Shown here: positions 1 through 64,000 of the stretch, one piece after another
How the letters are laid out: every line of letters starts with the position of its first letter
Numbering within the stretch: the stretch's first letter is position 1
Assembly (NCBI GenBank): GCA_024743175.1
Contig: JANSXA010000001.1
Coordinates: 62,001-126,000 of the forward strand
Origin: Pseudomonadaceae bacterium
Lineage (GTDB): Bacteria > Pseudomonadota > Gammaproteobacteria > Pseudomonadales > Azotimanducaceae
DNA: 64,000 bases
Direction of reading: 5' to 3'
Translations under genes and position numbers: made by a program
Notes under the pieces: model-generated
Database searches by the model: none
What the model saw: only the letters and a program-made list of their open reading frames with translations
Told to the model about the DNA's origin: nothing

Positions 1-1076
1 AGCACTATTTCGATTGTCTGAAATCCACAGGGCTAAATCCCTATCGTATTCACAATGCTATCCGTTATGTGGATTCCTGCCAGGAGTGTGTTGGCAACAT
101 TTGTGAGCGTGCTTGCAAGGGCGATGCTCGAAATCGTTTGATTGAACCCGCGTTAAGAACCGGATGTCTGACCATATTGGAGACAACTGAAGCCCTTTCC
201 GTAGATGCAAGTAGGAGCCAGGCGAGTGGAGTTAGGGTTCGCAAAGATGGCGTTGAGTCGATTGTTCATGGCCATATTGTCGTACTTGCAGCAGGTTCTC
301 TCGTAACACCGATATTGCTAAGGAATTCTATCAGTCCTGATTGGAGGCAGGGTATAGGCAATGACTTTGATCAAGTTGGTCGAAAGCTTATGTTCCACGC
401 TACTGATTTTATCGCTGTTTGGCCTCGCAAGAAAATACAACATTCTGGCCCATCTCGAACAATAGCATTCAGAGATTTCTATTTATGTGGTGAAGACAAG
501 TTAGGTGAAGTTCAATCCATGGGTATGAGCGCTGGATATGGAGAAATACTCACCTTCTTGCATCAGCAATTCGATCAAAGCATTTTCAGTAAAATCCCTT
601 TTATACGCAGCTTGTTGAGAGTGCCAGCATTTGTGGCTTCAAAGATGTTTAGCGATGCAGCTGTATTCGCAACAATAGTTGAAGATTTGCCTTATGCTGA
701 AAATCGAGTTGTTTCTGACCCTGATAGCCCTTCTGGATTTCGTGTTGAGTACGCAATAGCGCCAGAACTTCGAAGAAGGGTGATTCGAATGAGAGATTTA
801 GTTAAAGGAAAGCTCAGAGATTTAAGGGTTCTAGTTGTAAACTCCGATGTCACTCTCAATCTTGGTCATGCGTGCGGTACCTGTGCGGTTGGCTCTGACC
901 CGGAAACAAGCGTTCTAGATTCGAACTGTTTAGTTCACGGAATGAAGAATCTTTACGTCGTTGATGCATCGTTTATGAAGACCAGCGGTGGAACTAACCC
1001 AAGTCTCACGATCGCAGCAAATGCGCTTCGAGTTGGTCGTCATGCTTCCTCCTATTTGAGTCAAATGTATCAATGA
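1..1076 (+). CDS. GMC-family oxidoreductase, C-terminal part (cut by window edge)
   Basis: The reading frame is open from the first bases, so this is the 3' part of a longer gene. The visible 350 or so residues match the C-terminal half of a GMC (glucose-methanol-choline) flavin oxidoreductase. They contain the substrate-domain segment with a cysteine cluster (CQECVGNICERAC), the VVLAAGSLVTPILLRNS segment that contacts FAD, and the closing HACGTCAVGSDP ... NLYVVDASFMKTSGGTNPSL block, which carries the active-site region. Family members oxidise alcohol groups of sugars or other alcohols with FAD. A flippase gene follows 34 bases downstream on the same strand, so a role in modifying a glycan building block is plausible but inferred. 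The N-terminal Rossmann FAD-binding motif lies outside the window. Confidence 0.85.
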   Translation, partial: HYFDCLKSTGLNPYRIHNAIRYVDSCQECVGNICERACKGDARNRLIEPALRTGCLTILETTEALSVDASRSQASGVRVRKDGVESIVHGHIVVLAAGSLVTPILLRNSISPDWRQGIGNDFDQVGRKLMFHATDFIAVWPRKKIQHSGPSRTIAFRDFYLCGEDKLGEVQSMGMSAGYGEILTFLHQQFDQSIFSKIPFIRSLLRVPAFVASKMFSDAAVFATIVEDLPYAENRVVSDPDSPSGFRVEYAIAPELRRRVIRMRDLVKGKLRDLRVLVVNSDVTLNLGHACGTCAVGSDPETSVLDSNCLVHGMKNLYVVDASFMKTSGGTNPSLTIAANALRVGRHASSYLSQMYQ

Positions 1077-1110
1077 GTTTAGGGGGTCCAAACAGACAAG
1101 AGCACAGCCA

Positions 1111-2478
1111 ATGCAATTCGTGAATAAAGTATCAATCCGTCTGCGCACTTTCTTCGGGGGCGAGTCGCTAAGCGCCCGTGCTCGAAGTGGTGGAACGATA
1201 CTTCTGCTAGCAGAATTTTATTCGAATGGGCTTAGGTTGCTATCCAACTTAGTCATGACCAGACTTCTATATCCGGAAGCATTTGGATTGATGCTTATCG
1301 TAAATCTCGTCTTTTCGGCTCTTGGCATGCTTTCGGACGTTGGAATCAGAAGTGCGATTATTTCCCGCAAAGCGGACGTTGATGAAAAGTTTCTAAATGT
1401 AGCGTGGACAATCTCAATTGTTCGAGGTTTTTGTCTGTGTTTGATTGCTGTTTGTATCGCCAAACCGGTTGCTATTTTGTACGGAAGTAATGAGCTTTTC
1501 GGCTTAATACTATTGGCGGCAGTAGCTCCAGCCGTGCAGGGTTTTACTTCACCCATTCCATTGCTGTACGAGAAAAAACTTCAGTTTTTCAGGGTTGCCA
1601 TTTTTCGAGCTGCAGCACAATCACTAGCTCTGATTGTGACTTTGATATGGCTGTTTATTTCACCATCGATATGGGCTCTTGCAGCGCACGGAATTTTCGG
1701 AGCACTTTTCTTAGTAGGCTTTTCCTTTCTTCTATTTTCATCTGGCAAAATTTGGTGGGAATGGGACCGCACAATTGCGAAAGAATTGTTTCATTTCGGA
1801 AAGTGGGTCCTACTCGCAACAGCACTAACTTTCATGGGTCGGCAGGGTGATAGTTTGATAGTTAGTCGATTTTTGAGTATCGAAATGCTCGGAGTTTTCA
1901 GCATCGCAATTACTTTCGCTAAGCTAATTGAAATGGTGGTTGAAAAGCTAAGCTGGGGATTACTTTTTCCGCTCTTTTCTGAGGTCAAATCTGATCAGCC
2001 AGATGTTTTTCACAGACGTTTGCTAAAACTAAGATTAGCTATGTACTCCTTATGCTTCCCGCTCGTTGTATTCCTGGCAACTCTGGGGCGTGATGTAATC
2101 AGTATTCTGTATGATGCGCGTTATCATCAAGCAGGCTGGATGCTTGAGGTGCTCGCTTTGGGATTTGGTTTTTATATTCTCACGTCCGCGGTGAATAGCA
2201 TACCGTTAGCTCACGAAGATTCGAAGCGGCACATGTGGCTGCAGTTCTTAAGAGTCGCTTCTATCCTTGTATCAATGTTAGTTGGAGGAGTTTGGTTCGG
2301 GACTACGGGTCTCATATGGGGAATTGCGGCTGGGCAAGCGTTGTATTACCCCCTCCTGCAGTATGCAATTCGCGACTTTGGAATTCGTCCAGGTTATCTC
2401 GATCTAGTTTTCGCGGGCGGAACTGTTGCTTTAGTCGCTTTAACTTGGGGAATTAGAGGAATCCCAAGTCCTGTTTGA
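1111..2478 (+). CDS. Polysaccharide flippase (Wzx-like, MVF/PST superfamily)
   Basis: This 455-residue protein is hydrophobic almost throughout, with about 12 predicted membrane segments and no soluble domain. The N-terminal pattern (GGTILLLAEFYSNGLRLLSN then VMTRLLYPEAFGLM) is typical of oligosaccharide flippases of the polysaccharide synthesis protein family. These move undecaprenyl-linked repeat units from the cytoplasmic to the periplasmic face of the inner membrane. The start is an ATG shortly after the upstream oxidoreductase, so the two are probably co-transcribed. A second flippase gene lies at 46842-48374, so the window may serve two glycan pathways. The substrate cannot be read from the sequence. 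Confidence 0.85.
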   Translation: MQFVNKVSIRLRTFFGGESLSARARSGGTILLLAEFYSNGLRLLSNLVMTRLLYPEAFGLMLIVNLVFSALGMLSDVGIRSAIISRKADVDEKFLNVAWTISIVRGFCLCLIAVCIAKPVAILYGSNELFGLILLAAVAPAVQGFTSPIPLLYEKKLQFFRVAIFRAAAQSLALIVTLIWLFISPSIWALAAHGIFGALFLVGFSFLLFSSGKIWWEWDRTIAKELFHFGKWVLLATALTFMGRQGDSLIVSRFLSIEMLGVFSIAITFAKLIEMVVEKLSWGLLFPLFSEVKSDQPDVFHRRLLKLRLAMYSLCFPLVVFLATLGRDVISILYDARYHQAGWMLEVLALGFGFYILTSAVNSIPLAHEDSKRHMWLQFLRVASILVSMLVGGVWFGTTGLIWGIAAGQALYYPLLQYAIRDFGIRPGYLDLVFAGGTVALVALTWGIRGIPSPV

Positions 2479-2626
2479 ACATACACCTGAATAGCTTCGG
2501 ATGATCGTAATTGACCTCTTACTGGATCTAAACAATACGTTTTTTGTCATAGCAGCCAATGTTTCTATCGCAAGAAATGAAACTCGACGACTCATCTAAA
2601 AATATAGCTTACGAGAACTGCACACT

Positions 2627-3748
2627 ATGAAATTACCGCGGCCTGTAGACATAAAGAATCTATTGCGTCCCGAACCCTTGCGAAGGATTTGGGACGAAAC
2701 GCGTATCCGGTTCAATTTACATCATTCGACCGAATTCCTGATCTTGAGCGAGAGTCATCGAATTCCGCAAGCGATGGTTAACCCTCTTGTCAGATGGAAA
2801 GGTCAATCTGATACAAAGGCAGTGATCGAAGTTACCAGAGAGCGAGCGTCCAAATACATGCTCTGGGATAAGGTTAGTCCGAGTGTGGTTTTTGTACAAT
2901 GTTGGTTCAATACTTCGAGACGTGAAGTGGAGGACTTGATTTTAGGCCTCAGAACCAATCATCCGCATGCGAAAATTGTTTTCCTCGATTGGTATGCGCC
3001 CACACACTTGCCCCAACCATGGTTGTTCGATTTAGTTGACGTCTATATCAAGAAACACCTTATGCGTGATAAAAGTACTTATCGAGATGGTTTTTGTGAC
3101 ACGAATCTCATTGAATATGAAGCTCAATGGGATGTAAGTTTTAAGCCGCCGAGGGCGAATGGTATTAGTGACTCTCATATTGATTCGAAATTGGTTTTAG
3201 GGTGGAACTTTGCTACCGACCGTTTTCTATCATCTCAAATCCGAAATGGTCCGTTCCCATCTAGAGAGCGTCCAATTAATTTGCACTGCCGAATCGCGGT
3301 CGAAAATGGAGAGCCCTGGTATAGGCACATGAGGAAACGTGCTTTTGATGCAGTTTCTGAGCTTGGAGTCGCAAACGTAATCGTGTCCGACCAACTAATC
3401 CCATCATCGATGTATTGGGATGAACTGAGAAAGAGCAAGGCATGTGTCAGCCCATTTGGGTATGGGGAAGTTTGCTGGAGGGACTTTGAAGCGATTGCAG
3501 CGGGTGCAGTGCTGATAAAACCAGATATGGGCCACTTGGAAACACAACCCGATATCTATCAACCCTACGAAACTTACGTACCTGTGCGTTGGGATTGGAA
3601 GGATTTAGCCGAAAAAGTCCACTGGGTACTCGAATCCGAAGAGCGTCGAAGCAAGATCGTGGTTCGTGCTGCGGACGTTTGGAGTCAGTTCATAAAAACT
3701 GGCTGGCAAGCGGAACGATCGCGTTTAATTCGTCTGATTGGTAGGTGA
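2627..3748 (+). CDS. Glycosyltransferase, GT-B fold, family 1-like
   Basis: The product has 373 residues, no signal peptide and no clear membrane segment. The C-terminal third looks like the donor-binding domain of GT-B enzymes (SKACVSPFGYGEVCWRDFEA, then IAAGAVLIKPDMGHLE), which resembles the Glyco_trans_1_2/CgeB-like group where an acidic pair contacts the sugar nucleotide. The N-terminal half is divergent and I recognise no acceptor signature. The gene sits 148 bases after the flippase and upstream of the carbamoyltransferase module, so it probably adds a sugar to the repeat unit. The fold assignment is reasonably safe; donor and acceptor are unknown. Confidence 0.7.
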   Translation: MKLPRPVDIKNLLRPEPLRRIWDETRIRFNLHHSTEFLILSESHRIPQAMVNPLVRWKGQSDTKAVIEVTRERASKYMLWDKVSPSVVFVQCWFNTSRREVEDLILGLRTNHPHAKIVFLDWYAPTHLPQPWLFDLVDVYIKKHLMRDKSTYRDGFCDTNLIEYEAQWDVSFKPPRANGISDSHIDSKLVLGWNFATDRFLSSQIRNGPFPSRERPINLHCRIAVENGEPWYRHMRKRAFDAVSELGVANVIVSDQLIPSSMYWDELRKSKACVSPFGYGEVCWRDFEAIAAGAVLIKPDMGHLETQPDIYQPYETYVPVRWDWKDLAEKVHWVLESEERRSKIVVRAADVWSQFIKTGWQAERSRLIRLIGR

Positions 3749-4132
3749 GTAGATTGGGACGTGTTAGGCCTACGCTAACGTGCGGATACAGAAATTGACC
3801 TCGTCCTGTTTGCTCAGCGCCAATCACGCGGAAACACTAAATAGGCCCTTTTCATCGCAATTTGTTCTTTAGCCTGAAACGGCTTTTGATTAGTGCTTAT
3901 GACACTGAAACATCTCAATCTGCATGCCACCTGGCCAGAATGTTCAAGCTTCAGCTATTGCTTTACTTGAGGGTAAAGAGGGGAACAGCTGTTGAAAGTA
4001 GTGAACTGTTTATATTAAGTGTGCGGATAGTTGATTTTGTTTACAGAAGTTAACAACAGCATGGTTACAATAGGCGCACAACAAACAGCGAGTTTTCTGC
4101 AAGTATTCACCCTCACCAATGAAGAAATAAAG
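3749..4132. other. Intergenic region upstream of the carbamoyltransferase module
   Basis: This 384-base stretch holds only short reading frames with no recognisable product. A weak promoter-like pair can be drawn near 3991-4020 (TTGAAA, then TATTAA about 15 bases on), just before the SxtJ gene. The spacing is poor, so it is a candidate only. No terminator hairpin with a T-tract was seen. Confidence 0.35.
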
Positions 4133-4546
4133 ATGATAGAAACGCAAGAACACTTGGAAGTCGAAATCGGTTCAAACCGGTCTTTTGGCATGGTTTTTAC
4201 AGTAGTTTTCCTGATCATTGGACTATGGCCCCTGATTGGTGACAACCCTGTGCGGATTTGGTCCCTCAGTATTGCCGGTATTTTCCTGACCATTACGTTA
4301 CTAGTCCCCAAAATCCTCGCGCCTTTAAATCGCCTCTGGTTCAAATTCGGTATGTTACTTGCGCGAATTATCAATCCTATCGTGATGTTTATTATTTATG
4401 TCGTTGCCATGTTGCCTATTGGTCTACTGTTGCGTCTCGGTGGTAAAGATTTACTACGTCAAAAGTTAGATAGAGACACCAATTCGTACTGGATATTGCG
4501 ATCTCCCCCTGGGCCCGAACCCGAATCACTAACCGACCAGTTTTAG
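4133..4546 (+). CDS. SxtJ-family small membrane protein
   Basis: The product has 137 residues with two closely spaced hydrophobic stretches in the first half (GMVFTVVFLIIGLWPLIG and IAGIFLTITLLV) and a third near residues 75-100. It resembles the SxtJ family, which often neighbours O-carbamoyltransferases in polysaccharide and toxin loci. The frame is open from 4031, but the ATG at 4133 gives the usual family length and a polar N-terminus, so I chose it. The stop is followed after 11 bases by the DUF5989 gene and then by the carbamoyltransferase. The biochemical role of SxtJ proteins is not established; the context suggests a membrane partner for carbamoylation or transport. Confidence 0.75.
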   Translation: MIETQEHLEVEIGSNRSFGMVFTVVFLIIGLWPLIGDNPVRIWSLSIAGIFLTITLLVPKILAPLNRLWFKFGMLLARIINPIVMFIIYVVAMLPIGLLLRLGGKDLLRQKLDRDTNSYWILRSPPGPEPESLTDQF

Positions 4547-4557
4547 GACGCGAAAAA

Positions 4558-4704
4558 ATGATAGTCAAAGAGTTATGGAAGTTTATGCAGGTGCGGAAAA
4601 AATTCTGGCTGCTTCCCATCTTAATCGTCATGGGAACACTGGGGGGACTGTTGGTTCTTGTTCAGGGGTCCGCGGTAGCACCTTTCATCTACACATTATT
4701 CTAG
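4558..4704 (+). CDS. DUF5989 family small membrane protein (48 aa)
   Basis: This 48-residue frame is easily missed because of its size. It starts MIVKELWKFMQVRKKFWLL, has a single membrane helix (ILIVMGTLGGLLVLVQG) and ends in SAVAPFIYTLF. That layout, a short basic head with KKFW, one helix and an APFIYTLF tail, matches the DUF5989 family, which is typically encoded between SxtJ and a carbamoyltransferase exactly as here. It starts 11 bases after SxtJ and stops 16 bases before the carbamoyltransferase, so the three genes look translationally linked. The function is unknown; a membrane docking role for the modification enzyme is inference. Confidence 0.8.
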   Translation: MIVKELWKFMQVRKKFWLLPILIVMGTLGGLLVLVQGSAVAPFIYTLF

Positions 4705-4720
4705 GGATAGGAAGTAAGTT

Positions 4721-6565
4721 ATGAAGGTACTCGGCGTATCTGCCTTTTATCATGACTCCGCAGCTGCATTGGTAGTTGACGGAACTATTGTTGCTGCAGC
4801 GCAGGAAGAAAGATTCTCTCGCAAGAAACATGATTCAGCTTTTCCCGCGCAGGCCATTGACTACTGTTTGGAAGCAGGAGGGGTCCAACTTGCAGATGTC
4901 GATCACATCGTTTTCTACGATAAGCCGTTTCTGAAATTCGAACGTCTGCTGGAAACCTATCTTGCCTTTGTTCCCCGTGGTTTTCAGTCCTTTCGTATGT
5001 CCATGCCAATTTGGATCAAAGAAAAGCTGTTTCAAAAATCATTGTTGAAAAAAGAGTTTGAAAAGTACGACGACACCATCGACTGGGAAGAGCGATTACT
5101 TTTTTCCGAACACCACTTAAGCCACGCTGCGAGTGCCTTCTACCCCTCACCCTTTGAGGAAGCGTTGGTGCTGACTATGGATGGGGTTGGAGAATGGACC
5201 ACAACGTCTGCAGCGATCGGGCGCGGTAACGAATTGCGCATTGTTAAGGAAATACACTTTCCTCACTCCTTAGGATTGCTGTATTCAGCCATAACCTACT
5301 ACATCGGGTTCAAGGTTAACTCAGGCGAATACAAAGTTATGGGGCTGGCACCCTACGGCGAACCTGTTTACAAGGATCTGATGCTCGAGAAGCTAATGGA
5401 TCTCAAAGAAGACGGGTCTTTCAGGCTTGACATGAGTTACTTCAACTACTGTACCGGCCTAACAATGACCAACGACAAATTTGCTGAACTTTTCGGTCAA
5501 CCTGTTCGGCAACGCGAAGATGATCTGCTCGAACAATTTCACATGGATATGGCAGCCTCAGTACAAGCTGTTACCGAGGAAATTGTATCTCGTCTGATAA
5601 AATCTCTGGTCGCAGAAACCGGCATCAAAAACGTGTGCCTGGCAGGTGGCGTTGCCCTGAACTGTGTCGCTAACGGAAAGCTTGTGCGTGAAAAGTTAGT
5701 TGACAACCTTTGGGTTCAACCGGCGGCAGGTGATGCGGGCGGGGCGTTAGGAGCAGCGCTTCTGACCTATCACTACCACAAAGGCCAGCCACGCCCTGTT
5801 GATCCCAGCAAGCTTGACGGCATGCAGGGCTCCTACTTAGGTCCAGGATACGATCAGGATGAAATCGAGCGTCGCTTAACTGCCTGTGGTGCAGTATTCA
5901 CGTCATATGAAACTGAAGCCGCGATGGTAGACGCAGCAGCGAATCTACTTGCTGACGAGAAAGTGGTTGGGTGGAGTCAGGGTCGTATGGAATTTGGACC
6001 TCGCGCTCTGGGCGCTCGCTCAATCTTAGGTGATCCGCGGTCTGAGAAAATGCAGAAGACCATGAACCTCAAAATTAAATATCGAGAGAGTTTTCGCCCT
6101 TTTGCACCTTCTGTACTCAGAGACGATGTTGCCGACTACTTCGAAACAGACGTCGACAGCCCCTACATGTTACTCGTCGACAAAGTGAAACCCGAGATCT
6201 GTCGCGAGATGAGCGAAGAGGAAAGCAAGCTGTTTGGCATAGACAAGCTCAATGTGGCTCGCTCCGATCTTCCAGCCATAACGCACGTCGATTACACGGC
6301 GCGTGTTCAATCGGTTCACAGGGAAACAAATCCTCTGTATTACGACCTAATTGCAAAGTTTAAGTCACTGACTGATTGCAGTGTCGTGATAAACACCTCT
6401 TTTAACGTCCGTGGCGAACCGCCAGTGTGTACACCGGAAGATGCCTTTAAGTGTTTTATGGGTACAGAAATGGATGCTCTTGCAGTCGGCAACTGCATTT
6501 TGCACAAAGAACAGCAGGACGAATCTTTGAGAATCGATTACAAGAATGCTTTCGAACTCGACTAA
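4721..6565 (+). CDS. O-carbamoyltransferase (NodU/CmcH family)
   Basis: The enzyme is predicted to transfer the carbamoyl group from carbamoyl phosphate, through carbamoyl-adenylate, to a hydroxyl of a sugar or other acceptor. The 614 residues cover both family domains. The N-terminal kinase-like domain starts MKVLGVSAFYHDSAAAL and carries the metal-binding HHLSHAASAF motif (His131, His132, His135) and the LTMDGVGEWT segment. The C-terminal domain has the LAGGVALNCVANGK and EFGPRALGARSIL motifs. Length and motifs look complete. It is preceded by its usual companions SxtJ and DUF5989, and SGNH hydrolases lie just downstream, so it most likely carbamoylates the polysaccharide made by this locus. 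The exact acceptor is unknown. Confidence 0.9.
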   Translation: MKVLGVSAFYHDSAAALVVDGTIVAAAQEERFSRKKHDSAFPAQAIDYCLEAGGVQLADVDHIVFYDKPFLKFERLLETYLAFVPRGFQSFRMSMPIWIKEKLFQKSLLKKEFEKYDDTIDWEERLLFSEHHLSHAASAFYPSPFEEALVLTMDGVGEWTTTSAAIGRGNELRIVKEIHFPHSLGLLYSAITYYIGFKVNSGEYKVMGLAPYGEPVYKDLMLEKLMDLKEDGSFRLDMSYFNYCTGLTMTNDKFAELFGQPVRQREDDLLEQFHMDMAASVQAVTEEIVSRLIKSLVAETGIKNVCLAGGVALNCVANGKLVREKLVDNLWVQPAAGDAGGALGAALLTYHYHKGQPRPVDPSKLDGMQGSYLGPGYDQDEIERRLTACGAVFTSYETEAAMVDAAANLLADEKVVGWSQGRMEFGPRALGARSILGDPRSEKMQKTMNLKIKYRESFRPFAPSVLRDDVADYFETDVDSPYMLLVDKVKPEICREMSEEESKLFGIDKLNVARSDLPAITHVDYTARVQSVHRETNPLYYDLIAKFKSLTDCSVVINTSFNVRGEPPVCTPEDAFKCFMGTEMDALAVGNCILHKEQQDESLRIDYKNAFELD

Positions 6566-6583
6566 AGAGTTACAGGCGCAGGG

Positions 6584-7309
6584 ATGAGTAGACAAACGGT
6601 TCTGATTACCGGCGTCAGTCGTGGCTTAGGCACAGCACTTGTGCATCAGTTTATTAAAGAAGGCTTCGCCGTTTGCGGATTGGCAAGAAATGCTGGTGAC
6701 CATTTGCAGTTTCAAGAGCTGTATAACAGCGAACAGTATTTGGGAGTTACCGCCGACGTTTGTAACTACGCGGAAGTGGAGCTTGCTACTGCATCGCTGT
6801 TCGAGAGGTACAAGCGAATTGATATCGTTTTTAATAACGCGGCGGTATATCCAAAGATCAATTTTCTTGAAGAATCAGCGGAGGATTTTCTGTCTGGACT
6901 TCTAGCTAATATCGGTGGTGTCGCTAATGTCTGCAAAGCAGTCTTGCCTTATATGGTTAGCCACAAACAAGGCAAAATCTATAATCTGGGAAGTTGGGCT
7001 GATGTTAATCCAGTCGCTGATAGCGCACTTTACTCGGCGTCGAAAGGTGGCATCCATGCTTTAACCAAAGCAATTGCGCGTGATATCGCTCCGCTCGGGT
7101 TGGACATCGAGATCCACGAATGGATTCCGGGACATCTCAATACCCGCATGAGCGATTTTACAGGTATAGATCCAAATCTGGCTTCTCAGTGGGCAGTACA
7201 AATGGTTGCTAAACAAGCGAGTTCAAACAACTCTATTTTTGAAAACGACCGCGAATGGCATCCACCGGAGGGAATCAAGAAAAAACTTCGCAAGTTGTTG
7301 CCATTCTAA
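6584..7309 (+). CDS. Short-chain dehydrogenase/reductase (SDR)
   Basis: This is a 241-residue classical SDR. The Rossmann motif TGVSRGLG is at residues 9-16, an NNAAVYP segment sits near residue 87, and the catalytic Ser (NLGSWAD) and the Tyr-x-x-x-Lys pair (YSASKGG) lie around residues 137-155. It should use NAD(P)(H) to oxidise or reduce a carbonyl or hydroxyl group. It begins 18 bases after the carbamoyltransferase stop, which suggests the same transcript. The C-terminus is slightly unusual, with a basic tail (GIKKKLRKLLPF). The substrate may be a sugar nucleotide or a lipid; the sequence does not decide. Confidence 0.85.
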   Translation: MSRQTVLITGVSRGLGTALVHQFIKEGFAVCGLARNAGDHLQFQELYNSEQYLGVTADVCNYAEVELATASLFERYKRIDIVFNNAAVYPKINFLEESAEDFLSGLLANIGGVANVCKAVLPYMVSHKQGKIYNLGSWADVNPVADSALYSASKGGIHALTKAIARDIAPLGLDIEIHEWIPGHLNTRMSDFTGIDPNLASQWAVQMVAKQASSNNSIFENDREWHPPEGIKKKLRKLLPF

Positions 7310-7352
7310 AAGCTGACGAAATCGCCTTGAGCCTTTGAGAAAGTAGTAAACA

Positions 7353-8465
7353 CTAGGTTCGAGACTGAAGCAGAAGATGAATTTGTTGCGCAATAGTCGA
7401 GTACCCGGCTGAATTTGGGTGCCCATCATTAGCAGGGTATATGTTTTCCGTCCTGGCATGTGCTTGCAATGCTGGTAACAAGTCTACGAAATCTATATCG
7501 CTCCGTTCCAAGAATGCAGTTATCTCAGAGCGGATATGATCTTCATTCTCCAAAGTTTTGAGAATCTGATCGTACCGTATCAGATCAGGCGAAACGGGAA
7601 CAACATTATCCCAATACACCCTTGCCTTCGTTGGGATGACAGCAACCAGCAGTCTTACGCTCCGCTCTTTGCAAAGCATGTTGATGCGCTCTAATGAGCC
7701 TAAAGCTAAACTGAGTCCCTCAAGAAGGCGATCATCATCAAGATTGAGGCCTGCGACAAAATTGCCCACGTTGACAAAAGTTTCTCCTTCTGGTGCATTC
7801 ACGGAAGCCAAATTGCCTCCATCGATGTTTGATTCACGATAGCGAACGAGATCGCCGACAAAGGACCGAGTAAGCACTGCATAAAGCACACTATGTCGTG
7901 ATAAGAAGTTCCGAAGCCCCCCTAAAAACTTGTCCTCCGATGGTGTGTACTCAACGAGGTTTGTCGCATCTACCTTGGAGGATGTTTTTTCCTGTCGATG
8001 GTGTGACCAAACATCGTTGCTGTACACTAAATTGTAAGCATCCATCAGGTCGTTGCCTAAGTATAATCCTACTACGATTGTCTCTGGTGCTAATTCGAAT
8101 GCCTGAGTTTGGACAAGGTACTCGTAGTGCAATGGTCCATAGCCGCCCAGCGCCATATTGTAGACCTCTACGTTGCTGAGCTCCTGGAGAGCCCTAGGCC
8201 AAGAGTTATCCGCTGTAGCTGCAACTCCATAAGTCATCGAATCGCCTATGGCAACGATTTTTGCTTGATCAGGTACCGAGTCGTTGCGAAAACCTTTCTC
8301 GTCATGTCCGCCAGTGCCAGGTGCAATGCGGTGATTCAGATTCGGGTCATGCTCCATCGTTGGTTGAAGGAGGTCCATAGGATTCAGTACGAGTCTAGAC
8401 AAACCTTCAACAAGCGAAACGGATATCGCGAGACTAAAAGAGATCAGGGCAAGTTTGGCGAACAA
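7353..8465 (-). CDS. SGNH/GDSL-type hydrolase, membrane-anchored (first of three)
   Basis: This 370-residue protein starts with one hydrophobic helix (LALISFSLAISVSLVEG), so it is probably anchored in the inner membrane with the domain in the periplasm. The SGNH blocks are present: nucleophile Ser76 in AIGDSMTYG, the Gly block in MALGGYGP, the Asn block in LYLGNDL, and the Asp-x-x-His-like end block in NDGHPNSAG. Such enzymes add or remove O-acyl groups on glycans. The gene is transcribed toward the SDR (convergent, 43 bases apart). Its position beside carbamoyl- and acyltransferase genes supports a role in decorating the polysaccharide, but direction (esterase or transferase) is unresolved. 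Confidence 0.8.
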   Translation of the reverse strand: MFAKLALISFSLAISVSLVEGLSRLVLNPMDLLQPTMEHDPNLNHRIAPGTGGHDEKGFRNDSVPDQAKIVAIGDSMTYGVAATADNSWPRALQELSNVEVYNMALGGYGPLHYEYLVQTQAFELAPETIVVGLYLGNDLMDAYNLVYSNDVWSHHRQEKTSSKVDATNLVEYTPSEDKFLGGLRNFLSRHSVLYAVLTRSFVGDLVRYRESNIDGGNLASVNAPEGETFVNVGNFVAGLNLDDDRLLEGLSLALGSLERINMLCKERSVRLLVAVIPTKARVYWDNVVPVSPDLIRYDQILKTLENEDHIRSEITAFLERSDIDFVDLLPALQAHARTENIYPANDGHPNSAGYSTIAQQIHLLLQSRT

Positions 8466-8688
8466 AAATATCTCTCCTATGCTACGAGAGGGTACGCTTT
8501 CAATGTGCAGGATCTACGTCAGGCTATTCACACCGAGCTGCACGTTGAACTAAGGTTAATGAAGTGGTTATCGTTCCATTCGTTGGCTACAGTAATGTTC
8601 GCGATTTAGTACTTGTGCAGTCACGGTAACGCTGGGTCTTGACTTTGGCCTGAAGACGCTAGATTTAAGCTCTTAGCATTCGTCTCGA

Positions 8689-8714
8689 GAAAAAAGTGGG
8701 TGCGAAGCCCCACT
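8689..8714 (-). terminator. Rho-independent terminator after the beta-helix gene
   Basis: On the minus strand a 6-base-pair stem (AGTGGG with CCCACT, positions 8695-8714) around a TTCG-containing loop is followed at once by a run of T. It lies about 30 bases beyond the stop of the gene at 8746-9885 and should end that transcript. The rest of the 8466-8745 gap holds no convincing gene and probably includes the promoter of the SGNH gene at 7353-8465. Confidence 0.7.
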
Positions 8715-8745
8715 ATCGAAACAATTGTAAGTCAATACCTTGCAA

Positions 8746-9885
8746 CTATCGTACTGCTCCAACGCTGGAAAAATCAGGAACGGATGAGCCATCCCACGGT
8801 AAACGAATGTTGTTACTGCCTGTAATTCCAGAACCAAGGCCAACCTCGCTGGCACCATCACCACCAACATAATAAATCGGCGAATCATTCACTGTGGCCT
8901 GATTGCCTGAGGCGAGTTCCTCAGAATAGAACCAGAATCCATCATTAGCATAGCGTGTAACCCGTTCGAATACGCCATTTCGAATCTGTGGCCCTTGTGA
9001 ACCTGCCGTTCCATCAATCTTAAAAGTTCCGCGTACAGTAGAATCAGCCATATAGACTTCGTCTGTAGGGGTGCCTCCATCACCATGGATCCTGAATGCG
9101 CTAGTCGCCGTGCCGTTATCGTTAATCACTGAATCAACAACGATGTATTTCGATAACTGAATAACTCTATGAGTCTGGCCCTGTGCCCGCAGTTTCACGT
9201 TCGCAAAAATCAGATTCGTTGAGTTATTGCGTGAAGCCCCATAAAAGGCGTAATCACCCGAAGAGCTGCCGTTGATATGATTTATAGTGACATTCACCAA
9301 AGCCATACGATCCCAACCCGCAAGCCCTGCGCTGGCGCTATTGCCTCGGAAATCGTTTAAGCCTTCAGTAGCGTTGTTAGAATCTGTATCGAAATAAACA
9401 TCATTGAACATAAGATCATTTACAGGGTGTATCAAAATGCTGCCACCGGCAAAATTGCCGCCAGTAAATCGAATGCGATTAAGCCTGGACGGCGCATTAA
9501 AGGAGTTTATCGTTAACCTTCCAGAGATTGTGATGTTGTTTGCCATTTCTACATCAATATCGTTTGCGGTTACGTTGATATTGCCGCTGAAACTGTTGGT
9601 AACAACGATCCTGTTTCCATTTATGGACGCCGCAGAATTGAACTCCGATGCATTAGAAACAGTTACCGTACTGGTGGTAACCGGCTCAGCAGGCCATTGA
9701 TAGTCAAACGGTATAGTCCGCGTCCCGCCTGCTGTGAGGTCGTACGGAGTATCGCTAGTATTGCAGTTGGTACCTTCGACACATGGTGGGCGTGGTTCTG
9801 CTGCGACTGAAGCGCAGCCTAGAACTATGAGGAACACTGAAAAGATTTTAGAGAATGACGACAAGGTTGTTACTGCGAATCGCAT
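8746..9885 (-). CDS. Exported right-handed beta-helix protein
   Basis: The product has 379 residues. The N-terminus is a signal sequence (KIFSVFLIVLGCASVAA); cleavage could follow Ala-Ala, or the Cys in VLGC could be lipidated. The mature part is rich in Asn, Ser, Thr and Gly with short hydrophobic repeats such as NRIVVTNS, NITISGRL, NLIFANVKL and EVYMADSTV, the rhythm of a parallel beta-helix. Such folds occur in polysaccharide lyases, epimerases and depolymerases. I see no definite catalytic signature. It is flanked by two SGNH hydrolases, has its own terminator and lies within a polysaccharide locus. A glycan-processing or glycan-binding role is inferred only. Confidence 0.7.
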   Translation of the reverse strand: MRFAVTTLSSFSKIFSVFLIVLGCASVAAEPRPPCVEGTNCNTSDTPYDLTAGGTRTIPFDYQWPAEPVTTSTVTVSNASEFNSAASINGNRIVVTNSFSGNINVTANDIDVEMANNITISGRLTINSFNAPSRLNRIRFTGGNFAGGSILIHPVNDLMFNDVYFDTDSNNATEGLNDFRGNSASAGLAGWDRMALVNVTINHINGSSSGDYAFYGASRNNSTNLIFANVKLRAQGQTHRVIQLSKYIVVDSVINDNGTATSAFRIHGDGGTPTDEVYMADSTVRGTFKIDGTAGSQGPQIRNGVFERVTRYANDGFWFYSEELASGNQATVNDSPIYYVGGDGASEVGLGSGITGSNNIRLPWDGSSVPDFSSVGAVR

Positions 9886-10255
9886 CGAAAGTTCCTCATA
9901 GTGGTGTTAACGCTTGGACGAGAATTCTGAAAGTGAGGTCGTTTAAAAGACTGCTCAAGCTAATCTAGCTCCTGAGCTTAGTTGCATTGGGAATGTAAGA
10001 ATGTGCGATGGATCACTAAAAGAACTCATTTAGAATTTGGGTGCTTCGTGCTCCCTAATTGACTAGAGCTGCAAGCTCATTATACGAAATTAAAGAAGTA
10101 TAGCGAAGAATTCCTTGAAAACTTAATAATCAAGTCAACGGGAATCGATAATCCTGCCTTGCCACTTGATGTTCTTTATTAAGATTATCTTTGAATTTTA
10201 TTAGATTTTTAAAAATCGCCTAATCATGTACTTTGTTTTGTATTGCAAAACTCCA
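9886..10255. other. AT-rich intergenic region upstream of the beta-helix gene
   Basis: These 370 bases separate two minus-strand genes and look AT-rich, especially 10140-10240. No reading frame here is convincing. The region must carry the promoter of the beta-helix gene, but no clear sigma-70 or sigma-54 box stood out. Confidence 0.4.
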
Positions 10256-11374
10256 CTAGTTCTTTTTCGTTACACCATGCTGCGAAACGACATAGGGGAC
10301 AAATTCCTCAGCAATGATAGTTGCGACAATTTCCGCGCCTTCGTTCGTATAGTGCATCCAATCGTAATAGTACCGTGAATCCTTAGGCATTTTCTTTGCA
10401 AGGTCAATGACGGGAACAGAGGCTTCTTTTCCTATTCGACGGGTAACATCATTATATTTTTCCAAGATCTGCCAGGTTAACGCGGCAGTTCTACCTGCAA
10501 ATTCGAGTTGCCCAATACTTACCCCTGTCGATGGGTCGACCACATCCCCCCAAAGCGCGGGCTGTGTTACGAAAATAGGTTCTATACCGTTGTCTCGAGT
10601 AAGCGAGATAATCCTGCGTACGCGAGTTTCGAAATCCGGAAGGGCTTCTAGCGCTTCTTTTTCAACAGCATCTTCCTCTGACGCGGACATGGTTTTTGAT
10701 TGCGCATCTTCGAGGTCTAGCTGCCATTGATGTCCGAGCCCCAGTTGTTTAGCTTTCAAAGAGCGATAGATGGCTTGAACCGTTGAGAGCGTTTCGCTCA
10801 AAGAAACAATTTTATTTCTGAATGATTGGCCTTCAAATTCAATGCTCTCATCGAAATGTCGTCTCGCGTCGACACCCGTATCATTTACTCCAATCAAGAA
10901 AACAGTGTAGTCAGGCTTCAAGCCAATAATCATCTGCTCTAGCAAGCGTATGTGTCCAAATGTTGAATGACCATCAAAGCCGGCATTGTTGACCCAAGTC
11001 TTTTCGAGCCTGTTGGAGAGATGTCCCTGCAGTAGCGATGGCCAGTCTTTTCCATCGGTTAAAAAAGCGCATTCAGTAGTACTTCCTCCAATGGCCAAGA
11101 CCGTTGTAGTATTTTTCCAATCCGCTGGAGGATTGGGGCCTCGAAAGCCTAAAATGTTTCGCGAATGAATAACTTCAGAATCTAACTTGTCATTCTCTGC
11201 CGGAATCGTCCAAACAAGGCGTTTGTTTATCGGGAGAATGATTTCGGTGCCTCGTACCGAAGTTAAAACTGGGTTGTATATCCGAAGTGCAATTTCAAGT
11301 AACAGAAACGTGACGGCACACACAATAGTAAATGCTAGAAAAGACTTTTTTAGGGTCCTAAAACGCTTCTGCAT
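10256..11374 (-). CDS. SGNH/GDSL-type hydrolase, membrane-anchored (second of three)
   Basis: This is a 372-residue protein with a basic start and one N-terminal membrane helix (FLAFTIVCAVTFLLLEIAL), so the catalytic domain should face the periplasm. The SGNH features are Ser98 in AIGGSTTE, GFDGHSTFG for the Gly block, LIGVNDTGVD for the Asn block, and DWMHYTNEG near the end carrying the Asp and His. It differs clearly from the neighbouring SGNH protein at 7353-8465, so the two are not a recent duplication. It is divergent from the third SGNH gene at 11745. A role as O-acetyl esterase or transferase on the exported glycan is likely but not proven. Confidence 0.8.
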   Translation of the reverse strand: MQKRFRTLKKSFLAFTIVCAVTFLLLEIALRIYNPVLTSVRGTEIILPINKRLVWTIPAENDKLDSEVIHSRNILGFRGPNPPADWKNTTTVLAIGGSTTECAFLTDGKDWPSLLQGHLSNRLEKTWVNNAGFDGHSTFGHIRLLEQMIIGLKPDYTVFLIGVNDTGVDARRHFDESIEFEGQSFRNKIVSLSETLSTVQAIYRSLKAKQLGLGHQWQLDLEDAQSKTMSASEEDAVEKEALEALPDFETRVRRIISLTRDNGIEPIFVTQPALWGDVVDPSTGVSIGQLEFAGRTAALTWQILEKYNDVTRRIGKEASVPVIDLAKKMPKDSRYYYDWMHYTNEGAEIVATIIAEEFVPYVVSQHGVTKKN

Positions 11375-11744
11375 AAGCTACTCTAAAAGTCGGGATAGGG
11401 GCGTCTAAGATACCATACACTGAACGCCTTGATGGCTCCAACCAGCGATCTGGGGACCTATGTTGCGTTTGCAGTGTGAATGCGTGATCTATTCCTACAG
11501 AACTGAGGATCGTTTAAAGAGTAATAGACTTTATCGCGAATCAGGGTTGTAAACGCTACGTGCTGTTAGATGCGAAGTCAGCCGATACCACAATTTAAGT
11601 ACTGCGATCTCGGGACAATATTTATTGCAGCTGTCTGCTTCCAGGGAGGTAGAATTAGGGGTTCTGGCTGTACTCCTGTATACGACGTCAAGAACCGATA
11701 TTTCCTGCAGAGGTATGATGAGGCGCTTTCAGAATAAGAGTCCT
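11375..11744. other. Divergent intergenic region between two SGNH genes
   Basis: These 370 bases separate the divergent SGNH genes and should hold promoters for both. The frame of the plus-strand gene is open from 11625, but that extension has no hydrophobic or conserved character, so I treat it as non-coding. I see no clear promoter boxes or hairpins. Confidence 0.4.
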
Positions 11745-13112
11745 ATGAACGAAACTACAAAAATCTTTTCTTCCCCAGTGCGTTACACATTGATCTTCGT
11801 AGGCTTTATTTTATGTGCATGGGCATTGAGCGATGACCTTCTTATTGGCGGTGGGCCGGGATTCGGATTTGTTCAAGGTGCTGTATTGCTGGCTGGTGTG
11901 GTTGCGCTATTAGGAGCCTTATTGCCTCAAGGTTATGGTGTGGGGTTGCTAGTTACTTATATTTCTCTGTTTGGAGCCCTAGCTGTCGGTGAAGTCGCAT
12001 TGCGAGCTGCGTTTGCCGCCAAGTTCGATTCAGCATTCGAACTTAACGATCGTTATCTATACGGGCTCAGACCCAGAGTTTTTAAAGAATTTGTTCATTT
12101 GCCGGCCAACGGTGGGACTTCACACGTTTATCGAATCAATACAGATGGTTTTAGAGGAGATGAATTACTTGAACGAGACGAAATCTCCAAACGGGTAATT
12201 GTCTACGGGGATTCGTTTATTCACGCTGCTTTTTCAGAATACTCGAAAACCTTTCCTGAGCAACTTGAAAGAATGCTGAAAAGCCATGAAGCAGGTGAAG
12301 TCGAGGTTATCAATGCTGGTGTAGCAGGCTATGGTCCAGATCAGATTGCGATTCGGATGCGTAGTGAGATCAAAGAGCTTCGTCCAGATCTCATATTGGT
12401 TTCGATTTTTTCGGGCAATGATTTTGGTGATCTGGCCAGGAACAAACTTTACAAACTGAATGTTCAAGGGGCAGCTATTCCAAATAAGCCAACGATAGAC
12501 CCTGAGATTGTCTTCCAAGAGATGTTAAGTCAACGGGAATTGCGCATTCGCCGTTTGATCCGAAGCATACTTGCCTCGGCTAGACGACCATCGCATGTGC
12601 GAGACCCTGAGACGACCTTGCAGGAGGCTTTTGATCAGCACGTTCGAGAATATGAAGAGTTTGCAATACTCGGCGACAACGTTGTGCGTGAACTACGCTC
12701 AGATCCTTACTCCGCAGATATCAGCCTTGTAGCCAATCAGCCATCGGCGTTATACAAAATTAAGTTGATGACTCGCGTTTTGAAGGATATTCAAAAAACA
12801 GCTGATGCATTGGAGATACCATTGGTGTTCATGTTTATTCCACACCCAATTGACGTCACTATGGGTAATCACGAATCGGGTGTAGTTGACAATTTGCTTT
12901 GGCCAGACTACGACCCGAACAAATTGATCAACACACTTGAACAAATTTGTCTTCCCAATAATATGCGATGTGTTTCTTTGCTCGAACCTTTTCGTGCTCG
13001 AGGTGGTGAAAACCTGTATCTAAAAGGTGGCGATGATCATTGGAATGATTCTGGGCAACAGCTGGCTGCCAAGGAAGTGATCAGTTTTCTTGAAAAGAAC
13101 GCGCTTCTTTAA
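11745..13112 (+). CDS. SGNH hydrolase-like protein with N-terminal membrane helices (third of three)
   Basis: The product has 455 residues from the ATG at 11745. ATGs at 11715 and 11718 and an upstream start at 11625 are also in frame, but the sequence before MNETTKIF looks unrelated to the family. Three membrane helices fill residues 12-90, followed by a periplasmic SGNH domain with the nucleophile Ser157 in VYGDSFIHAA, a Gly block in NAGVAGYGPD, an Asn block in SGNDFGDL and GGDDHWNDSG near the end for Asp and His. The added membrane part resembles membrane-linked O-acyl modification enzymes. It is followed 57 bases on by the AsnB-type gene. Confidence 0.8.
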   Translation: MNETTKIFSSPVRYTLIFVGFILCAWALSDDLLIGGGPGFGFVQGAVLLAGVVALLGALLPQGYGVGLLVTYISLFGALAVGEVALRAAFAAKFDSAFELNDRYLYGLRPRVFKEFVHLPANGGTSHVYRINTDGFRGDELLERDEISKRVIVYGDSFIHAAFSEYSKTFPEQLERMLKSHEAGEVEVINAGVAGYGPDQIAIRMRSEIKELRPDLILVSIFSGNDFGDLARNKLYKLNVQGAAIPNKPTIDPEIVFQEMLSQRELRIRRLIRSILASARRPSHVRDPETTLQEAFDQHVREYEEFAILGDNVVRELRSDPYSADISLVANQPSALYKIKLMTRVLKDIQKTADALEIPLVFMFIPHPIDVTMGNHESGVVDNLLWPDYDPNKLINTLEQICLPNNMRCVSLLEPFRARGGENLYLKGGDDHWNDSGQQLAAKEVISFLEKNALL

Positions 13113-13169
13113 TAGTTGAGCGCAGTCACCTTTTCGTATGTCTGAGTTTAAGGTACGGGACCAATATCT

Positions 13170-15089
13170 ATGTGCGGTATCGCTGGGCTGATAAACAGTC
13201 AGTCATCGGGAAACGTTAAAATAGTCGAAGCGATGTTGAGCGCCATGACACATCGAGGCCCGGACCAAGACGGACTGTGGTCGGCGTCAACAAACGGGCG
13301 CGAACTCCTCCTCGGGCATCGACGATTATCAATCATCGACTTAAGCGAAGCGGGCCGACAACCTATGGTCCATCCACAGGACAATGTCGTGCTTTCTTAT
13401 AATGGGGAGTGTTACAACTTTGTAGAGTTACGCTCTGAACTTATGGAGTGCGGGCATGAATTTGTCTCTAGTTCAGATACAGAAGTATTGCTTGCAGCGT
13501 ATGTTGAGTGGGGTGAACTCGCGATCAGTAAGCTCAGAGGTATGTTTGCATTAGCAATATGGGATCCGAAAGTTCAAGCGCTCATTTTGGCGCGTGATCG
13601 CCTGGGCATCAAACCTTTGTATTTTCAAGAGCGTAGTGGAAGATTTGCTTTCGCCTCGGAACTGCGAGCCATCCTGCTTGCATCAGAAGATGTACCAAGA
13701 CTTGATCCGGTATCACTCAACGCATACTTATGGCACGGCTTTGTGCCGGGCCCACGTACAATGGTACGAGGCATACAACTTCTCGACGCTGGATGTACGC
13801 TTAGGGTAGGTGTTGATGGATACTGCGAATCCTCCAAAAAATACTGGCAGATCCCGATGCCGAAAACTCGGCCTGATTTGGTAGAAGCCAAAATTGATGC
13901 GGTCAAAGAGCTTGAATCTGCCGTTGAATTGCGTCTTGTTAGCGATGTACCTTTGGGAGTTTTCCTCAGCGGTGGCGTAGACTCCTCAGTTCTCGCAGGC
14001 TTAGCACAAAAGGTTTCTGATCAATCAATTCGAACTTTCAACATACGCTTCGACGAAGAGGGGTATGACGAGTCTGGCTACGCACGACGGGTAGCCGATT
14101 CGTTGGATACTGATCATTCAGAAATCCTCATTGATGAGCGCGCATTCAACGTAGGTTTAAGTGATGCTCTCGACTCTCTTGATCAGCCTACTTTCGATGG
14201 AATTAACACATTCTTCGTCAGTAAAGCTGTGCGGGATGCGGGGTTGACCGTTGCGTTGTCTGGCGCAGGAGGGGATGAATTGTTTGGCGGATACTCATCA
14301 TTTATTGATATTCCCCGAGCGAAAAAGCTATCGAGGTTATCGAACATACTCCCGTCCTCACTGACCAGCGCTGTTGGTCAATTGGGTGCAAGAATTCTGT
14401 CAGGCGCCGGGTCTGAGATAAGACCGCAGACTCGCTTCGGTAAATTAGAAGACTTGCTTGATACTCGCGGCGATGTGCTGAAACTTTACCAGGTCTCGTA
14501 CTCTCTTTTTTCAAGAGAGTTCCTGGCTACTTTGCTGCTCGAAGCGGAGCCAGTCCTCCCGTGGGGATTGGAGAAGAAGCGTTTTGCGGACCTACAAGAA
14601 CAGACGCGGCATGCAGACGTATTGGCTGCTATTTCGCATATGGAGCTTGCTAGCTTCATAGGTGAACGATTACTGCGGGATACGGACACTGCAAGTATGG
14701 CAGCATCGCTGGAGGTTCGAGTGCCTATGCTCGATCACATTTTCGTAGAGAAGTTGGCTGCACTAGACTCAGCAACTCGTTATGAACCCGTGCGCGGCAA
14801 ACAATTTTTGAAAGATCTCATTGCTGCTGATCTCCCCGCAGACATTTTCGACAGACCAAAAGCTGGTTTTGAAATTCCACTTGAACTTTGGTGTCGTCGA
14901 TCTTTGAAAGATGAAATGGAAGGCTGTTTTTCTGATCTTGTTACTATCAATGCTATGGGTTTGAACTGTGAAACGGTTTCGCGAGTATGGCGTGCGTTTA
15001 AGAAAGGTGGCGCTGGTGTTTACTGGTCTCGGGTATGGGCGCTCTATGTTCTGATCAGATGGTGCAAGCTACATGGCGTATATTTATGA
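13170..15089 (+). CDS. asnB: Asparagine synthase (glutamine-hydrolysing), AsnB type
   Basis: This 639-residue protein begins MCGIAGLI, so after removal of Met the Cys2 nucleophile is available for glutamine hydrolysis. The class II glutaminase domain covers roughly residues 1-200 (HRGPDQDG and SYNGECYNF segments). The synthetase domain carries the pyrophosphate loop FLSGGVDSSVLAGL near residues 265-278 and ends in a conserved region (DRPKAGFEIPL). The enzyme uses ATP and glutamine-derived ammonia to amidate a carboxylate. Members inside polysaccharide loci often amidate uronic acid or amino-acid substituents rather than make free asparagine; that reading is favoured here by the SGNH, carbamoyl- and chain-length genes around it. 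Confidence 0.9.
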   Translation: MCGIAGLINSQSSGNVKIVEAMLSAMTHRGPDQDGLWSASTNGRELLLGHRRLSIIDLSEAGRQPMVHPQDNVVLSYNGECYNFVELRSELMECGHEFVSSSDTEVLLAAYVEWGELAISKLRGMFALAIWDPKVQALILARDRLGIKPLYFQERSGRFAFASELRAILLASEDVPRLDPVSLNAYLWHGFVPGPRTMVRGIQLLDAGCTLRVGVDGYCESSKKYWQIPMPKTRPDLVEAKIDAVKELESAVELRLVSDVPLGVFLSGGVDSSVLAGLAQKVSDQSIRTFNIRFDEEGYDESGYARRVADSLDTDHSEILIDERAFNVGLSDALDSLDQPTFDGINTFFVSKAVRDAGLTVALSGAGGDELFGGYSSFIDIPRAKKLSRLSNILPSSLTSAVGQLGARILSGAGSEIRPQTRFGKLEDLLDTRGDVLKLYQVSYSLFSREFLATLLLEAEPVLPWGLEKKRFADLQEQTRHADVLAAISHMELASFIGERLLRDTDTASMAASLEVRVPMLDHIFVEKLAALDSATRYEPVRGKQFLKDLIAADLPADIFDRPKAGFEIPLELWCRRSLKDEMEGCFSDLVTINAMGLNCETVSRVWRAFKKGGAGVYWSRVWALYVLIRWCKLHGVYL

Positions 15090-15182
15090 CGCTAGACATT
15101 GCACTTGTGTATTATTCAACATTGTGGCGACTATGTAATATAGGGTCGCTTAAAGTGAATAGTTGAGCATAATAGCGTCATT

Positions 15183-16754
15183 ATGCATCAAACCTATCTT
15201 GAAATTCTCCGTATCCTCGCAGGCGCATGGAAGCAGCGCTATGCTGGCTTAGCTGCAGCATGGCTTGTGGCAGTTGCTGGTGTTGTTTTTGTGGCGATGC
15301 AAAAAGACGTCTACGAAGCAAGTGCAAGAGTCTACGTGAATACTGCCTCACAGTTACGGATGTTGCTTGGGGACCAGATTGTTGATTCTAACGTTGAAGA
15401 TCAGCTTCGTTATGTTCGTGAAGCGTTGCTTGGGCGGCCGCAGCTTGAACATGTCGCACGTGAGGTAGGTTTAATACTCGAAGATGACCCTCCGGAAGTA
15501 GTAGCCGCGATAGTTGGAATGCTTTCTTCAAATATTCAATTGGTTAGCGCAAGTGAGATGTCACGACAATCCCGTTTCAGGGGGCCCCAAACAGATGACA
15601 CTTATTTTATCAGTTACCACAATAACGATCGGCAGGTTGCTTTAGCAGTAGTTCAGAAACTCCTCAGCATATTTGTGGAAGATACATTAGGTGCTAAACA
15701 GACGAGTTCAAGAGCAGCAGGAGAATTCCTATCCGGACAAATCGCGGAATATCAGGCCCGCCTGCAGAGTGCGGAGGCTGCGCTTGCTGATTTCAATCGT
15801 CGAAATTTCGATAAACTGCCGAACCTGCAAGGGGGATATTTTCAAAGGCTCCAAACAGCTCGGCAGAACATGGAGGAGAGCAACCAAGCACTCAATCTCG
15901 CAAACTCCAGACTGGATAGCATTGAACGGCAAATGCGCGGCGAAGCACCCCGTCTCACAGCTGGCGGGCAGATGGATCCAAATAGTGTTGAGTCCAGAAT
16001 CCTTGTCGCGCAAAGCCAATTGGATAGCTTAAGGCTCAGATTTACTGAGGAACATCCAGATGTGATTGCTGCGCGAGAAATTTTGACCAGCCTACGTAAA
16101 CAAATTGCTGAACTCTATGGCGACCGAGCTGACCTTGATGCGCCTTCGAATAACCCCGTGTTTCAGGCGCTGCAAATTTCTCGTAACGAAATAAAGACGG
16201 AAATAGCAGAGTTGAGCGCCGAGTATGCTCAACGTCGTAGTCAAGTGCGCGAATTGGAAGGGTTGATAGGTGAAATGCCTGAAGTCGAAGCTGAGATGGC
16301 GCGACTGACCCGTGACTATGATGTTATTCGAAACAATTACCAGGCGCTTCTGAGTAGTCTGGAGCGTGAAAATCTAAGCCGTGAAGTGTTGGAGAGCGAC
16401 GAAATGGAGTTTCGTATAGTAGACCCTCCTACAGCTGGTATTGAACCCGTTGCCCCCCGGCGTGCTCTATTCACCGCTTTTGTAATGATGCTGAGCCTCG
16501 GCGCCGGTTTTGTTGTTGCTTACGTGTTAAACCAGCTTCAGCCAGTAATCGATCGCGTCGAGACGCTGCAGAAATCCCTCAATCTACCAGTAATTGGATC
16601 TGTCAGCATTTCAGATGGAGGCGGTGCGTTGGCGGCGCTTGGCGGTGCTCGCGCGGTAGTCTATTTTTGCCTGCTTGGAGGTCTGTTGATACTGGTGATG
16701 TCACTTCTCACACTATCAGAAATCATCGGGCCGGGCCTAGTTAGTTTTCGCTAG
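15183..16754 (+). CDS. Polysaccharide chain-length determinant (Wzz/GumC-type)
   Basis: This 523-residue polysaccharide co-polymerase has an N-terminal membrane helix (AGLAAAWLVAVAGVVFVAM), a long periplasmic part with coiled-coil character (about residues 170-400), and two C-terminal helices (ALFTAFVMMLSLGAGFVVAYVL and VVYFCLLGGLLILVMSLL). The YEASARVYVNTASQLRMLL opening closely resembles the chain-length determinants found with XrtA/PEP-CTERM polysaccharide loci. No tyrosine-kinase domain is fused. It should set the chain length of the polymer made by the polymerase encoded 79 bases downstream. No exosortase gene is visible in this window. Confidence 0.85.
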   Translation: MHQTYLEILRILAGAWKQRYAGLAAAWLVAVAGVVFVAMQKDVYEASARVYVNTASQLRMLLGDQIVDSNVEDQLRYVREALLGRPQLEHVAREVGLILEDDPPEVVAAIVGMLSSNIQLVSASEMSRQSRFRGPQTDDTYFISYHNNDRQVALAVVQKLLSIFVEDTLGAKQTSSRAAGEFLSGQIAEYQARLQSAEAALADFNRRNFDKLPNLQGGYFQRLQTARQNMEESNQALNLANSRLDSIERQMRGEAPRLTAGGQMDPNSVESRILVAQSQLDSLRLRFTEEHPDVIAAREILTSLRKQIAELYGDRADLDAPSNNPVFQALQISRNEIKTEIAELSAEYAQRRSQVRELEGLIGEMPEVEAEMARLTRDYDVIRNNYQALLSSLERENLSREVLESDEMEFRIVDPPTAGIEPVAPRRALFTAFVMMLSLGAGFVVAYVLNQLQPVIDRVETLQKSLNLPVIGSVSISDGGGALAALGGARAVVYFCLLGGLLILVMSLLTLSEIIGPGLVSFR

Positions 16755-16832
16755 TTAAAAACTGAGACTCCTTTATGCGTTCAACCGTCCGTACGTTAGA
16801 TAAGGTTAGTATTGCATTTAAGTTTAATCTAA

Positions 16833-18272
16833 GTGTTTGATTATCCTGTAGCGGCTCTTGCCCAATTCGGGTTCTTCTTCTTTTCCTTTTATCTATTCGG
16901 GAAACACACCCCAGCTAAAGCTGGCGCGTTGGCTGTTCTGACTGGTTTACTGTTTTTACCTGATGTCACCCTGATTCGTGTGCTAGACGTTGTGCCAATG
17001 GACAAGAACAAAATCGTTTTTCTAGGTGCGCTCCTCGGATTGATTTTCAGGCAGAATAAACATTTTTTAGAAGCTCGGCCTGGTTCTACTTTGGTATTGA
17101 TTATGCTGCCGTTGCTACTGATTAATATCATTGGGTGGCAAACCAATCTCAGTACACTGCTTTCTCAAGGCGAATTGCAACCCGGTTTGAGCTTCGCCTG
17201 GGTACTTGGCCAGTCAATCGATGATTTCTTCCGATTTGCACTACCCTTTATCGTCGCTAAAGCGCTAATAACCAGCGCTCAGGATCTGAGGACTTTCTTC
17301 TATATCGGCGTCGGATTGGGGCTTATCTATACTTTTCTCGCTGTGTTTGAGCTTGTTATGGCGATACCATTTCGTGTGTTTCAGCTCAGTGACTATCTCT
17401 ACAGCGTGCCAGTTCGCCCCCAATTTCGATATGGACTTACCGAGCCTGTTGTGTTCCTCAGTCTTGGGCATTCACTTGCTACTTTTATGGTCTTCCCATT
17501 TGTAGCAGCAATAGCCTTATTAAAAAGCCATGCGACAGTTGATTGGAAAGGCATAACTCGCGTGCGCCTAATAACATTTGTCGGTTTGTTATCAACACTG
17601 AAAGTCGCAAGCACTCTATTTGGCCTCGCAGCGGCAGCTGGTATGACTTTTTTCAAAACGCGATTACTTTCCACGTTGTTATGGTTAGCAGCATTGTTCG
17701 TTTTAACTTATCCAATGATGCAGGTAGTTGACGCTTTTCCGGAGGATGTTCTTGTAAGCATTGCATCCGAATACAATGCTGAGCGGGGACGATCCTTTGC
17801 CGGGCGATTTTATGAAGAAGAATTTATTCTCGATCGGATGGGGTCCAGGATGTTATTTGGTTGGGGTCACTTTGGACGTATTCCTGATGCTGATATCGTC
17901 GGAGCAGATTCGGGAGAACCTGGATTGGACGCGTGGTGGGTGATTCGTCTTGGTATGAGCGGTTTAGTTGGTGTGCTCTTCGTCTTAATCTTGCTGACAA
18001 TTCCGGTTTTCAGTATCCGCCGACGCTTTAGCATAATCGAGTCTGAAGAAACTAGGTGGCTACTATGCGGGTTGATGATTTGTCTAGTGATCCGGATAGC
18101 TGATTTGTTGTTGAATGGTTGGTGGAATAGCTTGCCTGTGTTTTTTGCTGGAGCATTGATGGGTATCAGCCTCGCGATAAAAGAAAACCCATACGAAGCG
18201 CTTAATCTGGTCGATGGGCCGCAAATGAGACCGAGCCGGCCAGATGCAGCTGCCTCTCAAACTCGTCGATAG
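16833..18272 (+). CDS. O-antigen polymerase/ligase-like membrane protein (Wzy-type)
   Basis: This 479-residue protein has about ten membrane segments and one larger extracytoplasmic loop (about residues 295-370, with NAERGRSFAGRFYEEEF and WGHFGRIPD), the layout of Wzy polymerases and O-antigen ligases. It likely joins repeat units delivered by the flippase. The start is GTG; no in-frame ATG lies close by that would keep the first helix. The last 71 bases overlap the 3' end of the convergent methyltransferase gene. Its place directly after the chain-length determinant supports the polymerase role over a ligase, though the two cannot be separated by sequence alone. Confidence 0.75.
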   Translation: MFDYPVAALAQFGFFFFSFYLFGKHTPAKAGALAVLTGLLFLPDVTLIRVLDVVPMDKNKIVFLGALLGLIFRQNKHFLEARPGSTLVLIMLPLLLINIIGWQTNLSTLLSQGELQPGLSFAWVLGQSIDDFFRFALPFIVAKALITSAQDLRTFFYIGVGLGLIYTFLAVFELVMAIPFRVFQLSDYLYSVPVRPQFRYGLTEPVVFLSLGHSLATFMVFPFVAAIALLKSHATVDWKGITRVRLITFVGLLSTLKVASTLFGLAAAAGMTFFKTRLLSTLLWLAALFVLTYPMMQVVDAFPEDVLVSIASEYNAERGRSFAGRFYEEEFILDRMGSRMLFGWGHFGRIPDADIVGADSGEPGLDAWWVIRLGMSGLVGVLFVLILLTIPVFSIRRRFSIIESEETRWLLCGLMICLVIRIADLLLNGWWNSLPVFFAGALMGISLAIKENPYEALNLVDGPQMRPSRPDAAASQTRR

Positions 18273-19086
18273 CAGGCTTCCCAATCAATCTTCTCGCAAG
18301 ATTTGAGCTTCGAAGAAAGGTCCAGTCAGCGATTTTCAGCAACGCTGACAACGAAACTCGCCATGGTGCAGCAGCGGTGCCACGAAATCCCATTTCAGGA
18401 ATCGCATCCTGATAGAACCAATCCGGCCATAACCATTTCACATTAAACCCGGCTACCCTCAACACGTAGAGTAACCCGGCATGGCTCATGTGGTGAAAGC
18501 TTGCTTTATCGTGAAAGCAGTACACGAACGCCGAAGTTCCAAAATAGACTCCGCCTGGTTTCAAGACCCTGAAAATTTCCTGTGCCGCTGTAATAGGCGA
18601 AATCAGGTGTTCTGAAACGGCCATAGATGTCACAAAGTCAAAGGTGTTGTCATTGAACGGGAGGTTGTGGGCGTCTGCCATTACGTGAGGACCGGCTCCT
18701 CGGAAGTCAATATCACTGCCGACGTACCTGAAATTACGTTTTTCGAACCAGGTCTCACACTGCCTGGCTCCGCAGCCAATTTCTAAAATCGTGCGCCCGC
18801 GTCCATCTTCACCTGCTATTGAAGCCAGGTGTCGATCCAAATGCTTTGGCAAGTCATCTTCAGAAACAGTAATCGGCGGGTAGTCTAGATTTACAGTTTC
18901 GAGATCTTCCCATGGTTCGTACCAGGGTGCATTGATGTTTAATGCATCAGGAGCTCGCCGCAAGTCTGGTACGTTATGGATCAATGGATAACTGGTGCCT
19001 GCGCTCGTAAGTTCTCCATTTTGCAGCACCAGACTGCCATGTGTCGCCGGACAGCGCAGCAGAGGTAAAAGCTCGTCAAATTCCAT
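18202..19086 (-). CDS. Class I SAM-dependent methyltransferase with Trm112-like N-terminus
   Basis: The product has 294 residues. The first 50 or so look like a Trm112-type segment (LLPLLRCPATHGSLVLQNGELTSAGTSYPL cut short here by a single Cys), followed by a Rossmann methyltransferase domain with motif I ILEIGCGARQCE near residue 100, an acidic SAM-binding strand end (YVGSDIDF), and the FDFVTSMAVSEHL and FRVLKPGGVYFG blocks of the Methyltransf_11 type. It should methylate a small molecule or sugar. The 3' end runs into the polymerase gene on the opposite strand. Likely a polysaccharide decoration enzyme by context; the acceptor is unknown. Confidence 0.8.
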   Translation of the reverse strand: MEFDELLPLLRCPATHGSLVLQNGELTSAGTSYPLIHNVPDLRRAPDALNINAPWYEPWEDLETVNLDYPPITVSEDDLPKHLDRHLASIAGEDGRGRTILEIGCGARQCETWFEKRNFRYVGSDIDFRGAGPHVMADAHNLPFNDNTFDFVTSMAVSEHLISPITAAQEIFRVLKPGGVYFGTSAFVYCFHDKASFHHMSHAGLLYVLRVAGFNVKWLWPDWFYQDAIPEMGFRGTAAAPWRVSLSALLKIADWTFLRSSNLARRLIGKPAIDEFERQLHLAGSVSFAAHRPD

Positions 19087-19280
19087 AAGTAACCTTCTCT
19101 ATGATCAAGTGGCCTAGTGGGGTAGTGCGAAGGCAACTGTCCCAGCAGTCATGGCCGGTAATCCTCCCATACTACGCAGTAAAATGAGCGCTGTTGTTTG
19201 CAATTGTTTGTCTCGTAAGCAGATTGTAACGCCTGCACTTTGAAGCGCCATTATGTCTATACTGGTGACAGTTTAACTCT

Positions 19281-20333
19281 GTGTGTTTAGGCATGTTTCA
19301 ACAGCAGATGTTCAGTTTCTCGCGAATGCCGCGGGTTCACCGTGGGGAGCGCTTGACGGATATCGATCGAGCTAAGGGATTGGCAATTTTCCTGGTTGTT
19401 CTTGGCCATATTGTTGCCGGAGACCCCCCGAAGGGCAACGCATGGTTTGAAGAACTGGTTCGTATTGTCTATAGCTTTCATATGCCGTTTTTCATGTACC
19501 TTTCTGGTTTTGTAATGTTCTATACCTTCAAAGCCATGGATAACGCTGCAGGCTATTTCACCTATGTTCAAAAAAAGGCATTTCGCATTGCTCCTGCCTT
19601 TATCCTGTTCGGGATAGTTATTCTCCTGGGTAAAATGCTAGTTGCGCCTGTGATGCACGTCGACAATCAACCTGAGGCGGGTTTTGTTCAGGGGATCGTA
19701 GACATCCTCCTGGTGCCTGGTCAGAGCGCTGCAAAAGGTTTGTGGTTTGTGTATGTCCTGTTTGAATTCTACCTAGTGGTCCCGCTATTGCTTTTTGTTT
19801 TCGGAGGGCGAGTCTGGCCGATAGTCTTAGTTGGATTGGGGCTTGCGTTTGTTTCAGGCCCGCCAGTTCTCATGTTAGAAGGTGCCTTCGAGTATCTGAT
19901 TTATTTTTCGGTGGGTATGTTAAGCGCAAGCTCGCTGCCGAGGTACCACATTGTTCTTGACAGGTTTTGTGTCCTGTTTTTTTTGGCTTTTCTTGCGTCG
20001 CTGCCGCTCCTTTATTCCCAAGTTCCTTATCCAACAGCAAAACTCTTGATCGGATTGCTTTCAATACCCGCCTTGCATGGCCTCGTGCGCACAGCTATGT
20101 TAAGTCGTTGGGAGTTCTTGGCCGTATGGGGCTTGTTTTCATTTGCGATTTATCTCATGAACACGATAGCCATTGGGCTAGCAAAAGGTATCGCGCTTAA
20201 ATTCGTATCCTGGGATGGTGCTAATTTCCTATGGATAGCTCCATTAATTTTCGTTGCTGGATTCGTCGGCCCGATAATTGTGAAGAAGTACATTTTTGTC
20301 TACATAAAACCACTCGATAGGATCACAGACTAA
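19281..20333 (+). CDS. Membrane acyltransferase, family 3 (OafA/WecH type)
   Basis: The 350 residues form about ten membrane helices. The family signature is present early: TDIDRAKGLAIFLVVLGHI with the essential His, then SFHMPFFMYLSGFVMFY. Such proteins O-acetylate (or acylate with other short groups) polysaccharides across the inner membrane. The annotated start is GTG at 19281; ATGs at 19293, 19308 and 19326 are equally possible because the family motif begins only after RGERLTDID. The 3' end overlaps the convergent GT4 gene by 11 bases. It may work with the SGNH proteins of the locus in acyl decoration. Confidence 0.85.
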   Translation: MCLGMFQQQMFSFSRMPRVHRGERLTDIDRAKGLAIFLVVLGHIVAGDPPKGNAWFEELVRIVYSFHMPFFMYLSGFVMFYTFKAMDNAAGYFTYVQKKAFRIAPAFILFGIVILLGKMLVAPVMHVDNQPEAGFVQGIVDILLVPGQSAAKGLWFVYVLFEFYLVVPLLLFVFGGRVWPIVLVGLGLAFVSGPPVLMLEGAFEYLIYFSVGMLSASSLPRYHIVLDRFCVLFFLAFLASLPLLYSQVPYPTAKLLIGLLSIPALHGLVRTAMLSRWEFLAVWGLFSFAIYLMNTIAIGLAKGIALKFVSWDGANFLWIAPLIFVAGFVGPIIVKKYIFVYIKPLDRITD

Positions 20334-21573
20334 CTGCAGAATTCTGATTCCGCTTGGTGCTTGAAAAAAGGGCTTCCAGTTTAGCGACTTCTTTTTGGGT
20401 GGAGTGGTCTGCAGCAACATCTTCGTGTGCGGTTTTTCCCATCTCCTGAATGATTTCAACAGCCATCTCGTCTACCTCCAACAATCGTTCCGTTAACGCT
20501 GCTTGATCGCCGGCGATTGTTAGCCATCCATTCTCTCCATGTCTGACCAGTTCCGGGATTCCGGTTATCGAAGTGCTGATAACCGGGCGCATTAATGCCA
20601 TGCTTTCCATGATCACAACCGGCAGTCCTTCGGCAAAACTTGCCAATACAAGCGCGCGACTCGATAGTAGCCTGGTTCTAATTTCTTCGCCGCTACACCA
20701 TCCTGTAAGGAAGATCCGTTGTGCCAACTCGAGTTCTTTGATCCTGTTTTCTATAACTGGCCTCATTTCGCCATCGCCAATCAGGTAGAGATTCCCTCTA
20801 TGTCCTTTATTGACAGCTTCAGCAAATGCGTCAACTAGAAGTATCTGGCCTTTTTCATTACCAAGGCGGCCGACACATACGATATCATGTTGACCTGCAA
20901 TAACCGGCACTGCCGCGTCGAACCATTCTTGTCCCACAGTACAATGAATTTGATGAATATCAGGCCAGTAAGCGTACGGGACCCAGCGTTTGATTTGTGC
21001 TGAGCAGTAGCTCGTTATTGCAGTTGTGAATTCAGCATTCATCACTTTTTCGCCGAGACTCATGCTGATCGGTCCATCAAACTCCAGCGGCCCATGCACC
21101 ATTAAGCTGTACTTCGGACCACCTAGAGTTTTTGCAAGGAGGGCGATTGCAGCGGCGTTGTTACCGAAGTGCACATGAACATGCTCCAGTCGCTCCTGTT
21201 TAGCTAAAGCGACAAGAATGATGGCTTCAATCAAATAGGCGTAGTGTCGTAGAAGGCCTCTATCGCTGATTCGCCCCATTTTCGTCGCTTTAGAAAAGCC
21301 TTTGAAAATCTTGAATCCGGCGATGCGGAGACCAACTAAGATCTGCCTAATTGCGTTCCTTAGAGCGATCGGTTTTTTCAGAAACAGTGTTTGTTTGAGT
21401 TCAGCAAGGTCAGCCTTGTCCACAAGATTCTGTCCCGGGCTAAGGGCTAAGCGCGTAACCTCATAGCCCAGTTCTTCCAGTCCAAGAATTTCTCGGCGAA
21501 TAAAGGTGTGACTGACACATGGATATTCACTGCTCAGATAGCCTATTCGTTTAGTAATTGGAGTTGACTGCAT
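20323..21573 (-). CDS. Glycosyltransferase family 4
   Basis: This is a 416-residue GT-B enzyme. The N-terminal domain begins IGYLSSEYPCVSHTFIRREI, a common opening for GT4 members. The donor domain shows VCVGRLGNEKGQILLVDAF, then LIGDGEMRPVIE and the SFAEGLPVVIMESMA block with the EX7E-type acidic pair. It should add a sugar from a nucleotide donor on the cytoplasmic face. It is the last gene of the long minus-strand array and starts 23 bases after the GT2 gene before it. Confidence 0.88.
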   Translation of the reverse strand: MQSTPITKRIGYLSSEYPCVSHTFIRREILGLEELGYEVTRLALSPGQNLVDKADLAELKQTLFLKKPIALRNAIRQILVGLRIAGFKIFKGFSKATKMGRISDRGLLRHYAYLIEAIILVALAKQERLEHVHVHFGNNAAAIALLAKTLGGPKYSLMVHGPLEFDGPISMSLGEKVMNAEFTTAITSYCSAQIKRWVPYAYWPDIHQIHCTVGQEWFDAAVPVIAGQHDIVCVGRLGNEKGQILLVDAFAEAVNKGHRGNLYLIGDGEMRPVIENRIKELELAQRIFLTGWCSGEEIRTRLLSSRALVLASFAEGLPVVIMESMALMRPVISTSITGIPELVRHGENGWLTIAGDQAALTERLLEVDEMAVEIIQEMGKTAHEDVAADHSTQKEVAKLEALFSSTKRNQNSAVSL

Positions 21574-21596
21574 TGTTAGACGTACTCAGCTTTGGC

Positions 21597-22589
21597 TCAT
21601 TTGTACTCAATTAACCTGGCCTGGTTGTTCAATAGATAGTCGTACCAGTATTTGAGTTGTCCGAAAAATTCAGGAAAACGACCAAGGGTAAATGCGCTAG
21701 ATGAGATAGCTCTCTGTCGAAAACTACCAGGCAGGGTAAGGTACAGCCGCAGCCACTGCAGCGGATATACAAGCAATACCAGGAACGCTATTATCCCAAA
21801 CACAGGCAGTCCAATAAGCAAAACTGCAAAGGGCAAACCTACCCATAACCAGGCTTGCCGGGACTGTTTTACCCAGTGCTTTTCCGGAGGTGCGCCATGT
21901 AAATGTGCCCCGGCGGCGTAAGCCCAGCCGCTGCGCATGACCCGCCGCCACCACTGAGTGAAGTGAGTCATGTTTGCGTCGTGCAATGTCATTTCAGCTG
22001 GCAGGGCCTCAATTTTCCATCCTGCAGCACGAATGCGCACACACATCTCAGGTTCTTCACCCGCAATTAGGCTTTCACGATAGCCGCCAATTTCCTTTAC
22101 AACTGATACTCGGGCCATAATGTCGCCGCCACAGTATTTGGCGATGCCAGGCTGCACATCCCATTCGATATCGCACATTTCGTTGTACACGGACCGTTCA
22201 GGGAAACGCTCACGTCGGCGTCCAAAAACTATTGCGTGTCCATCGTGAGTGCGCAGATGATCGCGGGCGGTACTCAGCCAGTCAGGCTGCACCTCGCAAT
22301 CGCCATCAACAAACTGGATCCACTCCAGATCAGGCAGATGCTCCAATGCCGCTTTGAATCCGGCATTGCGCGCTCGGGCTGCTGTAAACGGTATGCTTGT
22401 ATCGAGATCTACAGTCACTGCGCCAAGGTTTTCCGCAATCGTTTTTGAATTGTCTGTAGAACCAGAATCAACATACACGGTGAGAGCAACTTTCTGGACC
22501 ACAGATGCCAGACAGGCCCTAAGCCTTTCGCCTTCGTTTCGGCCGATGGCAACTACGGCAACGTCCAACAGTTTTTCGTCGGTCGACAT
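21597..22589 (-). CDS. Glycosyltransferase family 2 with C-terminal membrane helices
   Basis: This 330-residue protein carries a GT-A domain: VAVVAIGRNEGERL at the start, VYVDSGSTDNS, the metal-binding FVDGDCEV, and AGEEPEMCVRIRAAGW. Two C-terminal helices (LWVGLPFAVLLIGLPVFGI and FLVLLVYPLQWL) should hold it at the membrane. It abuts the deacetylase gene with no gap, so translation is probably coupled. Role: transfer of one sugar during repeat-unit assembly. Confidence 0.85.
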   Translation of the reverse strand: MSTDEKLLDVAVVAIGRNEGERLRACLASVVQKVALTVYVDSGSTDNSKTIAENLGAVTVDLDTSIPFTAARARNAGFKAALEHLPDLEWIQFVDGDCEVQPDWLSTARDHLRTHDGHAIVFGRRRERFPERSVYNEMCDIEWDVQPGIAKYCGGDIMARVSVVKEIGGYRESLIAGEEPEMCVRIRAAGWKIEALPAEMTLHDANMTHFTQWWRRVMRSGWAYAAGAHLHGAPPEKHWVKQSRQAWLWVGLPFAVLLIGLPVFGIIAFLVLLVYPLQWLRLYLTLPGSFRQRAISSSAFTLGRFPEFFGQLKYWYDYLLNNQARLIEYK

Positions 22590-23300
22590 TCAGGCGCCGA
22601 CTGGTTTGTTTGTCAGGTTTTGCATAGTCACAATTTTCAATCCCTTTGCTCTTGCCTGGTTAACAATCGCTCGAGTCATATCCAACATAAATTCTCGTCT
22701 GTGCAGCTCGTCGTGATGGCTGTGCATAAGGATCACAGGTTGGCGTTTGTCTATAATTTCAGCAGCTGTCTTTTGGACATCCGGGAAATCATCATCGGTG
22801 TCGTTGGTCGGGCTGGTCCACCAGTCCACCCTGCGTTTTTTCAGCAACATGCCTATTAGGGTAAAAAGTGAAATTTTTCCGAAAGGCGGGCGATAGGGGG
22901 CGGTAGGGCTAACGTGCGGCGCCAATACCCCGTAAGCGCGTTCAGCGTCAGCATAGTCCCGCCAGGGCAGTATCTTCCAGGCGTGCCAGTGGGAGAATGA
23001 ATGCGTGCCTAATTCGTGGCCGCGTTCAGCCAATTGTTTCACTACGTCTGGCGCCCGCTCAGCTCTAAACCCAACCAGGTAGAAGGTGGCTTTTACGTCA
23101 AGCTCGTCTAACAGATTCATTAAATCGACGGAGGTAACATTGTCAGGTCCGTCATCGTAGGTTATTGCAATTTTGTCGCTGTGCTTGCGCCAACACCAGA
23201 CCTGATACAGACGATAAACCTGCGGCAGTAAAATCAGGCACAGGTAGAGGGCCAGTAGAACTGCCACTATTAAAAGAGCGGATGTTAACAGCGTATCCAT
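22590..23300 (-). CDS. Polysaccharide deacetylase (NodB homology domain), membrane-anchored
   Basis: The 236 residues begin with a membrane helix (LTSALLIVAVLLALYLCLILL) and continue as a NodB domain. Motif 1 is AITYDDGPDNVT with the catalytic and metal Asp pair (about residues 46-50) and motif 2 is HELGTHSFSHWH with the two metal His (about residues 96-102). YRPPFGK supplies motif 3, and LMHSHHDELH closes the domain. It should remove N- or O-acetyl groups from the glycan. It lies 21 bases after one GT2 gene and directly adjoins another. Confidence 0.87.
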   Translation of the reverse strand: MDTLLTSALLIVAVLLALYLCLILLPQVYRLYQVWCWRKHSDKIAITYDDGPDNVTSVDLMNLLDELDVKATFYLVGFRAERAPDVVKQLAERGHELGTHSFSHWHAWKILPWRDYADAERAYGVLAPHVSPTAPYRPPFGKISLFTLIGMLLKKRRVDWWTSPTNDTDDDFPDVQKTAAEIIDKRQPVILMHSHHDELHRREFMLDMTRAIVNQARAKGLKIVTMQNLTNKPVGA

Positions 23301-23321
23301 ATCGCGAATCTGTTGGTTGCT

Positions 23322-24275
23322 TTAGCTGGTTTTCAGCTCAGCTTCAGTCATACCCTTTTCCTGCGCAACTTGTGCACGTACTTTATCGTTGAAACGCTGT
23401 GTTGTTCGCTCCCGCCCGAACAGCAGGGATTGAAGCTCGTACTTTCTGAAATAACGCAGGTATTCGGGGTTGTCGTATCTCTGCTGACCTTTGAACACCG
23501 CACGGATATAGCCCACCATAATGCCTATACCGCCGACGATATAAGGCCTTTCAAACATGCGATATATAGCCATTACAAACACGAAGTACGGACGTGATCC
23601 CATGAAGTATTTGCCGCGGCCATGTCGCTGGCGACCCTCCCAGAAGCTGATTTCGCTGGAGCCCATTCGCCTCAAATGAATAACCTGCAACACAGGCTCA
23701 TCTTTCGCTGCGGGTATCCAGCCATTGATGCGGCAGATGTGACCATCAATGCCGTCCCAGCTAACCTGGCGCACAAACCCGCCAATAGCCTTAAAACACT
23801 CTACTCGGTAGAATTTGCACGGACCGATGGCGTTGTCGTTACGCAAGCGTTCTTCTACCAGGCGCTCGCCATATCGTAAAAAGAGTTTGCCGGATATGTT
23901 GCCGAGCAGAGGGTCATCATCCATTAACTCCATAAGGCGTTCGAAATATCCAGGCTGAAATTCCAGGTCACCATCCAGTTTGCACACGAAGTCGTAAGCG
24001 TCCAGGTCGACAACAGCAAGACCTGCATAAAAAGCGTCCATCACGCCCGGTCCAACAGAACGTTTGCCTCTATCCTCCCGTCGGACCACCTGCAGGAAAT
24101 CGTATTTTTCCTGAGCCCGTTCGAGGATCTGTGGTGTCTCATCGGTAGAGCCATCGTCTATCACTACCCATTTCGTGGGTAGGATGGTTTGCGAGCCGAC
24201 GGAGTCAATAGTCTTCTGAAGATAGTCTGCTTCGTCTCTGCATGGTGTGATCAACAGGTATTTGGATTTCATCAC
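23322..24275 (-). CDS. Glycosyltransferase family 2
   Basis: This 317-residue GT-A enzyme shows LLITPCRDEADYL, WVVIDDGSTDETPQIL, the metal motif CKLDGDLEF and a WDGIDGHICRINGW segment typical of these EPS transferases. The C-terminal part contains a short hydrophobic stretch (IVGGIGIMVGYIRAV) that may touch the membrane. The gene is ten bases downstream of the PssE-like gene and upstream of the deacetylase, within the same operon. The donor sugar is not predictable. Confidence 0.87.
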   Translation of the reverse strand: MMKSKYLLITPCRDEADYLQKTIDSVGSQTILPTKWVVIDDGSTDETPQILERAQEKYDFLQVVRREDRGKRSVGPGVMDAFYAGLAVVDLDAYDFVCKLDGDLEFQPGYFERLMELMDDDPLLGNISGKLFLRYGERLVEERLRNDNAIGPCKFYRVECFKAIGGFVRQVSWDGIDGHICRINGWIPAAKDEPVLQVIHLRRMGSSEISFWEGRQRHGRGKYFMGSRPYFVFVMAIYRMFERPYIVGGIGIMVGYIRAVFKGQQRYDNPEYLRYFRKYELQSLLFGRERTTQRFNDKVRAQVAQEKGMTEAELKTS

Positions 24276-24285
24276 ATTTACTCAG

Positions 24286-24810
24286 TTATTTTAGTGGACC
24301 GCTTTCGTTTGCGGTGATGTCTGGGAACGCAGCTGACTGTTTGTTTAGCCAGCGACCAATCGCTTGAGCAACACCCTGCACGTTTGGTTTTCGTGGTGTC
24401 GGGTTGAACACCGGCAACTGTTCGACCGCGGCCTGAAGTTCGCCAGGCGAGTTGAAAACCAGCAGATGGCCAAGTTCAGCATAGGCTTGTGCTGTCTTCT
24501 GCTGGTGATCATCTACCAGTTCGCCATGTTGTGGTAAACGGGGCAGGACCAGAAGTGGTAGAGACTGTTCGAGTGCGTTAGTAATCGTTCCGATGCCCGC
24601 ATGACTGATCACCGCGGACGCATGCGCCATTTTCTCTTCGAATTCTGATTTGGCCAGAAAACGGGTATGAGCAAAAGAGGAGGGTATGTATTTGCCGTTT
24701 CCGATCTGCGCAAATACCTCTTCGCTGATGAGTCCTTCACTCACTGCTTCATCAACCATGCGTACCAGCCGATCAAAGGGTAGGGCGCTGCCGACCGTCA
24801 GGAAGATCAC
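24286..24810 (-). CDS. PssE/Alg13-like glycosyltransferase catalytic subunit
   Basis: At 174 residues this is the C-terminal half of a split GT28-type enzyme. Key segments are MIFLTVGSALPFDRLVRMVDE at its start (shortened family opening TVGS), then VISHAGIGTITNAL and PLLVLPRLPQHGELVDDHQ, which form the UDP-sugar donor site. It overlaps the partner gene by four bases, matching the PssD-PssE, Cps14F-Cps14G and Alg14-Alg13 pairs. Together they transfer a sugar, often glucuronic acid, galactose or GlcNAc in known pairs, onto a lipid-linked acceptor. Confidence 0.85.
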   Translation of the reverse strand: MIFLTVGSALPFDRLVRMVDEAVSEGLISEEVFAQIGNGKYIPSSFAHTRFLAKSEFEEKMAHASAVISHAGIGTITNALEQSLPLLVLPRLPQHGELVDDHQQKTAQAYAELGHLLVFNSPGELQAAVEQLPVFNPTPRKPNVQGVAQAIGRWLNKQSAAFPDITANESGPLK

Positions 24811-25265
24811 ACCAGTTCTCCAGCGTAAACTGTGCCGGGGTGTCTTTCAGCCAGTTCGGGCCACTGGACGAAAAACAAGCTTGCGAACGGTTTTACCAGT
24901 TTGCCGCTCATGGAGAGTTCATCGACCTGCGAAATACTGTCGATCCAGATGACTCTGGCTCCCAGCAATCGGCCGGCAAGACAGAACAAAGCCAGTGGTA
25001 GTGAACCCGTTGTCAAAATAACTTGCGGGCGCTCACGCCAGACGATGCGTAAGGCATTCAGAAATACTTTTACGCAGGCAAATGGTGTTTGCCGGTTGCA
25101 CTCACCTATTGCAAATTTTTTCCCGTCTCGATTTTCATCACTGAGTTCTTCCAGGGTACTGATATAGTGCGTAGGCTTGGCGGGCCATAGGTCGCTGTAA
25201 CTTAATAGTGCTTCCAGCTCAGACATGTGTCCGCCCGAGGATGCGCCTACGAAAAACGACGTCAC
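24807..25265 (-). CDS. PssD/Alg14-like membrane anchor subunit of split glycosyltransferase
   Basis: This 152-residue protein matches the N-terminal half of the split transferase. The glycine-rich loop FFVGASSGGHMSEL opens the domain, PQVILTTGSLPLALFCLAGRLLG forms the hydrophobic membrane-associating region, and ARVIWIDSISQVDELSMSGK follows. Family members bring the catalytic partner to the membrane and bind the acceptor. The four-base overlap with both the downstream partner and the upstream aldo-keto-like gene suggests coupled translation. Confidence 0.85.
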   Translation of the reverse strand: MTSFFVGASSGGHMSELEALLSYSDLWPAKPTHYISTLEELSDENRDGKKFAIGECNRQTPFACVKVFLNALRIVWRERPQVILTTGSLPLALFCLAGRLLGARVIWIDSISQVDELSMSGKLVKPFASLFFVQWPELAERHPGTVYAGELV

Positions 25266-26170
25266 GGCGCCGCCAGTTCCATCTCTGCGCCCTGGCTGTG
25301 GCGTAGTATCAGGTCATAGGTTTCTTGTATATGTCCACGGCTGGATGCGCCAAATACAACAGACTCAATACCTTTCTGCTCACAAACGTAATTAATGGCA
25401 TCAGATGCGGGGATTGCGCCGGAGGCAAATACCGACATAGCAATAGGGCGGAAGCGTCCTGATTCGATTAATTTCTCGTACGACGCCTGACCGCCACACA
25501 TACGGAATGCAGCTTTGTTGATGTTTGAGCAGATAATTGGGTTTTCGATCCCGCAGCTGTTTAGCGTCTCTAAAAGTAGCGGCAGATTCATTGTGATGTA
25601 ACCTGGCTCGGCGTTATATCGTTCGCGTATGTATTCATCGAAGATCTTAAACGCGTCAGCTACACCTAAACCGAGAAGCAAGTCAGTGATGACATTCTGC
25701 ACAAAGATAACCGGCGTGGACAAACCCTCAAACGTCTTCATCTCGGCGTCGATCAGCAGATGAGCAATCGACTGTACATCAGCTTGCGCAACGGCTTTGC
25801 CACCTTTGAAAAGTGCTGAGATTTTCCCATCTGTAGGTAAAAACTGTTTGAGCGCTCCAATCATGCCTTGCTCGGTTACCGCGTTGGCATATTTGTGAGC
25901 GTAGGGCATGCACGGATAAAACTGATAATCAGGATATTTTTCCATGTTCGCGCGAAAGTAATCGCACACTTGAGCCATACGTTCATGTGTTGTGCACATA
26001 AAGGTGCGGATTCCAATCTGATACGCTGTGTCAAGGACATTGGTTACAGCTGCAATGTCCTGAAACCTGATCGCCTGGGCGCGGGCTTTTTCTTCAGACA
26101 TATGGTTAACGCCAAAGAACTGGTTATCGCCAAATATGACCCTGTCCATTTCATGATTGTTCTCAGGCAT
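25262..26170 (-). CDS. Aldo-keto-reductase-like TIM-barrel protein of unknown function
   Basis: This 302-residue soluble protein has no close family I can name. The order of segments (TNVLDTAYQIGIRTFMCTTH early, ITMNLPLLLETL mid, FRPIAMSVFASGAIPASDA, then IESVVFGASSRGHIQETYD near the end) fits the barrel of aldo-keto reductases, where the last block binds the NADPH phosphate. The usual catalytic Tyr and Lys are not obvious, so it may be an isomerase or a non-redox relative. It overlaps the upstream oxidoreductase by eight bases and the PssD-like gene by four, so it belongs to the glycan operon and may act on a sugar nucleotide. Confidence 0.55.
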   Translation of the reverse strand: MPENNHEMDRVIFGDNQFFGVNHMSEEKARAQAIRFQDIAAVTNVLDTAYQIGIRTFMCTTHERMAQVCDYFRANMEKYPDYQFYPCMPYAHKYANAVTEQGMIGALKQFLPTDGKISALFKGGKAVAQADVQSIAHLLIDAEMKTFEGLSTPVIFVQNVITDLLLGLGVADAFKIFDEYIRERYNAEPGYITMNLPLLLETLNSCGIENPIICSNINKAAFRMCGGQASYEKLIESGRFRPIAMSVFASGAIPASDAINYVCEQKGIESVVFGASSRGHIQETYDLILRHSQGAEMELAAP

Positions 26171-27269
26171 GTTTGGCTCCTAACAACCCGCGTAAGCGCT
26201 GTGTGAAGGATTGCCGAACTGCAACTTGATCAACTTTTCCGTCCGCAGCTGGATCCGTTTCAAGACCGTTTATCATCGCGCAGGCTCTGTCAGTCTCCAG
26301 TGCCGTAGCAAAATCACAAGCGGTTGTTGTCTTTTTGTTCTGCGTATTGATCCGCTCAACAAACTCGTCTATCTGGGCGGAGTATTCTTCTCCCCTCAGG
26401 TAATACCAGACTTCGTCAGTGAGTTCTGTTGTGTTGTATATGCTCCAACCTTTTGGCAAAGAAGCCGTGCTTTCATTGCGAAGGTAGAGTGCACATTCCT
26501 GACGATCTACATTAATTTGTCCTGTAGTTCCCCATATGGTCAGTTTTGTGGTCATCTTGCGTTGACTTTCGTCACTCCAGTTTGCTGCAAGCTGCCCCTG
26601 GAGGTTGTTCTTGAGCGTCAGAGAGCAGTACACCTCGTCGTCCACGTCTTTGGAGAAGATATTGTTACGGATGACGCCCGATACATCTTCTACCGGACCC
26701 AGTACAAAGTTTACGAGATCCAGAGCATGACAGGCGTAGTCATAAACAACGCCGCCACCCTCGCTTTTTTTCGAACGCCATGTTGCGGATTGTGGCCTGA
26801 TCACAACCGGACCATAGGCTTCAGCTCTGAAGTGATAAACCGTACCTAGCGCGCCCTCTGCAACTAGTTGCTGTGCTTTCTGAAAAGCACCAACAAACCG
26901 GTTGTGGTAACCTACTTGCGTAACAAGGTCGTTTGTCGCAGCCTGGGTGATGATCTTCTGGCCTTCGTTGATATCCAGAACAAATGGCTTTTCGCAGAAA
27001 ACGTGTAGCCCCGCCTGAATAGCTTGATTTGCCATTGTTGCGTGAGCTTTCGAGGGTGTAGCAATAAGCACCGCATCCAATTGCTCGTTGGCCAACATAT
27101 CCTGATAGTCGTTATAACAGTTAAAGGGAGTAAACTTTTTCAGGTTATTTGTCAGGTAACTCAACCCATCGCAGACTGCTGCAACTTCAAGCTCTGGATG
27201 CGCGTTTACGATGGCAAGGTGTGATAACCCCATCTTGCCTAAGCCTGCGAGTCCAATGCGGATTGTCAT
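26163..27269 (-). CDS. Gfo/Idh/MocA family NAD(P)-dependent oxidoreductase
   Basis: The 368 residues show a Rossmann domain opening with IGLAGLGKMGLSHL (GxGxxG), DAVLIATPSKAHATMA, and the family EKPF motif in HVFCEKPFVLDI. The C-terminal domain contains YDYACHALDLVNFVLG with the active-site His. Members oxidise or reduce sugar rings, including UDP-sugar acids and inositols. It lies 153 bases downstream of the PKS stop and overlaps the next gene by eight bases. Together with the aldo-keto-like protein it may prepare an unusual sugar nucleotide; no aminotransferase is encoded nearby. Confidence 0.87.
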   Translation of the reverse strand: MTIRIGLAGLGKMGLSHLAIVNAHPELEVAAVCDGLSYLTNNLKKFTPFNCYNDYQDMLANEQLDAVLIATPSKAHATMANQAIQAGLHVFCEKPFVLDINEGQKIITQAATNDLVTQVGYHNRFVGAFQKAQQLVAEGALGTVYHFRAEAYGPVVIRPQSATWRSKKSEGGGVVYDYACHALDLVNFVLGPVEDVSGVIRNNIFSKDVDDEVYCSLTLKNNLQGQLAANWSDESQRKMTTKLTIWGTTGQINVDRQECALYLRNESTASLPKGWSIYNTTELTDEVWYYLRGEEYSAQIDEFVERINTQNKKTTTACDFATALETDRACAMINGLETDPAADGKVDQVAVRQSFTQRLRGLLGAKHA

Positions 27270-27422
27270 GTGAGATTTCTCATATTTAGAACCAAGATAA
27301 ACGAAGTGTGCAGTCAGTTAGCAGCCATCGGACGTTAAGAGGCTCAACCACCCGACAGTGTAGTAGTAAGATTTGTATCAGGGGTATACGTTCGTCTCGA
27401 AAATGTAAGCGTCGCGGCTTCT

Positions 27423-30400
27423 CTAAGCCGCATTCAGAGTATCCTCCGAAACTTTGTTGCTTTGCGCAAGCACCCTGCGTATTTCAGACACCAGCACTCG
27501 CACATTTGGTTCAAGCACCATGCTGTCGTGGTTACCCGGTATCTCTACGATTTGAAGCCGTTCCACGAAAGGGCCCCAGCCGTTATCCGGGAAAACATAG
27601 TTGCGGTCATCGTCTACCATGCGGCCACCGCTTAACTGGTAATGTATGTTCAGTTTCGGACGCAGAACAGTTACTGCCACATCAACTTTGGGTGTGTCAT
27701 AGTTTCGTAACGCGCGCAAAAAAGCGGCACCGATGTTTTGCGACTGAAAAGACATGGGATCATCGTCAGATGCGTTTGCCAGTTCACGTTGCTCCCTTTC
27801 CCATTTCAGCCGCGTCTGTACCTTTGTTTTGAGATATCCAAGTCCGTCTTTCTTGATACCTTGAAGAATCATATTGGCCTTGTCCGCGATCGAAAAGTGG
27901 GGGAAGCTTGGCGCAGGGGTGTCGAGCATGATGACATGTAACACCTCTTCTCCAACCGCCATTAGCTGCCGGGCAATCTCGTAAGCAACCAAACCACCTC
28001 CAGAATATCCACCGAGCAGATAAGGGCCTTCCGGCTGGACTTGGCGGATTTCTTTAATGTAATCAGTAGCCATCTCTTCAAAGCTTTCGTGAGGAACGCT
28101 GTCGCCGTACAGACCACGAGCCTGCAGGGCATAGAATGGCCGCTCTTCTCCTAACAAGTTTGCCAGGTGGCTGAGATTCAGGACGTTGCCGAACATACCC
28201 GCCACAACAAACAGAGGCGTTGCTCCGCCTACCGGACCGCTCTGCATCGGGACAACATGTTGGAACTGCAGCGCATTTGTCGGCTTTTCACTTTCTTCAG
28301 AATCAGCATCACTTTCGCCGCCTTCGCCGACCGGTCCGCCACGAATAATACTTGCCAGGTCCGCAATTGTAGGAGACTGCATGAGTACCGACATAGGTAA
28401 ATCGGTGCCGAATAGTTCGCGTATCTCGTTAAACAGACGCACAGCAACCAGTGAATGCCCGCCGAGGTCAAAGAAACTGTCGTGGATGCCAACCCCTTCA
28501 ACACCCAGTAACTTACCCCAGAGTTCAGCAAGTTTAATTTCTGTTTTATCTCGTGGTTCTTCGAAGTCGCTGTCCAGTGCCGGTCGTTCAAATTTGGAAG
28601 ATTGGTCAGCGGTCAAGGAAAGCTCTACCAGATGATCTGCCTGCTTCATCAACGAGCGCATGTCCATAGAACTGATAACGACCTGGCTGGGGGCGGGGTG
28701 GGTGAGCACCTGTTGCAATGCAGTAATACCTGTTGGCACGTCAATGCCCTGGCTCAGGTTATGTGCAAGCGCAAGCTCGCCAGGGCTTTTACCTTTGGTG
28801 GATTGCGGCGTGGCGTGGCTTGCTTTGTCTTTCTCAATAGAAAACTGGCCTTCAGTACGTTGTAGAGTGAGCCGACTGACCTGGGCAAGTTGGGTGCCCT
28901 GGTTGTCAAACAGGTCGATGTCAAAAGCCACAATGCCGTGATCCGGTTGAGACCCCTCAGCAAGACGTACCCAACTGAAAATCTCGCCCTCGAGAGGTTT
29001 GATATGGGTGTACGCTCCGTATGACAGCGGCACCCACAAAGCTTCCGCGATATCCTGTTCAGCGTAGCCAGGAATAAGATCCATGGCAAAACCTGTCGCA
29101 ATATCCAAAAGCCCCGGATGGATTAAATACGTATCCAGATCGGTCGCGAAATCTGCAGGCAGCTTCAATTCGCCGAGAGCTTCGCCATCGCCCATGTATA
29201 TCTGTTTCAGGACGTGCCAGCGTCTTCCGAATTTAAGGTGGGCTTCCTGACGTGTTTTGATCGCACCGCTTCCCGCCGCGGATTCAGTGGGCAACTCAAA
29301 TCTGTTTTGAATCTCACCCAGAACAGGTGAGCTGGGTTTGTCTACGTCTGTTTTGACGCTGGCGCGTACACAGGTAGACCAGGACGACGGATCCGTCAGG
29401 TCAGCGGCTTCAACTGAAACCTGCCAGCTTTGACTGTTGCCCAGGAGGTTAACCCGGAAGGCACGAGGACCTGTATCTTCAACAAAAAGCGGCTGTTCAA
29501 ACACCAGGTTCGACAGTATCCAGGGAACATTGCCGTTTATCTGCTGCAGGGCGGCTCGAATCAGCTCGATATAGCCTGTACCGGGTAACAGGGCATCGTT
29601 GTTTTTGAGCCTGTGCTCTGCAATGACCCAATCGCTGGTGCTTAACTCACCTTCGAATCGGTGTGTTTCGCGCAGGCCGTCACGACCCGATCGGTGTGCA
29701 GCAAAAAGTGGGTATTGGGTTTCGTGCAACTTTGTTAACACAGCAATATTGTCGGAGGAGGGTGCCACCAGACCAACATCCCGCCAGATTCCCCAGTTCA
29801 GGGCTATGGTTGGATAGTCTCGTAAGCCGGATTGGGCGTCAGCAAATGTGTTTACGAAGCTGTTCGCGGCAACGTAGTCTATCTGGCCCTGTGGCGCGAT
29901 AAAGGCACTGCTTGATGAAAACAGCGCTACAAAATCCAGTGGTAAACTGCCAAAGACATCGGCAATGACCAGGGTGCCATACACTTTTGCTGCAAACACA
30001 TCTTCAACTTCGCGCTGGGTTTTCATCGCGATGAGGCTGTCGCTGACGGTGCCTGCAGTGTGAAAAATACCGTTCAGCGCGCCAAACTTTTCGATGATCT
30101 GCTCTTGTGCGGCCTGCATCTGTTCAGCGACTGTGACGTCTGCGGAGACCTGCAGAACCTCAACGCCGGCACTGTCCAGTTCGCGCATGCGCAAAATTGA
30201 TTTCGAAATTGAATCAGTGGGTGGGTGTTCAGCTAACCAACGATCCCAGTCTTCCTTTCTGGGCAGTGGTGTGCGGGAAAGCAGTACAATTTTTGCATCG
30301 TATGCCTGTACCAGCCAATCTGAAATCGCGGTAGCGATGCCGCCAAAGCCGCCGGTGATGAGAAACACGCCGTTTTTGCGTATCAGCGGCAAACCCTGGG

Positions 30401-33400
30401 TATTCTTTGTCGGCGCTCGTTTGACCAGTCTGCGCATGTGACGGACTTCTTCCCGCCAGGCAACCACCTCGTTTTCGTGTGGCGCATGTAACTCCTGCAT
30501 CAGCCTTGAAGCGGAGGCCTCCAGCTGCTCAGGGCCCATTCTTTTGGATGTAGACTTTCCTTTAGAGGATACCGTGTACGTGTCAACAAACTTGGTGCTG
30601 ACGTTAGGCATTTCGCGAGGTATCACCAGCGATGGGCCCAGCGCCGTAGCTTTTTCGGGCATCACAATTTCGTGTTTATGCAGCGATTGTGCATTGTTGG
30701 CCAGTATGGTTAGTGCGATGGGGTTGTCCAGTGACTTTTTGCCCAGGGCTTTTGCCAGGTAGAACAACGCGTAGAAACCCTGGTTCTGAATTCGATGTAA
30801 GAACGTAGAACCCGGCCGATGAGACGTGTCCCAGGTTGTCAGCCAGGCATGAACGATCTGGTCGGGAAAGGTATCACTGTCGAGTAGGGCGGCGATTAAT
30901 GCATCGTAGCCTTCCAGGCCGGCCTCCGGTGCTAGTGTGTATCTGTTGGTATCGACCTTGCGGAAAACATCACCGACCGAGACTTCAACAACGGTGTGTC
31001 CCTGACTGGTCAGATCATTGATGAGTCGATCTGAAAGGTCATCTCCATTGCGGAAGAAAAGCCAGGTTCTTGGTGTTGCGTCTGTGTCGATGATTCCCTG
31101 TTGAATCCATTTGGGTTCAAAATACCAGTCATCCAACGATTCAAGCCGTTCCGGTAAGGTGTCCTCTATGTCAACCTGCAGGCTGCTCTTGCCAGGTTCA
31201 ATCCAGTAAGAAGCATGCTGGAAGGCATAGGTGGGTAGCGGCAGCCGGCGTTGTGGTTTTGGCCACAGGCGCTCAGCATCCAGGTTTTCAGAAAGCGCGC
31301 CACCTACTGCGATGTATCGACCTACAGCGCTTTTGAAGTAGACGTCATCTCTGGTTTGCTCTTCAGGATGCCGCATTGATGCCAGCACGCGCTGCACGGG
31401 CGCACCTTCATGCTGACGAACAAAAGACCCCAGCATATTGCCAGGTCCAACTTCTATGCAGATGCGCTGCTGATTTTCGAGCAGTTTTTCTACACCGTTA
31501 GAAAACAGTACGGTGTTGCGTAAGTGGGCGACCCAGTATTCCGGGTCGCAGGCCTCTGCATCTGTTAACCACTGTCCTGTGCGGTTGGAAACAATCGGAA
31601 TCTGGGGTGGGTTCAGCTGTAGCGACTGCAGGTGTGTTCTGAACGCGGGTAGAATTGGGTCCAGCAGTTTTGAATGTGCTGCAACGTTCACCCGAACCCG
31701 CTGAGATTCTATGCCAATTTCTTTCAGGCTGGCCGCCAGCTTGTCAAGCATGTCTGACGGCCCCGAGGCTACGGACAGATTTGGACTGTTGGCAGTAGCC
31801 AGATCAAGTCCTTCCGGCAGGTGTGTGCGCAGTTCATCCGCAGGCAGCGGAACGCTCAGAACCCCGCCTGCCTGTGTCTGTTCGAACAACTGACCACGCA
31901 AAAGAATCAGGCCCAGAGTGTCTTCAAATGAAAGCACACCAGCAATACAGGCGGCGGTGTTTTCACCCATGCTGTGACCAATCATGGCCTCAGGGACAAC
32001 GCCATAGCTCTCCCATAATTTGGCCAGCGCATGTTCAACAATAAAGGTCAGTGGCAGTTGCACCGAAGGCTGGTCGAGTGTTTCTGTCACCGGGTTCCGG
32101 CTCTCGTCACTTGCGTGGAATACGTCGTCCAGGTCAATGTCATGCCTGGTTTTAAGTAGATTAAGGCCTCGGTCAACCTGCTCGCGGAATATGGCTTCGC
32201 TGTTGTACAGGTCTTTACCCATCTGGAAATATTGTGCGCCACCACCCGGAAAGAGAAAAACCGGAGACAGAGGGGTAGTTTCCAGAGTGTGATTGAACAC
32301 CCTGCGCGGGTTGCCCTCCCGCAACAGCTCGGCGGCTTCGGACAGACTTTCGCAGGCAAGCACTCTTTGATATTCGAAGCGCTCCCGCCCATTCATCAAC
32401 GTAAACGACACGTCATTCAGCGATTGATCGGGGTGTTCATTAATCCATTGCGCCAGCTTCTGGGCGTAATCGTCGAGGGATTTTTTTGTCCTTGCTGACA
32501 GCAGCAGGAACTGTGCGCCGCCCTGATCGTGTTGACTGCTATCAGCATTCTCTACTGCGGGTGCTTCTTCCAGAATCACAAAAGCATTTGTGCCACCAAC
32601 GCCTAGCGAATTGACAGCAGCGCGTCGGGGATGATTCTGGTCCTGCCAGGGTTGTAACTCTGCCGCGACTTTGAACGGGCTGTTGTCAAAGTCAATTTCA
32701 GGATTAGGCGCTTCAAAGTTCAGCGACGGCGGAATGGTCTGGTTCTCCAGCGCCAGGGTTGCTTTGATAAGGCTGGCGACCCCAGCGGCTGTGTCCAGGT
32801 GACCGATATTGGTTTTAACAGAACCCACCCGGCAGTAACCCTTTTTGTCTGTAGACTGCCGAAACGCGCGGGTGAGGGCAGCAATTTCGATCGGATCGCC
32901 TACAGGCGTGCCGGTGCCATGGCATTCGATATAGCCGATGGTGTCAGCCGCTATGTCGCCGAGGGCGAGTGCCTCAGCAACCGCTGATGCCTGCCCTTCA
33001 ACGCTGGGTGCAAGATAGCCGACTTTGCTGGAACCATCGTTGTTGACCGCGCTGGCTTTGATCACCGCATGAACATGATCGCCATCATCAAGTGCATCTT
33101 TCAGTCGGCGCAAAGCGACAACACCGGCGCCACTGCCAAAAACAGTACCTTTGGATTTGTGGTCAAAGGCGCGGCAATGACCATCAGGGGAAAGCACTTC
33201 ACCTTCTTTGTAGGTGTACCCAATCTGATGCGGCATCTCTATGGTAACGCCGCCGGCCAGAGCCATATCGCACTCGAAGGAAAGCAGGCTCTGTACCGCA
33301 AGGTGGGTGGCTACAAGGGATGTTGAACAGGCGGTCTGTACGTTGATGCTCGGCCCACGCAGGTCGAACGCGTAAGAGGCTCGTGTGGCGAGAAAATCTT

Positions 33401-33866
33401 TATCGTTTCCGGTATGACGCAGAAGGAACAGGCCAACATCTTCAACCAGGTCCGGGTTGGTCAGCAGGTTGTAATGCAGATACGCACCCATGCCACAACC
33501 GGCAAACACACCAATCGGCCCATCAAAGTTACCGGGGGTATGGCTTGCACGTTCCAGAGCCTCCCAGGCGACTTCGTAAAACTGACGGTGTTGTGGGTCC
33601 AGAATAGCGGCTTCTTTTGGACTGAAACCAAAAAACTCCGGATCGAAGTGCCCGACATTCTGCAGCGGTACACCTTTCTTAACGTAGTTAGGGTCGTTCA
33701 GGCTGCGCTTACTGACCCCTTTAGCCAGTAATTCTTCATCGCTGTAGGTTTTAATCTGTTCGATACCGTCGCGTACGGTTCGCCAGTAGTCTTCAGGGGT
33801 GTCACAACCAGGCACACGGATGGCCATACCAACAATAGCTATGTCATTTTCATCAACTTCGTTCAT
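27423..33866 (-). CDS. Type I PKS module: KS-AT-KR-DH-ACP-TE
   Basis: From the ATG at 33866 this is a 2147-residue single-module synthase. KS (8-436) has Cys180 in TACSTS, His316 in HGTGT and His356 in NIGHLD. AT (535-831) has Ser632 in GHSMGE. KR (1164-1361) has LITGGFGGIA, Tyr1331 and Asn1335. A dehydratase-like hot-dog domain (1397-1671) follows the KR, with His1418 and Asp1588. ACP (1773-1841) carries Ser1805 in DLGGHSL. TE (1881-2131) has Ser1955 in GYSGGG and His2113. The frame is open to 33983, but that start would overlap the NRPS by 80 bases; the ATG at 33866 has AGAAG upstream and leaves a 37-base gap. The KR loop VSD keeps the Asp of B-type reductases. It probably extends the NRPS-bound residue by one unit and releases it through the TE. 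Confidence 0.92.
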   Translation of the reverse strand: MNEVDENDIAIVGMAIRVPGCDTPEDYWRTVRDGIEQIKTYSDEELLAKGVSKRSLNDPNYVKKGVPLQNVGHFDPEFFGFSPKEAAILDPQHRQFYEVAWEALERASHTPGNFDGPIGVFAGCGMGAYLHYNLLTNPDLVEDVGLFLLRHTGNDKDFLATRASYAFDLRGPSINVQTACSTSLVATHLAVQSLLSFECDMALAGGVTIEMPHQIGYTYKEGEVLSPDGHCRAFDHKSKGTVFGSGAGVVALRRLKDALDDGDHVHAVIKASAVNNDGSSKVGYLAPSVEGQASAVAEALALGDIAADTIGYIECHGTGTPVGDPIEIAALTRAFRQSTDKKGYCRVGSVKTNIGHLDTAAGVASLIKATLALENQTIPPSLNFEAPNPEIDFDNSPFKVAAELQPWQDQNHPRRAAVNSLGVGGTNAFVILEEAPAVENADSSQHDQGGAQFLLLSARTKKSLDDYAQKLAQWINEHPDQSLNDVSFTLMNGRERFEYQRVLACESLSEAAELLREGNPRRVFNHTLETTPLSPVFLFPGGGAQYFQMGKDLYNSEAIFREQVDRGLNLLKTRHDIDLDDVFHASDESRNPVTETLDQPSVQLPLTFIVEHALAKLWESYGVVPEAMIGHSMGENTAACIAGVLSFEDTLGLILLRGQLFEQTQAGGVLSVPLPADELRTHLPEGLDLATANSPNLSVASGPSDMLDKLAASLKEIGIESQRVRVNVAAHSKLLDPILPAFRTHLQSLQLNPPQIPIVSNRTGQWLTDAEACDPEYWVAHLRNTVLFSNGVEKLLENQQRICIEVGPGNMLGSFVRQHEGAPVQRVLASMRHPEEQTRDDVYFKSAVGRYIAVGGALSENLDAERLWPKPQRRLPLPTYAFQHASYWIEPGKSSLQVDIEDTLPERLESLDDWYFEPKWIQQGIIDTDATPRTWLFFRNGDDLSDRLINDLTSQGHTVVEVSVGDVFRKVDTNRYTLAPEAGLEGYDALIAALLDSDTFPDQIVHAWLTTWDTSHRPGSTFLHRIQNQGFYALFYLAKALGKKSLDNPIALTILANNAQSLHKHEIVMPEKATALGPSLVIPREMPNVSTKFVDTYTVSSKGKSTSKRMGPEQLEASASRLMQELHAPHENEVVAWREEVRHMRRLVKRAPTKNTQGLPLIRKNGVFLITGGFGGIATAISDWLVQAYDAKIVLLSRTPLPRKEDWDRWLAEHPPTDSISKSILRMRELDSAGVEVLQVSADVTVAEQMQAAQEQIIEKFGALNGIFHTAGTVSDSLIAMKTQREVEDVFAAKVYGTLVIADVFGSLPLDFVALFSSSSAFIAPQGQIDYVAANSFVNTFADAQSGLRDYPTIALNWGIWRDVGLVAPSSDNIAVLTKLHETQYPLFAAHRSGRDGLRETHRFEGELSTSDWVIAEHRLKNNDALLPGTGYIELIRAALQQINGNVPWILSNLVFEQPLFVEDTGPRAFRVNLLGNSQSWQVSVEAADLTDPSSWSTCVRASVKTDVDKPSSPVLGEIQNRFELPTESAAGSGAIKTRQEAHLKFGRRWHVLKQIYMGDGEALGELKLPADFATDLDTYLIHPGLLDIATGFAMDLIPGYAEQDIAEALWVPLSYGAYTHIKPLEGEIFSWVRLAEGSQPDHGIVAFDIDLFDNQGTQLAQVSRLTLQRTEGQFSIEKDKASHATPQSTKGKSPGELALAHNLSQGIDVPTGITALQQVLTHPAPSQVVISSMDMRSLMKQADHLVELSLTADQSSKFERPALDSDFEEPRDKTEIKLAELWGKLLGVEGVGIHDSFFDLGGHSLVAVRLFNEIRELFGTDLPMSVLMQSPTIADLASIIRGGPVGEGGESDADSEESEKPTNALQFQHVVPMQSGPVGGATPLFVVAGMFGNVLNLSHLANLLGEERPFYALQARGLYGDSVPHESFEEMATDYIKEIRQVQPEGPYLLGGYSGGGLVAYEIARQLMAVGEEVLHVIMLDTPAPSFPHFSIADKANMILQGIKKDGLGYLKTKVQTRLKWEREQRELANASDDDPMSFQSQNIGAAFLRALRNYDTPKVDVAVTVLRPKLNIHYQLSGGRMVDDDRNYVFPDNGWGPFVERLQIVEIPGNHDSMVLEPNVRVLVSEIRRVLAQSNKVSEDTLNAA

Positions 33867-33903
33867 AGAAACTTCTTGTTCACCATCCTGGTAAAAAGTG
33901 CCC

Positions 33904-36900
33904 TCAGGAGGCTTTCCGCCTGCGCTGGGCCCGCCGTTGTGCGCCGCGACTGGCGCTGGCTTCAACTTTCGAATTGTCAACACCGCCGCTTAAAAAGCTC
34001 GCCAGCGTAGCAACCGTTGTGTACTGGTACAGGTCTGTCAGAGAAATAGGCTGATCCAGGGCCTCTTTTAACTGGTTGTGCAGCTGCACTACCAATAGAG
34101 AGTGACCGCCGAGATCAAAAAAGTTTTCATTCAGACCAATCTCGTCCAGCTTCAGAACCTTTTTCCACAGCTCAGCAATCTGCATTTCCAGATCACTTTT
34201 CGGCTTGGCATCTTCAGAGATTGCTCTCGCCTGCACGGGCTTGATGTCAAGCAGTGCTTTGCGATCCAGCTTGCCGTTAGCAGTTCGCGGCATTTCTGGA
34301 AGCACAACAACTTCGTTGGGAATCATGTATTCAGGCAGGCTTGATCTCAGGGTGTCACGGACGTCAACCTCACCCATGGCTTGCGCATCGCTGGCACATA
34401 AGTAGGCCACCATGCGCTGATCACCGCTGTCAGCCGTACGCACTATCACGGCGGCTTCATCAACCGCAGGCATGGCTTCGATGCGGGATTCAATTTCACC
34501 CAGTTCAATGCGATAGCCACGCACTTTCACTTGAAAATCTGTGCGTCCAAGGTATTCGAGGCTGCCATCTTCGCGATAGGTTGCCAGGTCGCCGGTAGCG
34601 TACATTCGGCTGCCGGGTGTTTTGACAAAGGGGTCGTCAAAAAATCTATCTGCCGTTAATTCCGCGCGGTTCAGATATCCGCGAGCAACACCTTTGCCGC
34701 CAATATAGAGTTCACCGGGAATACCTTCGGGTAAAGGCTTTCGATATTTATCGAGAATATAGATCTGCGTGTTTGCAATCGGTTGGCCGATGGAGATGCC
34801 GTCGGCCAGGTTCTCAACCTGGCTCACCATAGACCAGATCGTGGTTTCGGTGGGTCCGTACATATTTGACAGCGTTGCTGATGAATTCTCTTTGAGTTCC
34901 TGTGCCAGTGATAAAGGCAATGCCTCGCCACCCAGCAGCAGGTGAGGGATCTTCTGCACCGCTGGTTTGGTCTCGCTATCCAGCAGATACATGCGCGCGG
35001 TTGAAGGCGTGCACTGCAGATGCGTGATGTTGTGAGTTTCAATGAGATCAGCAACGCTGGCTGCAGTTGCGCTGGGTTCCGCCTGGCTAACAGCCGCAAC
35101 CATTTTTTCCCGCAGTGATTTCAGACGCGGCAGACTGTCAAGAATAGCTTGAGTTTCGACGCCAAAATCCATCAGGCAGGCGATTTCGTCCACGCCGGTG
35201 TGGGTGCAGTCGGTGAGCATTTTCAGGCAGGTATCTTCATCTCCAAACAAGCCGCTGGCCACAAAATAACGCTCGAAGGCAAAATTCAGAATGGTATCGA
35301 CTTCTTCTTCACTCAGAGACTTGAGGTCAACGTCTTCCGGTTTGGTCACATCACCGCCGGGACGTTTGAACGCTGGAAAAGACCAGGCATAGTCCATGGC
35401 CAGCTTCATCGAGCTGGATAGATAGTCTTTCATCGGCTCGCGGACAATCTCACGCACTTCGTCGTTGTCTACGCCAACAAAGGTGTGCAGCATCAGGGCA
35501 ACGCGGCCTGTTGCCGGGTCGTGCCCAGCCTCCGCGCGCGCTTTGCGATACATGCGCGTTTTCTCTTTGACTTCATCCAGGGTCTGGCCGAGCAGGTGGG
35601 TCAGTACGTTCAAGCCGAGACGACCAGCTTCCATCCAGGTATCCGGATTACCTGCTGTGGTAATCCAGCAGGGCAGCTCTTTCTGCACAGGCCTGGGTAG
35701 AGACTCAAGTTCCACATCACCCAATGGACCAGGAAAGGTGAGTTTTTCGCCACGCCACAGTGCGCGGACCTGTTCCAGCTGTTCGTACATTCCGCGCTTG
35801 TTATCAGCGTGGTTTTCAGGGCGCAGCACAAAGTCGTTGGGGTTCCATCCAGAAGCCGCAGCAATTTCAACTCGTCCATTTGAAAGGTTATCAACCACGC
35901 CCCATTCTTCAGCAATGCGCACAGGATGGTGCAGGGGTACCACGCAGCTGCCCGCGCGGATTTTGATGTTGCTGGTAATTGCAGCTACGGCAGCGCCGGT
36001 GACTGCCGGGTTGGGGTAAGGTCCGCCAAATGCGTGGAAGTGTCGCTCGGGGGTCCATACTGCGGAAAAACCATTCTGGTCAAAAAACTTAGACCCTTCG
36101 ATCAGCAGTTTGTATTTGTCTGGCCCCGGACCGTCGTCGTTACCCCACATGAATAGACCCATGTCCAGGACATGGGTTGGCTGTGTAGCGGATAGCGCCG
36201 CTGCGCTACGGTGGCCACTCTCATCAAAAATGACAACTTTGAAGCCGCGATTGATTGTCCAGAAAAGCTCAAGAATGGAGATGTCGAACGACAGGCTTGT
36301 CACAGCCAGCCAGGTGCGATTTTCAAGGGTTGCGCCGGGTATGACCTTATCCATGGCAACAAAAAAATTTACAACGTTGCGGTGTTCCAGCATGACGCCT
36401 TTGGGTTTGCCTGTGGAACCTGAGGTATAAATGACGTAGGCCAGGTCCGTTGGTTTGTTCTGATTAGCAGTCGAAATTTCAGCAGCCGACTGGCTTGTGT
36501 CTGCTGACTTGTCGTCTACCAGCAGCAACGATGCGTTGCTTTGCGGAAGCTGATCAGCCAGAGCCTGCTGAGTGACAATCAGCGGCATAGCCGAGTCTTC
36601 GATCATGAAAGCAATTCGATCCGCAGGAAACGCTGGATCCAGAGGCACGTAGGCAGCACCGGATTTCAGGATGCCCAGGGTTGATACCATGAGGTCAGTA
36701 GAGCGGTTGACGTAAACGCCCACCAACGAGCCTGGACCTGCACCTGCCGACACCAGGCGGCCGGCAAGGTTAAGGGCCTGCTCATTCAGTTCCGCGTAGG
36801 TCAGCTGCACGCCGTTTGCAACAATGGCTACAGCTTCCGGCGTGGCGGCAACCTGTGCGTCGAAACCGCTGAGCATCAACTGGCTCTCATCAAACGCTAC

Positions 36901-38544
36901 ATCTGTCTGATTAAGGGTATGCAGCAGCCTTTCTCGATCTGCCGATGACAGCAGATCGAGCTCTGAGGCGGCAAGATCAGGGTTCGATTGTGTAGTGTGC
37001 AGCCAGTTCAGGAAATCTGTTCTGAGGCGTTTCACGCTGGCTGTGTCGTAAGCGTTGCGGGCAAAATCAAACTGACAGTAACCATCGTCCTGCACGTGCA
37101 GTTCAAGTTCGGCGATGGATTCAGTGTTGTGGTTACCGAGGATTACACCCACGCCGGCGTTAGGGCCAATGTTCTGCGCCACATTGGTATTGGCTTGACG
37201 TGCAATCAGGTCCTTTAAAAAGGGTGCTCTATTGGTCAGCTTGGTGACCTGCTCCGTGCAGGCGGATTGGTTGTCTGTGACGCATTTATCCGCTGGGAAT
37301 TTCAGTTGCGCAATGGCATAAGGGGCAAGCAACTCTGGTGCAGCGTTTGCTGTCTCAAAGAGACTGCCACCACAGACCAGCAGGCTCACGTCGTCGCTGG
37401 CGTTCACGCGTGCCAGAAAACTCGCAAACGATGCTGCAACCGCTTCTTTCGTCTTATTTTTGAGCGCTTCAGGTAATTCAAAAGTCAGGGATTCGCGCGC
37501 AGAGCCAGCAGCGACATCTTCAACCTGAAGTCGATAAGGCAGCGCCATAGTATTCAGGGCGGTCAGTTGTTTTGCCCAGAAGGTCTCTGCTTTACCGATA
37601 CCTTCTATAAGTGGATCAAACTTTTCGAAATCGTAATTGAGTGAAACACCCACCTTGCAGTCCAGTTGAGCAACAGATACTTCCTGACCGTTTGTATCTC
37701 GCAGAACGCCGATTTCCAGAACCTGGCCATCACCACACGCTACCCATATGAAATTTTCGTCAACTTTACAGACAGTTCCCGGTGCGCTGGTTTGGTCGTC
37801 GGTCGAGAGACTGGCGGTATCTACAATGTAAGTTTTGTTGCCTAATACAAACTTCGCTGACCCCAGGACGTTTTCATAGCGGCCTGTGTTTAATGCTCGA
37901 ACAAGGCGTTCGATGTCGGCAGCAGGTTGGGACCAGTCAATCAGTCCTAGATGTGAAGGACGATCTGAGCGTCCGTAATACTTGCGCTGGGAAAGATCCT
38001 GCGGCTGCGGCGCGAGTGTTTCGTTGCGGATCTGTTCCAGCAGGCGGGGGAAAGACTCCATGGCTGCGCTGAAACACTTGGTGTTAAGCGATAGAGCGGT
38101 ATCGTCATCAGCAATTGTGACAGGTTCGGTGACGAGTATATCGCCGGTATCAATACCCGCTGTCATCTCGTGCCAGGTAATACCGTACTGATCAGCATTG
38201 TTGATAAGAGCCCACATAGGGGTATTCAGTCCGGCATAATCAGGCAGGGGGCCGTCGTGAAAGTTTATTGCACCACGATTGGGCGTCGTAACAGCCTCGT
38301 CCGGAATCAAAGCCAGGTGAGTGATGGCAAACAGATAGTCGTAATCCAGTGCTTTCAACGCGTCAACATAGCCACTGGTTGTTGCGTGTGTGGCAATCTG
38401 ATGTCCTGCCGCCCAGCTTCTAACAGTTGGGTTGTCGGTGATCACCAGTTTAATTTCAAAATCTGCAGCCAGCAGCAGTTCACCACACTGCGAGAGCAAA
38501 GTGTCCCCACCAATCAGGGCACAACTGAAGTTTGTAGAGTGCAT
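33904..38544 (-). CDS. NRPS: formyltransferase, condensation remnant, adenylation with inserted monooxygenase, PCP
   Basis: From the ATG at 38544 the protein has 1546 residues (a TTG at 38583 is also in frame). The formyltransferase domain (1-300) keeps Asn94, His96 and Asp132. Residues 318-547 resemble the C-terminal lobe of a condensation domain, with no HHxxxDG. The adenylation domain starts near 557 and has YTSGSTGKPKG; a luciferase-like monooxygenase (about 792-1147) is inserted between motifs A4 and A5. The pocket reads D-I-L-Q-L-G-M-I-W-K (for example Asp754, Gln1177, Gly1205, Trp1237), which matches the glycine code as I remember it. The PCP has Ser1482 in DLGGHSL. MtaG and MelG of myxobacteria show a similar monooxygenase in a glycine module. 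Predicted start unit: an N-formylated, oxidised glycine. Confidence 0.9.
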   Translation of the reverse strand: MHSTNFSCALIGGDTLLSQCGELLLAADFEIKLVITDNPTVRSWAAGHQIATHATTSGYVDALKALDYDYLFAITHLALIPDEAVTTPNRGAINFHDGPLPDYAGLNTPMWALINNADQYGITWHEMTAGIDTGDILVTEPVTIADDDTALSLNTKCFSAAMESFPRLLEQIRNETLAPQPQDLSQRKYYGRSDRPSHLGLIDWSQPAADIERLVRALNTGRYENVLGSAKFVLGNKTYIVDTASLSTDDQTSAPGTVCKVDENFIWVACGDGQVLEIGVLRDTNGQEVSVAQLDCKVGVSLNYDFEKFDPLIEGIGKAETFWAKQLTALNTMALPYRLQVEDVAAGSARESLTFELPEALKNKTKEAVAASFASFLARVNASDDVSLLVCGGSLFETANAAPELLAPYAIAQLKFPADKCVTDNQSACTEQVTKLTNRAPFLKDLIARQANTNVAQNIGPNAGVGVILGNHNTESIAELELHVQDDGYCQFDFARNAYDTASVKRLRTDFLNWLHTTQSNPDLAASELDLLSSADRERLLHTLNQTDVAFDESQLMLSGFDAQVAATPEAVAIVANGVQLTYAELNEQALNLAGRLVSAGAGPGSLVGVYVNRSTDLMVSTLGILKSGAAYVPLDPAFPADRIAFMIEDSAMPLIVTQQALADQLPQSNASLLLVDDKSADTSQSAAEISTANQNKPTDLAYVIYTSGSTGKPKGVMLEHRNVVNFFVAMDKVIPGATLENRTWLAVTSLSFDISILELFWTINRGFKVVIFDESGHRSAAALSATQPTHVLDMGLFMWGNDDGPGPDKYKLLIEGSKFFDQNGFSAVWTPERHFHAFGGPYPNPAVTGAAVAAITSNIKIRAGSCVVPLHHPVRIAEEWGVVDNLSNGRVEIAAASGWNPNDFVLRPENHADNKRGMYEQLEQVRALWRGEKLTFPGPLGDVELESLPRPVQKELPCWITTAGNPDTWMEAGRLGLNVLTHLLGQTLDEVKEKTRMYRKARAEAGHDPATGRVALMLHTFVGVDNDEVREIVREPMKDYLSSSMKLAMDYAWSFPAFKRPGGDVTKPEDVDLKSLSEEEVDTILNFAFERYFVASGLFGDEDTCLKMLTDCTHTGVDEIACLMDFGVETQAILDSLPRLKSLREKMVAAVSQAEPSATAASVADLIETHNITHLQCTPSTARMYLLDSETKPAVQKIPHLLLGGEALPLSLAQELKENSSATLSNMYGPTETTIWSMVSQVENLADGISIGQPIANTQIYILDKYRKPLPEGIPGELYIGGKGVARGYLNRAELTADRFFDDPFVKTPGSRMYATGDLATYREDGSLEYLGRTDFQVKVRGYRIELGEIESRIEAMPAVDEAAVIVRTADSGDQRMVAYLCASDAQAMGEVDVRDTLRSSLPEYMIPNEVVVLPEMPRTANGKLDRKALLDIKPVQARAISEDAKPKSDLEMQIAELWKKVLKLDEIGLNENFFDLGGHSLLVVQLHNQLKEALDQPISLTDLYQYTTVATLASFLSGGVDNSKVEASASRGAQRRAQRRRKAS

Positions 38545-38964
38545 ATCGTTATCAACCACCGTTAAGCTAATTCCCTGTCTCAAAACTGGTGAGACTGATA
38601 CGTATTATGCACTTTTATTGGGTTGACTAAGCCCAACTTTACATACTACGCACAAGTTCATATATGTTTTTTAAAGCAGATTAGACACGCTCGATAGGTC
38701 GTATTGGGTGTTAATGCTGCGATGGTAAGGGTAGATATCTTCAGTGGGACTTACTGTGCCAGCCTTCAAAGTTTGTTGTCTGGTGCATGAGGACCGTAAA
38801 GGCAAAAAAGTTCGATGGGTGTTCTGGTCTTACATAGATGAGACAACAACCTCAACCTTTAAAGTGCTTATTCGCTTATGCTAATCGCTCCCATGGGAAA
38901 AGGTTGTTTGTGCGTTCGCACTGGGAATCTCAACTCCTAACAATATTGGTCCGAACATCGACTT
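38545..38964. promoter_or_regulatory. Divergent promoter region between NRPS operon and GT2/diiron operon
   Basis: These 420 bases separate the start of the NRPS (minus) from the GT2 gene (plus), so both operons must be driven from here. An inverted repeat TTGGG-N9-CCCAA lies at 38618-38636, about 75 bases upstream of the NRPS start, where an operator could sit. No strong sigma-70 pair is obvious for either direction, and no gene fits in the gap. Confidence 0.55.
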
Positions 38965-39966
38965 ATGAATTCAGAAAGTTGCTTTGAAAACATAAAGCTC
39001 GCTATTTCTATAGTAAATTGGCGAACTTCAGAGTTGGTAGGCGACTGTCTCATATCCCTGGCATCGGAAATTGACAAGTCAATTCACGTTATTGTGGTCG
39101 ACAATGGTTCTGGGGATGGTTCGGAAGAATCTATTGCTGAATTAATCCGGTCGAGAGGGTGGGGCTGGGTTACGCTAATCCCATTACCTGAAAACCGCGG
39201 TTTTGCGGCAGGCAATAACGCTGCCATCCGGTTCGCGAAAGAAAATTTCCGGAAGCTCGACAGTGTAATGCTGCTCAACCCAGACACTTTGGTGCTACCG
39301 AAAGCCGTTGGTACCATGATGGAATTTCTGAAATCCAACCCGGAAGTGGGAATTGTAGGCGGCCGCAGCGAGCACTTGGATGGTACTCCCCAAGATTGCA
39401 GTTTTCGATTTTACAATCTGATCAGTGAGTTTTGCAGCAACTTTCGATTTGCCAGATTAAACAAATTGCTCGATCGCTACATGAATAATGGAAGTATTCC
39501 TGAAATACCAACTGAGGTCGATTGGGTCTCCGGCGCGTTCATGCTCATTCGCAAACAGGTTCTTGATGAAATCGGCCTCATGGATGAAGCTTATTTCTTA
39601 TATTTCGAAGAGACTGACTTTACCATCCGCGCCAGAAAGCGAGGTTGGCAGTGTTGGCATCTACCCGAAGCTCGTGTAGTTCACCTAGTGGGCCAAAGCT
39701 CTGGAGTTACGGATAAAACACTTCGCAGCGCTCGTAGACCCGCCTACTGGTATGAATCCAGGTCGCGCTATTTTTTAGTCAATCATGGGCGCCTTTATGC
39801 GATTGGCTGTGACGCACTTGCAGTGTTTGGAAGTTGGTTGTTTGCTTTGCGGTGTTTGTTCGCTCGGAAAGCCAACCCCAACCCCCCGTATTTCTTACGA
39901 GATTTAGTTCAATTTGGTACTTTTGGCGTGCTGATGAGAACAAGACAACCTAGAGTGATTAGCTAA
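38965..39966 (+). CDS. Glycosyltransferase family 2 (rhamnosyltransferase-like)
   Basis: This 333-residue GT-A enzyme shows LAISIVNWRTSELV, VIVVDNGSGDGS, NRGFAAGNNAAIRFA and LLNPDTLVLP, the pattern of the WbbL-like GT2 subgroup that includes rhamnosyltransferases. The DWVSGAFMLIRKQVLDEIG and FFEETDFTIRARKRGW type block (here YFEETDFTIRARKRGW) completes the active site. It is the first gene of the plus-strand block and is followed after 95 bases by the GNAT-fold gene. It should add a deoxyhexose or similar sugar to a lipid-linked acceptor. Confidence 0.85.
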   Translation: MNSESCFENIKLAISIVNWRTSELVGDCLISLASEIDKSIHVIVVDNGSGDGSEESIAELIRSRGWGWVTLIPLPENRGFAAGNNAAIRFAKENFRKLDSVMLLNPDTLVLPKAVGTMMEFLKSNPEVGIVGGRSEHLDGTPQDCSFRFYNLISEFCSNFRFARLNKLLDRYMNNGSIPEIPTEVDWVSGAFMLIRKQVLDEIGLMDEAYFLYFEETDFTIRARKRGWQCWHLPEARVVHLVGQSSGVTDKTLRSARRPAYWYESRSRYFLVNHGRLYAIGCDALAVFGSWLFALRCLFARKANPNPPYFLRDLVQFGTFGVLMRTRQPRVIS

Positions 39967-40061
39967 GTGTGTACTTTTCATCCACAAATCTGTGGTTGGG
40001 CAGCGACACCACTCTTGTCACGAAATAGAATTGCGGTCGGTTTTTCTTTGGCGATACATAA

Positions 40062-41192
40062 ATGCCGATAAAAGTAGTGCCGCATTCAGACCAACATGTA
40101 GAAGCGGTGCATGAGTTTAATCAGCGAATGCTTGCTGGCGGCTCTAAGTGGGGGTTCTATACGGACCCTCAACCAGATTGGATTCCTCCATCTCCGGGTG
40201 CTCCAACGTGGCGGGAGTACCATCTGGCCGTTGAAGACGAACGAATTGTTAGAGGGGGTTACGCGCTGAAGCCGCAGACTTGGCTGATCAATGGCGCAAA
40301 GTGTGTTGTCACTGACTGGCAGGGACCCTTTTCTGAAGCCGACGTAGATGTCAAGTACAGTCCTCTGATGTTGAGTTTGCTGCGTGGCATGTTGAAAAAA
40401 TACCCGTTACTTTTCAGTCTCGGGCATGGCGGCACAGAAGAACCTATTGTAAACATGTTACGTAAAATGAAGTGGGGGCTACGTGGCATCCCGTTTGTTT
40501 TTAACATCTGCCACCCCTTTGCTTTCCTGCGTCGCAACCGATATCTGCGGACCAGTCCGATCCGCAGACTTGCTTTGGACGTACTCGCATTTACCGGCGC
40601 CGGTTTTGTTGCGATCAAAGCGCTGCAGGCTTTGCATAAAATCCGTTTTCGGGCGGCGAAAGTACCGCTGACAGCAGAAGTTGTGAGCGAGTTCGGGCCC
40701 TGGGCCGACAGCCTCTGGGAGCAGAATAAAGACGCCTACACTTGTCTTGCTGTTCGAGATCGCGACATGATGAATACGCTGATGCCTCAGGAAGGCTGGC
40801 CTGGCGGCACCCGTTTGAAGTTCACAAGCGCCAGCGGGGAAGTTGCAGGCTGGGCGATTGTGCATGACAAGCAGCTCACAGACGATGCCCGTTTCGGGTC
40901 TATGCATGTGGGTCTGATCACGGATTTCTTTGGTGCGCCAGACGATGCTGCTTCCATCATGACAGCAACACATGCTTACTTAGTTTCACAAAAAGTTGAC
41001 ATGATATTTGCTAATATTTCCCATCCAGCGTGGATTAAGGGTTTACAAAGCAATGGTTACACGGTGCTCGCCGATAGGCGTATATTTGCACTGTCACCAC
41101 AACTGGACGAAGCTTTGAGTCCCAAGAGTACAATCGCGCAAGGCCTGCACCTGACCAATATGGACGGTCACGGTCCGCATGGCTTTCAATAG
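40062..41192 (+). CDS. GNAT-fold acyltransferase-like protein
   Basis: The 376 residues look like a large GNAT-type protein. An early GNAT-like part (VPHSDQHVEAVHEFNQRML) is followed by KYPLLFSLGHGGTEEPIVNML and a C-terminal half ending MIFANISHPAWIKGLQSNGY, the usual final strand-helix of the fold. A basic, partly hydrophobic middle (FLRRNRYLRTSPIRRLALDVLAF) may contact the membrane. It begins the cassette with the diiron oxygenase (22 bases on), carrier protein and adenylation enzyme. GNAT proteins can accept acyl groups from carrier proteins, so it is a candidate for moving the carrier-bound residue to a sugar amine or hydroxyl. That is inference; I cannot name a close homologue. Confidence 0.6.
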   Translation: MPIKVVPHSDQHVEAVHEFNQRMLAGGSKWGFYTDPQPDWIPPSPGAPTWREYHLAVEDERIVRGGYALKPQTWLINGAKCVVTDWQGPFSEADVDVKYSPLMLSLLRGMLKKYPLLFSLGHGGTEEPIVNMLRKMKWGLRGIPFVFNICHPFAFLRRNRYLRTSPIRRLALDVLAFTGAGFVAIKALQALHKIRFRAAKVPLTAEVVSEFGPWADSLWEQNKDAYTCLAVRDRDMMNTLMPQEGWPGGTRLKFTSASGEVAGWAIVHDKQLTDDARFGSMHVGLITDFFGAPDDAASIMTATHAYLVSQKVDMIFANISHPAWIKGLQSNGYTVLADRRIFALSPQLDEALSPKSTIAQGLHLTNMDGHGPHGFQ

Positions 41193-41213
41193 TTCACGAA
41201 CTCGAGAATCATC

Positions 41214-42074
41214 ATGAGCCTTACATCTGTACAACTCGCCCCGAAACTCAGCACCGCTTCCATCAAGAAAAGCTGGGATGTTTACACTGCGTTCGACTGG
41301 CCGGAAACATTGCCGGAAGATAACTGGTACATGAGCCCGGAGCTTATGTCTCTTTATGGTACGGAATACTTTGATTCCCTCAGCGAAGCGCAGCAGAAGA
41401 AACTGAGCTTTACCGAACTGTGTAATTTTTTCAGCCTGGTTCTGCAGGGCGAGCGCCCCTTGGTGCAGGGTCTTGCACATCGTTTGTACCTGAAAACCAC
41501 AGAGCCGCCGGTCAGTGACTATCTGCATCATTTTATCGATGAAGAAAACAAGCACATGATCATGTTTGGCATGTTTCTGAATCGCTATTTTGGGAAGGTG
41601 TATCCGGAAAAGAAGGTCACCATTCCACGTGAATATGCCAAAGGTGAAGAAGACGTCGCGTTCCTGTGTAAAGCGCTGGTGGTTGAGGAATATGGCGAGT
41701 ACTACAACGTTGTCATGTGGCATGACAAAAGCCTGCACCCGCTGGTGAGTGAGATTAACCGTGTGCATCACTTCGACGAAACCCGTCACCTGGCATTTGG
41801 TCGCGCACGCCTGGTAGAAACCTTTAATGAGAAGTCAAAAAACTGGTCCAGTGACGAACTGCAAGGTTTTAGAGACTGGCTTGCCGCATACTTAAAAAGT
41901 TCGTGGGGAGATTATTACAATCCCACCATGTACAAAGATGCTGGTCTGGAAGATGGTTACAACCTTCGACAGATGGCACTCGAGCATGGCAGAGCCCATC
42001 GCGAGAAAGCGTCTGAAGTTCTGGTGAACCTGCTTGTGGAAAACCAGATTCTGGAGCATGCGCCCGAGCTCTGA
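41214..42074 (+). CDS. AurF-like non-haem diiron oxygenase
   Basis: This 286-residue helical protein carries the diiron ligand pattern of the AurF/CmlI group: Glu80, Glu111 with His114 (ENKH), Glu158 or Glu159 (VVEEYGEYYN), and the His185-xxx-Glu189-xx-His192 block in HHFDETRHLAFGR. The spacing matches the seven-ligand set known for AurF. Family members oxygenate amines to hydroxylamines, nitroso or nitro groups. The gene lies between the GNAT-fold gene and a free carrier protein (35 bases on), so its substrate is probably an amino acid held on that carrier. Regiochemistry cannot be predicted from sequence. Confidence 0.82.
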   Translation: MSLTSVQLAPKLSTASIKKSWDVYTAFDWPETLPEDNWYMSPELMSLYGTEYFDSLSEAQQKKLSFTELCNFFSLVLQGERPLVQGLAHRLYLKTTEPPVSDYLHHFIDEENKHMIMFGMFLNRYFGKVYPEKKVTIPREYAKGEEDVAFLCKALVVEEYGEYYNVVMWHDKSLHPLVSEINRVHHFDETRHLAFGRARLVETFNEKSKNWSSDELQGFRDWLAAYLKSSWGDYYNPTMYKDAGLEDGYNLRQMALEHGRAHREKASEVLVNLLVENQILEHAPEL

Positions 42075-42109
42075 GCGGGTTCTACACTTAAAAGAAGATT
42101 GAGTTAGCG

Positions 42110-42361
42110 ATGGACGAAGCTGCAGTAAAGCTTAAATTAAAAGAATGGATCGTAGAGCGATCCAAGATCCCAGTGATTGACGGACAGTTCTCCTACGATA
42201 CAAATATCATCGAAGAGGGCTATCTGTCTTCGCTGGATATTGTTGAGTTCATTCTTTATATCGAAAGTCTGCTGGGTGACGAGCTGGATATGGAAGAGTT
42301 AGAGCCAGAGATGTTCACCAGTACAAACACCATGTACGACACCTTCTTTGCCACAGTCTGA
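42110..42361 (+). CDS. Free-standing acyl/peptidyl carrier protein
   Basis: This 83-residue acidic protein has the four-helix carrier pattern. The phosphopantetheine site is Ser41 in EEGYLSSLDIVEF; the residue before it is Ser rather than the usual Asp, while the following Leu and the downstream EFILYIESLLG helix are standard. It resembles DltC-like and other discrete carriers more than NRPS-embedded PCPs. It sits between the diiron oxygenase and the adenylation gene, which should load it. A phosphopantetheinyl transferase must come from elsewhere in the genome. Confidence 0.85.
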   Translation: MDEAAVKLKLKEWIVERSKIPVIDGQFSYDTNIIEEGYLSSLDIVEFILYIESLLGDELDMEELEPEMFTSTNTMYDTFFATV

Positions 42362-42382
42362 TTGACTCCGAAGTTTGGCGAG

Positions 42383-43987
42383 ATGTCTGAACCGCGTCCA
42401 CTGATATCCGGCTTTCTCGCCAGCGCAAAACAATTTCCAGATCGTCCTGCACTCTCGATTCAGAACGATCAGTGGACGTATGCAGATCTGCATCAACGTG
42501 CCAGTGACCTAACGCACACCATCTCTGCGCACGCAGAGGCGCAATTTCCCGATCTCGTCGGTGTTTTTGGCCATCGCAGCGTGGCGGCTTTCTCTGGTGT
42601 TGTTGCAGCTCTGTTAGGCGGTGGTGCCTATGTCCCTCTTAATCCAACATTTCCAGCTGAACGAACGCTGCAGATGGTTGAGCGCGCCGCTCTGACCTGG
42701 ATAGTTGCTGAACGGGAAGCGCTGGCTGATCTGCTGAAAATTCTACAATCGGTAGGGCGTCGGGTATCCATAGTTGTGCCGGATCTCCTGCCTGGAGATG
42801 ACTTAACGTCTCTGCCTGAAGGCTGCAGTCAACATCGATTGATCGGAGCAGGGGACCTTTTGAGTCAGGGGGCTTTAGGTCTACCTGACATCGATAGTGA
42901 GCAACTTGCTTATCTGCTGTTCACCTCAGGCAGCACTGGTATTCCGAAAGGGGTCAAGGTCAAACAGACCAACGTTACCGCCTTTGTCGACGTCATGGTT
43001 GAACGTTATGGCATCAACGAACAAGACAGGCTGTCACAAACTTTTGACCTGACATTTGATTTGAGTGCGTTCGATATGTTTGTCGCGTGGGAGCGGGGCG
43101 CTTGCGTCTGCTGCCCGACCCAGGGCGAAAAAATGTTGCCGGCAAAGTACGTAAAGTCGCAATCTCTTACGATCTGGTTCAGCGTGCCATCCACTGCGAT
43201 TATGATGAAACGCCTGCGCATGCTCAAACCCGACAGCTATCCCACGTTGCGATACAGTTTATTCTGTGGAGAGGCGCTACCGTTGGACGTAACAGAGGCC
43301 TTCCAACAAAGCGCGCCGGCGTCTATTGTTGAAAATCTCTATGGCCCAACAGAGCTGACAATTGCCTGCACGCTCTATCGTTACAACCAGGAAACAACTG
43401 CTGATGAGGCAGAGCTTGGGGTTGTGCCCATCGGTTATCCCTATCCGAATATGACTGTGCTCATCGTGGATGAATCTCTGCATGAAGTTGCAGTGGGTGA
43501 GGCGGGGGAACTGTTGATGACAGGGCCTCAACTCAGCGCCGGTTACTGGCAGGATGAGGAAAAAACGGCTGCAGCTTTTGTGGTGCCGCCTGGCAGGAGC
43601 GAGGTGTTTTATCGTACAGGAGACAGAGTTAAACAAGCCTCCGAAGGCTCGCCGCTGTTGTACCTGGGACGCGTAGATAATCAGATTAAAGTGCAGGGAT
43701 ACCGGGTGGAACTGGGTGAAATAGAGGCTGTGCTGCGCGATGTTGCACAGGCGGACGTGGCGATTGCCATGGGTTATCCAGAAGGTATTGAGGGTGCTGA
43801 GGGGATAATTGCCTTCGTCAGTCCATCGGTTGTAGCCGATAAAGCTGTTTCAGCGGCCGCCGCAGCCCACCTGCCTGGTTATATGCAACCCAAAGACCTC
43901 ATTCGCATAGAAGATTTTCCACTTAACGCTAACGGCAAGGTGGATAGAAAAGCGCTGCTCGAAAGTTACATCAAGCAGGGTGCTTAG
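42383..43987 (+). CDS. Stand-alone amino acid adenylation enzyme (DltA-like)
   Basis: This 534-residue enzyme should activate an amino acid with ATP and load it on the neighbouring carrier. Core motifs are present: LLFTSGSTGIPKGV (A3), FDLSAFDMF (A4), NLYGPTELTI (A5), YRTGDRV (A7), QGYRVELGEIE (A8) and NGKVDRKALL with the catalytic Lys (A10). Aligned by eye to PheA, the pocket reads D-L-F-F-L-C-L-I-A-K. Cys in LFCGEALP is a mark of DltA-type D-alanine ligases, so a small amino acid such as alanine is plausible. I chose the ATG at 42383; a TTG at 42362 directly after the carrier stop is also in frame. Confidence 0.85.
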   Translation: MSEPRPLISGFLASAKQFPDRPALSIQNDQWTYADLHQRASDLTHTISAHAEAQFPDLVGVFGHRSVAAFSGVVAALLGGGAYVPLNPTFPAERTLQMVERAALTWIVAEREALADLLKILQSVGRRVSIVVPDLLPGDDLTSLPEGCSQHRLIGAGDLLSQGALGLPDIDSEQLAYLLFTSGSTGIPKGVKVKQTNVTAFVDVMVERYGINEQDRLSQTFDLTFDLSAFDMFVAWERGACVCCPTQGEKMLPAKYVKSQSLTIWFSVPSTAIMMKRLRMLKPDSYPTLRYSLFCGEALPLDVTEAFQQSAPASIVENLYGPTELTIACTLYRYNQETTADEAELGVVPIGYPYPNMTVLIVDESLHEVAVGEAGELLMTGPQLSAGYWQDEEKTAAAFVVPPGRSEVFYRTGDRVKQASEGSPLLYLGRVDNQIKVQGYRVELGEIEAVLRDVAQADVAIAMGYPEGIEGAEGIIAFVSPSVVADKAVSAAAAAHLPGYMQPKDLIRIEDFPLNANGKVDRKALLESYIKQGA

Positions 43988-44081
43988 GTTACAAATAACC
44001 AACAATCACGTGCACAAGGGCAAAGAAACTGTCGCGGGATAAGCGTTATCATAAGGTGCTAAAGCAGACACGCGATTATTC

Positions 44082-45497
44082 ATGCAGATTTCCAAGAGCA
44101 CGCACCTCAAGCATTTATTGAGAACACAAGATGTTCTGATCAGTGGTTTGGCTTATCTGGTCGCGGTTAATTTTGTCTGGTTTATCGGCATTCTGAGTTC
44201 ATCTGCAGTAGTAGACCATGTTGCGCTCCTGCCTCTGATTTTACTTTTCAGTATCGCCGCGCTGAAATTTGAAAATCCCGGCATTCACGGTAAGCGTATG
44301 TTTGTCGTGGCTTTCTTATCTGCCCGCTACGCATTGCTTGTTGTCATGGCGCTCCTCGCCACGGCTTATTTTGGCAAGCTCGAGTTTGTCAGCCGTTACG
44401 CGATTGGTTTATACGGCTTTCTACTCGCGACAGGGTTGCTCAGTAACCGACTGTTTCTGCGCTGGTGGTACTTCACCGGGCGCAGGGAGCATCCTGAGAA
44501 CTTTCTTCAGGTGCTTGTGATTGGCACGGGCAACCGGGCCAACAATCTGATGCAGTCTTACAAGGACAATTCAGAGTGGGGTATCAGCGTCATTGGCGCG
44601 TTGGACCCAGCCGGCCATAATCAGGCGGAGTCAAAACTTGCTGACGATGTGCCACTGCTGGGTGATGTGTCCGAGATCCGTAAGGTCATTACTGACCAGG
44701 TAGTCGACGAGGTCATAATCTGTCTGCCGAGATCTTTGCTGAACAATGTTTCTGTGGTCATCGATGCCTGTGCGGAAGAGGGTGTGTGTATCAAATTCCT
44801 CGCTGACCTTTACGAGATTGAAGGGGGTTCGTATCAACTGGAACAGATAGGTACCTGGCCGGTTTTGAGTCTTAATCCTATTTCCAGGAGTGAAAACTCA
44901 CTGATAATCAAACGGATAGTGGATTTAGTTGTAGCAATTCCTGTGTTACTTCTCCTGGCGCCACTGTTCCTGATAACCGCCCTTGCCATCAAACTTGAAT
45001 CCCGTGGTCCGGTTTTTTTTAAACAATCCAGAGTTGGTTTAAACAAACGCAAATTCAACATGATCAAGTTTCGCAGCATGTACGAAGATGCTGAGCAACG
45101 CCTGGCAGAAATTGAGCATTTGAATGAAGCTGATGGTCCCATCTTCAAGATGAAAAACGATCCGCGTGTGACTCGTGTTGGCCGTTTTATTCGCCGTACC
45201 AGCATTGATGAACTGCCACAGCTGTTTAACGTCCTCCTGGGTCAGATGAGCCTGGTTGGTCCAAGACCTATGTCGTTACGTGACGTCAGCCTGTTCAGCA
45301 AAGGTGTACAGCGCAAACGCTTCAGTGTCAGACCCGGGCTTGCGTGTTTGCGCGAGGTGTCTGGGCGTAGTGCATTGAGTTTTGAGCAGTGGCTGGCGCT
45401 GGACCTGAAGTACATCAGTACCTGGTCATTGTGGCTCGACTTCAAAATCATGCTGTTGCTGATACCTGCTGTGATCAAAGGTGACGGTGCCACATAG
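44082..45497 (+). CDS. Undecaprenyl-phosphate sugar phosphotransferase (WcaJ/WbaP family)
   Basis: This is a 471-residue polyprenyl sugar phosphotransferase of the three-part type: N-terminal helices (about residues 15-130), a central CoA-binding-like domain with VLVIGTGNRANNL, and the C-terminal catalytic domain beginning RIVDLVVAIPVLLLLAPLF and containing FFKQSRVG, MIKFRSMYEDAE, SIDELPQLFNV and SLVGPRPM. It transfers a sugar-1-phosphate, usually glucose or galactose, to undecaprenyl phosphate and so starts repeat-unit assembly. It is the last gene of the plus-strand block with the diiron cassette. A second enzyme of this kind is encoded at 48378-49796. Confidence 0.9.
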   Translation: MQISKSTHLKHLLRTQDVLISGLAYLVAVNFVWFIGILSSSAVVDHVALLPLILLFSIAALKFENPGIHGKRMFVVAFLSARYALLVVMALLATAYFGKLEFVSRYAIGLYGFLLATGLLSNRLFLRWWYFTGRREHPENFLQVLVIGTGNRANNLMQSYKDNSEWGISVIGALDPAGHNQAESKLADDVPLLGDVSEIRKVITDQVVDEVIICLPRSLLNNVSVVIDACAEEGVCIKFLADLYEIEGGSYQLEQIGTWPVLSLNPISRSENSLIIKRIVDLVVAIPVLLLLAPLFLITALAIKLESRGPVFFKQSRVGLNKRKFNMIKFRSMYEDAEQRLAEIEHLNEADGPIFKMKNDPRVTRVGRFIRRTSIDELPQLFNVLLGQMSLVGPRPMSLRDVSLFSKGVQRKRFSVRPGLACLREVSGRSALSFEQWLALDLKYISTWSLWLDFKIMLLLIPAVIKGDGAT

Positions 45498-45607
45498 TTT
45501 ATACTATATATAATTGCGCATAATATATATTATGTTAAATAGAGTATTTCTTAAGGCGATTTCCTTTCCCTAGCGAACCAATACCTGCACGATGAGACTC
45601 ACTTCAC

Positions 45608-45814
45608 TCACGATTGCTTCTGGCGCCCTTCCAATTCAACTTCTAGGATAATCCCGCGGTTTCTGCTGGTAATTGAGTCGACGATTGTAAGGCCCGTGTG
45701 TTCGTTGAATTCTTCTCGAGAAAGAATATAACCTGGTCGATTTTTGGTAGTTTCGCGGCCGGCACCTGGATCAAAGTTGAGCCACACGATGTCGCCTTGC
45801 TTAGGTGTGTACAT
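45608..45814 (-). pseudogene. Truncated MazF/PemK-type toxin remnant
   Basis: The 68 residues from the ATG at 45814 match the first two thirds of a MazF toxin: YTPKQGDIVWLNFDPGAG, KNRPGYILS, then a TSRNRG segment and LEVELEGRQ. A stop follows where intact toxins (about 110 residues) continue. Traces of the missing end can be read further down in other frames (WFAR near 45562-45573), so frameshifts rather than a clean deletion are likely. It begins inside the stop codon of the upstream antitoxin remnant (TGATG arrangement), the usual layout of the pair. It is probably non-functional. Confidence 0.75.
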
Positions 45815-45961
45815 CAAATTTCTTTGCCAACAGGCTCAACGTCTACCCAGAAGCGATCCTCGACGGACGGCAAAAAAATCTTCTTTTGTACTGCCTTCCA
45901 GCAGTTGATCTAAAATGTTGGCTCTCCCTGATTGTCTAATTGAGACTGATTTTGTGCTCAT
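45814..45961 (-). pseudogene. Degenerate MazE-type antitoxin
   Basis: On the minus strand the frame starts MSTKSVSIRQSGRANI, a typical MazE opening, then jumps straight to LDQLLEGSTKEDFFAV. The central AbrB-fold part (about 30 residues) is missing. After FAV the frame shifts, and the antitoxin tail VEDRFWVDVEPVGKEI reappears in another frame up to the stop that overlaps the toxin start. An internal deletion plus a frameshift make it a pseudogene. The rest of 45498-46018 holds no other gene. Confidence 0.7.
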
Positions 45962-46018
45962 ATCGGATACTTATGGTAGCATTTAAAAGATATACCATAT
46001 TTTACGTTGTAGACCATA

Positions 46019-46375
46019 ATGTCTAGAAATGTCAGAAAAACCGACCTGCGTCCAAAAGAAAAGTCTGTGGCAGATGCGGCGCGTACTACCAAAGATCGTC
46101 AAATCACCGTGAAGCCGGTTGACGAAACATATGCTGAGCGTGTCACTATGGACTCTGCAGGACGACTCGTAGTACCCGCCAGAATTCGTAAGGCATTGGA
46201 CCTGAAAGGTGGCCAGGAATTGTCGATCTGCCTAGAAGGTGACGTCATTGTGTTGCAGACTCTCGATACTGCTATTCAGAAAATTCAGGCGTTGGTGCGT
46301 GATAAGCGTACTGGCACCGGCAGCGCTGTGGATGAGCTAATCGCCGAACGACGCGCAGAAGCGGCTAAAGAATAA
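46019..46375 (+). CDS. AbrB/SpoVT-fold antitoxin
   Basis: The 118 residues have a charged N-terminal extension of about 40 residues and a swapped-hairpin AbrB domain: RVTMDSAGRLVVPARIRKAL, then GGQELSICLEGDVIVLQT. Such proteins bind their own promoter and neutralise the partner toxin with the C-terminal tail (here rich in Ala, Glu and Arg). The stop is three bases before the PIN-domain gene, so the two form a VapBC-like operon. The region just upstream (45962-46018) is AT-rich and should contain its autoregulated promoter. Confidence 0.8.
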   Translation: MSRNVRKTDLRPKEKSVADAARTTKDRQITVKPVDETYAERVTMDSAGRLVVPARIRKALDLKGGQELSICLEGDVIVLQTLDTAIQKIQALVRDKRTGTGSAVDELIAERRAEAAKE

Positions 46376-46377
46376 CG

Positions 46378-46767
46378 ATGGCCAGCGCCCTGCTTGATGC
46401 GTCAGCGCTGCTTGCCCTTCTGTATGAAGAAACAGGGTCTGATCAGGTTCGTTCAGCGGTGGTGGCAGGCGCAGCGATGTCTGCTGTAAATGCGGCCGAG
46501 GTCGCAGCCCGATTACATTCCGATAACTGGACCGGTGAAGAAGTGGCTGCTGTCTTTGATACGCTAAACATTGAGGTACTCCCACTCGATACCAAGACTG
46601 CGCTTTTGAGTGGGCAGTATCGCCCTGGCACACAAGCTTTGGGATTGAGTTTGGGCGTCAGAGTTTGTTTAGCAGTGGCTTACTTGTATAAACTTCCTGC
46701 ATTAACTGCAGACAAAGCCTGGCTTCGGCTCAATGTTGAAGGGGTTGTGGTTGAAAGTATCCGATAG
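46378..46767 (+). CDS. PIN-domain (VapC-like) toxin with a changed acidic site
   Basis: This 129-residue PIN protein would be an Mg-dependent RNase. Acidic residues Asp7 (LLDASAL), Glu41 (NAAEVAARL) and Asp112 (LTADKAW) are in place. The third expected Asp, in a block normally read SLGDRACLALA, is Val94 here (SLGVRVCLAVA), through a single-base type of change (GTC for GAC). Activity may therefore be reduced or lost. The gene follows its antitoxin by two bases and is the last gene before the second flippase. Confidence 0.78.
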   Translation: MASALLDASALLALLYEETGSDQVRSAVVAGAAMSAVNAAEVAARLHSDNWTGEEVAAVFDTLNIEVLPLDTKTALLSGQYRPGTQALGLSLGVRVCLAVAYLYKLPALTADKAWLRLNVEGVVVESIR

Positions 46768-46776
46768 GTGGGCCAA

Positions 46777-46798
46777 ACATTGACGTTGACCTCAATGT
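46777..46798. repeat. 7-bp inverted repeat between PIN toxin and flippase
   Basis: ACATTGA and TCAATGT face each other around eight bases, just after the toxin stop. There is no T-run, so it is a poor terminator. It could be an operator, or a weak transcript end in the 74-base gap before the flippase. Confidence 0.4.
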
Positions 46799-46841
46799 AC
46801 TGGGCACCCAATACTGCTCAAAACAATAACCAGAAGCCCTG

Positions 46842-48374
46842 ATGGTTCGAAACGCCCGAACCCAACTATTTCCTAACGTAATTGCGTCTGGCCTGACCTA
46901 TCTGGTGGCCATCGGCATTGGCTTTGTCATGCCTCGCATTATCTATGAGTCCGTTGGACAGGAATCGTTGGGCATCTGGGACCTGGGCTGGTCTTTCCTG
47001 ATCTACGTATCCTTTTCCGGCATCGGCTTCGGCCAGGCGCTGTCGTATTTCATAGCCCAGAAAGATGCTGAACGACAACACGCTGAGATTGGCTCTATCT
47101 GCGCTACAGGCTGGTGGGCTCAGTGTTTCATAAGCCTGGTTATGGCTGGTGCCTTCATTGTTGTGATGAATCTGGCAGCGGCTTCGCACAGCGAAAATCT
47201 GGCGCTAATGGTTGAAATTGATCAGATCACCACATTTCTGTCACTGACCATCGGTGTTGTGATGTTTGGTGATATAGCCCACGGCGTGCTGATTGGGCAA
47301 CATAAATCCCGCATCACCGAGTACATCAATCTGGTTCACGATGTACTGCTGGCCTTTGCCATGGTCGCTGTTTTGTTGCTGGGATACGGTATCCAGGGCC
47401 TCGCTATCGTGACCTTTATCCTGCGCGTCTGTTCAGAACTCGTCAGGTATGTGTTTGCTTACGCTGTGTGCAGAGAAATGAGTATCAATCCTTTTGATGT
47501 TTCCATTGAAAAAGGCGTGACGCTGCTGCGTTATTCGATGAAAACATCAATTAATGTCATGCAGGATCTGCTTGTTCATCAATCCATGCGTTTGCTGCTT
47601 TTTTTGAGTATGGGTCCACTGGTTCTGGCGGCGTTCTCCCGCTACGCAACAATCATGCGACAGATCAACCGACTGACCGAGCGGCTGTCCGTATCCCTTT
47701 CTTCTGTGACAAGTGCTCTGGTTGCATCTGGCGCCGAGGAAGAAGTAGTCAGTCTGTATGTACAGAGCACGCGCATGGCTGTTCTGATCAGCTTGCCACT
47801 TTTGACTGTCTTCGCAGTGGCAGGCGATCTGATTGTGTCGCTGTGGATGGGGCCGGAGTTTGTGGTCGATCACGTCGCAGTACTGTTAGCCGCAGGCGCC
47901 CTCCTCCATGCCAATTACTCAATTTCTTATCGCTTGCTGAGTGGGTTGAATGCACATGGACGTATCGGATTGTTCAGTATATTTCTCTCTGGACTCGGTG
48001 TTATGGCTGGCTTGTCAGCCATCGAAAGTGTGAACGCTGTGAATACGGCTCTGATTGTGGCTCTTGTCCTGATGATCACAGTACATCTACCCCACATATC
48101 GTTTATGCTATTCAAGATCAGTGCAAATCCGCTCCGTCTTCTGTTCGACATTTATTCGAAACCTATTGTGATAAACCTCCTCTTCCTGGGTGTTTTGTTG
48201 CTTGTTCGTTGGCTGGCGTTTGAGACGAATGACTATTTTGCAATTGCGCTTGTTGTAACTGGCTTTCTTGGTGTGGTCTGGGCGTCATGGCAGTTTGTAC
48301 TCAGCGCAGATCTGAAATCAAGAATCAGGGGTTTTGTTCTTCGTCAGGACGAATCCGAGACTGGGGTGTATTGA
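46842..48374 (+). CDS. Polysaccharide flippase (Wzx-like), second copy
   Basis: The 510 residues contain about 14 membrane helices, beginning LFPNVIASGLTYLVAIGIGFVMPRIIYE (shortened here to the first helix pair), and fit the polysaccharide flippase superfamily. It is not a close copy of the flippase at 1111-2478. It ends three bases before the sugar transferase gene downstream, so the two are clearly co-transcribed. Predicted role: moving the undecaprenyl-linked repeat unit to the periplasm. Confidence 0.85.
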   Translation: MVRNARTQLFPNVIASGLTYLVAIGIGFVMPRIIYESVGQESLGIWDLGWSFLIYVSFSGIGFGQALSYFIAQKDAERQHAEIGSICATGWWAQCFISLVMAGAFIVVMNLAAASHSENLALMVEIDQITTFLSLTIGVVMFGDIAHGVLIGQHKSRITEYINLVHDVLLAFAMVAVLLLGYGIQGLAIVTFILRVCSELVRYVFAYAVCREMSINPFDVSIEKGVTLLRYSMKTSINVMQDLLVHQSMRLLLFLSMGPLVLAAFSRYATIMRQINRLTERLSVSLSSVTSALVASGAEEEVVSLYVQSTRMAVLISLPLLTVFAVAGDLIVSLWMGPEFVVDHVAVLLAAGALLHANYSISYRLLSGLNAHGRIGLFSIFLSGLGVMAGLSAIESVNAVNTALIVALVLMITVHLPHISFMLFKISANPLRLLFDIYSKPIVINLLFLGVLLLVRWLAFETNDYFAIALVVTGFLGVVWASWQFVLSADLKSRIRGFVLRQDESETGVY

Positions 48375-48377
48375 GCA

Positions 48378-49796
48378 ATGGCTCACCTGCGAATTTTTAG
48401 ACATTACATTCATACACCGTTTGTCATTACTGCCGTGCTTGAAGGTGCGGTGCTGTTTTTTGCAGCCTTTCTGGGTCACTTCACCCGTTTTGGTGTATTT
48501 CCGTCCCTGTCGGAGCACTTTGTGTTTGCGCTCACGTTTTCCGGCGTGCTGCTGTTTTTCATGGTTGCCATGGGTGTTTACGAAGCCCGCCTGCGTGAAG
48601 GTTATGTCGGGGTCATGCTGCGTACTGCGGTTGCGGTGTTTCTGCTGGGGACCATCGGCATGGCATTGGTTTTGTTTTTATTCCCCGATCTTGTACTGGG
48701 CCGTGGTGTTCTGCTGTTTGCCAGCATTGAAGGATTTCTTTTAGTGGCGGCGCTGCGTTGGATCACATCGAATTTCATCGATGAAGACTTCATGAAATCC
48801 AGAGTGCTTATTCTGGGCACCGGACAACGGGCGGTAAAAGTCGCGAGTCGGATGCGCCGTCGCTCCGATCGTCGCGCCTTTGTGCTTGAAGGTTTTATGC
48901 AACAGGAAGGTACGCCAAATCTGATTGCGGAGTTTGGCGCTAACGTCATCGCCTATCCCGAGGCAGGATTATCTGCATACTGTCAGGCTAACGATGTGGA
49001 TCAGATTGTAGTGGCTGCAGATGACCGTCGCGCTGCTGGCGATAACTCACCAGGCATACCGTTTGAGGAGTTGATGGACTGCCGGCTATCAGGTGTTGAT
49101 ATCTGTGAAGTGCAGAATTTCATCGAGCGAGAGGCCTGTAAAATTGATGTGGACCTGTTGCAGAGATCCTGGCTGGTTTATTCAGACGGGTTTGTCACCA
49201 ACTGGTACCGGGCTTTAGTCAAACGAACTTTCGATATTCTAGTTGCGACATTACTGTTTATTGTGTTCCTGCCCATCATGCTGATTTCAGCCATAGCCAT
49301 TCTGGTGTGCGATAAGTTTCGGGGTCCAATTTTCTATCGACAACAACGTGTCGGTAAAAACGGTGTCCTGTTTAATGTTATCAAGTTCAGAACCATGCAG
49401 GTCGATGCCGAAGAAAGCGGCGCGATGTGGGCGGAGTACAATGATCCGAGAACTACCCGGGTCGGGGCGTTTTTGCGTCGCTCGCATCTGGATGAATTTC
49501 CCCAGCTGGTCAATGTCATCAAAGGCGACATGAGCATGGTTGGGCCCCGCCCGGAGCGGCCTGTATTTGTCGAGAAGCTGAATGCGTCTATACCCTACTA
49601 TGAAGAGCGGCATCGAATGCAGCCCGGCATCACAGGCTGGGCGCAGCTCTGTTACCCTTATGGTGCATCGATTCAAGACGCAAAAGAGAAGCTGCAGTAC
49701 GACCTGTATTACGTAAAAAATCACAGTATCCTGCTGGACATGATCATTCTGCTGCAGACTGTAGAAGTTGTTCTGGTTGGCGAAGGTTCCCGGTAG
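48378..49796 (+). CDS. Polyprenyl sugar phosphotransferase, EpsB type (XrtA-locus type)
   Basis: This 472-residue protein has four or five N-terminal helices, a central nucleotide-binding-like domain (VLILGTGQRAVKVA) and a C-terminal bacterial sugar transferase domain: VKRTFDILVATLLFIVFLP, FYRQQRVGKNG, VIKFRTMQVDAE, SHLDEFPQLVNVIKGDMSM and GPRPERPVF. LLQRSWLVYSDGF before the last helix is typical of the sugar transferases that accompany XrtA/PEP-CTERM loci. It primes undecaprenyl phosphate with a sugar-1-phosphate. No exosortase is visible here. Confidence 0.9.
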   Translation: MAHLRIFRHYIHTPFVITAVLEGAVLFFAAFLGHFTRFGVFPSLSEHFVFALTFSGVLLFFMVAMGVYEARLREGYVGVMLRTAVAVFLLGTIGMALVLFLFPDLVLGRGVLLFASIEGFLLVAALRWITSNFIDEDFMKSRVLILGTGQRAVKVASRMRRRSDRRAFVLEGFMQQEGTPNLIAEFGANVIAYPEAGLSAYCQANDVDQIVVAADDRRAAGDNSPGIPFEELMDCRLSGVDICEVQNFIEREACKIDVDLLQRSWLVYSDGFVTNWYRALVKRTFDILVATLLFIVFLPIMLISAIAILVCDKFRGPIFYRQQRVGKNGVLFNVIKFRTMQVDAEESGAMWAEYNDPRTTRVGAFLRRSHLDEFPQLVNVIKGDMSMVGPRPERPVFVEKLNASIPYYEERHRMQPGITGWAQLCYPYGASIQDAKEKLQYDLYYVKNHSILLDMIILLQTVEVVLVGEGSR

Positions 49797-49823
49797 CAGA
49801 TCAGTCCGACGGGTTGAGAGGTT

Positions 49824-50246
49824 ATGATGAATCAGGAAGATATTGATAATCCCCCTGAACAAGACAATGTGCCTCGTTCGAGGCTGCAATTGTTGTGGGA
49901 CGTACTGGTGTTCCAGGGGAAACTTGCTGTAGATGGTTTTCGAGATCTGATTCTGCTGCCCGTATCCATGTTCAGCGCAATTTACGGCTTGTTTTTTGGT
50001 GGCTCACAACCTGACCAGTATTTCCAGCGTGTGCTCGAATTTGGCCGCCGCACCGAACATTGGATCAATCTGTTTGGCAATCGTGACAGTACGGGTACCT
50101 CGGATGACATGCTGAAATCTCTGCAGGAGCGTGTTTTTGAAGAGGCTGAGGGGCGTCCCTGGCTTAAAAGCACTGGTGATGCATTGAATAAGAAAATTGA
50201 TTCAGTGGCTGCCAGTGCTAACAGGAAACGCCCTCCTGGGTCTTAA
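49824..50246 (+). CDS. Conserved protein of unknown function
   Basis: The 140 residues begin with an acidic, disordered head (NQEDIDNPPEQDN), followed by an amphipathic to hydrophobic segment (DLILLPVSMFSAIYGLFFGG) and a charged C-terminal half (YFQRVLEFGRRTEHWINLFG). One membrane-associating helix is likely. It follows the sugar transferase by 27 bases and overlaps the 3' end of the convergent diheme peroxidase gene by four bases. I do not recognise a function. Confidence 0.6.
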   Translation: MMNQEDIDNPPEQDNVPRSRLQLLWDVLVFQGKLAVDGFRDLILLPVSMFSAIYGLFFGGSQPDQYFQRVLEFGRRTEHWINLFGNRDSTGTSDDMLKSLQERVFEEAEGRPWLKSTGDALNKKIDSVAASANRKRPPGS

Positions 50247-51868
50247 AGGGCGTTGCCTTCGCCATCAATGGCATCAAGCCTCAAATCATCAGGGTCGAAA
50301 GTTGTGTCATCAGGTATCCAGGATTGCAGGCAATCGTTGTCCTGTACACACGGATCGGTAAGCGCATTGAGGAAGGCGGTCAGCCAATCCACCTCTTCAT
50401 CAGTCAATTCTATATCTGCCAGTTTTGATTCGCCGCTTGCCTGTAAACGCTCCAGTTGATCTATCGCCGCGAGGGTATTGGTCATAAAATTGTCATTCTG
50501 CACACCGACTTCAAGTTGAGTTGTGTCGTAATTCTCGATCGCCCTTCGAGGGTTCAGGTGATGTCGAATGACATCGCTTATTGAGTTGTACCCTCCGGCA
50601 TGACCATAAGGCCCTGTAACCGCAACATTTAGAAGTGATGGTGTACGGAATGCAAAGCGATCCTGTTCCCGTTGTGTTTCGCGGAAGCGCCCGAAATCTC
50701 CGTCACCGGTGGCGCCATCACCTTTGCCGCGGCCGAACTGCGGCATACCTACAACGTGGAAGTCTTCATCAGTAAAAAAGTCCCCACTGTGGCAACTGCT
50801 GCATTGAGCCTTGCCGAAAAAAAGCAGCGCGCCAAGCTTCGCGTCGGCGGGCAAGCTGTCAGTCTGTCCATCAAGGAATTGTTTCCAGGGTGTTTCCACA
50901 AATACCTGGGATTGCTCGTATTCAGCAATTGCCCGGGTGATGTTGTCAAAGGTGATGAGATCTTCAGCTGACGCGGTAGGTGTGGTGAATCCTGTTTGGA
51001 AGGCATCGAGCCAGTAGTTTCTTGCCAGTTCGGTTGTATCGCCTTTAAGTCGGCTTGTCAGCATCGCTCGTAGTGTCTGATTGTCAGCACCGCGCGCAAA
51101 AACAAAGCCTTTCATTTCTTCTGCTGAAGTCACCGGGAAACGCGCCTGTACATTGGCAAGCGACCCTGTTGCCTGGGGGTCCGTTTCGCCGAATGCCACG
51201 TCCGGGCTGCGTACCGGACTGTTCTCGCCAGCAGCGCCCGGTGTGCCGGTGAGGCTTTCCAGACGACCATCATGAAAGAGTACCTTGTCCCATAAGCCTA
51301 TGTTGAAGGTGGTGGGCGCGTTTCTCGGTACCGGTGGACCACCATCAAAACCTTCAGCTCCGCTGCGATGTACTCTTCCCGGACCCAACAGTTCTGGTAT
51401 GTCCGCGGCCACTCCCACAGATAAGTGTAAACCGTCACCGCCGCCCAGATTCGGGTGGTGACAGCTCACGCAGGCGACATCCAGATCGCCGCTGAGCACT
51501 TTGCTGAAAAACAACTGCATACCCAACTGGCTCAAGGGTGAGTCTATTGAAGGTACTCGTCGACCCATAGACGGATTACCGGTGAGTTGCAGAAGTTGCG
51601 CCTGTTCCTGCACCTGTGCATCTAACAGTGTTGAATTCTCATCGAAACACTGGGTTTGTGTCGTGCTCACTTCGTTATCGTCAAGTTGGCCGTTGGCGTT
51701 GCGGTCCAGCCCTTCAGTTTGCTCAACGCCGCCGTACAGGCAGGCTGCGCTGAACACGGGAATCTCAACCTGCTGGTCCAGGCGCTGAGCGGCTGAATCC
51801 TGATTACCGTCGTTACAGGCGGATAACAGAAAAAGGGTGACAAAAAAGCAGGCAGATTTACCTTTCAT
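50243..51868 (-). CDS. Diheme cytochrome c peroxidase/MauG-like lipoprotein
   Basis: The frame is open to 52216, but the ATG at 51868 gives a clear lipoprotein signal (FFVTLFLLSAC, Cys18 lipidated) with GAGG upstream as ribosome binding site, so I use it. The 541-residue protein has two haem c sites, CVSCH (133-137) and CSSCH (356-360), in the order found in CCP/MauG enzymes, plus NAPTTFNIGLWDKVLFHDGR and TPSLLNVAVTGPYGHAGG motifs of the family. It should be exported, anchored to a membrane and act in peroxide reduction or oxidative protein modification. Residues 50-80 include an Asp-rich stretch (DRNANGQLDDNE) that could bind calcium. Confidence 0.88.
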   Translation of the reverse strand: MKGKSACFFVTLFLLSACNDGNQDSAAQRLDQQVEIPVFSAACLYGGVEQTEGLDRNANGQLDDNEVSTTQTQCFDENSTLLDAQVQEQAQLLQLTGNPSMGRRVPSIDSPLSQLGMQLFFSKVLSGDLDVACVSCHHPNLGGGDGLHLSVGVAADIPELLGPGRVHRSGAEGFDGGPPVPRNAPTTFNIGLWDKVLFHDGRLESLTGTPGAAGENSPVRSPDVAFGETDPQATGSLANVQARFPVTSAEEMKGFVFARGADNQTLRAMLTSRLKGDTTELARNYWLDAFQTGFTTPTASAEDLITFDNITRAIAEYEQSQVFVETPWKQFLDGQTDSLPADAKLGALLFFGKAQCSSCHSGDFFTDEDFHVVGMPQFGRGKGDGATGDGDFGRFRETQREQDRFAFRTPSLLNVAVTGPYGHAGGYNSISDVIRHHLNPRRAIENYDTTQLEVGVQNDNFMTNTLAAIDQLERLQASGESKLADIELTDEEVDWLTAFLNALTDPCVQDNDCLQSWIPDDTTFDPDDLRLDAIDGEGNAL

Positions 51869-52058
51869 AAAGATCCTCGTGGCAGTGACGCTGCAGAAGC
51901 GGAAGACACCTAACCTCTCATTTAAGGACAGTTCCGGTAAGCGGCAGGCTCTGCATAAGGGGTGCGTATTTACCTTGAATGAACTGCAGACTGCGTTCGA
52001 CAGCCTAAAATCTTCGTCTACTCTTAATACAAGCCATTTACTCCCAGAAGGGGCGTGC

Positions 52059-52268
52059 GTGAAAAAATTCCTAGGTTTGGTGCTTGTTGCGGTTGCAGGT
52101 ATGTCTGGGTGCTCAAATAAATATGAGTCCATCTCAGATGAAGAACTGGCTGACCGGATGTACGAATGTCGCACCGTAGTCGAGCAAAGCCCGGGTATGG
52201 CGATCATGTGTGACAACGTCGTACGTGAATGTAAAAACCGCCGCGAAGCAGGTCACTTTGTGTGTTGA
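52059..52268 (+). CDS. Small lipoprotein (69 aa)
   Basis: The start is GTG at 52059 with AGAAGGGG a few bases upstream. The N-terminus KKFLGLVLVAVAGMSGC is a short lipoprotein signal with the lipobox Cys at residue 17. The mature part has 53 residues with four further Cys (YECR, MCDN, RECK and the C-terminal residue). The frame is open further upstream, but that part has no signal character. The stop overlaps the next gene (TGATG), suggesting coupling. It is divergent from the peroxidase gene; the 190 bases between them should hold both promoters. The function is unknown. Confidence 0.7.
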   Translation: MKKFLGLVLVAVAGMSGCSNKYESISDEELADRMYECRTVVEQSPGMAIMCDNVVRECKNRREAGHFVC

Positions 52269-53350
52269 TGGGTGTGCCCGTTATGATCCGGTGGCGCTTC
52301 TGGTTTGGCGCATTGGCACTTTTTCTGTCTGTAACCACAGCGGCTGAACAAGCTGGCAAACCGATCTATGGTGGTTTAGGCGTGCAATTCGGCCAGCCGC
52401 TGGCCATGGATACGTTTGGTGCGGAAGTAAACACTGTCCCGGAACAGGCACTACCGGCGAATCACAACATTACCCTGCCGCCGCTGCGTCCCGGCAATAT
52501 CTATCCCTGGCGACTTTTTCCGCAGGCTAATCTGCCTCGCCCTTACCGCGACCTGAGGAGCCAGAGCTTTGTCATGCTGAATCAACGTGCTGAGCCCATG
52601 CGTGTGATCAGCCGAATATTCGAATCGGGCTGTGGCGATAACTTTGACTGGTTGAAAACCACGCTGGCGAAAAAATATGACGCCTCTGGTGATATTGAAA
52701 TCACCGCGCCGGTGCCTTTTAAACGCGCTCTGCGGGTCAGTTATCTGTCCCGTCAGATTGATGTCCGTTGTGGACCCGTCACAGTAATTGAGTATCTGGA
52801 TGCTAAAAGCCTGATCGCTTGGGCAGCAGATCAACAGAAAGAATTTGAAGCTTATCAGCGAGAGCTGGCAGACATCGAAAAACGCCGCCTGGTCATGAAT
52901 CAACGCCGGGCGATGAAGTTTGCAGACTCCTTCACGGTTGGCGATGAATATCGCTTAGAGGGTGCGTTCGGCATTCAGTTTCAGAAACCGTTTGCGAGAA
53001 ATTCAACGCAGAATTTCCCGGTAGACGCGCCCTTCTATGCGGTCTTACCAAATCTACCTGAACCATTTGATGGTGGTGACATCCAGTTGGTTATCTCGCC
53101 GGAGCGTCATCCCATCATCATACGGGGGACGTTCAGAGAACTGGCGTTTGAGGACGTAGCAGATGCGTTCAAAGCTAAATATGGCCAGCCGATGAAAGCC
53201 TCCAGCAGACACATTATTCACCGGGTCAGCAACAACCATGCGATTGTTAAAAAGCTGGCAGAAGACACGGTGGAGATCGCTTTCATTGATACCACTGCAC
53301 AAGCAGAGCAACGCCAAAGACTTTGGGCACAGGAAAGCGATGGACTCTAA
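52268..53350 (+). CDS. Exported protein of unknown function
   Basis: From the ATG at 52268 (another ATG lies at 52283) the protein has 360 residues with a Sec signal (WFGALALFLSVTTAAE). Two similar segments are seen: YGGLGVQFGQPLAMDTFGAEV near the N-terminus and LEGAFGIQFQKPFARN in the second half, each followed by a beta-rich region, so it looks like an internal duplication of a periplasmic domain. A charged helical linker (YQRELADIEKRRLVMNQRR) separates the halves. I know no function for it. Translation is probably coupled to the preceding lipoprotein. Confidence 0.7.
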   Translation: MGVPVMIRWRFWFGALALFLSVTTAAEQAGKPIYGGLGVQFGQPLAMDTFGAEVNTVPEQALPANHNITLPPLRPGNIYPWRLFPQANLPRPYRDLRSQSFVMLNQRAEPMRVISRIFESGCGDNFDWLKTTLAKKYDASGDIEITAPVPFKRALRVSYLSRQIDVRCGPVTVIEYLDAKSLIAWAADQQKEFEAYQRELADIEKRRLVMNQRRAMKFADSFTVGDEYRLEGAFGIQFQKPFARNSTQNFPVDAPFYAVLPNLPEPFDGGDIQLVISPERHPIIIRGTFRELAFEDVADAFKAKYGQPMKASSRHIIHRVSNNHAIVKKLAEDTVEIAFIDTTAQAEQRQRLWAQESDGL

Positions 53351-53534
53351 AGCGAAGACTTATGAAGCAAAGGATTCTGGTACAAACGTTGTCGCCAGGG
53401 ACTGTCGTTGTGGTTCAGATCGAAGGGTGCGGACAGAGGGTTTTGTTCACCCTGAGCGCCGGGTGCAGGAGCGTCGCAATACGCAGCTGCAGGCTTATCT
53501 GTGGAGTTCTGGCCAGTCTGGTCTACGCACTTGA
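53340..53534 (+). CDS. Possible small basic protein (64 aa)
   Basis: An ATG at 53340 follows AGGAAA at good spacing and overlaps the end of the preceding gene by 11 bases, as in coupled genes. The product is polar and basic, with a GSDRRVRTEG and PERRVQERRN segment. It shows no membrane segment. It overlaps the tail of the convergent gene at 53523 by 12 bases. No homologue is recognised, so this is a tentative call. Confidence 0.4.
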   Translation: MDSKAKTYEAKDSGTNVVARDCRCGSDRRVRTEGFVHPERRVQERRNTQLQAYLWSSGQSGLRT

Positions 53535-54131
53535 AAGCATGGCGCTGTCGCCTGCTTCAGCCAGTGTCTGGTAGCCGCCCTCTTCCAGTTCATAGTTAAT
53601 TCTGCCGTACAGCGCACCCAGGCGATCCAGCACAAACCGCTGAAACAACCCCTGCACCGTAGCAACTGAATACTTGTCGAACTTAACGCTGCGACAGGAC
53701 ATCACAAAGTGGTAGCTCACGGCTTCCGGGCTGATAGGCAGATCTTTACGGTGCACTTCTCGTGCGGTGGCATGTGCGGTCCGCTCAGCGATGGTCTGGA
53801 GCACTGGACCAAAGTGAGCGGTGCATTTTGCTGCCATCTCATTGGCGATCATTCTCTCTTCAATAAGCTCCGGACCGGCTTCAAAGGGTCCTAACCAGGC
53901 GGGGCTGGAATTGTGCACGCGCTTGCCGAAAGTACGCAGAAGCTGCTTGCGTCGAAAACGCAGTTCGCGCATGAGCTCTACCAGGTGACGCTGTTGCATC
54001 TGGTCCTGGTTGGTGTAAGCCAGCTCAAAAAGACCGTCTTCTATATTGTGATAGAAGCCGTTCATCAGCTGCATCAATTCACCGGTTACTTGCGTATGTA
54101 CGGCCGCAAATACTTTGTTGGCTTCTATCAT
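53523..54131 (-). CDS. DUF1631-like protein, short form
   Basis: This 202-residue protein has no signal peptide. Segments such as GLFELAYTNQDQMQQRHLVE and LMRELRFRRKQLLRTF resemble the start of DUF1631 proteins, which are usually several hundred residues longer. The C-terminal part (FQRFVLDRLGALYGRINYEL) suggests the end of a helical domain, so this may be a short family member rather than a broken gene. It lies 154 bases after gspM on the same strand and could be read through from the secretion operon. Function unknown. Confidence 0.5.
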   Translation of the reverse strand: MIEANKVFAAVHTQVTGELMQLMNGFYHNIEDGLFELAYTNQDQMQQRHLVELMRELRFRRKQLLRTFGKRVHNSSPAWLGPFEAGPELIEERMIANEMAAKCTAHFGPVLQTIAERTAHATAREVHRKDLPISPEAVSYHFVMSCRSVKFDKYSVATVQGLFQRFVLDRLGALYGRINYELEEGGYQTLAEAGDSAMLSSA

Positions 54132-54285
54132 CGACGTGTCCCTTCCCTAAGGTGTCTCTCATCTCTTGAGGGTCAGTTTATGACGCTGGGGGGCAAAATC
54201 GTTGAACTCGTTACGGTGCAAACGAGAACTGTGTCGCGCAATTACAACTGGGTTGCGACCTTTCAGGTCACTTTGCAATGGATGA

Positions 54286-54792
54286 TCAATTCAGCCGAAT
54301 CTGGGCGTTTACGTAGCCTGGCGCGTCCTGGGAATCGAAGCTGGCGCGATCGACAGAAACTCCATTGTTTTCATCAAGTTGCGCAATCCATTGCACAATC
54401 TGGTTGAATGACTGCTGTTGGAGAACAACGCTGATGACCCCATTGGATTCCGGTTGCAGCCGATTGACTTTGATGTTGTGCGCATCAGCCGCTTTTGTAA
54501 TGACAGGAATCAGCGCGCGGGAACCACGGTTGTTGCCACTGCTGGCTGCCTGTCTGGCTGCCTGTTCATTGACCCGCAGCCAGTCGATCAGTTGCTGGGC
54601 GTTCTGCTGCCGGTTGGTTTCGATATAGCGCCAGTCAGCCACGGGTTTCCACACGCCCGCCCATAAAACGGCAATCACAACCAGCGCCGTGATCCCGGCA
54701 ATAATCCTCTGTTCATTCTGCTCGCGGCCATAAAACCAGCGACCAGGCGCCGAATTCCTGAAGCGATTACTCATAGACATCAAGGCGCTCAC
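54286..54792 (-). CDS. gspM: Type II secretion system protein M
   Basis: The 168 residues have a basic N-terminal tail, one membrane helix (IIAGITALVVIAVLWAGVW) and a periplasmic ferredoxin-like domain. The WKPVADWRYIETNRQQNAQQLIDWL coil region directly after the helix fits GspM. It overlaps gspL by four bases and probably pairs with GspL in the inner-membrane platform. It is the last secretion gene here; no gspN is seen. Confidence 0.85.
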   Translation of the reverse strand: MSALMSMSNRFRNSAPGRWFYGREQNEQRIIAGITALVVIAVLWAGVWKPVADWRYIETNRQQNAQQLIDWLRVNEQAARQAASSGNNRGSRALIPVITKAADAHNIKVNRLQPESNGVISVVLQQQSFNQIVQWIAQLDENNGVSVDRASFDSQDAPGYVNAQIRLN

Positions 54793-56069
54793 GATTCGTA
54801 CCTCATGCGTAATCTCGAGCGTGCACCAGCATCTTCAGATTCGGAGCTGACCACCTCCAGGGCAATACCCGCCTGGGCGAGTTTGCCTTTCAGCGATTCA
54901 AGATCATCAAAGCTGTCCAGCAGGACCTCAACGGTCAGCTCCTCGCGTTGCTGGGTGTAACTTAATGAGTCAACTCTGCCACTGCTGGTCATGACGTTGG
55001 CAAATTGTGCGGTTAAACCGACAAACGCACTGTTTTCCTCAGCAGAATTACTCTGGCCGAGCTTGGCGCGCATTCGCCTGCGCAACTGATCAACCGTGTT
55101 AGGCTGTGATTCTCTGGGGAAAGCGTTTTTGTAAAACGCGAAGCTTTCTTCCTGCAGGCGGTCGGCCTGAGTTGATGCCCAGAATCCCTGTGCAACCATG
55201 CCAACAAAAGCCACCAGCAGCCATACGGCCGCAAGCGTGCCAACACCTTGCCATTTGCCAGCATGGGCGCTTTTTGGTCGAACAGGTGTGTATGGACCCT
55301 GCAACAGATTTATAAATCCACTGCGGCCGAACTGGTCCGCAAGGTAATCCAGGACGCCGTGAGGTGACATGTCAGCGTGGATAACGGTTGGATGGTTCTC
55401 CAGCAGGCCCTGATCAACCGGGCTCAGTTCGCCGTTAATCACTGAGATTTCACTGACATCCAGGCTGTTGAGGGCAAAAACCAGATTGTCCAGGTCAACA
55501 ACGGCCGCCTGATCTTCGGCCGCAACCAGTGCGGTGCTGCCTTCAAAAAGCACGCTTGCACTGTTGCTGTCAGTGGGCAGCACCTGGCTGTCGGCAACAA
55601 AATAGCCTGGATTCACGCCAATGGACTTAAAACAAGCAAGCCAGTTGACTATGGTTTCGTGAGCCACAATGTTACAGCGCACCGGCTGTCCGGCTTTGAT
55701 GCCCGCATGGGCGATATGCATGAGTTCGATATCAGTGGCAACAAACTCCTCCACTGCAAAAGGCAGCGCGCGGCGTATCTGCGCAGTGCTGCGGCCGGGT
55801 ACGTCACAGGTGACCATAAGCACAAACTGGCTGGGTAGCAGCACAACGGTGTTTTCAGGGTCTTTCAGCCAGTCGATGTTGGGGTCTGCGATATCAGCCA
55901 GGCCACGATAATCAGTGACGCCGGTACCGCGAACTGAACCATCATTCTCTTTTATCAGCCATTCGACGCCCAGGTCGTAACCTTCAAGCAGCGGTGACTC
56001 GCTATCGATGTCACCATCACTTGATAGTGGTACTGCCTGGGAAAGCACACGCAAAAACAAACGCGGCAT
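54789..56069 (-). CDS. gspL: Type II secretion system protein L
   Basis: At 426 residues it has the usual length. The cytoplasmic actin-like domain fills residues 1-270 (TVVLLPSQFVLMVTCDVPG and QIRRALPFAVEEFVA are family marks), a membrane helix follows (GVGTLAAVWLLVAFVGMVA), and the periplasmic end is ferredoxin-like. GspL recruits the GspE ATPase to the membrane. It overlaps gspK by one base and gspM by four. Confidence 0.88.
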   Translation of the reverse strand: MPRLFLRVLSQAVPLSSDGDIDSESPLLEGYDLGVEWLIKENDGSVRGTGVTDYRGLADIADPNIDWLKDPENTVVLLPSQFVLMVTCDVPGRSTAQIRRALPFAVEEFVATDIELMHIAHAGIKAGQPVRCNIVAHETIVNWLACFKSIGVNPGYFVADSQVLPTDSNSASVLFEGSTALVAAEDQAAVVDLDNLVFALNSLDVSEISVINGELSPVDQGLLENHPTVIHADMSPHGVLDYLADQFGRSGFINLLQGPYTPVRPKSAHAGKWQGVGTLAAVWLLVAFVGMVAQGFWASTQADRLQEESFAFYKNAFPRESQPNTVDQLRRRMRAKLGQSNSAEENSAFVGLTAQFANVMTSSGRVDSLSYTQQREELTVEVLLDSFDDLESLKGKLAQAGIALEVVSSESEDAGARSRLRMRYES

Positions 56070-57052
56070 CAGATCTCCTCGGTGACGATGTCCAGATTTG
56101 AACGGAAGAGTTTACCAAAGTCTCGCCTGAGAACCGTAACTACACCGCTATTTGGGTCGCGAAACAGCAGGCTCTGCAGAGTGACCGAGCTGCTGCCCAC
56201 CTGAGCCTGGGCATGTAACAGGAAATACTCGCTGGTGACCTTAAGACTGGCTTCAGCCGGGGTAAAGTCGGGAAATGCCTGCACAAACTCAGCAACGCTC
56301 TGGTACGCGCGGTCTGCCGCTACAATGGGTTCAATCTGACTGATGCTGAAACTCTCATCAAGCGCAGCCAGGCTCTGAACGTTAACGGTGTTGATGTTCA
56401 ATGATGACTCCGTTACCGGTAAAAGGCACACATGCGGCAGGAGCAGTGCCAGTTGTTCCCGGTCGACATTCTGCAGCAGAGACAGTTCTGAGACATCTAC
56501 AACCGGCTGATTCGGAGTCCGATATGGGGGTTGGTTGATCAGATAGTCTGAATCCTCGGCGCCGAAACCACTGATTTCAAGATCTGCATCTACCCAGTCT
56601 CTCCAGGCATCGGCAGTTTGTGGATTGACCCCCAGGTTCTGCGCCATACGCTTGAGTTGTTCGGTCGCAACGTCAGCCTCAGACCCAGCCAGCCTGTTGA
56701 GGTTGAAACAACCCTGCCGGTCGATCAGCTGAGCTTCCAGATAACCGCCTTCGTCCAGCTCAAAAGGCATGGTCTGCTGGGCCCAGATCTCGCCATTGTG
56801 GTCGATGTCTTGCCCGGTGGTGTTGAAATCCTGATAGAGCGCCTGGCGCGCCAGCGTTTCCGCACCTAAAGCATATTGCAGCGCCTGGTTCTGCTCAAAA
56901 GTGTTCTGATGGGCGTTGATCACCAGATTGTGGCTGGCAAGCAGGCGGCTGGCGACAGCCAGCAGAATAGCAACAATGAGCAGCACACTGACCAGTGCCA
57001 CACCCTGCTGATGTCTGGCGTTAAACACTGGGTACTTCCCAGACACGCTCAA
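56069..57052 (-). CDS. gspK: Type II secretion minor pseudopilin K
   Basis: The 327 residues start with a prepilin-like segment (HQQGVALVSVLLIVAILLAV). As usual for GspK, the Glu at position 5 after cleavage is replaced, here by Ser. The large C-terminal domain contains the FNLNRLAGS and LNINTVNVQSLAAL repeats of the family. GspK caps the pseudopilus tip with GspI and GspJ. The 5' end overlaps gspJ by 32 bases. Confidence 0.9.
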   Translation of the reverse strand: MSVSGKYPVFNARHQQGVALVSVLLIVAILLAVASRLLASHNLVINAHQNTFEQNQALQYALGAETLARQALYQDFNTTGQDIDHNGEIWAQQTMPFELDEGGYLEAQLIDRQGCFNLNRLAGSEADVATEQLKRMAQNLGVNPQTADAWRDWVDADLEISGFGAEDSDYLINQPPYRTPNQPVVDVSELSLLQNVDREQLALLLPHVCLLPVTESSLNINTVNVQSLAALDESFSISQIEPIVAADRAYQSVAEFVQAFPDFTPAEASLKVTSEYFLLHAQAQVGSSSVTLQSLLFRDPNSGVVTVLRRDFGKLFRSNLDIVTEEI

Positions 57053-57635
57053 TCACCCCAAAAGGTGGCACATCGATGCGCATCAGAATGCCGGCCAGGG
57101 CGGTGTTCGGATCACTCGGATTGGCACCAGGTACAGGCCAGAACGTGTATTCGTTGCCGCTGGCATCCAGCGCAAAAAACTCCAGCTGTTCAATTTCTGT
57201 CAGCAGCGTCTGGTAGGCGGGCTCAGTGTCCTGGGCGCGATCAAGTACCGGCCAGTAGCCACGTAACAGGTTATTGTCCTGGATCAGGTAGCCCACCCGT
57301 TGCACTTCGGCACGAGGCAGTTGCAGTGGATTACGCCAACCTCCACGACTGAATTCGATAATGCCGTCTGTACCAATCAGCAGCGAACGTTGCGTATCAC
57401 CATATTGATCCCGTATGGGACGGTCCACCAGCTGCATGATATCTCGCTGGATGATCTGCATGGCGCGATGAATATCATTCAATCGCGTACCTCGATCGGA
57501 GAGATCGTCTTGCGCGCTGAGGGTTTGCGAGAGCAGCTGGCTGCTGATCACACCGATCAGGCCAAAAATCATGAAAGCAACCAACACCTCTATTAAGGTG
57601 AAGCCGCGGGAGGCTGTTTTTGTCGCGGGTTGCAT
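57021..57635 (-). CDS. gspJ: Type II secretion minor pseudopilin J
   Basis: The 204 residues carry the prepilin peptidase site and helix in SRGFTLIEVLVAFMIFG, with the conserved Glu5. The rest fits GspJ (IQRDIMQLVDRPIRDQYG and GGWRNPLQLPRAEVQRVGY are family segments). It forms the pseudopilus tip with GspI and GspK. Coding overlaps gspK by 32 bases and touches gspI. Confidence 0.9.
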   Translation of the reverse strand: MQPATKTASRGFTLIEVLVAFMIFGLIGVISSQLLSQTLSAQDDLSDRGTRLNDIHRAMQIIQRDIMQLVDRPIRDQYGDTQRSLLIGTDGIIEFSRGGWRNPLQLPRAEVQRVGYLIQDNNLLRGYWPVLDRAQDTEPAYQTLLTEIEQLEFFALDASGNEYTFWPVPGANPSDPNTALAGILMRIDVPPFGVIERVWEVPSV

Positions 57636-58018
57636 CAGTTTCGGCCGACAAAGGCGACGCTGTGATCAAAAGGACCTTTGCGTTCGCCGTCGAGAAATTC
57701 GTAGACGTCGACTTCAACGCGACGCATCACCGGTGAATCTGTGGCGCTGATCGCTGTGCGCACTTCCCAGTCCCGCCCACCCATGAACAAGCGGGTACTG
57801 TCGCGACCTTCGGGCAGCACTTGTGCTTCGTTGCGCAGGCTGATGCGTAACCGGTGCAACTGATTCTGCCCTACCCAGTGCGCAACGGTGCGACGTTCCA
57901 GCGAAAATGTCTGATTGGCCACACCGCCGATGGCTGTCGATATGGTGATACCTACAACTGCTATAACCACCACCGCAAGTAACATCTCAAGCAGCGTAAA
58001 ACCGCTGTTGGCTTTCAT
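57635..58018 (-). CDS. gspI: Type II secretion minor pseudopilin I
   Basis: The 127 residues start with a very short leader and the cleavage site SGFTLLEMLLAVVVIAVVG, Glu5 present. The WVGQNQLHRLRI segment matches GspI (usually W-A-x-N-x-L). It overlaps gspH by four bases. It should nucleate the tip complex with GspJ and GspK. Confidence 0.88.
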   Translation of the reverse strand: MKANSGFTLLEMLLAVVVIAVVGITISTAIGGVANQTFSLERRTVAHWVGQNQLHRLRISLRNEAQVLPEGRDSTRLFMGGRDWEVRTAISATDSPVMRRVEVDVYEFLDGERKGPFDHSVAFVGRN

Positions 58019-58542
58019 GCGTCATCGCCGCGAGTTGCGGCTGTACGGGTGAATCCGTCTGAGGTAAGCAGCCAGGTGCGCGTTTCCCAATCGACGGGCG
58101 CGATGGTTATTTCGAAAGGTGTTGTCTCACCACTGGAAAACAGAACGATGTTGGGGATGTCTTCGTCCGGGTCTTCAGGTGCCTGCAGCGTGCCTGGCAG
58201 ATCTTCCATAGAAACGCTCAGTTCTACTTGTCGATCGTAGGGATCAGCGTTGAAGGGTTTGTCACCACGCATGTTCCAGACCGCATTGATTTCATCAAAC
58301 TCCGCAAAGCGGACGCCCTCCTCATCGATGAAAACGCCCCATTCCCGATTACTCTGCAGTGCTTTATCACGCGCAAATTCAATACGTAATGCCAGGCGTT
58401 CGCTATAGCCGCGTAAGGTTTGCTCTCGATCGGAGCCGCTGAAAGAACTGGCAACCACACCCATGAGAATTGACACCACCAGCACCACGACCAGAATTTC
58501 GATCAGTGTGAAACCCCGTGAGGATGACGTATAAACACTCAT
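58015..58542 (-). CDS. gspH: Type II secretion minor pseudopilin H
   Basis: The 175 residues have the prepilin site SRGFTLIEILVVVLVVSILM with Glu5, followed by a GspH-type beta-rich head (LALRIEFARDKALQSNREWGV). GspH is thought to link the tip to the GspG fibre. It lies 19 bases after gspG. Confidence 0.88.
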   Translation of the reverse strand: MSVYTSSSRGFTLIEILVVVLVVSILMGVVASSFSGSDREQTLRGYSERLALRIEFARDKALQSNREWGVFIDEEGVRFAEFDEINAVWNMRGDKPFNADPYDRQVELSVSMEDLPGTLQAPEDPDEDIPNIVLFSSGETTPFEITIAPVDWETRTWLLTSDGFTRTAATRGDDA

Positions 58543-58561
58543 GGTCTGAAACGTTTTGGGG

Positions 58562-59002
58562 CTAGATATCCGCCAGTCGGATATCGGCGTTCAACCCGTC
58601 GCCACCTTCCTGGCCGTCAGCACCGAGGCTGTACAACGCAAAACCCGTGTCTCTGCGTTCATAGATGTAGGGTGAACCCCATGGATCGGTAGGCAGTTTT
58701 TTAACATAGCCTTCCGGATTGTAATTCTTAGGCTCAGGAAATCCGCTGGGCTTTTCAACGAGGGCCTCGAGGCCTTGTTCGGATGAAGGGTACTGGAAGT
58801 TATCGAGTCGGTAGACGTCCAGCGCATTCGACAGCGAGCGGATATCGGTCTGTGCAGCCTGCACTCTGGCCACATCCGGTCGCCCCAGAATCTGCGGTAC
58901 AACCACGGCGCCGAGAATGCCCAGAATGACAACCACCACAAGGATCTCTATCAGCGTAAAGCCTCGGCTGTTTGCGCTGGGGGTTGAGGGTCTTATAAAC
59001 AT
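58562..59002 (-). CDS. gspG: Type II secretion major pseudopilin G
   Basis: The 146 residues contain the site SRGFTLIEILVVVVILGILG with Glu5 and the strongly conserved GspG core LDNFQYPSSEQGLEALV, then LPTDPWGSPYIYE and a calcium-site end (SLGADGQEGGDGLNADI). It builds the pseudopilus fibre. Length and motifs are complete. Confidence 0.93.
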   Translation of the reverse strand: MFIRPSTPSANSRGFTLIEILVVVVILGILGAVVVPQILGRPDVARVQAAQTDIRSLSNALDVYRLDNFQYPSSEQGLEALVEKPSGFPEPKNYNPEGYVKKLPTDPWGSPYIYERRDTGFALYSLGADGQEGGDGLNADIRLADI

Positions 59003-59028
59003 AATTACTTCTCCGACATCTCGTTGGC

Positions 59029-60246
59029 TCAGACCAACTGGTTCATACTTAAAATAGGCAGTAACACGGCCATGACAATAAACAGCACAACCGCGCCCAT
59101 GATGAGCAACATCAATGGCTCAAACAGTTTCACCACGGTCGATACAATACGTTCGACCTCAGCTTGTTGATAGGTGGCTACGCGCCCCAGCATCGCATCT
59201 AACTCACCACTCTGTTCGCCGCTGCCGACCATGTGCAGGAGCATAGGTGGGAACTGACCTACGTTATCTAAAGCAACCTTCAAACTCATACCTTCACTGA
59301 CGGTTTGCGTGGCCTCAACAAGCCGGCGGCGCAACCAGGTATTGGACACCACTTCGCTGGCAATGTTCATGGCTTCCACCAGCGGCACACCGGCGCTGGT
59401 CAGGATTGATAAGGTGTTGGCGTAACGGGCCGCGTTTGCGCTGCGTGCTATGCGTCCGAAAAGTGGCAGGGAAAATTTCTTGTGGTCCCAGCTGATACGG
59501 ATATTCGGTTGTGACAATGCCCACCGGATCAGCATGACATTAATGGCCACGCCGCCGAGCAGCGCCCACCAGTAGTCGCGTAGTGTATCAGTCATCGCGA
59601 TCAGCAGAACTGTAAACCAGGGCAGCGTCTGACCGGTGTCTTCAATCACACTGATCATGTCTGGAATCACATACACCATCAGCGCGCCGACAATTGCAAA
59701 TGCCAGGAACAGTAGTGCCACAGGATAAAACAAGGCCATTTCAACGTTGCGTGTCGATTCAAACTGACGTTCCAGATAGTCTGCCAGGTTTTCCAGCACC
59801 CGATCCAGATATCCGGACTGTTCACCCGCGGCAACTGATGAACAGTACAACTGAGAAAAACTATGGGTGTACTCGCGTAAACTGCTGGCCAGTGAGTGAC
59901 CTTCCAGAACTTTACTGCGGATGCCTAGAATCAGGGCGCTGACGTGCTGTTTTTCTGTCTGCTGAGCAACCGCGCTCAAGGCTTCTTCGATCGGCAGGCT
60001 TGAGCCGATCAAAGTGGCCAGCTGGCGGGTAAACAGGACGCGATCCAGGGCTGACATACGGCGGGAGAAATTAAACCCCATGCCGGTGTTCTGGCGTTTA
60101 TGGCGCTCTGTTGCCGGTGACACTTCGAGCGGCATCAGGCCTTTGTCACGCAGCATCTGGCGCAACTGACGGGCACTGTCCGCCTCCATTACACCTTTGT
60201 TCTGTTTACCTTTAGCGTCGAGGACAACGTATTCAAATGCAGCCAT
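59029..60246 (-). CDS. gspF: Type II secretion inner-membrane platform protein F
   Basis: The 405 residues have two repeated cytoplasmic helical domains (T2SSF) and three membrane helices. FTRQLATLIGSSLPIEEAL and the repeat YANTLSILTSAGVPLVEAM are family marks, and LLIMGAVVLFIVMAVLLPIL is the last helix. It works with the GspE ATPase. It starts ten bases after gspE. Confidence 0.92.
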   Translation of the reverse strand: MAAFEYVVLDAKGKQNKGVMEADSARQLRQMLRDKGLMPLEVSPATERHKRQNTGMGFNFSRRMSALDRVLFTRQLATLIGSSLPIEEALSAVAQQTEKQHVSALILGIRSKVLEGHSLASSLREYTHSFSQLYCSSVAAGEQSGYLDRVLENLADYLERQFESTRNVEMALFYPVALLFLAFAIVGALMVYVIPDMISVIEDTGQTLPWFTVLLIAMTDTLRDYWWALLGGVAINVMLIRWALSQPNIRISWDHKKFSLPLFGRIARSANAARYANTLSILTSAGVPLVEAMNIASEVVSNTWLRRRLVEATQTVSEGMSLKVALDNVGQFPPMLLHMVGSGEQSGELDAMLGRVATYQQAEVERIVSTVVKLFEPLMLLIMGAVVLFIVMAVLLPILSMNQLV

Positions 60247-60256
60247 GAGGGGTGAT

Positions 60257-61828
60257 TCAGTCTTCCAGCGTCACGCGCAGCACTTCCTGCACCGTGGTTA
60301 CACCGGCTAACACTTTTGCTTTGCCGTCTTCACGAATGCCTGGCGACTTACGGCGAGCATAACCGGTTAACTCCTGTTCGCTGACCTGATCGTGGATTAA
60401 CTGGCGGATGGTGTCGTCTACGACCACCAGTTCGTAAATACCGGTACGTCCTCGATACCCGGTATGACTGCAGGCTTCACATCCGGCAGGTTCAAAAACA
60501 ACCGCACTGGGTTCCCCGAGGAACTGCAGTTCTGCCGCTGTTGCTGTTCGTTGTACACGGCAATCATCACACAAGGTGCGCACCAGCCGCTGGGCCAGCA
60601 CACCCACCAGAGACGACGATAACAGGAAGGGCTCAACACCCATGTCCATCATCCGTGTCACTGCACCGATTGCGGTATTGGTATGCAGGGTCGACATCAC
60701 CAGGTGACCGGTCAAACTGGCTTGAATCGCGATTTCAGCGGTTTCCAGGTCGCGGATCTCACCGACCATGACCACGTCCGGGTCCTGTCGCAGAATGGCG
60801 CGTAAACCACGGGCAAAAGTCATATCAGCCTTGGTATTGACCTGGGTCTGTCCGATGCCCGCCAGGTTGTACTCGATTGGGTCTTCCACGGTCAGGATGT
60901 TGATCGTATTTGCAGATAATTCGGCAAGCGATGCGTACAGAGTGGTGGTTTTACCCGAGCCCGTTGGGCCGGTCACCAGGAATATACCGTGCGGCTTGTG
61001 CACTACCGACTGCAATATTTTCAATTGTTCAGCAGCCATACCCAGGTTTTCCAGCCGCAGCCGCCCGGCCTGTTTATCCAGCAGGCGCAACACTACGCGT
61101 TCGCCTGAACTGGCGGGCATGGTCGAGACCCGCACATCAACTTCGCGTCCGCCAATGCGCAGGGAGATGCGGCCGTCCTGGGGTATGCGTTTCTCTGCAA
61201 TGTCCAGCCGTGCCATAACTTTGATGCGCGAAACCAGCAGAGGTGCCAGCTCCCGTTTCGGTTTCACAACTTCGCGCATGACACCGTCAACTCGAAAACG
61301 AACACAAAGCTCTTTTTCAAAGGTTTCGATATGCACGTCTGACGCACCCTCGCGTATGGCTTCCGCCAGCAGCGCGTTGATCAGGCGGATGATCGGGGCG
61401 TCGTCTTCCTGCTCCAACAGGTCTTCGGTTTCCGGCACCGAGTTGGCCAAGCTGGCCAGGTCCATTTCGTCACCCAGGTCTTCCACCATCTGACGCGCTT
61501 CGGAAGAATCCCGTGAATAGGTATCAGACAGCAGCTGCTCAAACTCTTCAGCACCCACCATGCGCACGGTCAGCTCTTTGCCCGCTGTGCGACGCACCTC
61601 TGCCAGAGTTGTGAGTGCGGGTTGTGCCTTGCAGGCAACATCGGCTTTGTGTCCAGGCAGGGTTGTACCGGTGATCACTACGCCGAAGCGTTTTGCAAAG
61701 GCAAACGGCAGCAGGGTGATCGCGCTTGTGGTTGTGTTGGCTTCGATAGCTACAGCCGGCTTCAGCGCGTTTGCTGCTTGATTCGCGTTTGATTCTACAG
61801 ATGTCGTTGACGACGCTGCTTCGGTCAT
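60257..61828 (-). CDS. gspE: Type II secretion ATPase E
   Basis: This 523-residue ATPase has a low-complexity N-terminal tail of about 25 residues, an N1E-like domain, and the ATPase core. Walker A is [13 protein letters not shown], the Asp box is [17 protein letters not shown], Walker B is [12 protein letters not shown] and the His box is [12 protein letters not shown] four-Cys zinc motif follows (CDDC ... CEAC). It powers pseudopilus assembly. It is the first gene of the operon; gspC and gspD, usually upstream, are absent, and the gap to 62037 holds only the divergent promoter region. Confidence 0.93.
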
Positions 61829-62037
61829 GATTGCCAGATGTCCTGTCTGCGAAAATGTCGGTTAATGGCTAATGGTATCAGTCACTTAGCACCAAGCTTA
61901 AGGGTCGCGGCCATTCTTGGGTAGTAGACATGATGGGCAATGCCTACGGGTTCACGTTCGGCCCCCACAGCACTGCTACAACTTTACACGCTAGGCGGTG
62001 TAGTTTCTTTCAGTTTCATTACATTCATTTGACGACA

Positions 62038-62544
62038 ATGCGTAGAATGGGCGCAATGGCGCAGGTAAAAAGTGAATTTATCGCAGATCTTTTTGAGCAA
62101 CAGGCTGTTCCGTTGCTCAAATACCTGACTGCGCGCTTTAAAAACGTCGATGAAGCCAAGGAAGTGGCTCAGGAAGCCTGGTTGCGGGTGTTTCGTCTTG
62201 ATCACCCCGAAGAGCTTGAAAACGCCAAGGCTTTTCTCTTTCAAACCGCGTCTAACCTCAGTATTGACCGCATTCGCAGAGTTTCCCTGGAACGTAATCA
62301 TGAGGTCATGGCAGAGGAGCCAGTGCAGTCAGTAGAGGCGACCGTCGCGGCTCAGGAGACTCTGCGTACCATCGAATTATCTTTGTTCGAGTTGCCAACA
62401 AAATGCCGCCAGGCGTTTGTCATGCACCGGCAGAAAAACATGTCTTACCCGATGATTGCAGAACAGCTCGGCGTCAGCACCAGCATGGTGGAAAAGTACA
62501 TCATTCAGGCATTGAAGCACTTTCGTAACAAATTGGAACAATAA
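62038..62544 (+). CDS. ECF sigma factor, FecI-like
   Basis: The 168 residues contain sigma region 2 (LLKYLTARFKNVDEAKEVAQ then EAWLRVFRL, NAKAFLFQTASNLSIDRIRR) and region 4 (LPTKCRQAFVMHRQKNMSYP, QLGVSTSMVEKYIIQALK). In-frame ATGs lie at 62038, 62047 and 62056 and the frame is open to 61930; no ribosome binding site clearly decides. Sigma factors of this kind serve cell-surface signalling by TonB receptors. The FecR and receptor genes downstream complete the set. Confidence 0.88.
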   Translation: MRRMGAMAQVKSEFIADLFEQQAVPLLKYLTARFKNVDEAKEVAQEAWLRVFRLDHPEELENAKAFLFQTASNLSIDRIRRVSLERNHEVMAEEPVQSVEATVAAQETLRTIELSLFELPTKCRQAFVMHRQKNMSYPMIAEQLGVSTSMVEKYIIQALKHFRNKLEQ

Positions 62545-62605
62545 TGCGCTGAGGGAATTGTGCTCTGGTGCGTTTAATACTTGAGAGACGGAGTTAAGTC
62601 GCTAA

Positions 62606-63544
62606 ATGCAGAATCATCAACTAGACAGTGCGGGCTCAGCGTCCGACCAGGCCATCGAGTGGCTTGCACGTCTGCGAGCTGATGATGTTACCCCACAGGA
62701 AACTGCCGATTTTGCGATCTGGTTAGCCGCTTCTCAGGAAAACCAGCAGGCGTTTGATAACGCAGCGGAGATCTGGCAACTCACTGCCCGGATGCCGGTT
62801 CAATCCGTCACACTGAAACCCAGGAAGATGCATCGTTATGGCAGCCTGCTGCCGCTGGCAACCGCAGCGTCAGTCCTGTTTGCGGCTTTCATGATGGTGT
62901 TGCAGCTGGCCACTCCGAGCTTCGCAACGGGAAAAGGTGAACAGCGTCGTGTGGTGTTAGCAGACGGCAGCATCGCTTTTATGAACACTGCCTCAAAAAT
63001 ACAGGTGCATTATTCGGCAGATGAACGACGCATTGTCCTGCAGCAGGGTGAAGTGTGGTTCGATGTTGCCAGAAACGCCCAGCGTCCATTTACTGTGGAC
63101 GGTCGTTATGCAGATGCAAAAGCGGTGGGCACAGCGTTCAGTGTGCGCGAAACGCCGGGCTTCACAAGAGTTACCGTCACCGAAGGTGCGGTTGTACTGC
63201 TCAGCGACAACGGCCAGCAAAGCCCACATCTCGGTCCAGGAGATGAAAGCACGGTTTCCGCGACGGCAACTGATTATCAGCAGGTTGATCCTGAAATTGT
63301 CCTGTCCTGGCAGCGGGGTCAGCTGGTGTACAACGACGTTCGCCTGGATGCCCTGCTCAAAGACCTGAATCGGTATCTGCCCAAAACCATGACCATCAAC
63401 GACCAGCACCTTGAAGGCCTGCGTGTGAGTGCGGTGCTGAACCTTGATGACCAGGAAGCGATGCTGGAAGCGCTCAGCAGAACGTTGCCTATCCGCTGGA
63501 AAAGCCTGTCTGACACTCTGATCATCGTCACCTCCAGCACCTGA
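62606..63544 (+). CDS. FecR-type anti-sigma/sensor protein
   Basis: The 312 residues have the DUF4880-like cytoplasmic head (AIEWLARLRADDVTPQETAD, FAIWLAASQENQQAFD), one membrane helix (LPLATAASVLFAAFMMVLQL) and the periplasmic FecR domain (GEQRRVVLADGSIAFMNTAS, LQQGEVWFDVARNAQRPF, VTVTEGAVVLL). A C-terminal STN-like region (LDALLKDLNRYLPKTMTIND) follows. It should relay the receptor signal to the sigma factor encoded 61 bases upstream. Confidence 0.9.
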   Translation: MQNHQLDSAGSASDQAIEWLARLRADDVTPQETADFAIWLAASQENQQAFDNAAEIWQLTARMPVQSVTLKPRKMHRYGSLLPLATAASVLFAAFMMVLQLATPSFATGKGEQRRVVLADGSIAFMNTASKIQVHYSADERRIVLQQGEVWFDVARNAQRPFTVDGRYADAKAVGTAFSVRETPGFTRVTVTEGAVVLLSDNGQQSPHLGPGDESTVSATATDYQQVDPEIVLSWQRGQLVYNDVRLDALLKDLNRYLPKTMTINDQHLEGLRVSAVLNLDDQEAMLEALSRTLPIRWKSLSDTLIIVTSST

Positions 63545-63597
63545 AATCAGACAACTTCCTTTTTGTAATGCCCGGCGCGGTTGATTAGCATGCGCGC

Positions 63598-64000
63598 ATG
63601 ACTCTATATGCACATCGGCGCCGTTTGCTGCTTTTCGCAGTGGTCTGTGTCGTTGTAGCCCTGCTACCACGCCCATTGCATGCAAATGCCGAATCTGAAA
63701 CCACCTATCTGCTGGATCTGCCAGGTGGTGAACTGCAATCAACGCTGCTGCGTTTTGCCCGTGAGCATCAGGTTTCAATCTTTTTTTCGAAAGACACCGT
63801 GGCAGGTGTGCAACATGATGCTGTGCAGGGGACGTACACCCTGGCTGAAGTGTTTGCACGCCTCTTGGGTACTGCCTGTTTAGACTATGAATTCATACGC
63901 GAACGTTTGATTGCGATCGTACCGGGTTGCGAGGAGACCATAGCGGTAGCTCAGCTACCGGATGCTGACGAGGTATCTGCACTTGAGTCTGTGCCGCAGT
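63598..64000 (+). CDS. TonB-dependent receptor with STN domain, N-terminal part (cut by window edge)
   Basis: An ATG at 63598 opens a frame that stays open to the window end (134 residues). It begins with a signal peptide (RRRLLLFAVVCVVVALL ... HANA) and continues with a secretin/TonB short N-terminal (STN) domain: LDLPGGELQSTLLRFAREHQ, then GTYTLAEVFARLLG and RERLIAIVPG. The TonB box, plug and barrel must lie beyond the edge. STN receptors signal through FecR, which fits the order here. The ligand could be a siderophore or a glycan. Confidence 0.82.
   Translation, partial: MTLYAHRRRLLLFAVVCVVVALLPRPLHANAESETTYLLDLPGGELQSTLLRFAREHQVSIFFSKDTVAGVQHDAVQGTYTLAEVFARLLGTACLDYEFIRERLIAIVPGCEETIAVAQLPDADEVSALESVPQ

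Follow-up and report, generated by a model that had tools for sequence, protein, structure and literature searches.

An NRPS-PKS pair within an exopolysaccharide locus of an Azotimanducaceae bacterium that probably makes a chemical decoration of the surface sugar coat

The window analyzed here, a 64,000-nucleotide stretch of a Pseudomonadaceae bacterium genome (contig JANSXA010000001.1), carries an NRPS gene (33904..38544) and a PKS gene (27423..33866), both on the minus strand, within a Wzx/Wzy-type exopolysaccharide (EPS) locus of about 50 kb. The ORF list of the window confirmed the claim of an earlier note that ten successive minus-strand genes run in one array from 38544 to 20323, with a 153-base gap after the PKS (27270..27422) and, among the eight genes downstream of it, only overlaps or spacings of up to 23 bases. 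A strong terminator and promoter in the 153-base gap would, according to the note, have spoken against its reading; a simple consensus scan of both strands found neither a sigma-70-like promoter nor a terminator-like hairpin in 27270-27422, and two promoter-like sites per strand across 20200-39100. The ten-gene array is the middle of the larger EPS locus, which extends to both sides.

Downstream of the gap the array contains, all on the minus strand, a Gfo/Idh/MocA oxidoreductase (26163..27269; PF01408, PF22725), a 302-aa protein without a family (25262..26170), PssD/Alg14-like (24807..25265; PF08660) and PssE/Alg13-like (24286..24810; PF04101) glycosyltransferase subunits, the GT2 enzyme GT2a (23322..24275), a NodB-type polysaccharide deacetylase (22590..23300; PF01522), a second GT2, GT2b (21597..22589), and a GT4 (20323..21573; PF13692) whose family tracks the NRPS. 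The PssD-like and PssE-like subunits scored 100.2 bits with NF041549 and 108.7 bits with NF041548, below the respective cut-offs of 110 and 120. Both GT2 enzymes matched PF00535, and relatives 55% (GT2a) and 54% (GT2b) identical to them adjoin the NRPS in genome G008 of the same genus. Family matches (Pfam, NCBIfam) cover the NRPS, the PKS and all other genes of the array apart from 25262-26170; for this gene, which no Pfam or NCBIfam model matches, the earlier description as glycan-type is a guess from position.

On the other side of the NRPS, all on the plus strand, lie its divergent neighbor GT2c (38965..39966; PF00535), the family of which also tracks the NRPS, a 376-aa protein without a family (40062..41192), an AurF-type N-oxygenase (41214..42074; PF11583), a stand-alone adenylation domain (42362..43987; TIGR01733, 334 bits), two sugar-phosphate initiating transferases of the Bac_transf type (44082..45497 and 48378..49796; PF02397) and, between these, a MatE-type flippase (46842..48374; PF01554). 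The 302-aa and 376-aa proteins had no Pfam, NCBIfam or PDB match (0 matches each in a PDB sequence search), and their single-sequence AlphaFold models were unusable (pLDDT 41.5 and 33.4, respectively). Free LLM-AurF gene pairs were seen in two relatives.

Further plus-strand genes beyond the GT4 are a family 3 acyltransferase (19281..20333; PF01757), which is a candidate glycan acyltransferase, a putative Wzy-like membrane protein (16833..18272), a Wzz/XrtA-type chain-length determinant (15183..16754; TIGR03007, 385.9 bits, cut-off 278.85), an asparagine-synthase-type amidotransferase (13170..15089; family match) and a Wzx-type flippase of the Polysacc_synt_3 family (1111..2478; PF13440). The amidotransferase reached 433.2 bits with the XrtA-type model TIGR03108, which requires 816.9, whereas the chain-length model was above its cut-off. 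The Wzy label is a guess, since 16833-18272 has no family match and was linked by phmmer, with matches in 15 loci, to an ORF of another locus (L097; 86.8 bits) whose cluster carries no Pfam or NCBIfam name. The window therefore holds an initiating transferase, Wzx, a chain-length regulator and several glycosyltransferases, as in Wzx/Wzy-dependent EPS synthesis, with Wzy assigned by similarity to an unnamed cluster alone.

The NRPS ORF opens at a TTG at 38583, and the start at 38544 is an ATG. Its domains are a formyltransferase (FT; 37663-38544), a C-lobe remnant (36922-37587; a C-terminal piece of PF00668 below the Pfam cut-off), an adenylation (A) domain split into 36172-36864 and 34249-35100, a luciferase-like monooxygenase (LLM) inside the A domain (35110-36156) and a PCP (33991-34182), all by Pfam and the LLM also by NCBIfam, giving the order FT-(C remnant)-A-PCP with a glycine-like A-domain code and an embedded MupA/Atu3671 monooxygenase. 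The catalytic triad of formyltransferases is Asn/His/Asp; in the window it is N94/H96/D132, and in the alignment of relatives the Asn and His were found in 70/70 and the Asp in 68/70. With this FT fused to A-PCP, the protein has the make-up of an F-A-PCP initiation module of the LgrA type. It lacks that of a canonical elongating module, which has a condensation domain with HHxxxDG: this motif was found in the first 700 residues of none of 76 NRPS sequences. An FT-less relative in G048, outside these 76, carries HHxxxDG.

Glycine-activating A domains have a specificity code near D-I-L-Q-L-G-L-I-W-K, and the window code, read from the alignment, is D-I-L-Q-L-G-M-I-W-K, of the glycine type, its positions having been placed by conserved motifs and not by structure. 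Positions 235, 236, 239, 278, 301 and 331 were invariant in 70/70, 322 was the same in 69, 330 was I or V and 299 varied; this alignment superseded a cruder pattern search that gave other letters at 278, or none, in some sequences. The LLM domain belongs to the MupA/Atu3671 family (TIGR04020, 474.2 bits against a curated cut-off of 244.45), and its best solved relative in a PDB sequence search was PuwE (6ket, E 7.3e-104). For the FT domain the best PDB matches were ArnA and methionyl-tRNA formyltransferases, with LgrA structures also matching.

The PKS ORF opens at a GTG at 33983, and translation probably starts rather at the ATG at 33866, 37 bases past the NRPS stop. The protein, assigned by Pfam and catalytic motifs, is a single extension module of KS (32712-33848), AT (31371-32261), KR (29778-30371), DH (28848-29672), ACP (28350-28535) and TE (27513-28217), with ER absent from the Pfam list. 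Its AT motif across relatives was mostly xxAAHS, which is neither of the two textbook AT motifs for extender units. Together the proteins hold the A-PCP and KS-AT-ACP modules of a hybrid assembly line with catalytic motifs intact and would work in series.

To place the pair, relatives were collected, and the best 80 of 561, ranked by likeness to the FT part of the window, were taken as loci. NRPS and PKS were both complete in 48/80 (57/80 when cut ones are included). Of the 48 complete pairs, 46 have their two genes on one strand and 24 enclose a GT2c-family ORF. Phaeobacter sp. B1627, Pelagimonas phthalicica DSM 26923 and Hydrogenophaga pseudoflava CZa25-1 are cultured carriers in which the fetched locus holds both genes. 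Across the 80 loci we found GT2c in 37, PPTase in 29, Wzx in 21, GT4 in 20, Wzz in 17 and the Wzy-like cluster in 16; Wzz, Wzx, Wzy-like and CbiA/ParA-type genes, the last of which we read as a BY-kinase, recur in the same loci. The longest-ORF caller gave no FT-LLM ORF in 11/80; in one of these, L056, the gene is present and hidden by an antisense ORF. No acyltransferase family was established as constant across loci. Relatives of the pair turn up in EPS loci across several classes and no fewer than three phyla. In 45/58 Pseudomonadota loci the flanks hold at least two glycan ORFs (by marker models for which these loci were part of the source), so the earlier note's view of the arrangement as unusual fails for this NRPS-PKS. 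A literature search (titles and abstract openings) found no published description of this NRPS-PKS in EPS loci. Eighteen of the 80 loci had no glycan ORF within the fetched flanks, which counts against an EPS substituent. Gene order differs even in G008, where the 40 kb around the NRPS gave no match to Gfo/Idh, 25262-26170, PssD, PssE or NodB, a further point against such a substituent. The order NRPS-PKS-Gfo/Idh-PssD, for which the earlier note had proposed a search, did not turn up in any other examined locus and was rejected as a conserved unit.

In a quick LG+G4 tree of the NRPS without bootstrap, which covered ORFs above 1300 aa other than the G081 and G048 sequences and the second copies of G008 (L028) and G047 (L099), the window fell in a clade of 57 rows (SH-aLRT 99), 53 of which had glycan ORFs in their flanks (46 with at least two, seven with one). 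Two long branches, G078 and G092, were far from the window. These two and other outlying rows, namely all five Chloroflexota, an Acidobacteriota, Bacillota and Myxococcota, had no glycan genes nearby. Homologues regularly without glycan genes, named in the earlier note as evidence against its reading, are therefore seen among the outlying rows and not in the clade of the window. Because the case loci supplied part of the sequences for the glycan-marker HMMs, the tree and 80-locus counts favor those loci; the following two tests are free of this bias.

Using Pfam markers, PF02397 or PF02706 was found within 20 kb of the NRPS at 24 or more of 46 places, against 2.32 expected. The places were matches to the window NRPS at E <=1e-150 in 45/46 genomes, the NRPS being the only query, and included partial cassettes (in G048, one G132 place and the G128 match, coverage is limited to what follows the FT); in the Sphingomonas genome G111 no NRPS match reached this threshold. 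At least two of 15 control loci, condensation-domain loci of other NRPSs, had either marker (Fisher p 0.008); these were G113:C15 and, through a 31-bit match, G117:C4. Several controls came from one genome, G119, and four loci no more than 40 kb away from an NRPS place, the G115 loci (no marker data) and hits below cut-off were dropped. Among the matches listed, 22 of the 46 places had neither marker within 20 kb, which argues against an EPS substituent.

Profiles of the NRPS, GT2c and GT4 were then compared over 148 relatives of a Phaeobacter genome, which as related genomes are not independent; these three proteins were the only queries. The NRPS was matched in 42/148 genomes. Orthologue-level matches to GT2c (E <=1e-40) were found in exactly these 42, and those to GT4 in the 42 and in G206, where the NRPS was absent at the threshold used, a point against an EPS substituent. 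The distance to the NRPS was at most 1.6 kb for GT2c in 41/42 genomes and at most 20 kb for GT4 in 38/42. It is these comparative tests (linkage, tree and profile), and not co-direction alone, which indicate more than chance.

Since relatives recur in EPS loci and GT2c and GT4 track the NRPS, coupling of the NRPS-PKS pair to a glycan is well supported, and the pair probably makes a chemical decoration of the surface sugar coat. We consider it fairly likely that the product is a short N-formylated, hydroxylated aminoacyl-polyketide which is a substituent of the EPS repeat unit; its attachment to the glycan, chemistry, substrate, identity and timing we infer. The two proteins would form an assembly line dedicated to one exopolysaccharide. 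The A domain would load glycine or a glycine-like acid onto the PCP, the FT would formylate the nitrogen of the bound glycine, and the LLM may hydroxylate the bound residue on N or the alpha carbon. The AT would select the unit for a single extension by the KS, reduction and dehydration would fall to KR and DH, and the TE would release or transfer the short acyl product. An acyltransferase or the TE itself may attach this product, through an ester or amide bond, to a sugar of the repeat unit, which the neighboring glycosyltransferases, GT2c and GT4 above all, would assemble. Flipping and polymerization of the decorated unit would follow, carried out by the Wzx, Wzy and Wzz proteins encoded in the locus.

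If this is true, a widespread NRPS-PKS class makes a covalent surface-polysaccharide group and not free metabolites, and assembly-line enzymology is linked to glycan diversity; in genome mining the pair would be mistaken for a cryptic natural-product system, and the chemical search would target the wrong fraction. GT2c and GT4 would be the first glycosyltransferases to study, and an unseen EPS substituent would be predicted in culturable Rhodobacterales and Hydrogenophaga. A condensation domain above cut-off was absent from 13 of 24 carrier genomes checked, so the pair would be the main assembly line in many. Doubtful at present is a more specific form, in which the substituent is an N-formyl-N-hydroxy-glycine-derived (hydroxamate) polyketide, the coat a metal-binding polymer and the system conserved over several phyla; oxidation of the nitrogen would fit the AurF-type gene of the window and the free LLM-AurF pairs.

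A small glycosylated natural product would suit the FT/A/LLM/PCP protein and single PKS module with TE, which resemble a natural-product line, the position of outlying relatives away from EPS loci, and the place of GT2c nearest to the NRPS. In this reading GT2c and GT4 would be tailoring glycosyltransferases for a glycoconjugate that is secreted, and the polymer genes would be neighbors using the same sugar precursors. We regard this as unlikely, given that Wzz, CbiA/ParA-type, Wzx and Wzy-like genes are repeatedly found in these loci and that at least 24/46 NRPS places are within 20 kb of Wzz or an initiating transferase. Formyl-hydroxamates are metal ligands, and FT and monooxygenase could yield one; TE domains can release free acids. 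A free signal or siderophore-like ligand acting on or with the EPS unattached, and fixed in the locus by co-regulation, is nevertheless quite improbable, as glycosyltransferase co-occurrence in 42/42 genomes exceeds what co-regulation needs and no receptor or uptake gene was found among the annotated recurrent neighbor clusters, several clusters being without a name.

The earlier note had proposed a polysaccharide substituent or a lipid-like anchor; of this, the tie of the pair to a polysaccharide is upheld, and the product may be covalently attached to the glycan. A lipid-like primer or anchor, the kind of role played by RkpA, was rejected as the main reading and is very unlikely, because there is one extension module, with no ER in the Pfam list, and two separate sugar-phosphate initiating transferases are present in the window. 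In its favor, PKS genes do occur in capsule loci (excerpt of PMC3908369). Least credible is that a natural-product island came to lie beside an EPS locus through chance or history: EPS loci are hot spots of gene gain and the order differs in G008, but the linkage, tree and profile results strongly disfavor it.

Among known systems, linear gramicidin synthetase LgrA has the F-A-PCP initiation order and, like the window NRPS, an N-terminal formyltransferase, the window FT matching its structures. It differs in that the window FT is closer to ArnA and methionyl-tRNA formyltransferases, the LLM lies inside the A domain, and there are a PKS partner and an EPS context. The closest precedent, compared by description, may be the capsule-locus PKSs WcbR and RkpA, type I PKSs which like that of the window are encoded within polysaccharide loci (Burkholderia wcb, Rhizobium rkp), and for which the excerpted descriptions name no NRPS partner, formyltransferase or LLM (PMC3908369, PMC4245539). 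Short polyketide-like or aminoacyl-derived groups, similar by chemical description to the proposed product, occur on O-antigen and capsule sugars, including 3,5-dihydroxyhexanoyl on bacillosamine, 3-hydroxy-2,3-dimethyl-5-oxopyrrolidine-2-carboxyl on Qui3N and N-acyl Qui4N, with no NRPS-PKS named in the excerpt (PMC3210612). The palmerolide PKS-NRPS also has an LLM in its assembly line, with proposed alpha-hydroxylation, and unlike the window is, in the excerpted account, a trans-AT cluster of about 75 kb with a free macrolide product (PMC8739492). By sequence the window LLM is like the MupA/Atu3671 LLMs (TIGR04020) and PuwE, and here it lies inside the A domain of an EPS-linked NRPS.

ORF calls confirmed the ten genes that the earlier note had placed in one continuous array on the minus strand between 38544 and 20323, all in a single direction and tightly spaced, and a simple scan of the one larger, 153-base gap revealed nothing promoter- or terminator-like. 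The likeliest PKS start is the ATG at 33866, directly behind the NRPS stop. In this 4.7 Mb genome the NRPS-PKS pair (the cassette) sits in the middle of an exopolysaccharide (EPS) locus of ~50 kb. One flank of the array contains a Wzx-type flippase, a glycosyltransferase, a carbamoyltransferase, SGNH proteins, an asparagine-synthase-type amidotransferase, a chain-length protein, a Wzy-like protein and an acyltransferase; the other contains a GT2, an AurF-type N-oxygenase, a stand-alone adenylation (A) domain, two initiating sugar-phosphate transferases and a MatE flippase. The only phosphopantetheinyl transferase (PPTase, PF01648) found in the genome is on the same contig as the NRPS, ~54 kb off. 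The two initiating transferases (44082-45497 and 48378-49796) lie ~3 kb apart and the locus has two flippases (1111-2478 and 46842-48374), a doubling within a single locus which perhaps reflects two polymers. Searches of Pfam, NCBIfam and PDB with the 302-aa protein of the array (25262-26170, minus strand) returned no match.

The NRPS consists of a formyltransferase, the C-terminal remnant of a condensation domain, an A domain split by a luciferase-like monooxygenase (LLM, MupA/Atu3671 family) and a carrier domain (Pfam/NCBIfam), while Pfam resolved the PKS as KS-AT-KR-DH-ACP-TE, with KR preceding DH. PuwE is the closest solved structure to the monooxygenase domain, and the formyltransferase matched solved structures of ArnA, tRNA formyltransferases and LgrA. 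Among 70 aligned NRPS the formyltransferase Asn and His were unchanged in all 70 and the Asp in 68, and the A-domain specificity positions read D-I-L-Q-(M/L/F/Y/C)-G-M-(I/V)-W-K, except that position 322 deviates once and position 517 is gapped once; we take this code to be near the glycine code. Each PKS motif searched (KS, AT, KR, DH, ACP and TE) was present in 52-57 of 57 sequences, including the DH His (56/57), the DH Asp (53/57) and the TE (52/57). From these catalytic motifs and the A-domain code, NRPS and PKS seem to have kept a single shared chemistry throughout.

The window NRPS, GT2c (38965-39966, plus strand) and GT4 (20323-21573, minus strand) were profiled across 148 genomes around a Phaeobacter genome, with thresholds of E up to 1e-150 for NRPS and 1e-40 for GT2c. 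An NRPS match was present in 42 of the 148; GT2c was matched in exactly these 42 and GT4 in the 42 plus one further genome (G206:C4:2840655), the sole one with GT4 and no NRPS match at threshold. Within these 148 genomes the three genes were thus present or absent jointly, with a single exception. GT4-negative genomes had, among the matches listed, up to 13 first-look GT4 candidates each. In 41/42 genomes no more than 1.6 kb separated GT2c from the NRPS, and GT4 was within 20 kb in 38/42 and on a different contig in four. In a broader set of 46 genomes, GT2c was matched in 36 other genomes, and its best match fell no more than 15 kb from the NRPS in 24 of these; for GT4 the best match fell no more than 30 kb away in 22 of 30. 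Misses on other contigs numbered 12 for GT2c and seven for GT4, and in G103 GT4 was 185 kb away; some GT2c misses were Chloroflexota with weak hits, and some misses may be contig breaks.

Since NRPS, GT2c and GT4 coincide in presence with one exception in this sample of 148, the simplest account would be that NRPS, PKS, GT2c and GT4 serve one pathway, in which the assembly line would make a group that ends up on a glycan built with the help of GT2c and GT4. The earlier note had offered either a polysaccharide substituent or a lipid-like anchor as the product. There is a single extension module, and initiation has transferases of its own; this gene content argues for a short substituent and makes an anchor the less probable outcome. 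Polysaccharides bearing short polyketide-like or aminoacyl-derived groups (available text of PMC3210612) and capsule loci containing PKS genes (available text of PMC3908369 and PMC4245539) are already known; the literature searched, mostly at listing level, yielded no description of an NRPS-PKS pair of such make-up in EPS loci.

The association was also compared with genome background at 46 NRPS places in 45 genomes, with Pfam PF02397 or PF02706 as glycan markers. Among the matches listed, a marker was within 20 kb of 24/46 places (2.32 expected from marker density) and within 10 kb of 21/46 (1.29 expected). Other condensation-domain loci of the same genomes had a marker in 2/15 cases among the matches listed (Fisher p 0.008, p-values here overstating independence because the sampled genomes are related).

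When GTDB contigs were scanned with the formyltransferase part, 561 relatives emerged; the 80 best of them were retrieved, a sample skewed to Alphaproteobacteria (46/80). Within these 80, the NRPS with formyltransferase and LLM was present in 69, the PKS in 62 and both, at least partly, in 57; both were complete in 48, on the same strand in 46 of them. The GT2 family that includes GT2c was a neighbour in 37 of the 80 loci and, in 24 of the 48 complete ones, was encoded in between the two megasynthase genes; other recurrent neighbours were PPTases (29), Wzx (21), window-type GT4 (20), Wzz (17) and Wzy-like proteins (16). The fetched flanks held at least two glycan ORFs in 47/80 loci, one in 15 and none in 18, with none in any of the five Chloroflexota loci. 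Two loci, L075 (Sphingomonas) and L077 (Pyrinomonadaceae), have formyltransferase-NRPS ORFs in which a search for the LLM found none; L075 adjoins GT2c-, GT4- and initiating-transferase-type genes even so. In many Rhodobacterales loci the PPTase is followed by an ORF pair with GHSL motifs and some signal-like starts (cluster c3; L101 15289-18701 and orthologues), which had no Pfam match and might act on the substituent as SGNH-type transferases or hydrolases. Hydrolases at L017 4561-5421 and L024 8836-9753 weakly resemble exosortase-A-associated hydrolase 1, scoring 69 and 109 bits against a cut-off of 168; they adjoin the NRPS in G047 and are one gene away from the PKS in G048.

An unrooted tree built from 70 NRPS sequences placed the window with G008, of the same genus, and Porticoccus (support 99) within a 57-row clade (support 99), in which 46 rows had at least two glycan ORFs, seven had one and four had none. 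Three of these four are on short contigs (4 to 12 kb), and in the fourth, L034, the best GT2c match is 10.6 kb distant. Among the 13 rows outside, a Burkholderiales and a Salinivenus row had one glycan ORF each; five Chloroflexota rows, one row each of Acidobacteriota, Bacillota, Myxococcota and Aquincola, and G078 and G092 had none. The three-way glycan label required 13 changes on the tree against a shuffled mean of 22.1, with 0/200 shuffles as low. The label thus follows the tree and distinguishes an EPS-bound branch from outlying lines, which may serve another function.

Among nearby genomes, 8/97 had a strong match, own genome counted. In G008 NRPS and PKS are inside an EPS locus but divergent, together with relatives of the window wzz, amidotransferase, carbamoyltransferase, GT2a (23322-24275, minus strand) and GT2b (21597-22589, minus strand) in a different gene order; the 40 kb fetched there held no match to Gfo/Idh, PssD, PssE, NodB or the 302-aa protein. 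The window carbamoyltransferase (4721-6565) has 78% identity to its G008 counterpart. In the G048 relative a full condensation domain replaces the formyltransferase.

The AurF-type N-oxygenase (41214-42074) and stand-alone A domain (42362-43987) adjoin the cassette in the window. The ORF comparison across the 80 fetched loci (best 80 of 561), which excluded the stand-alone A domain, gave no match to the window AurF, which is therefore likely a local addition. Free-standing LLM genes from the cassette's LLM family occur in G008 (C15) and G031 (C346), each directly adjoining an AurF gene whose product has ~45% identity to the window AurF; free LLM/AurF entries are at L026 14332-16325 and L013 1501-3463.
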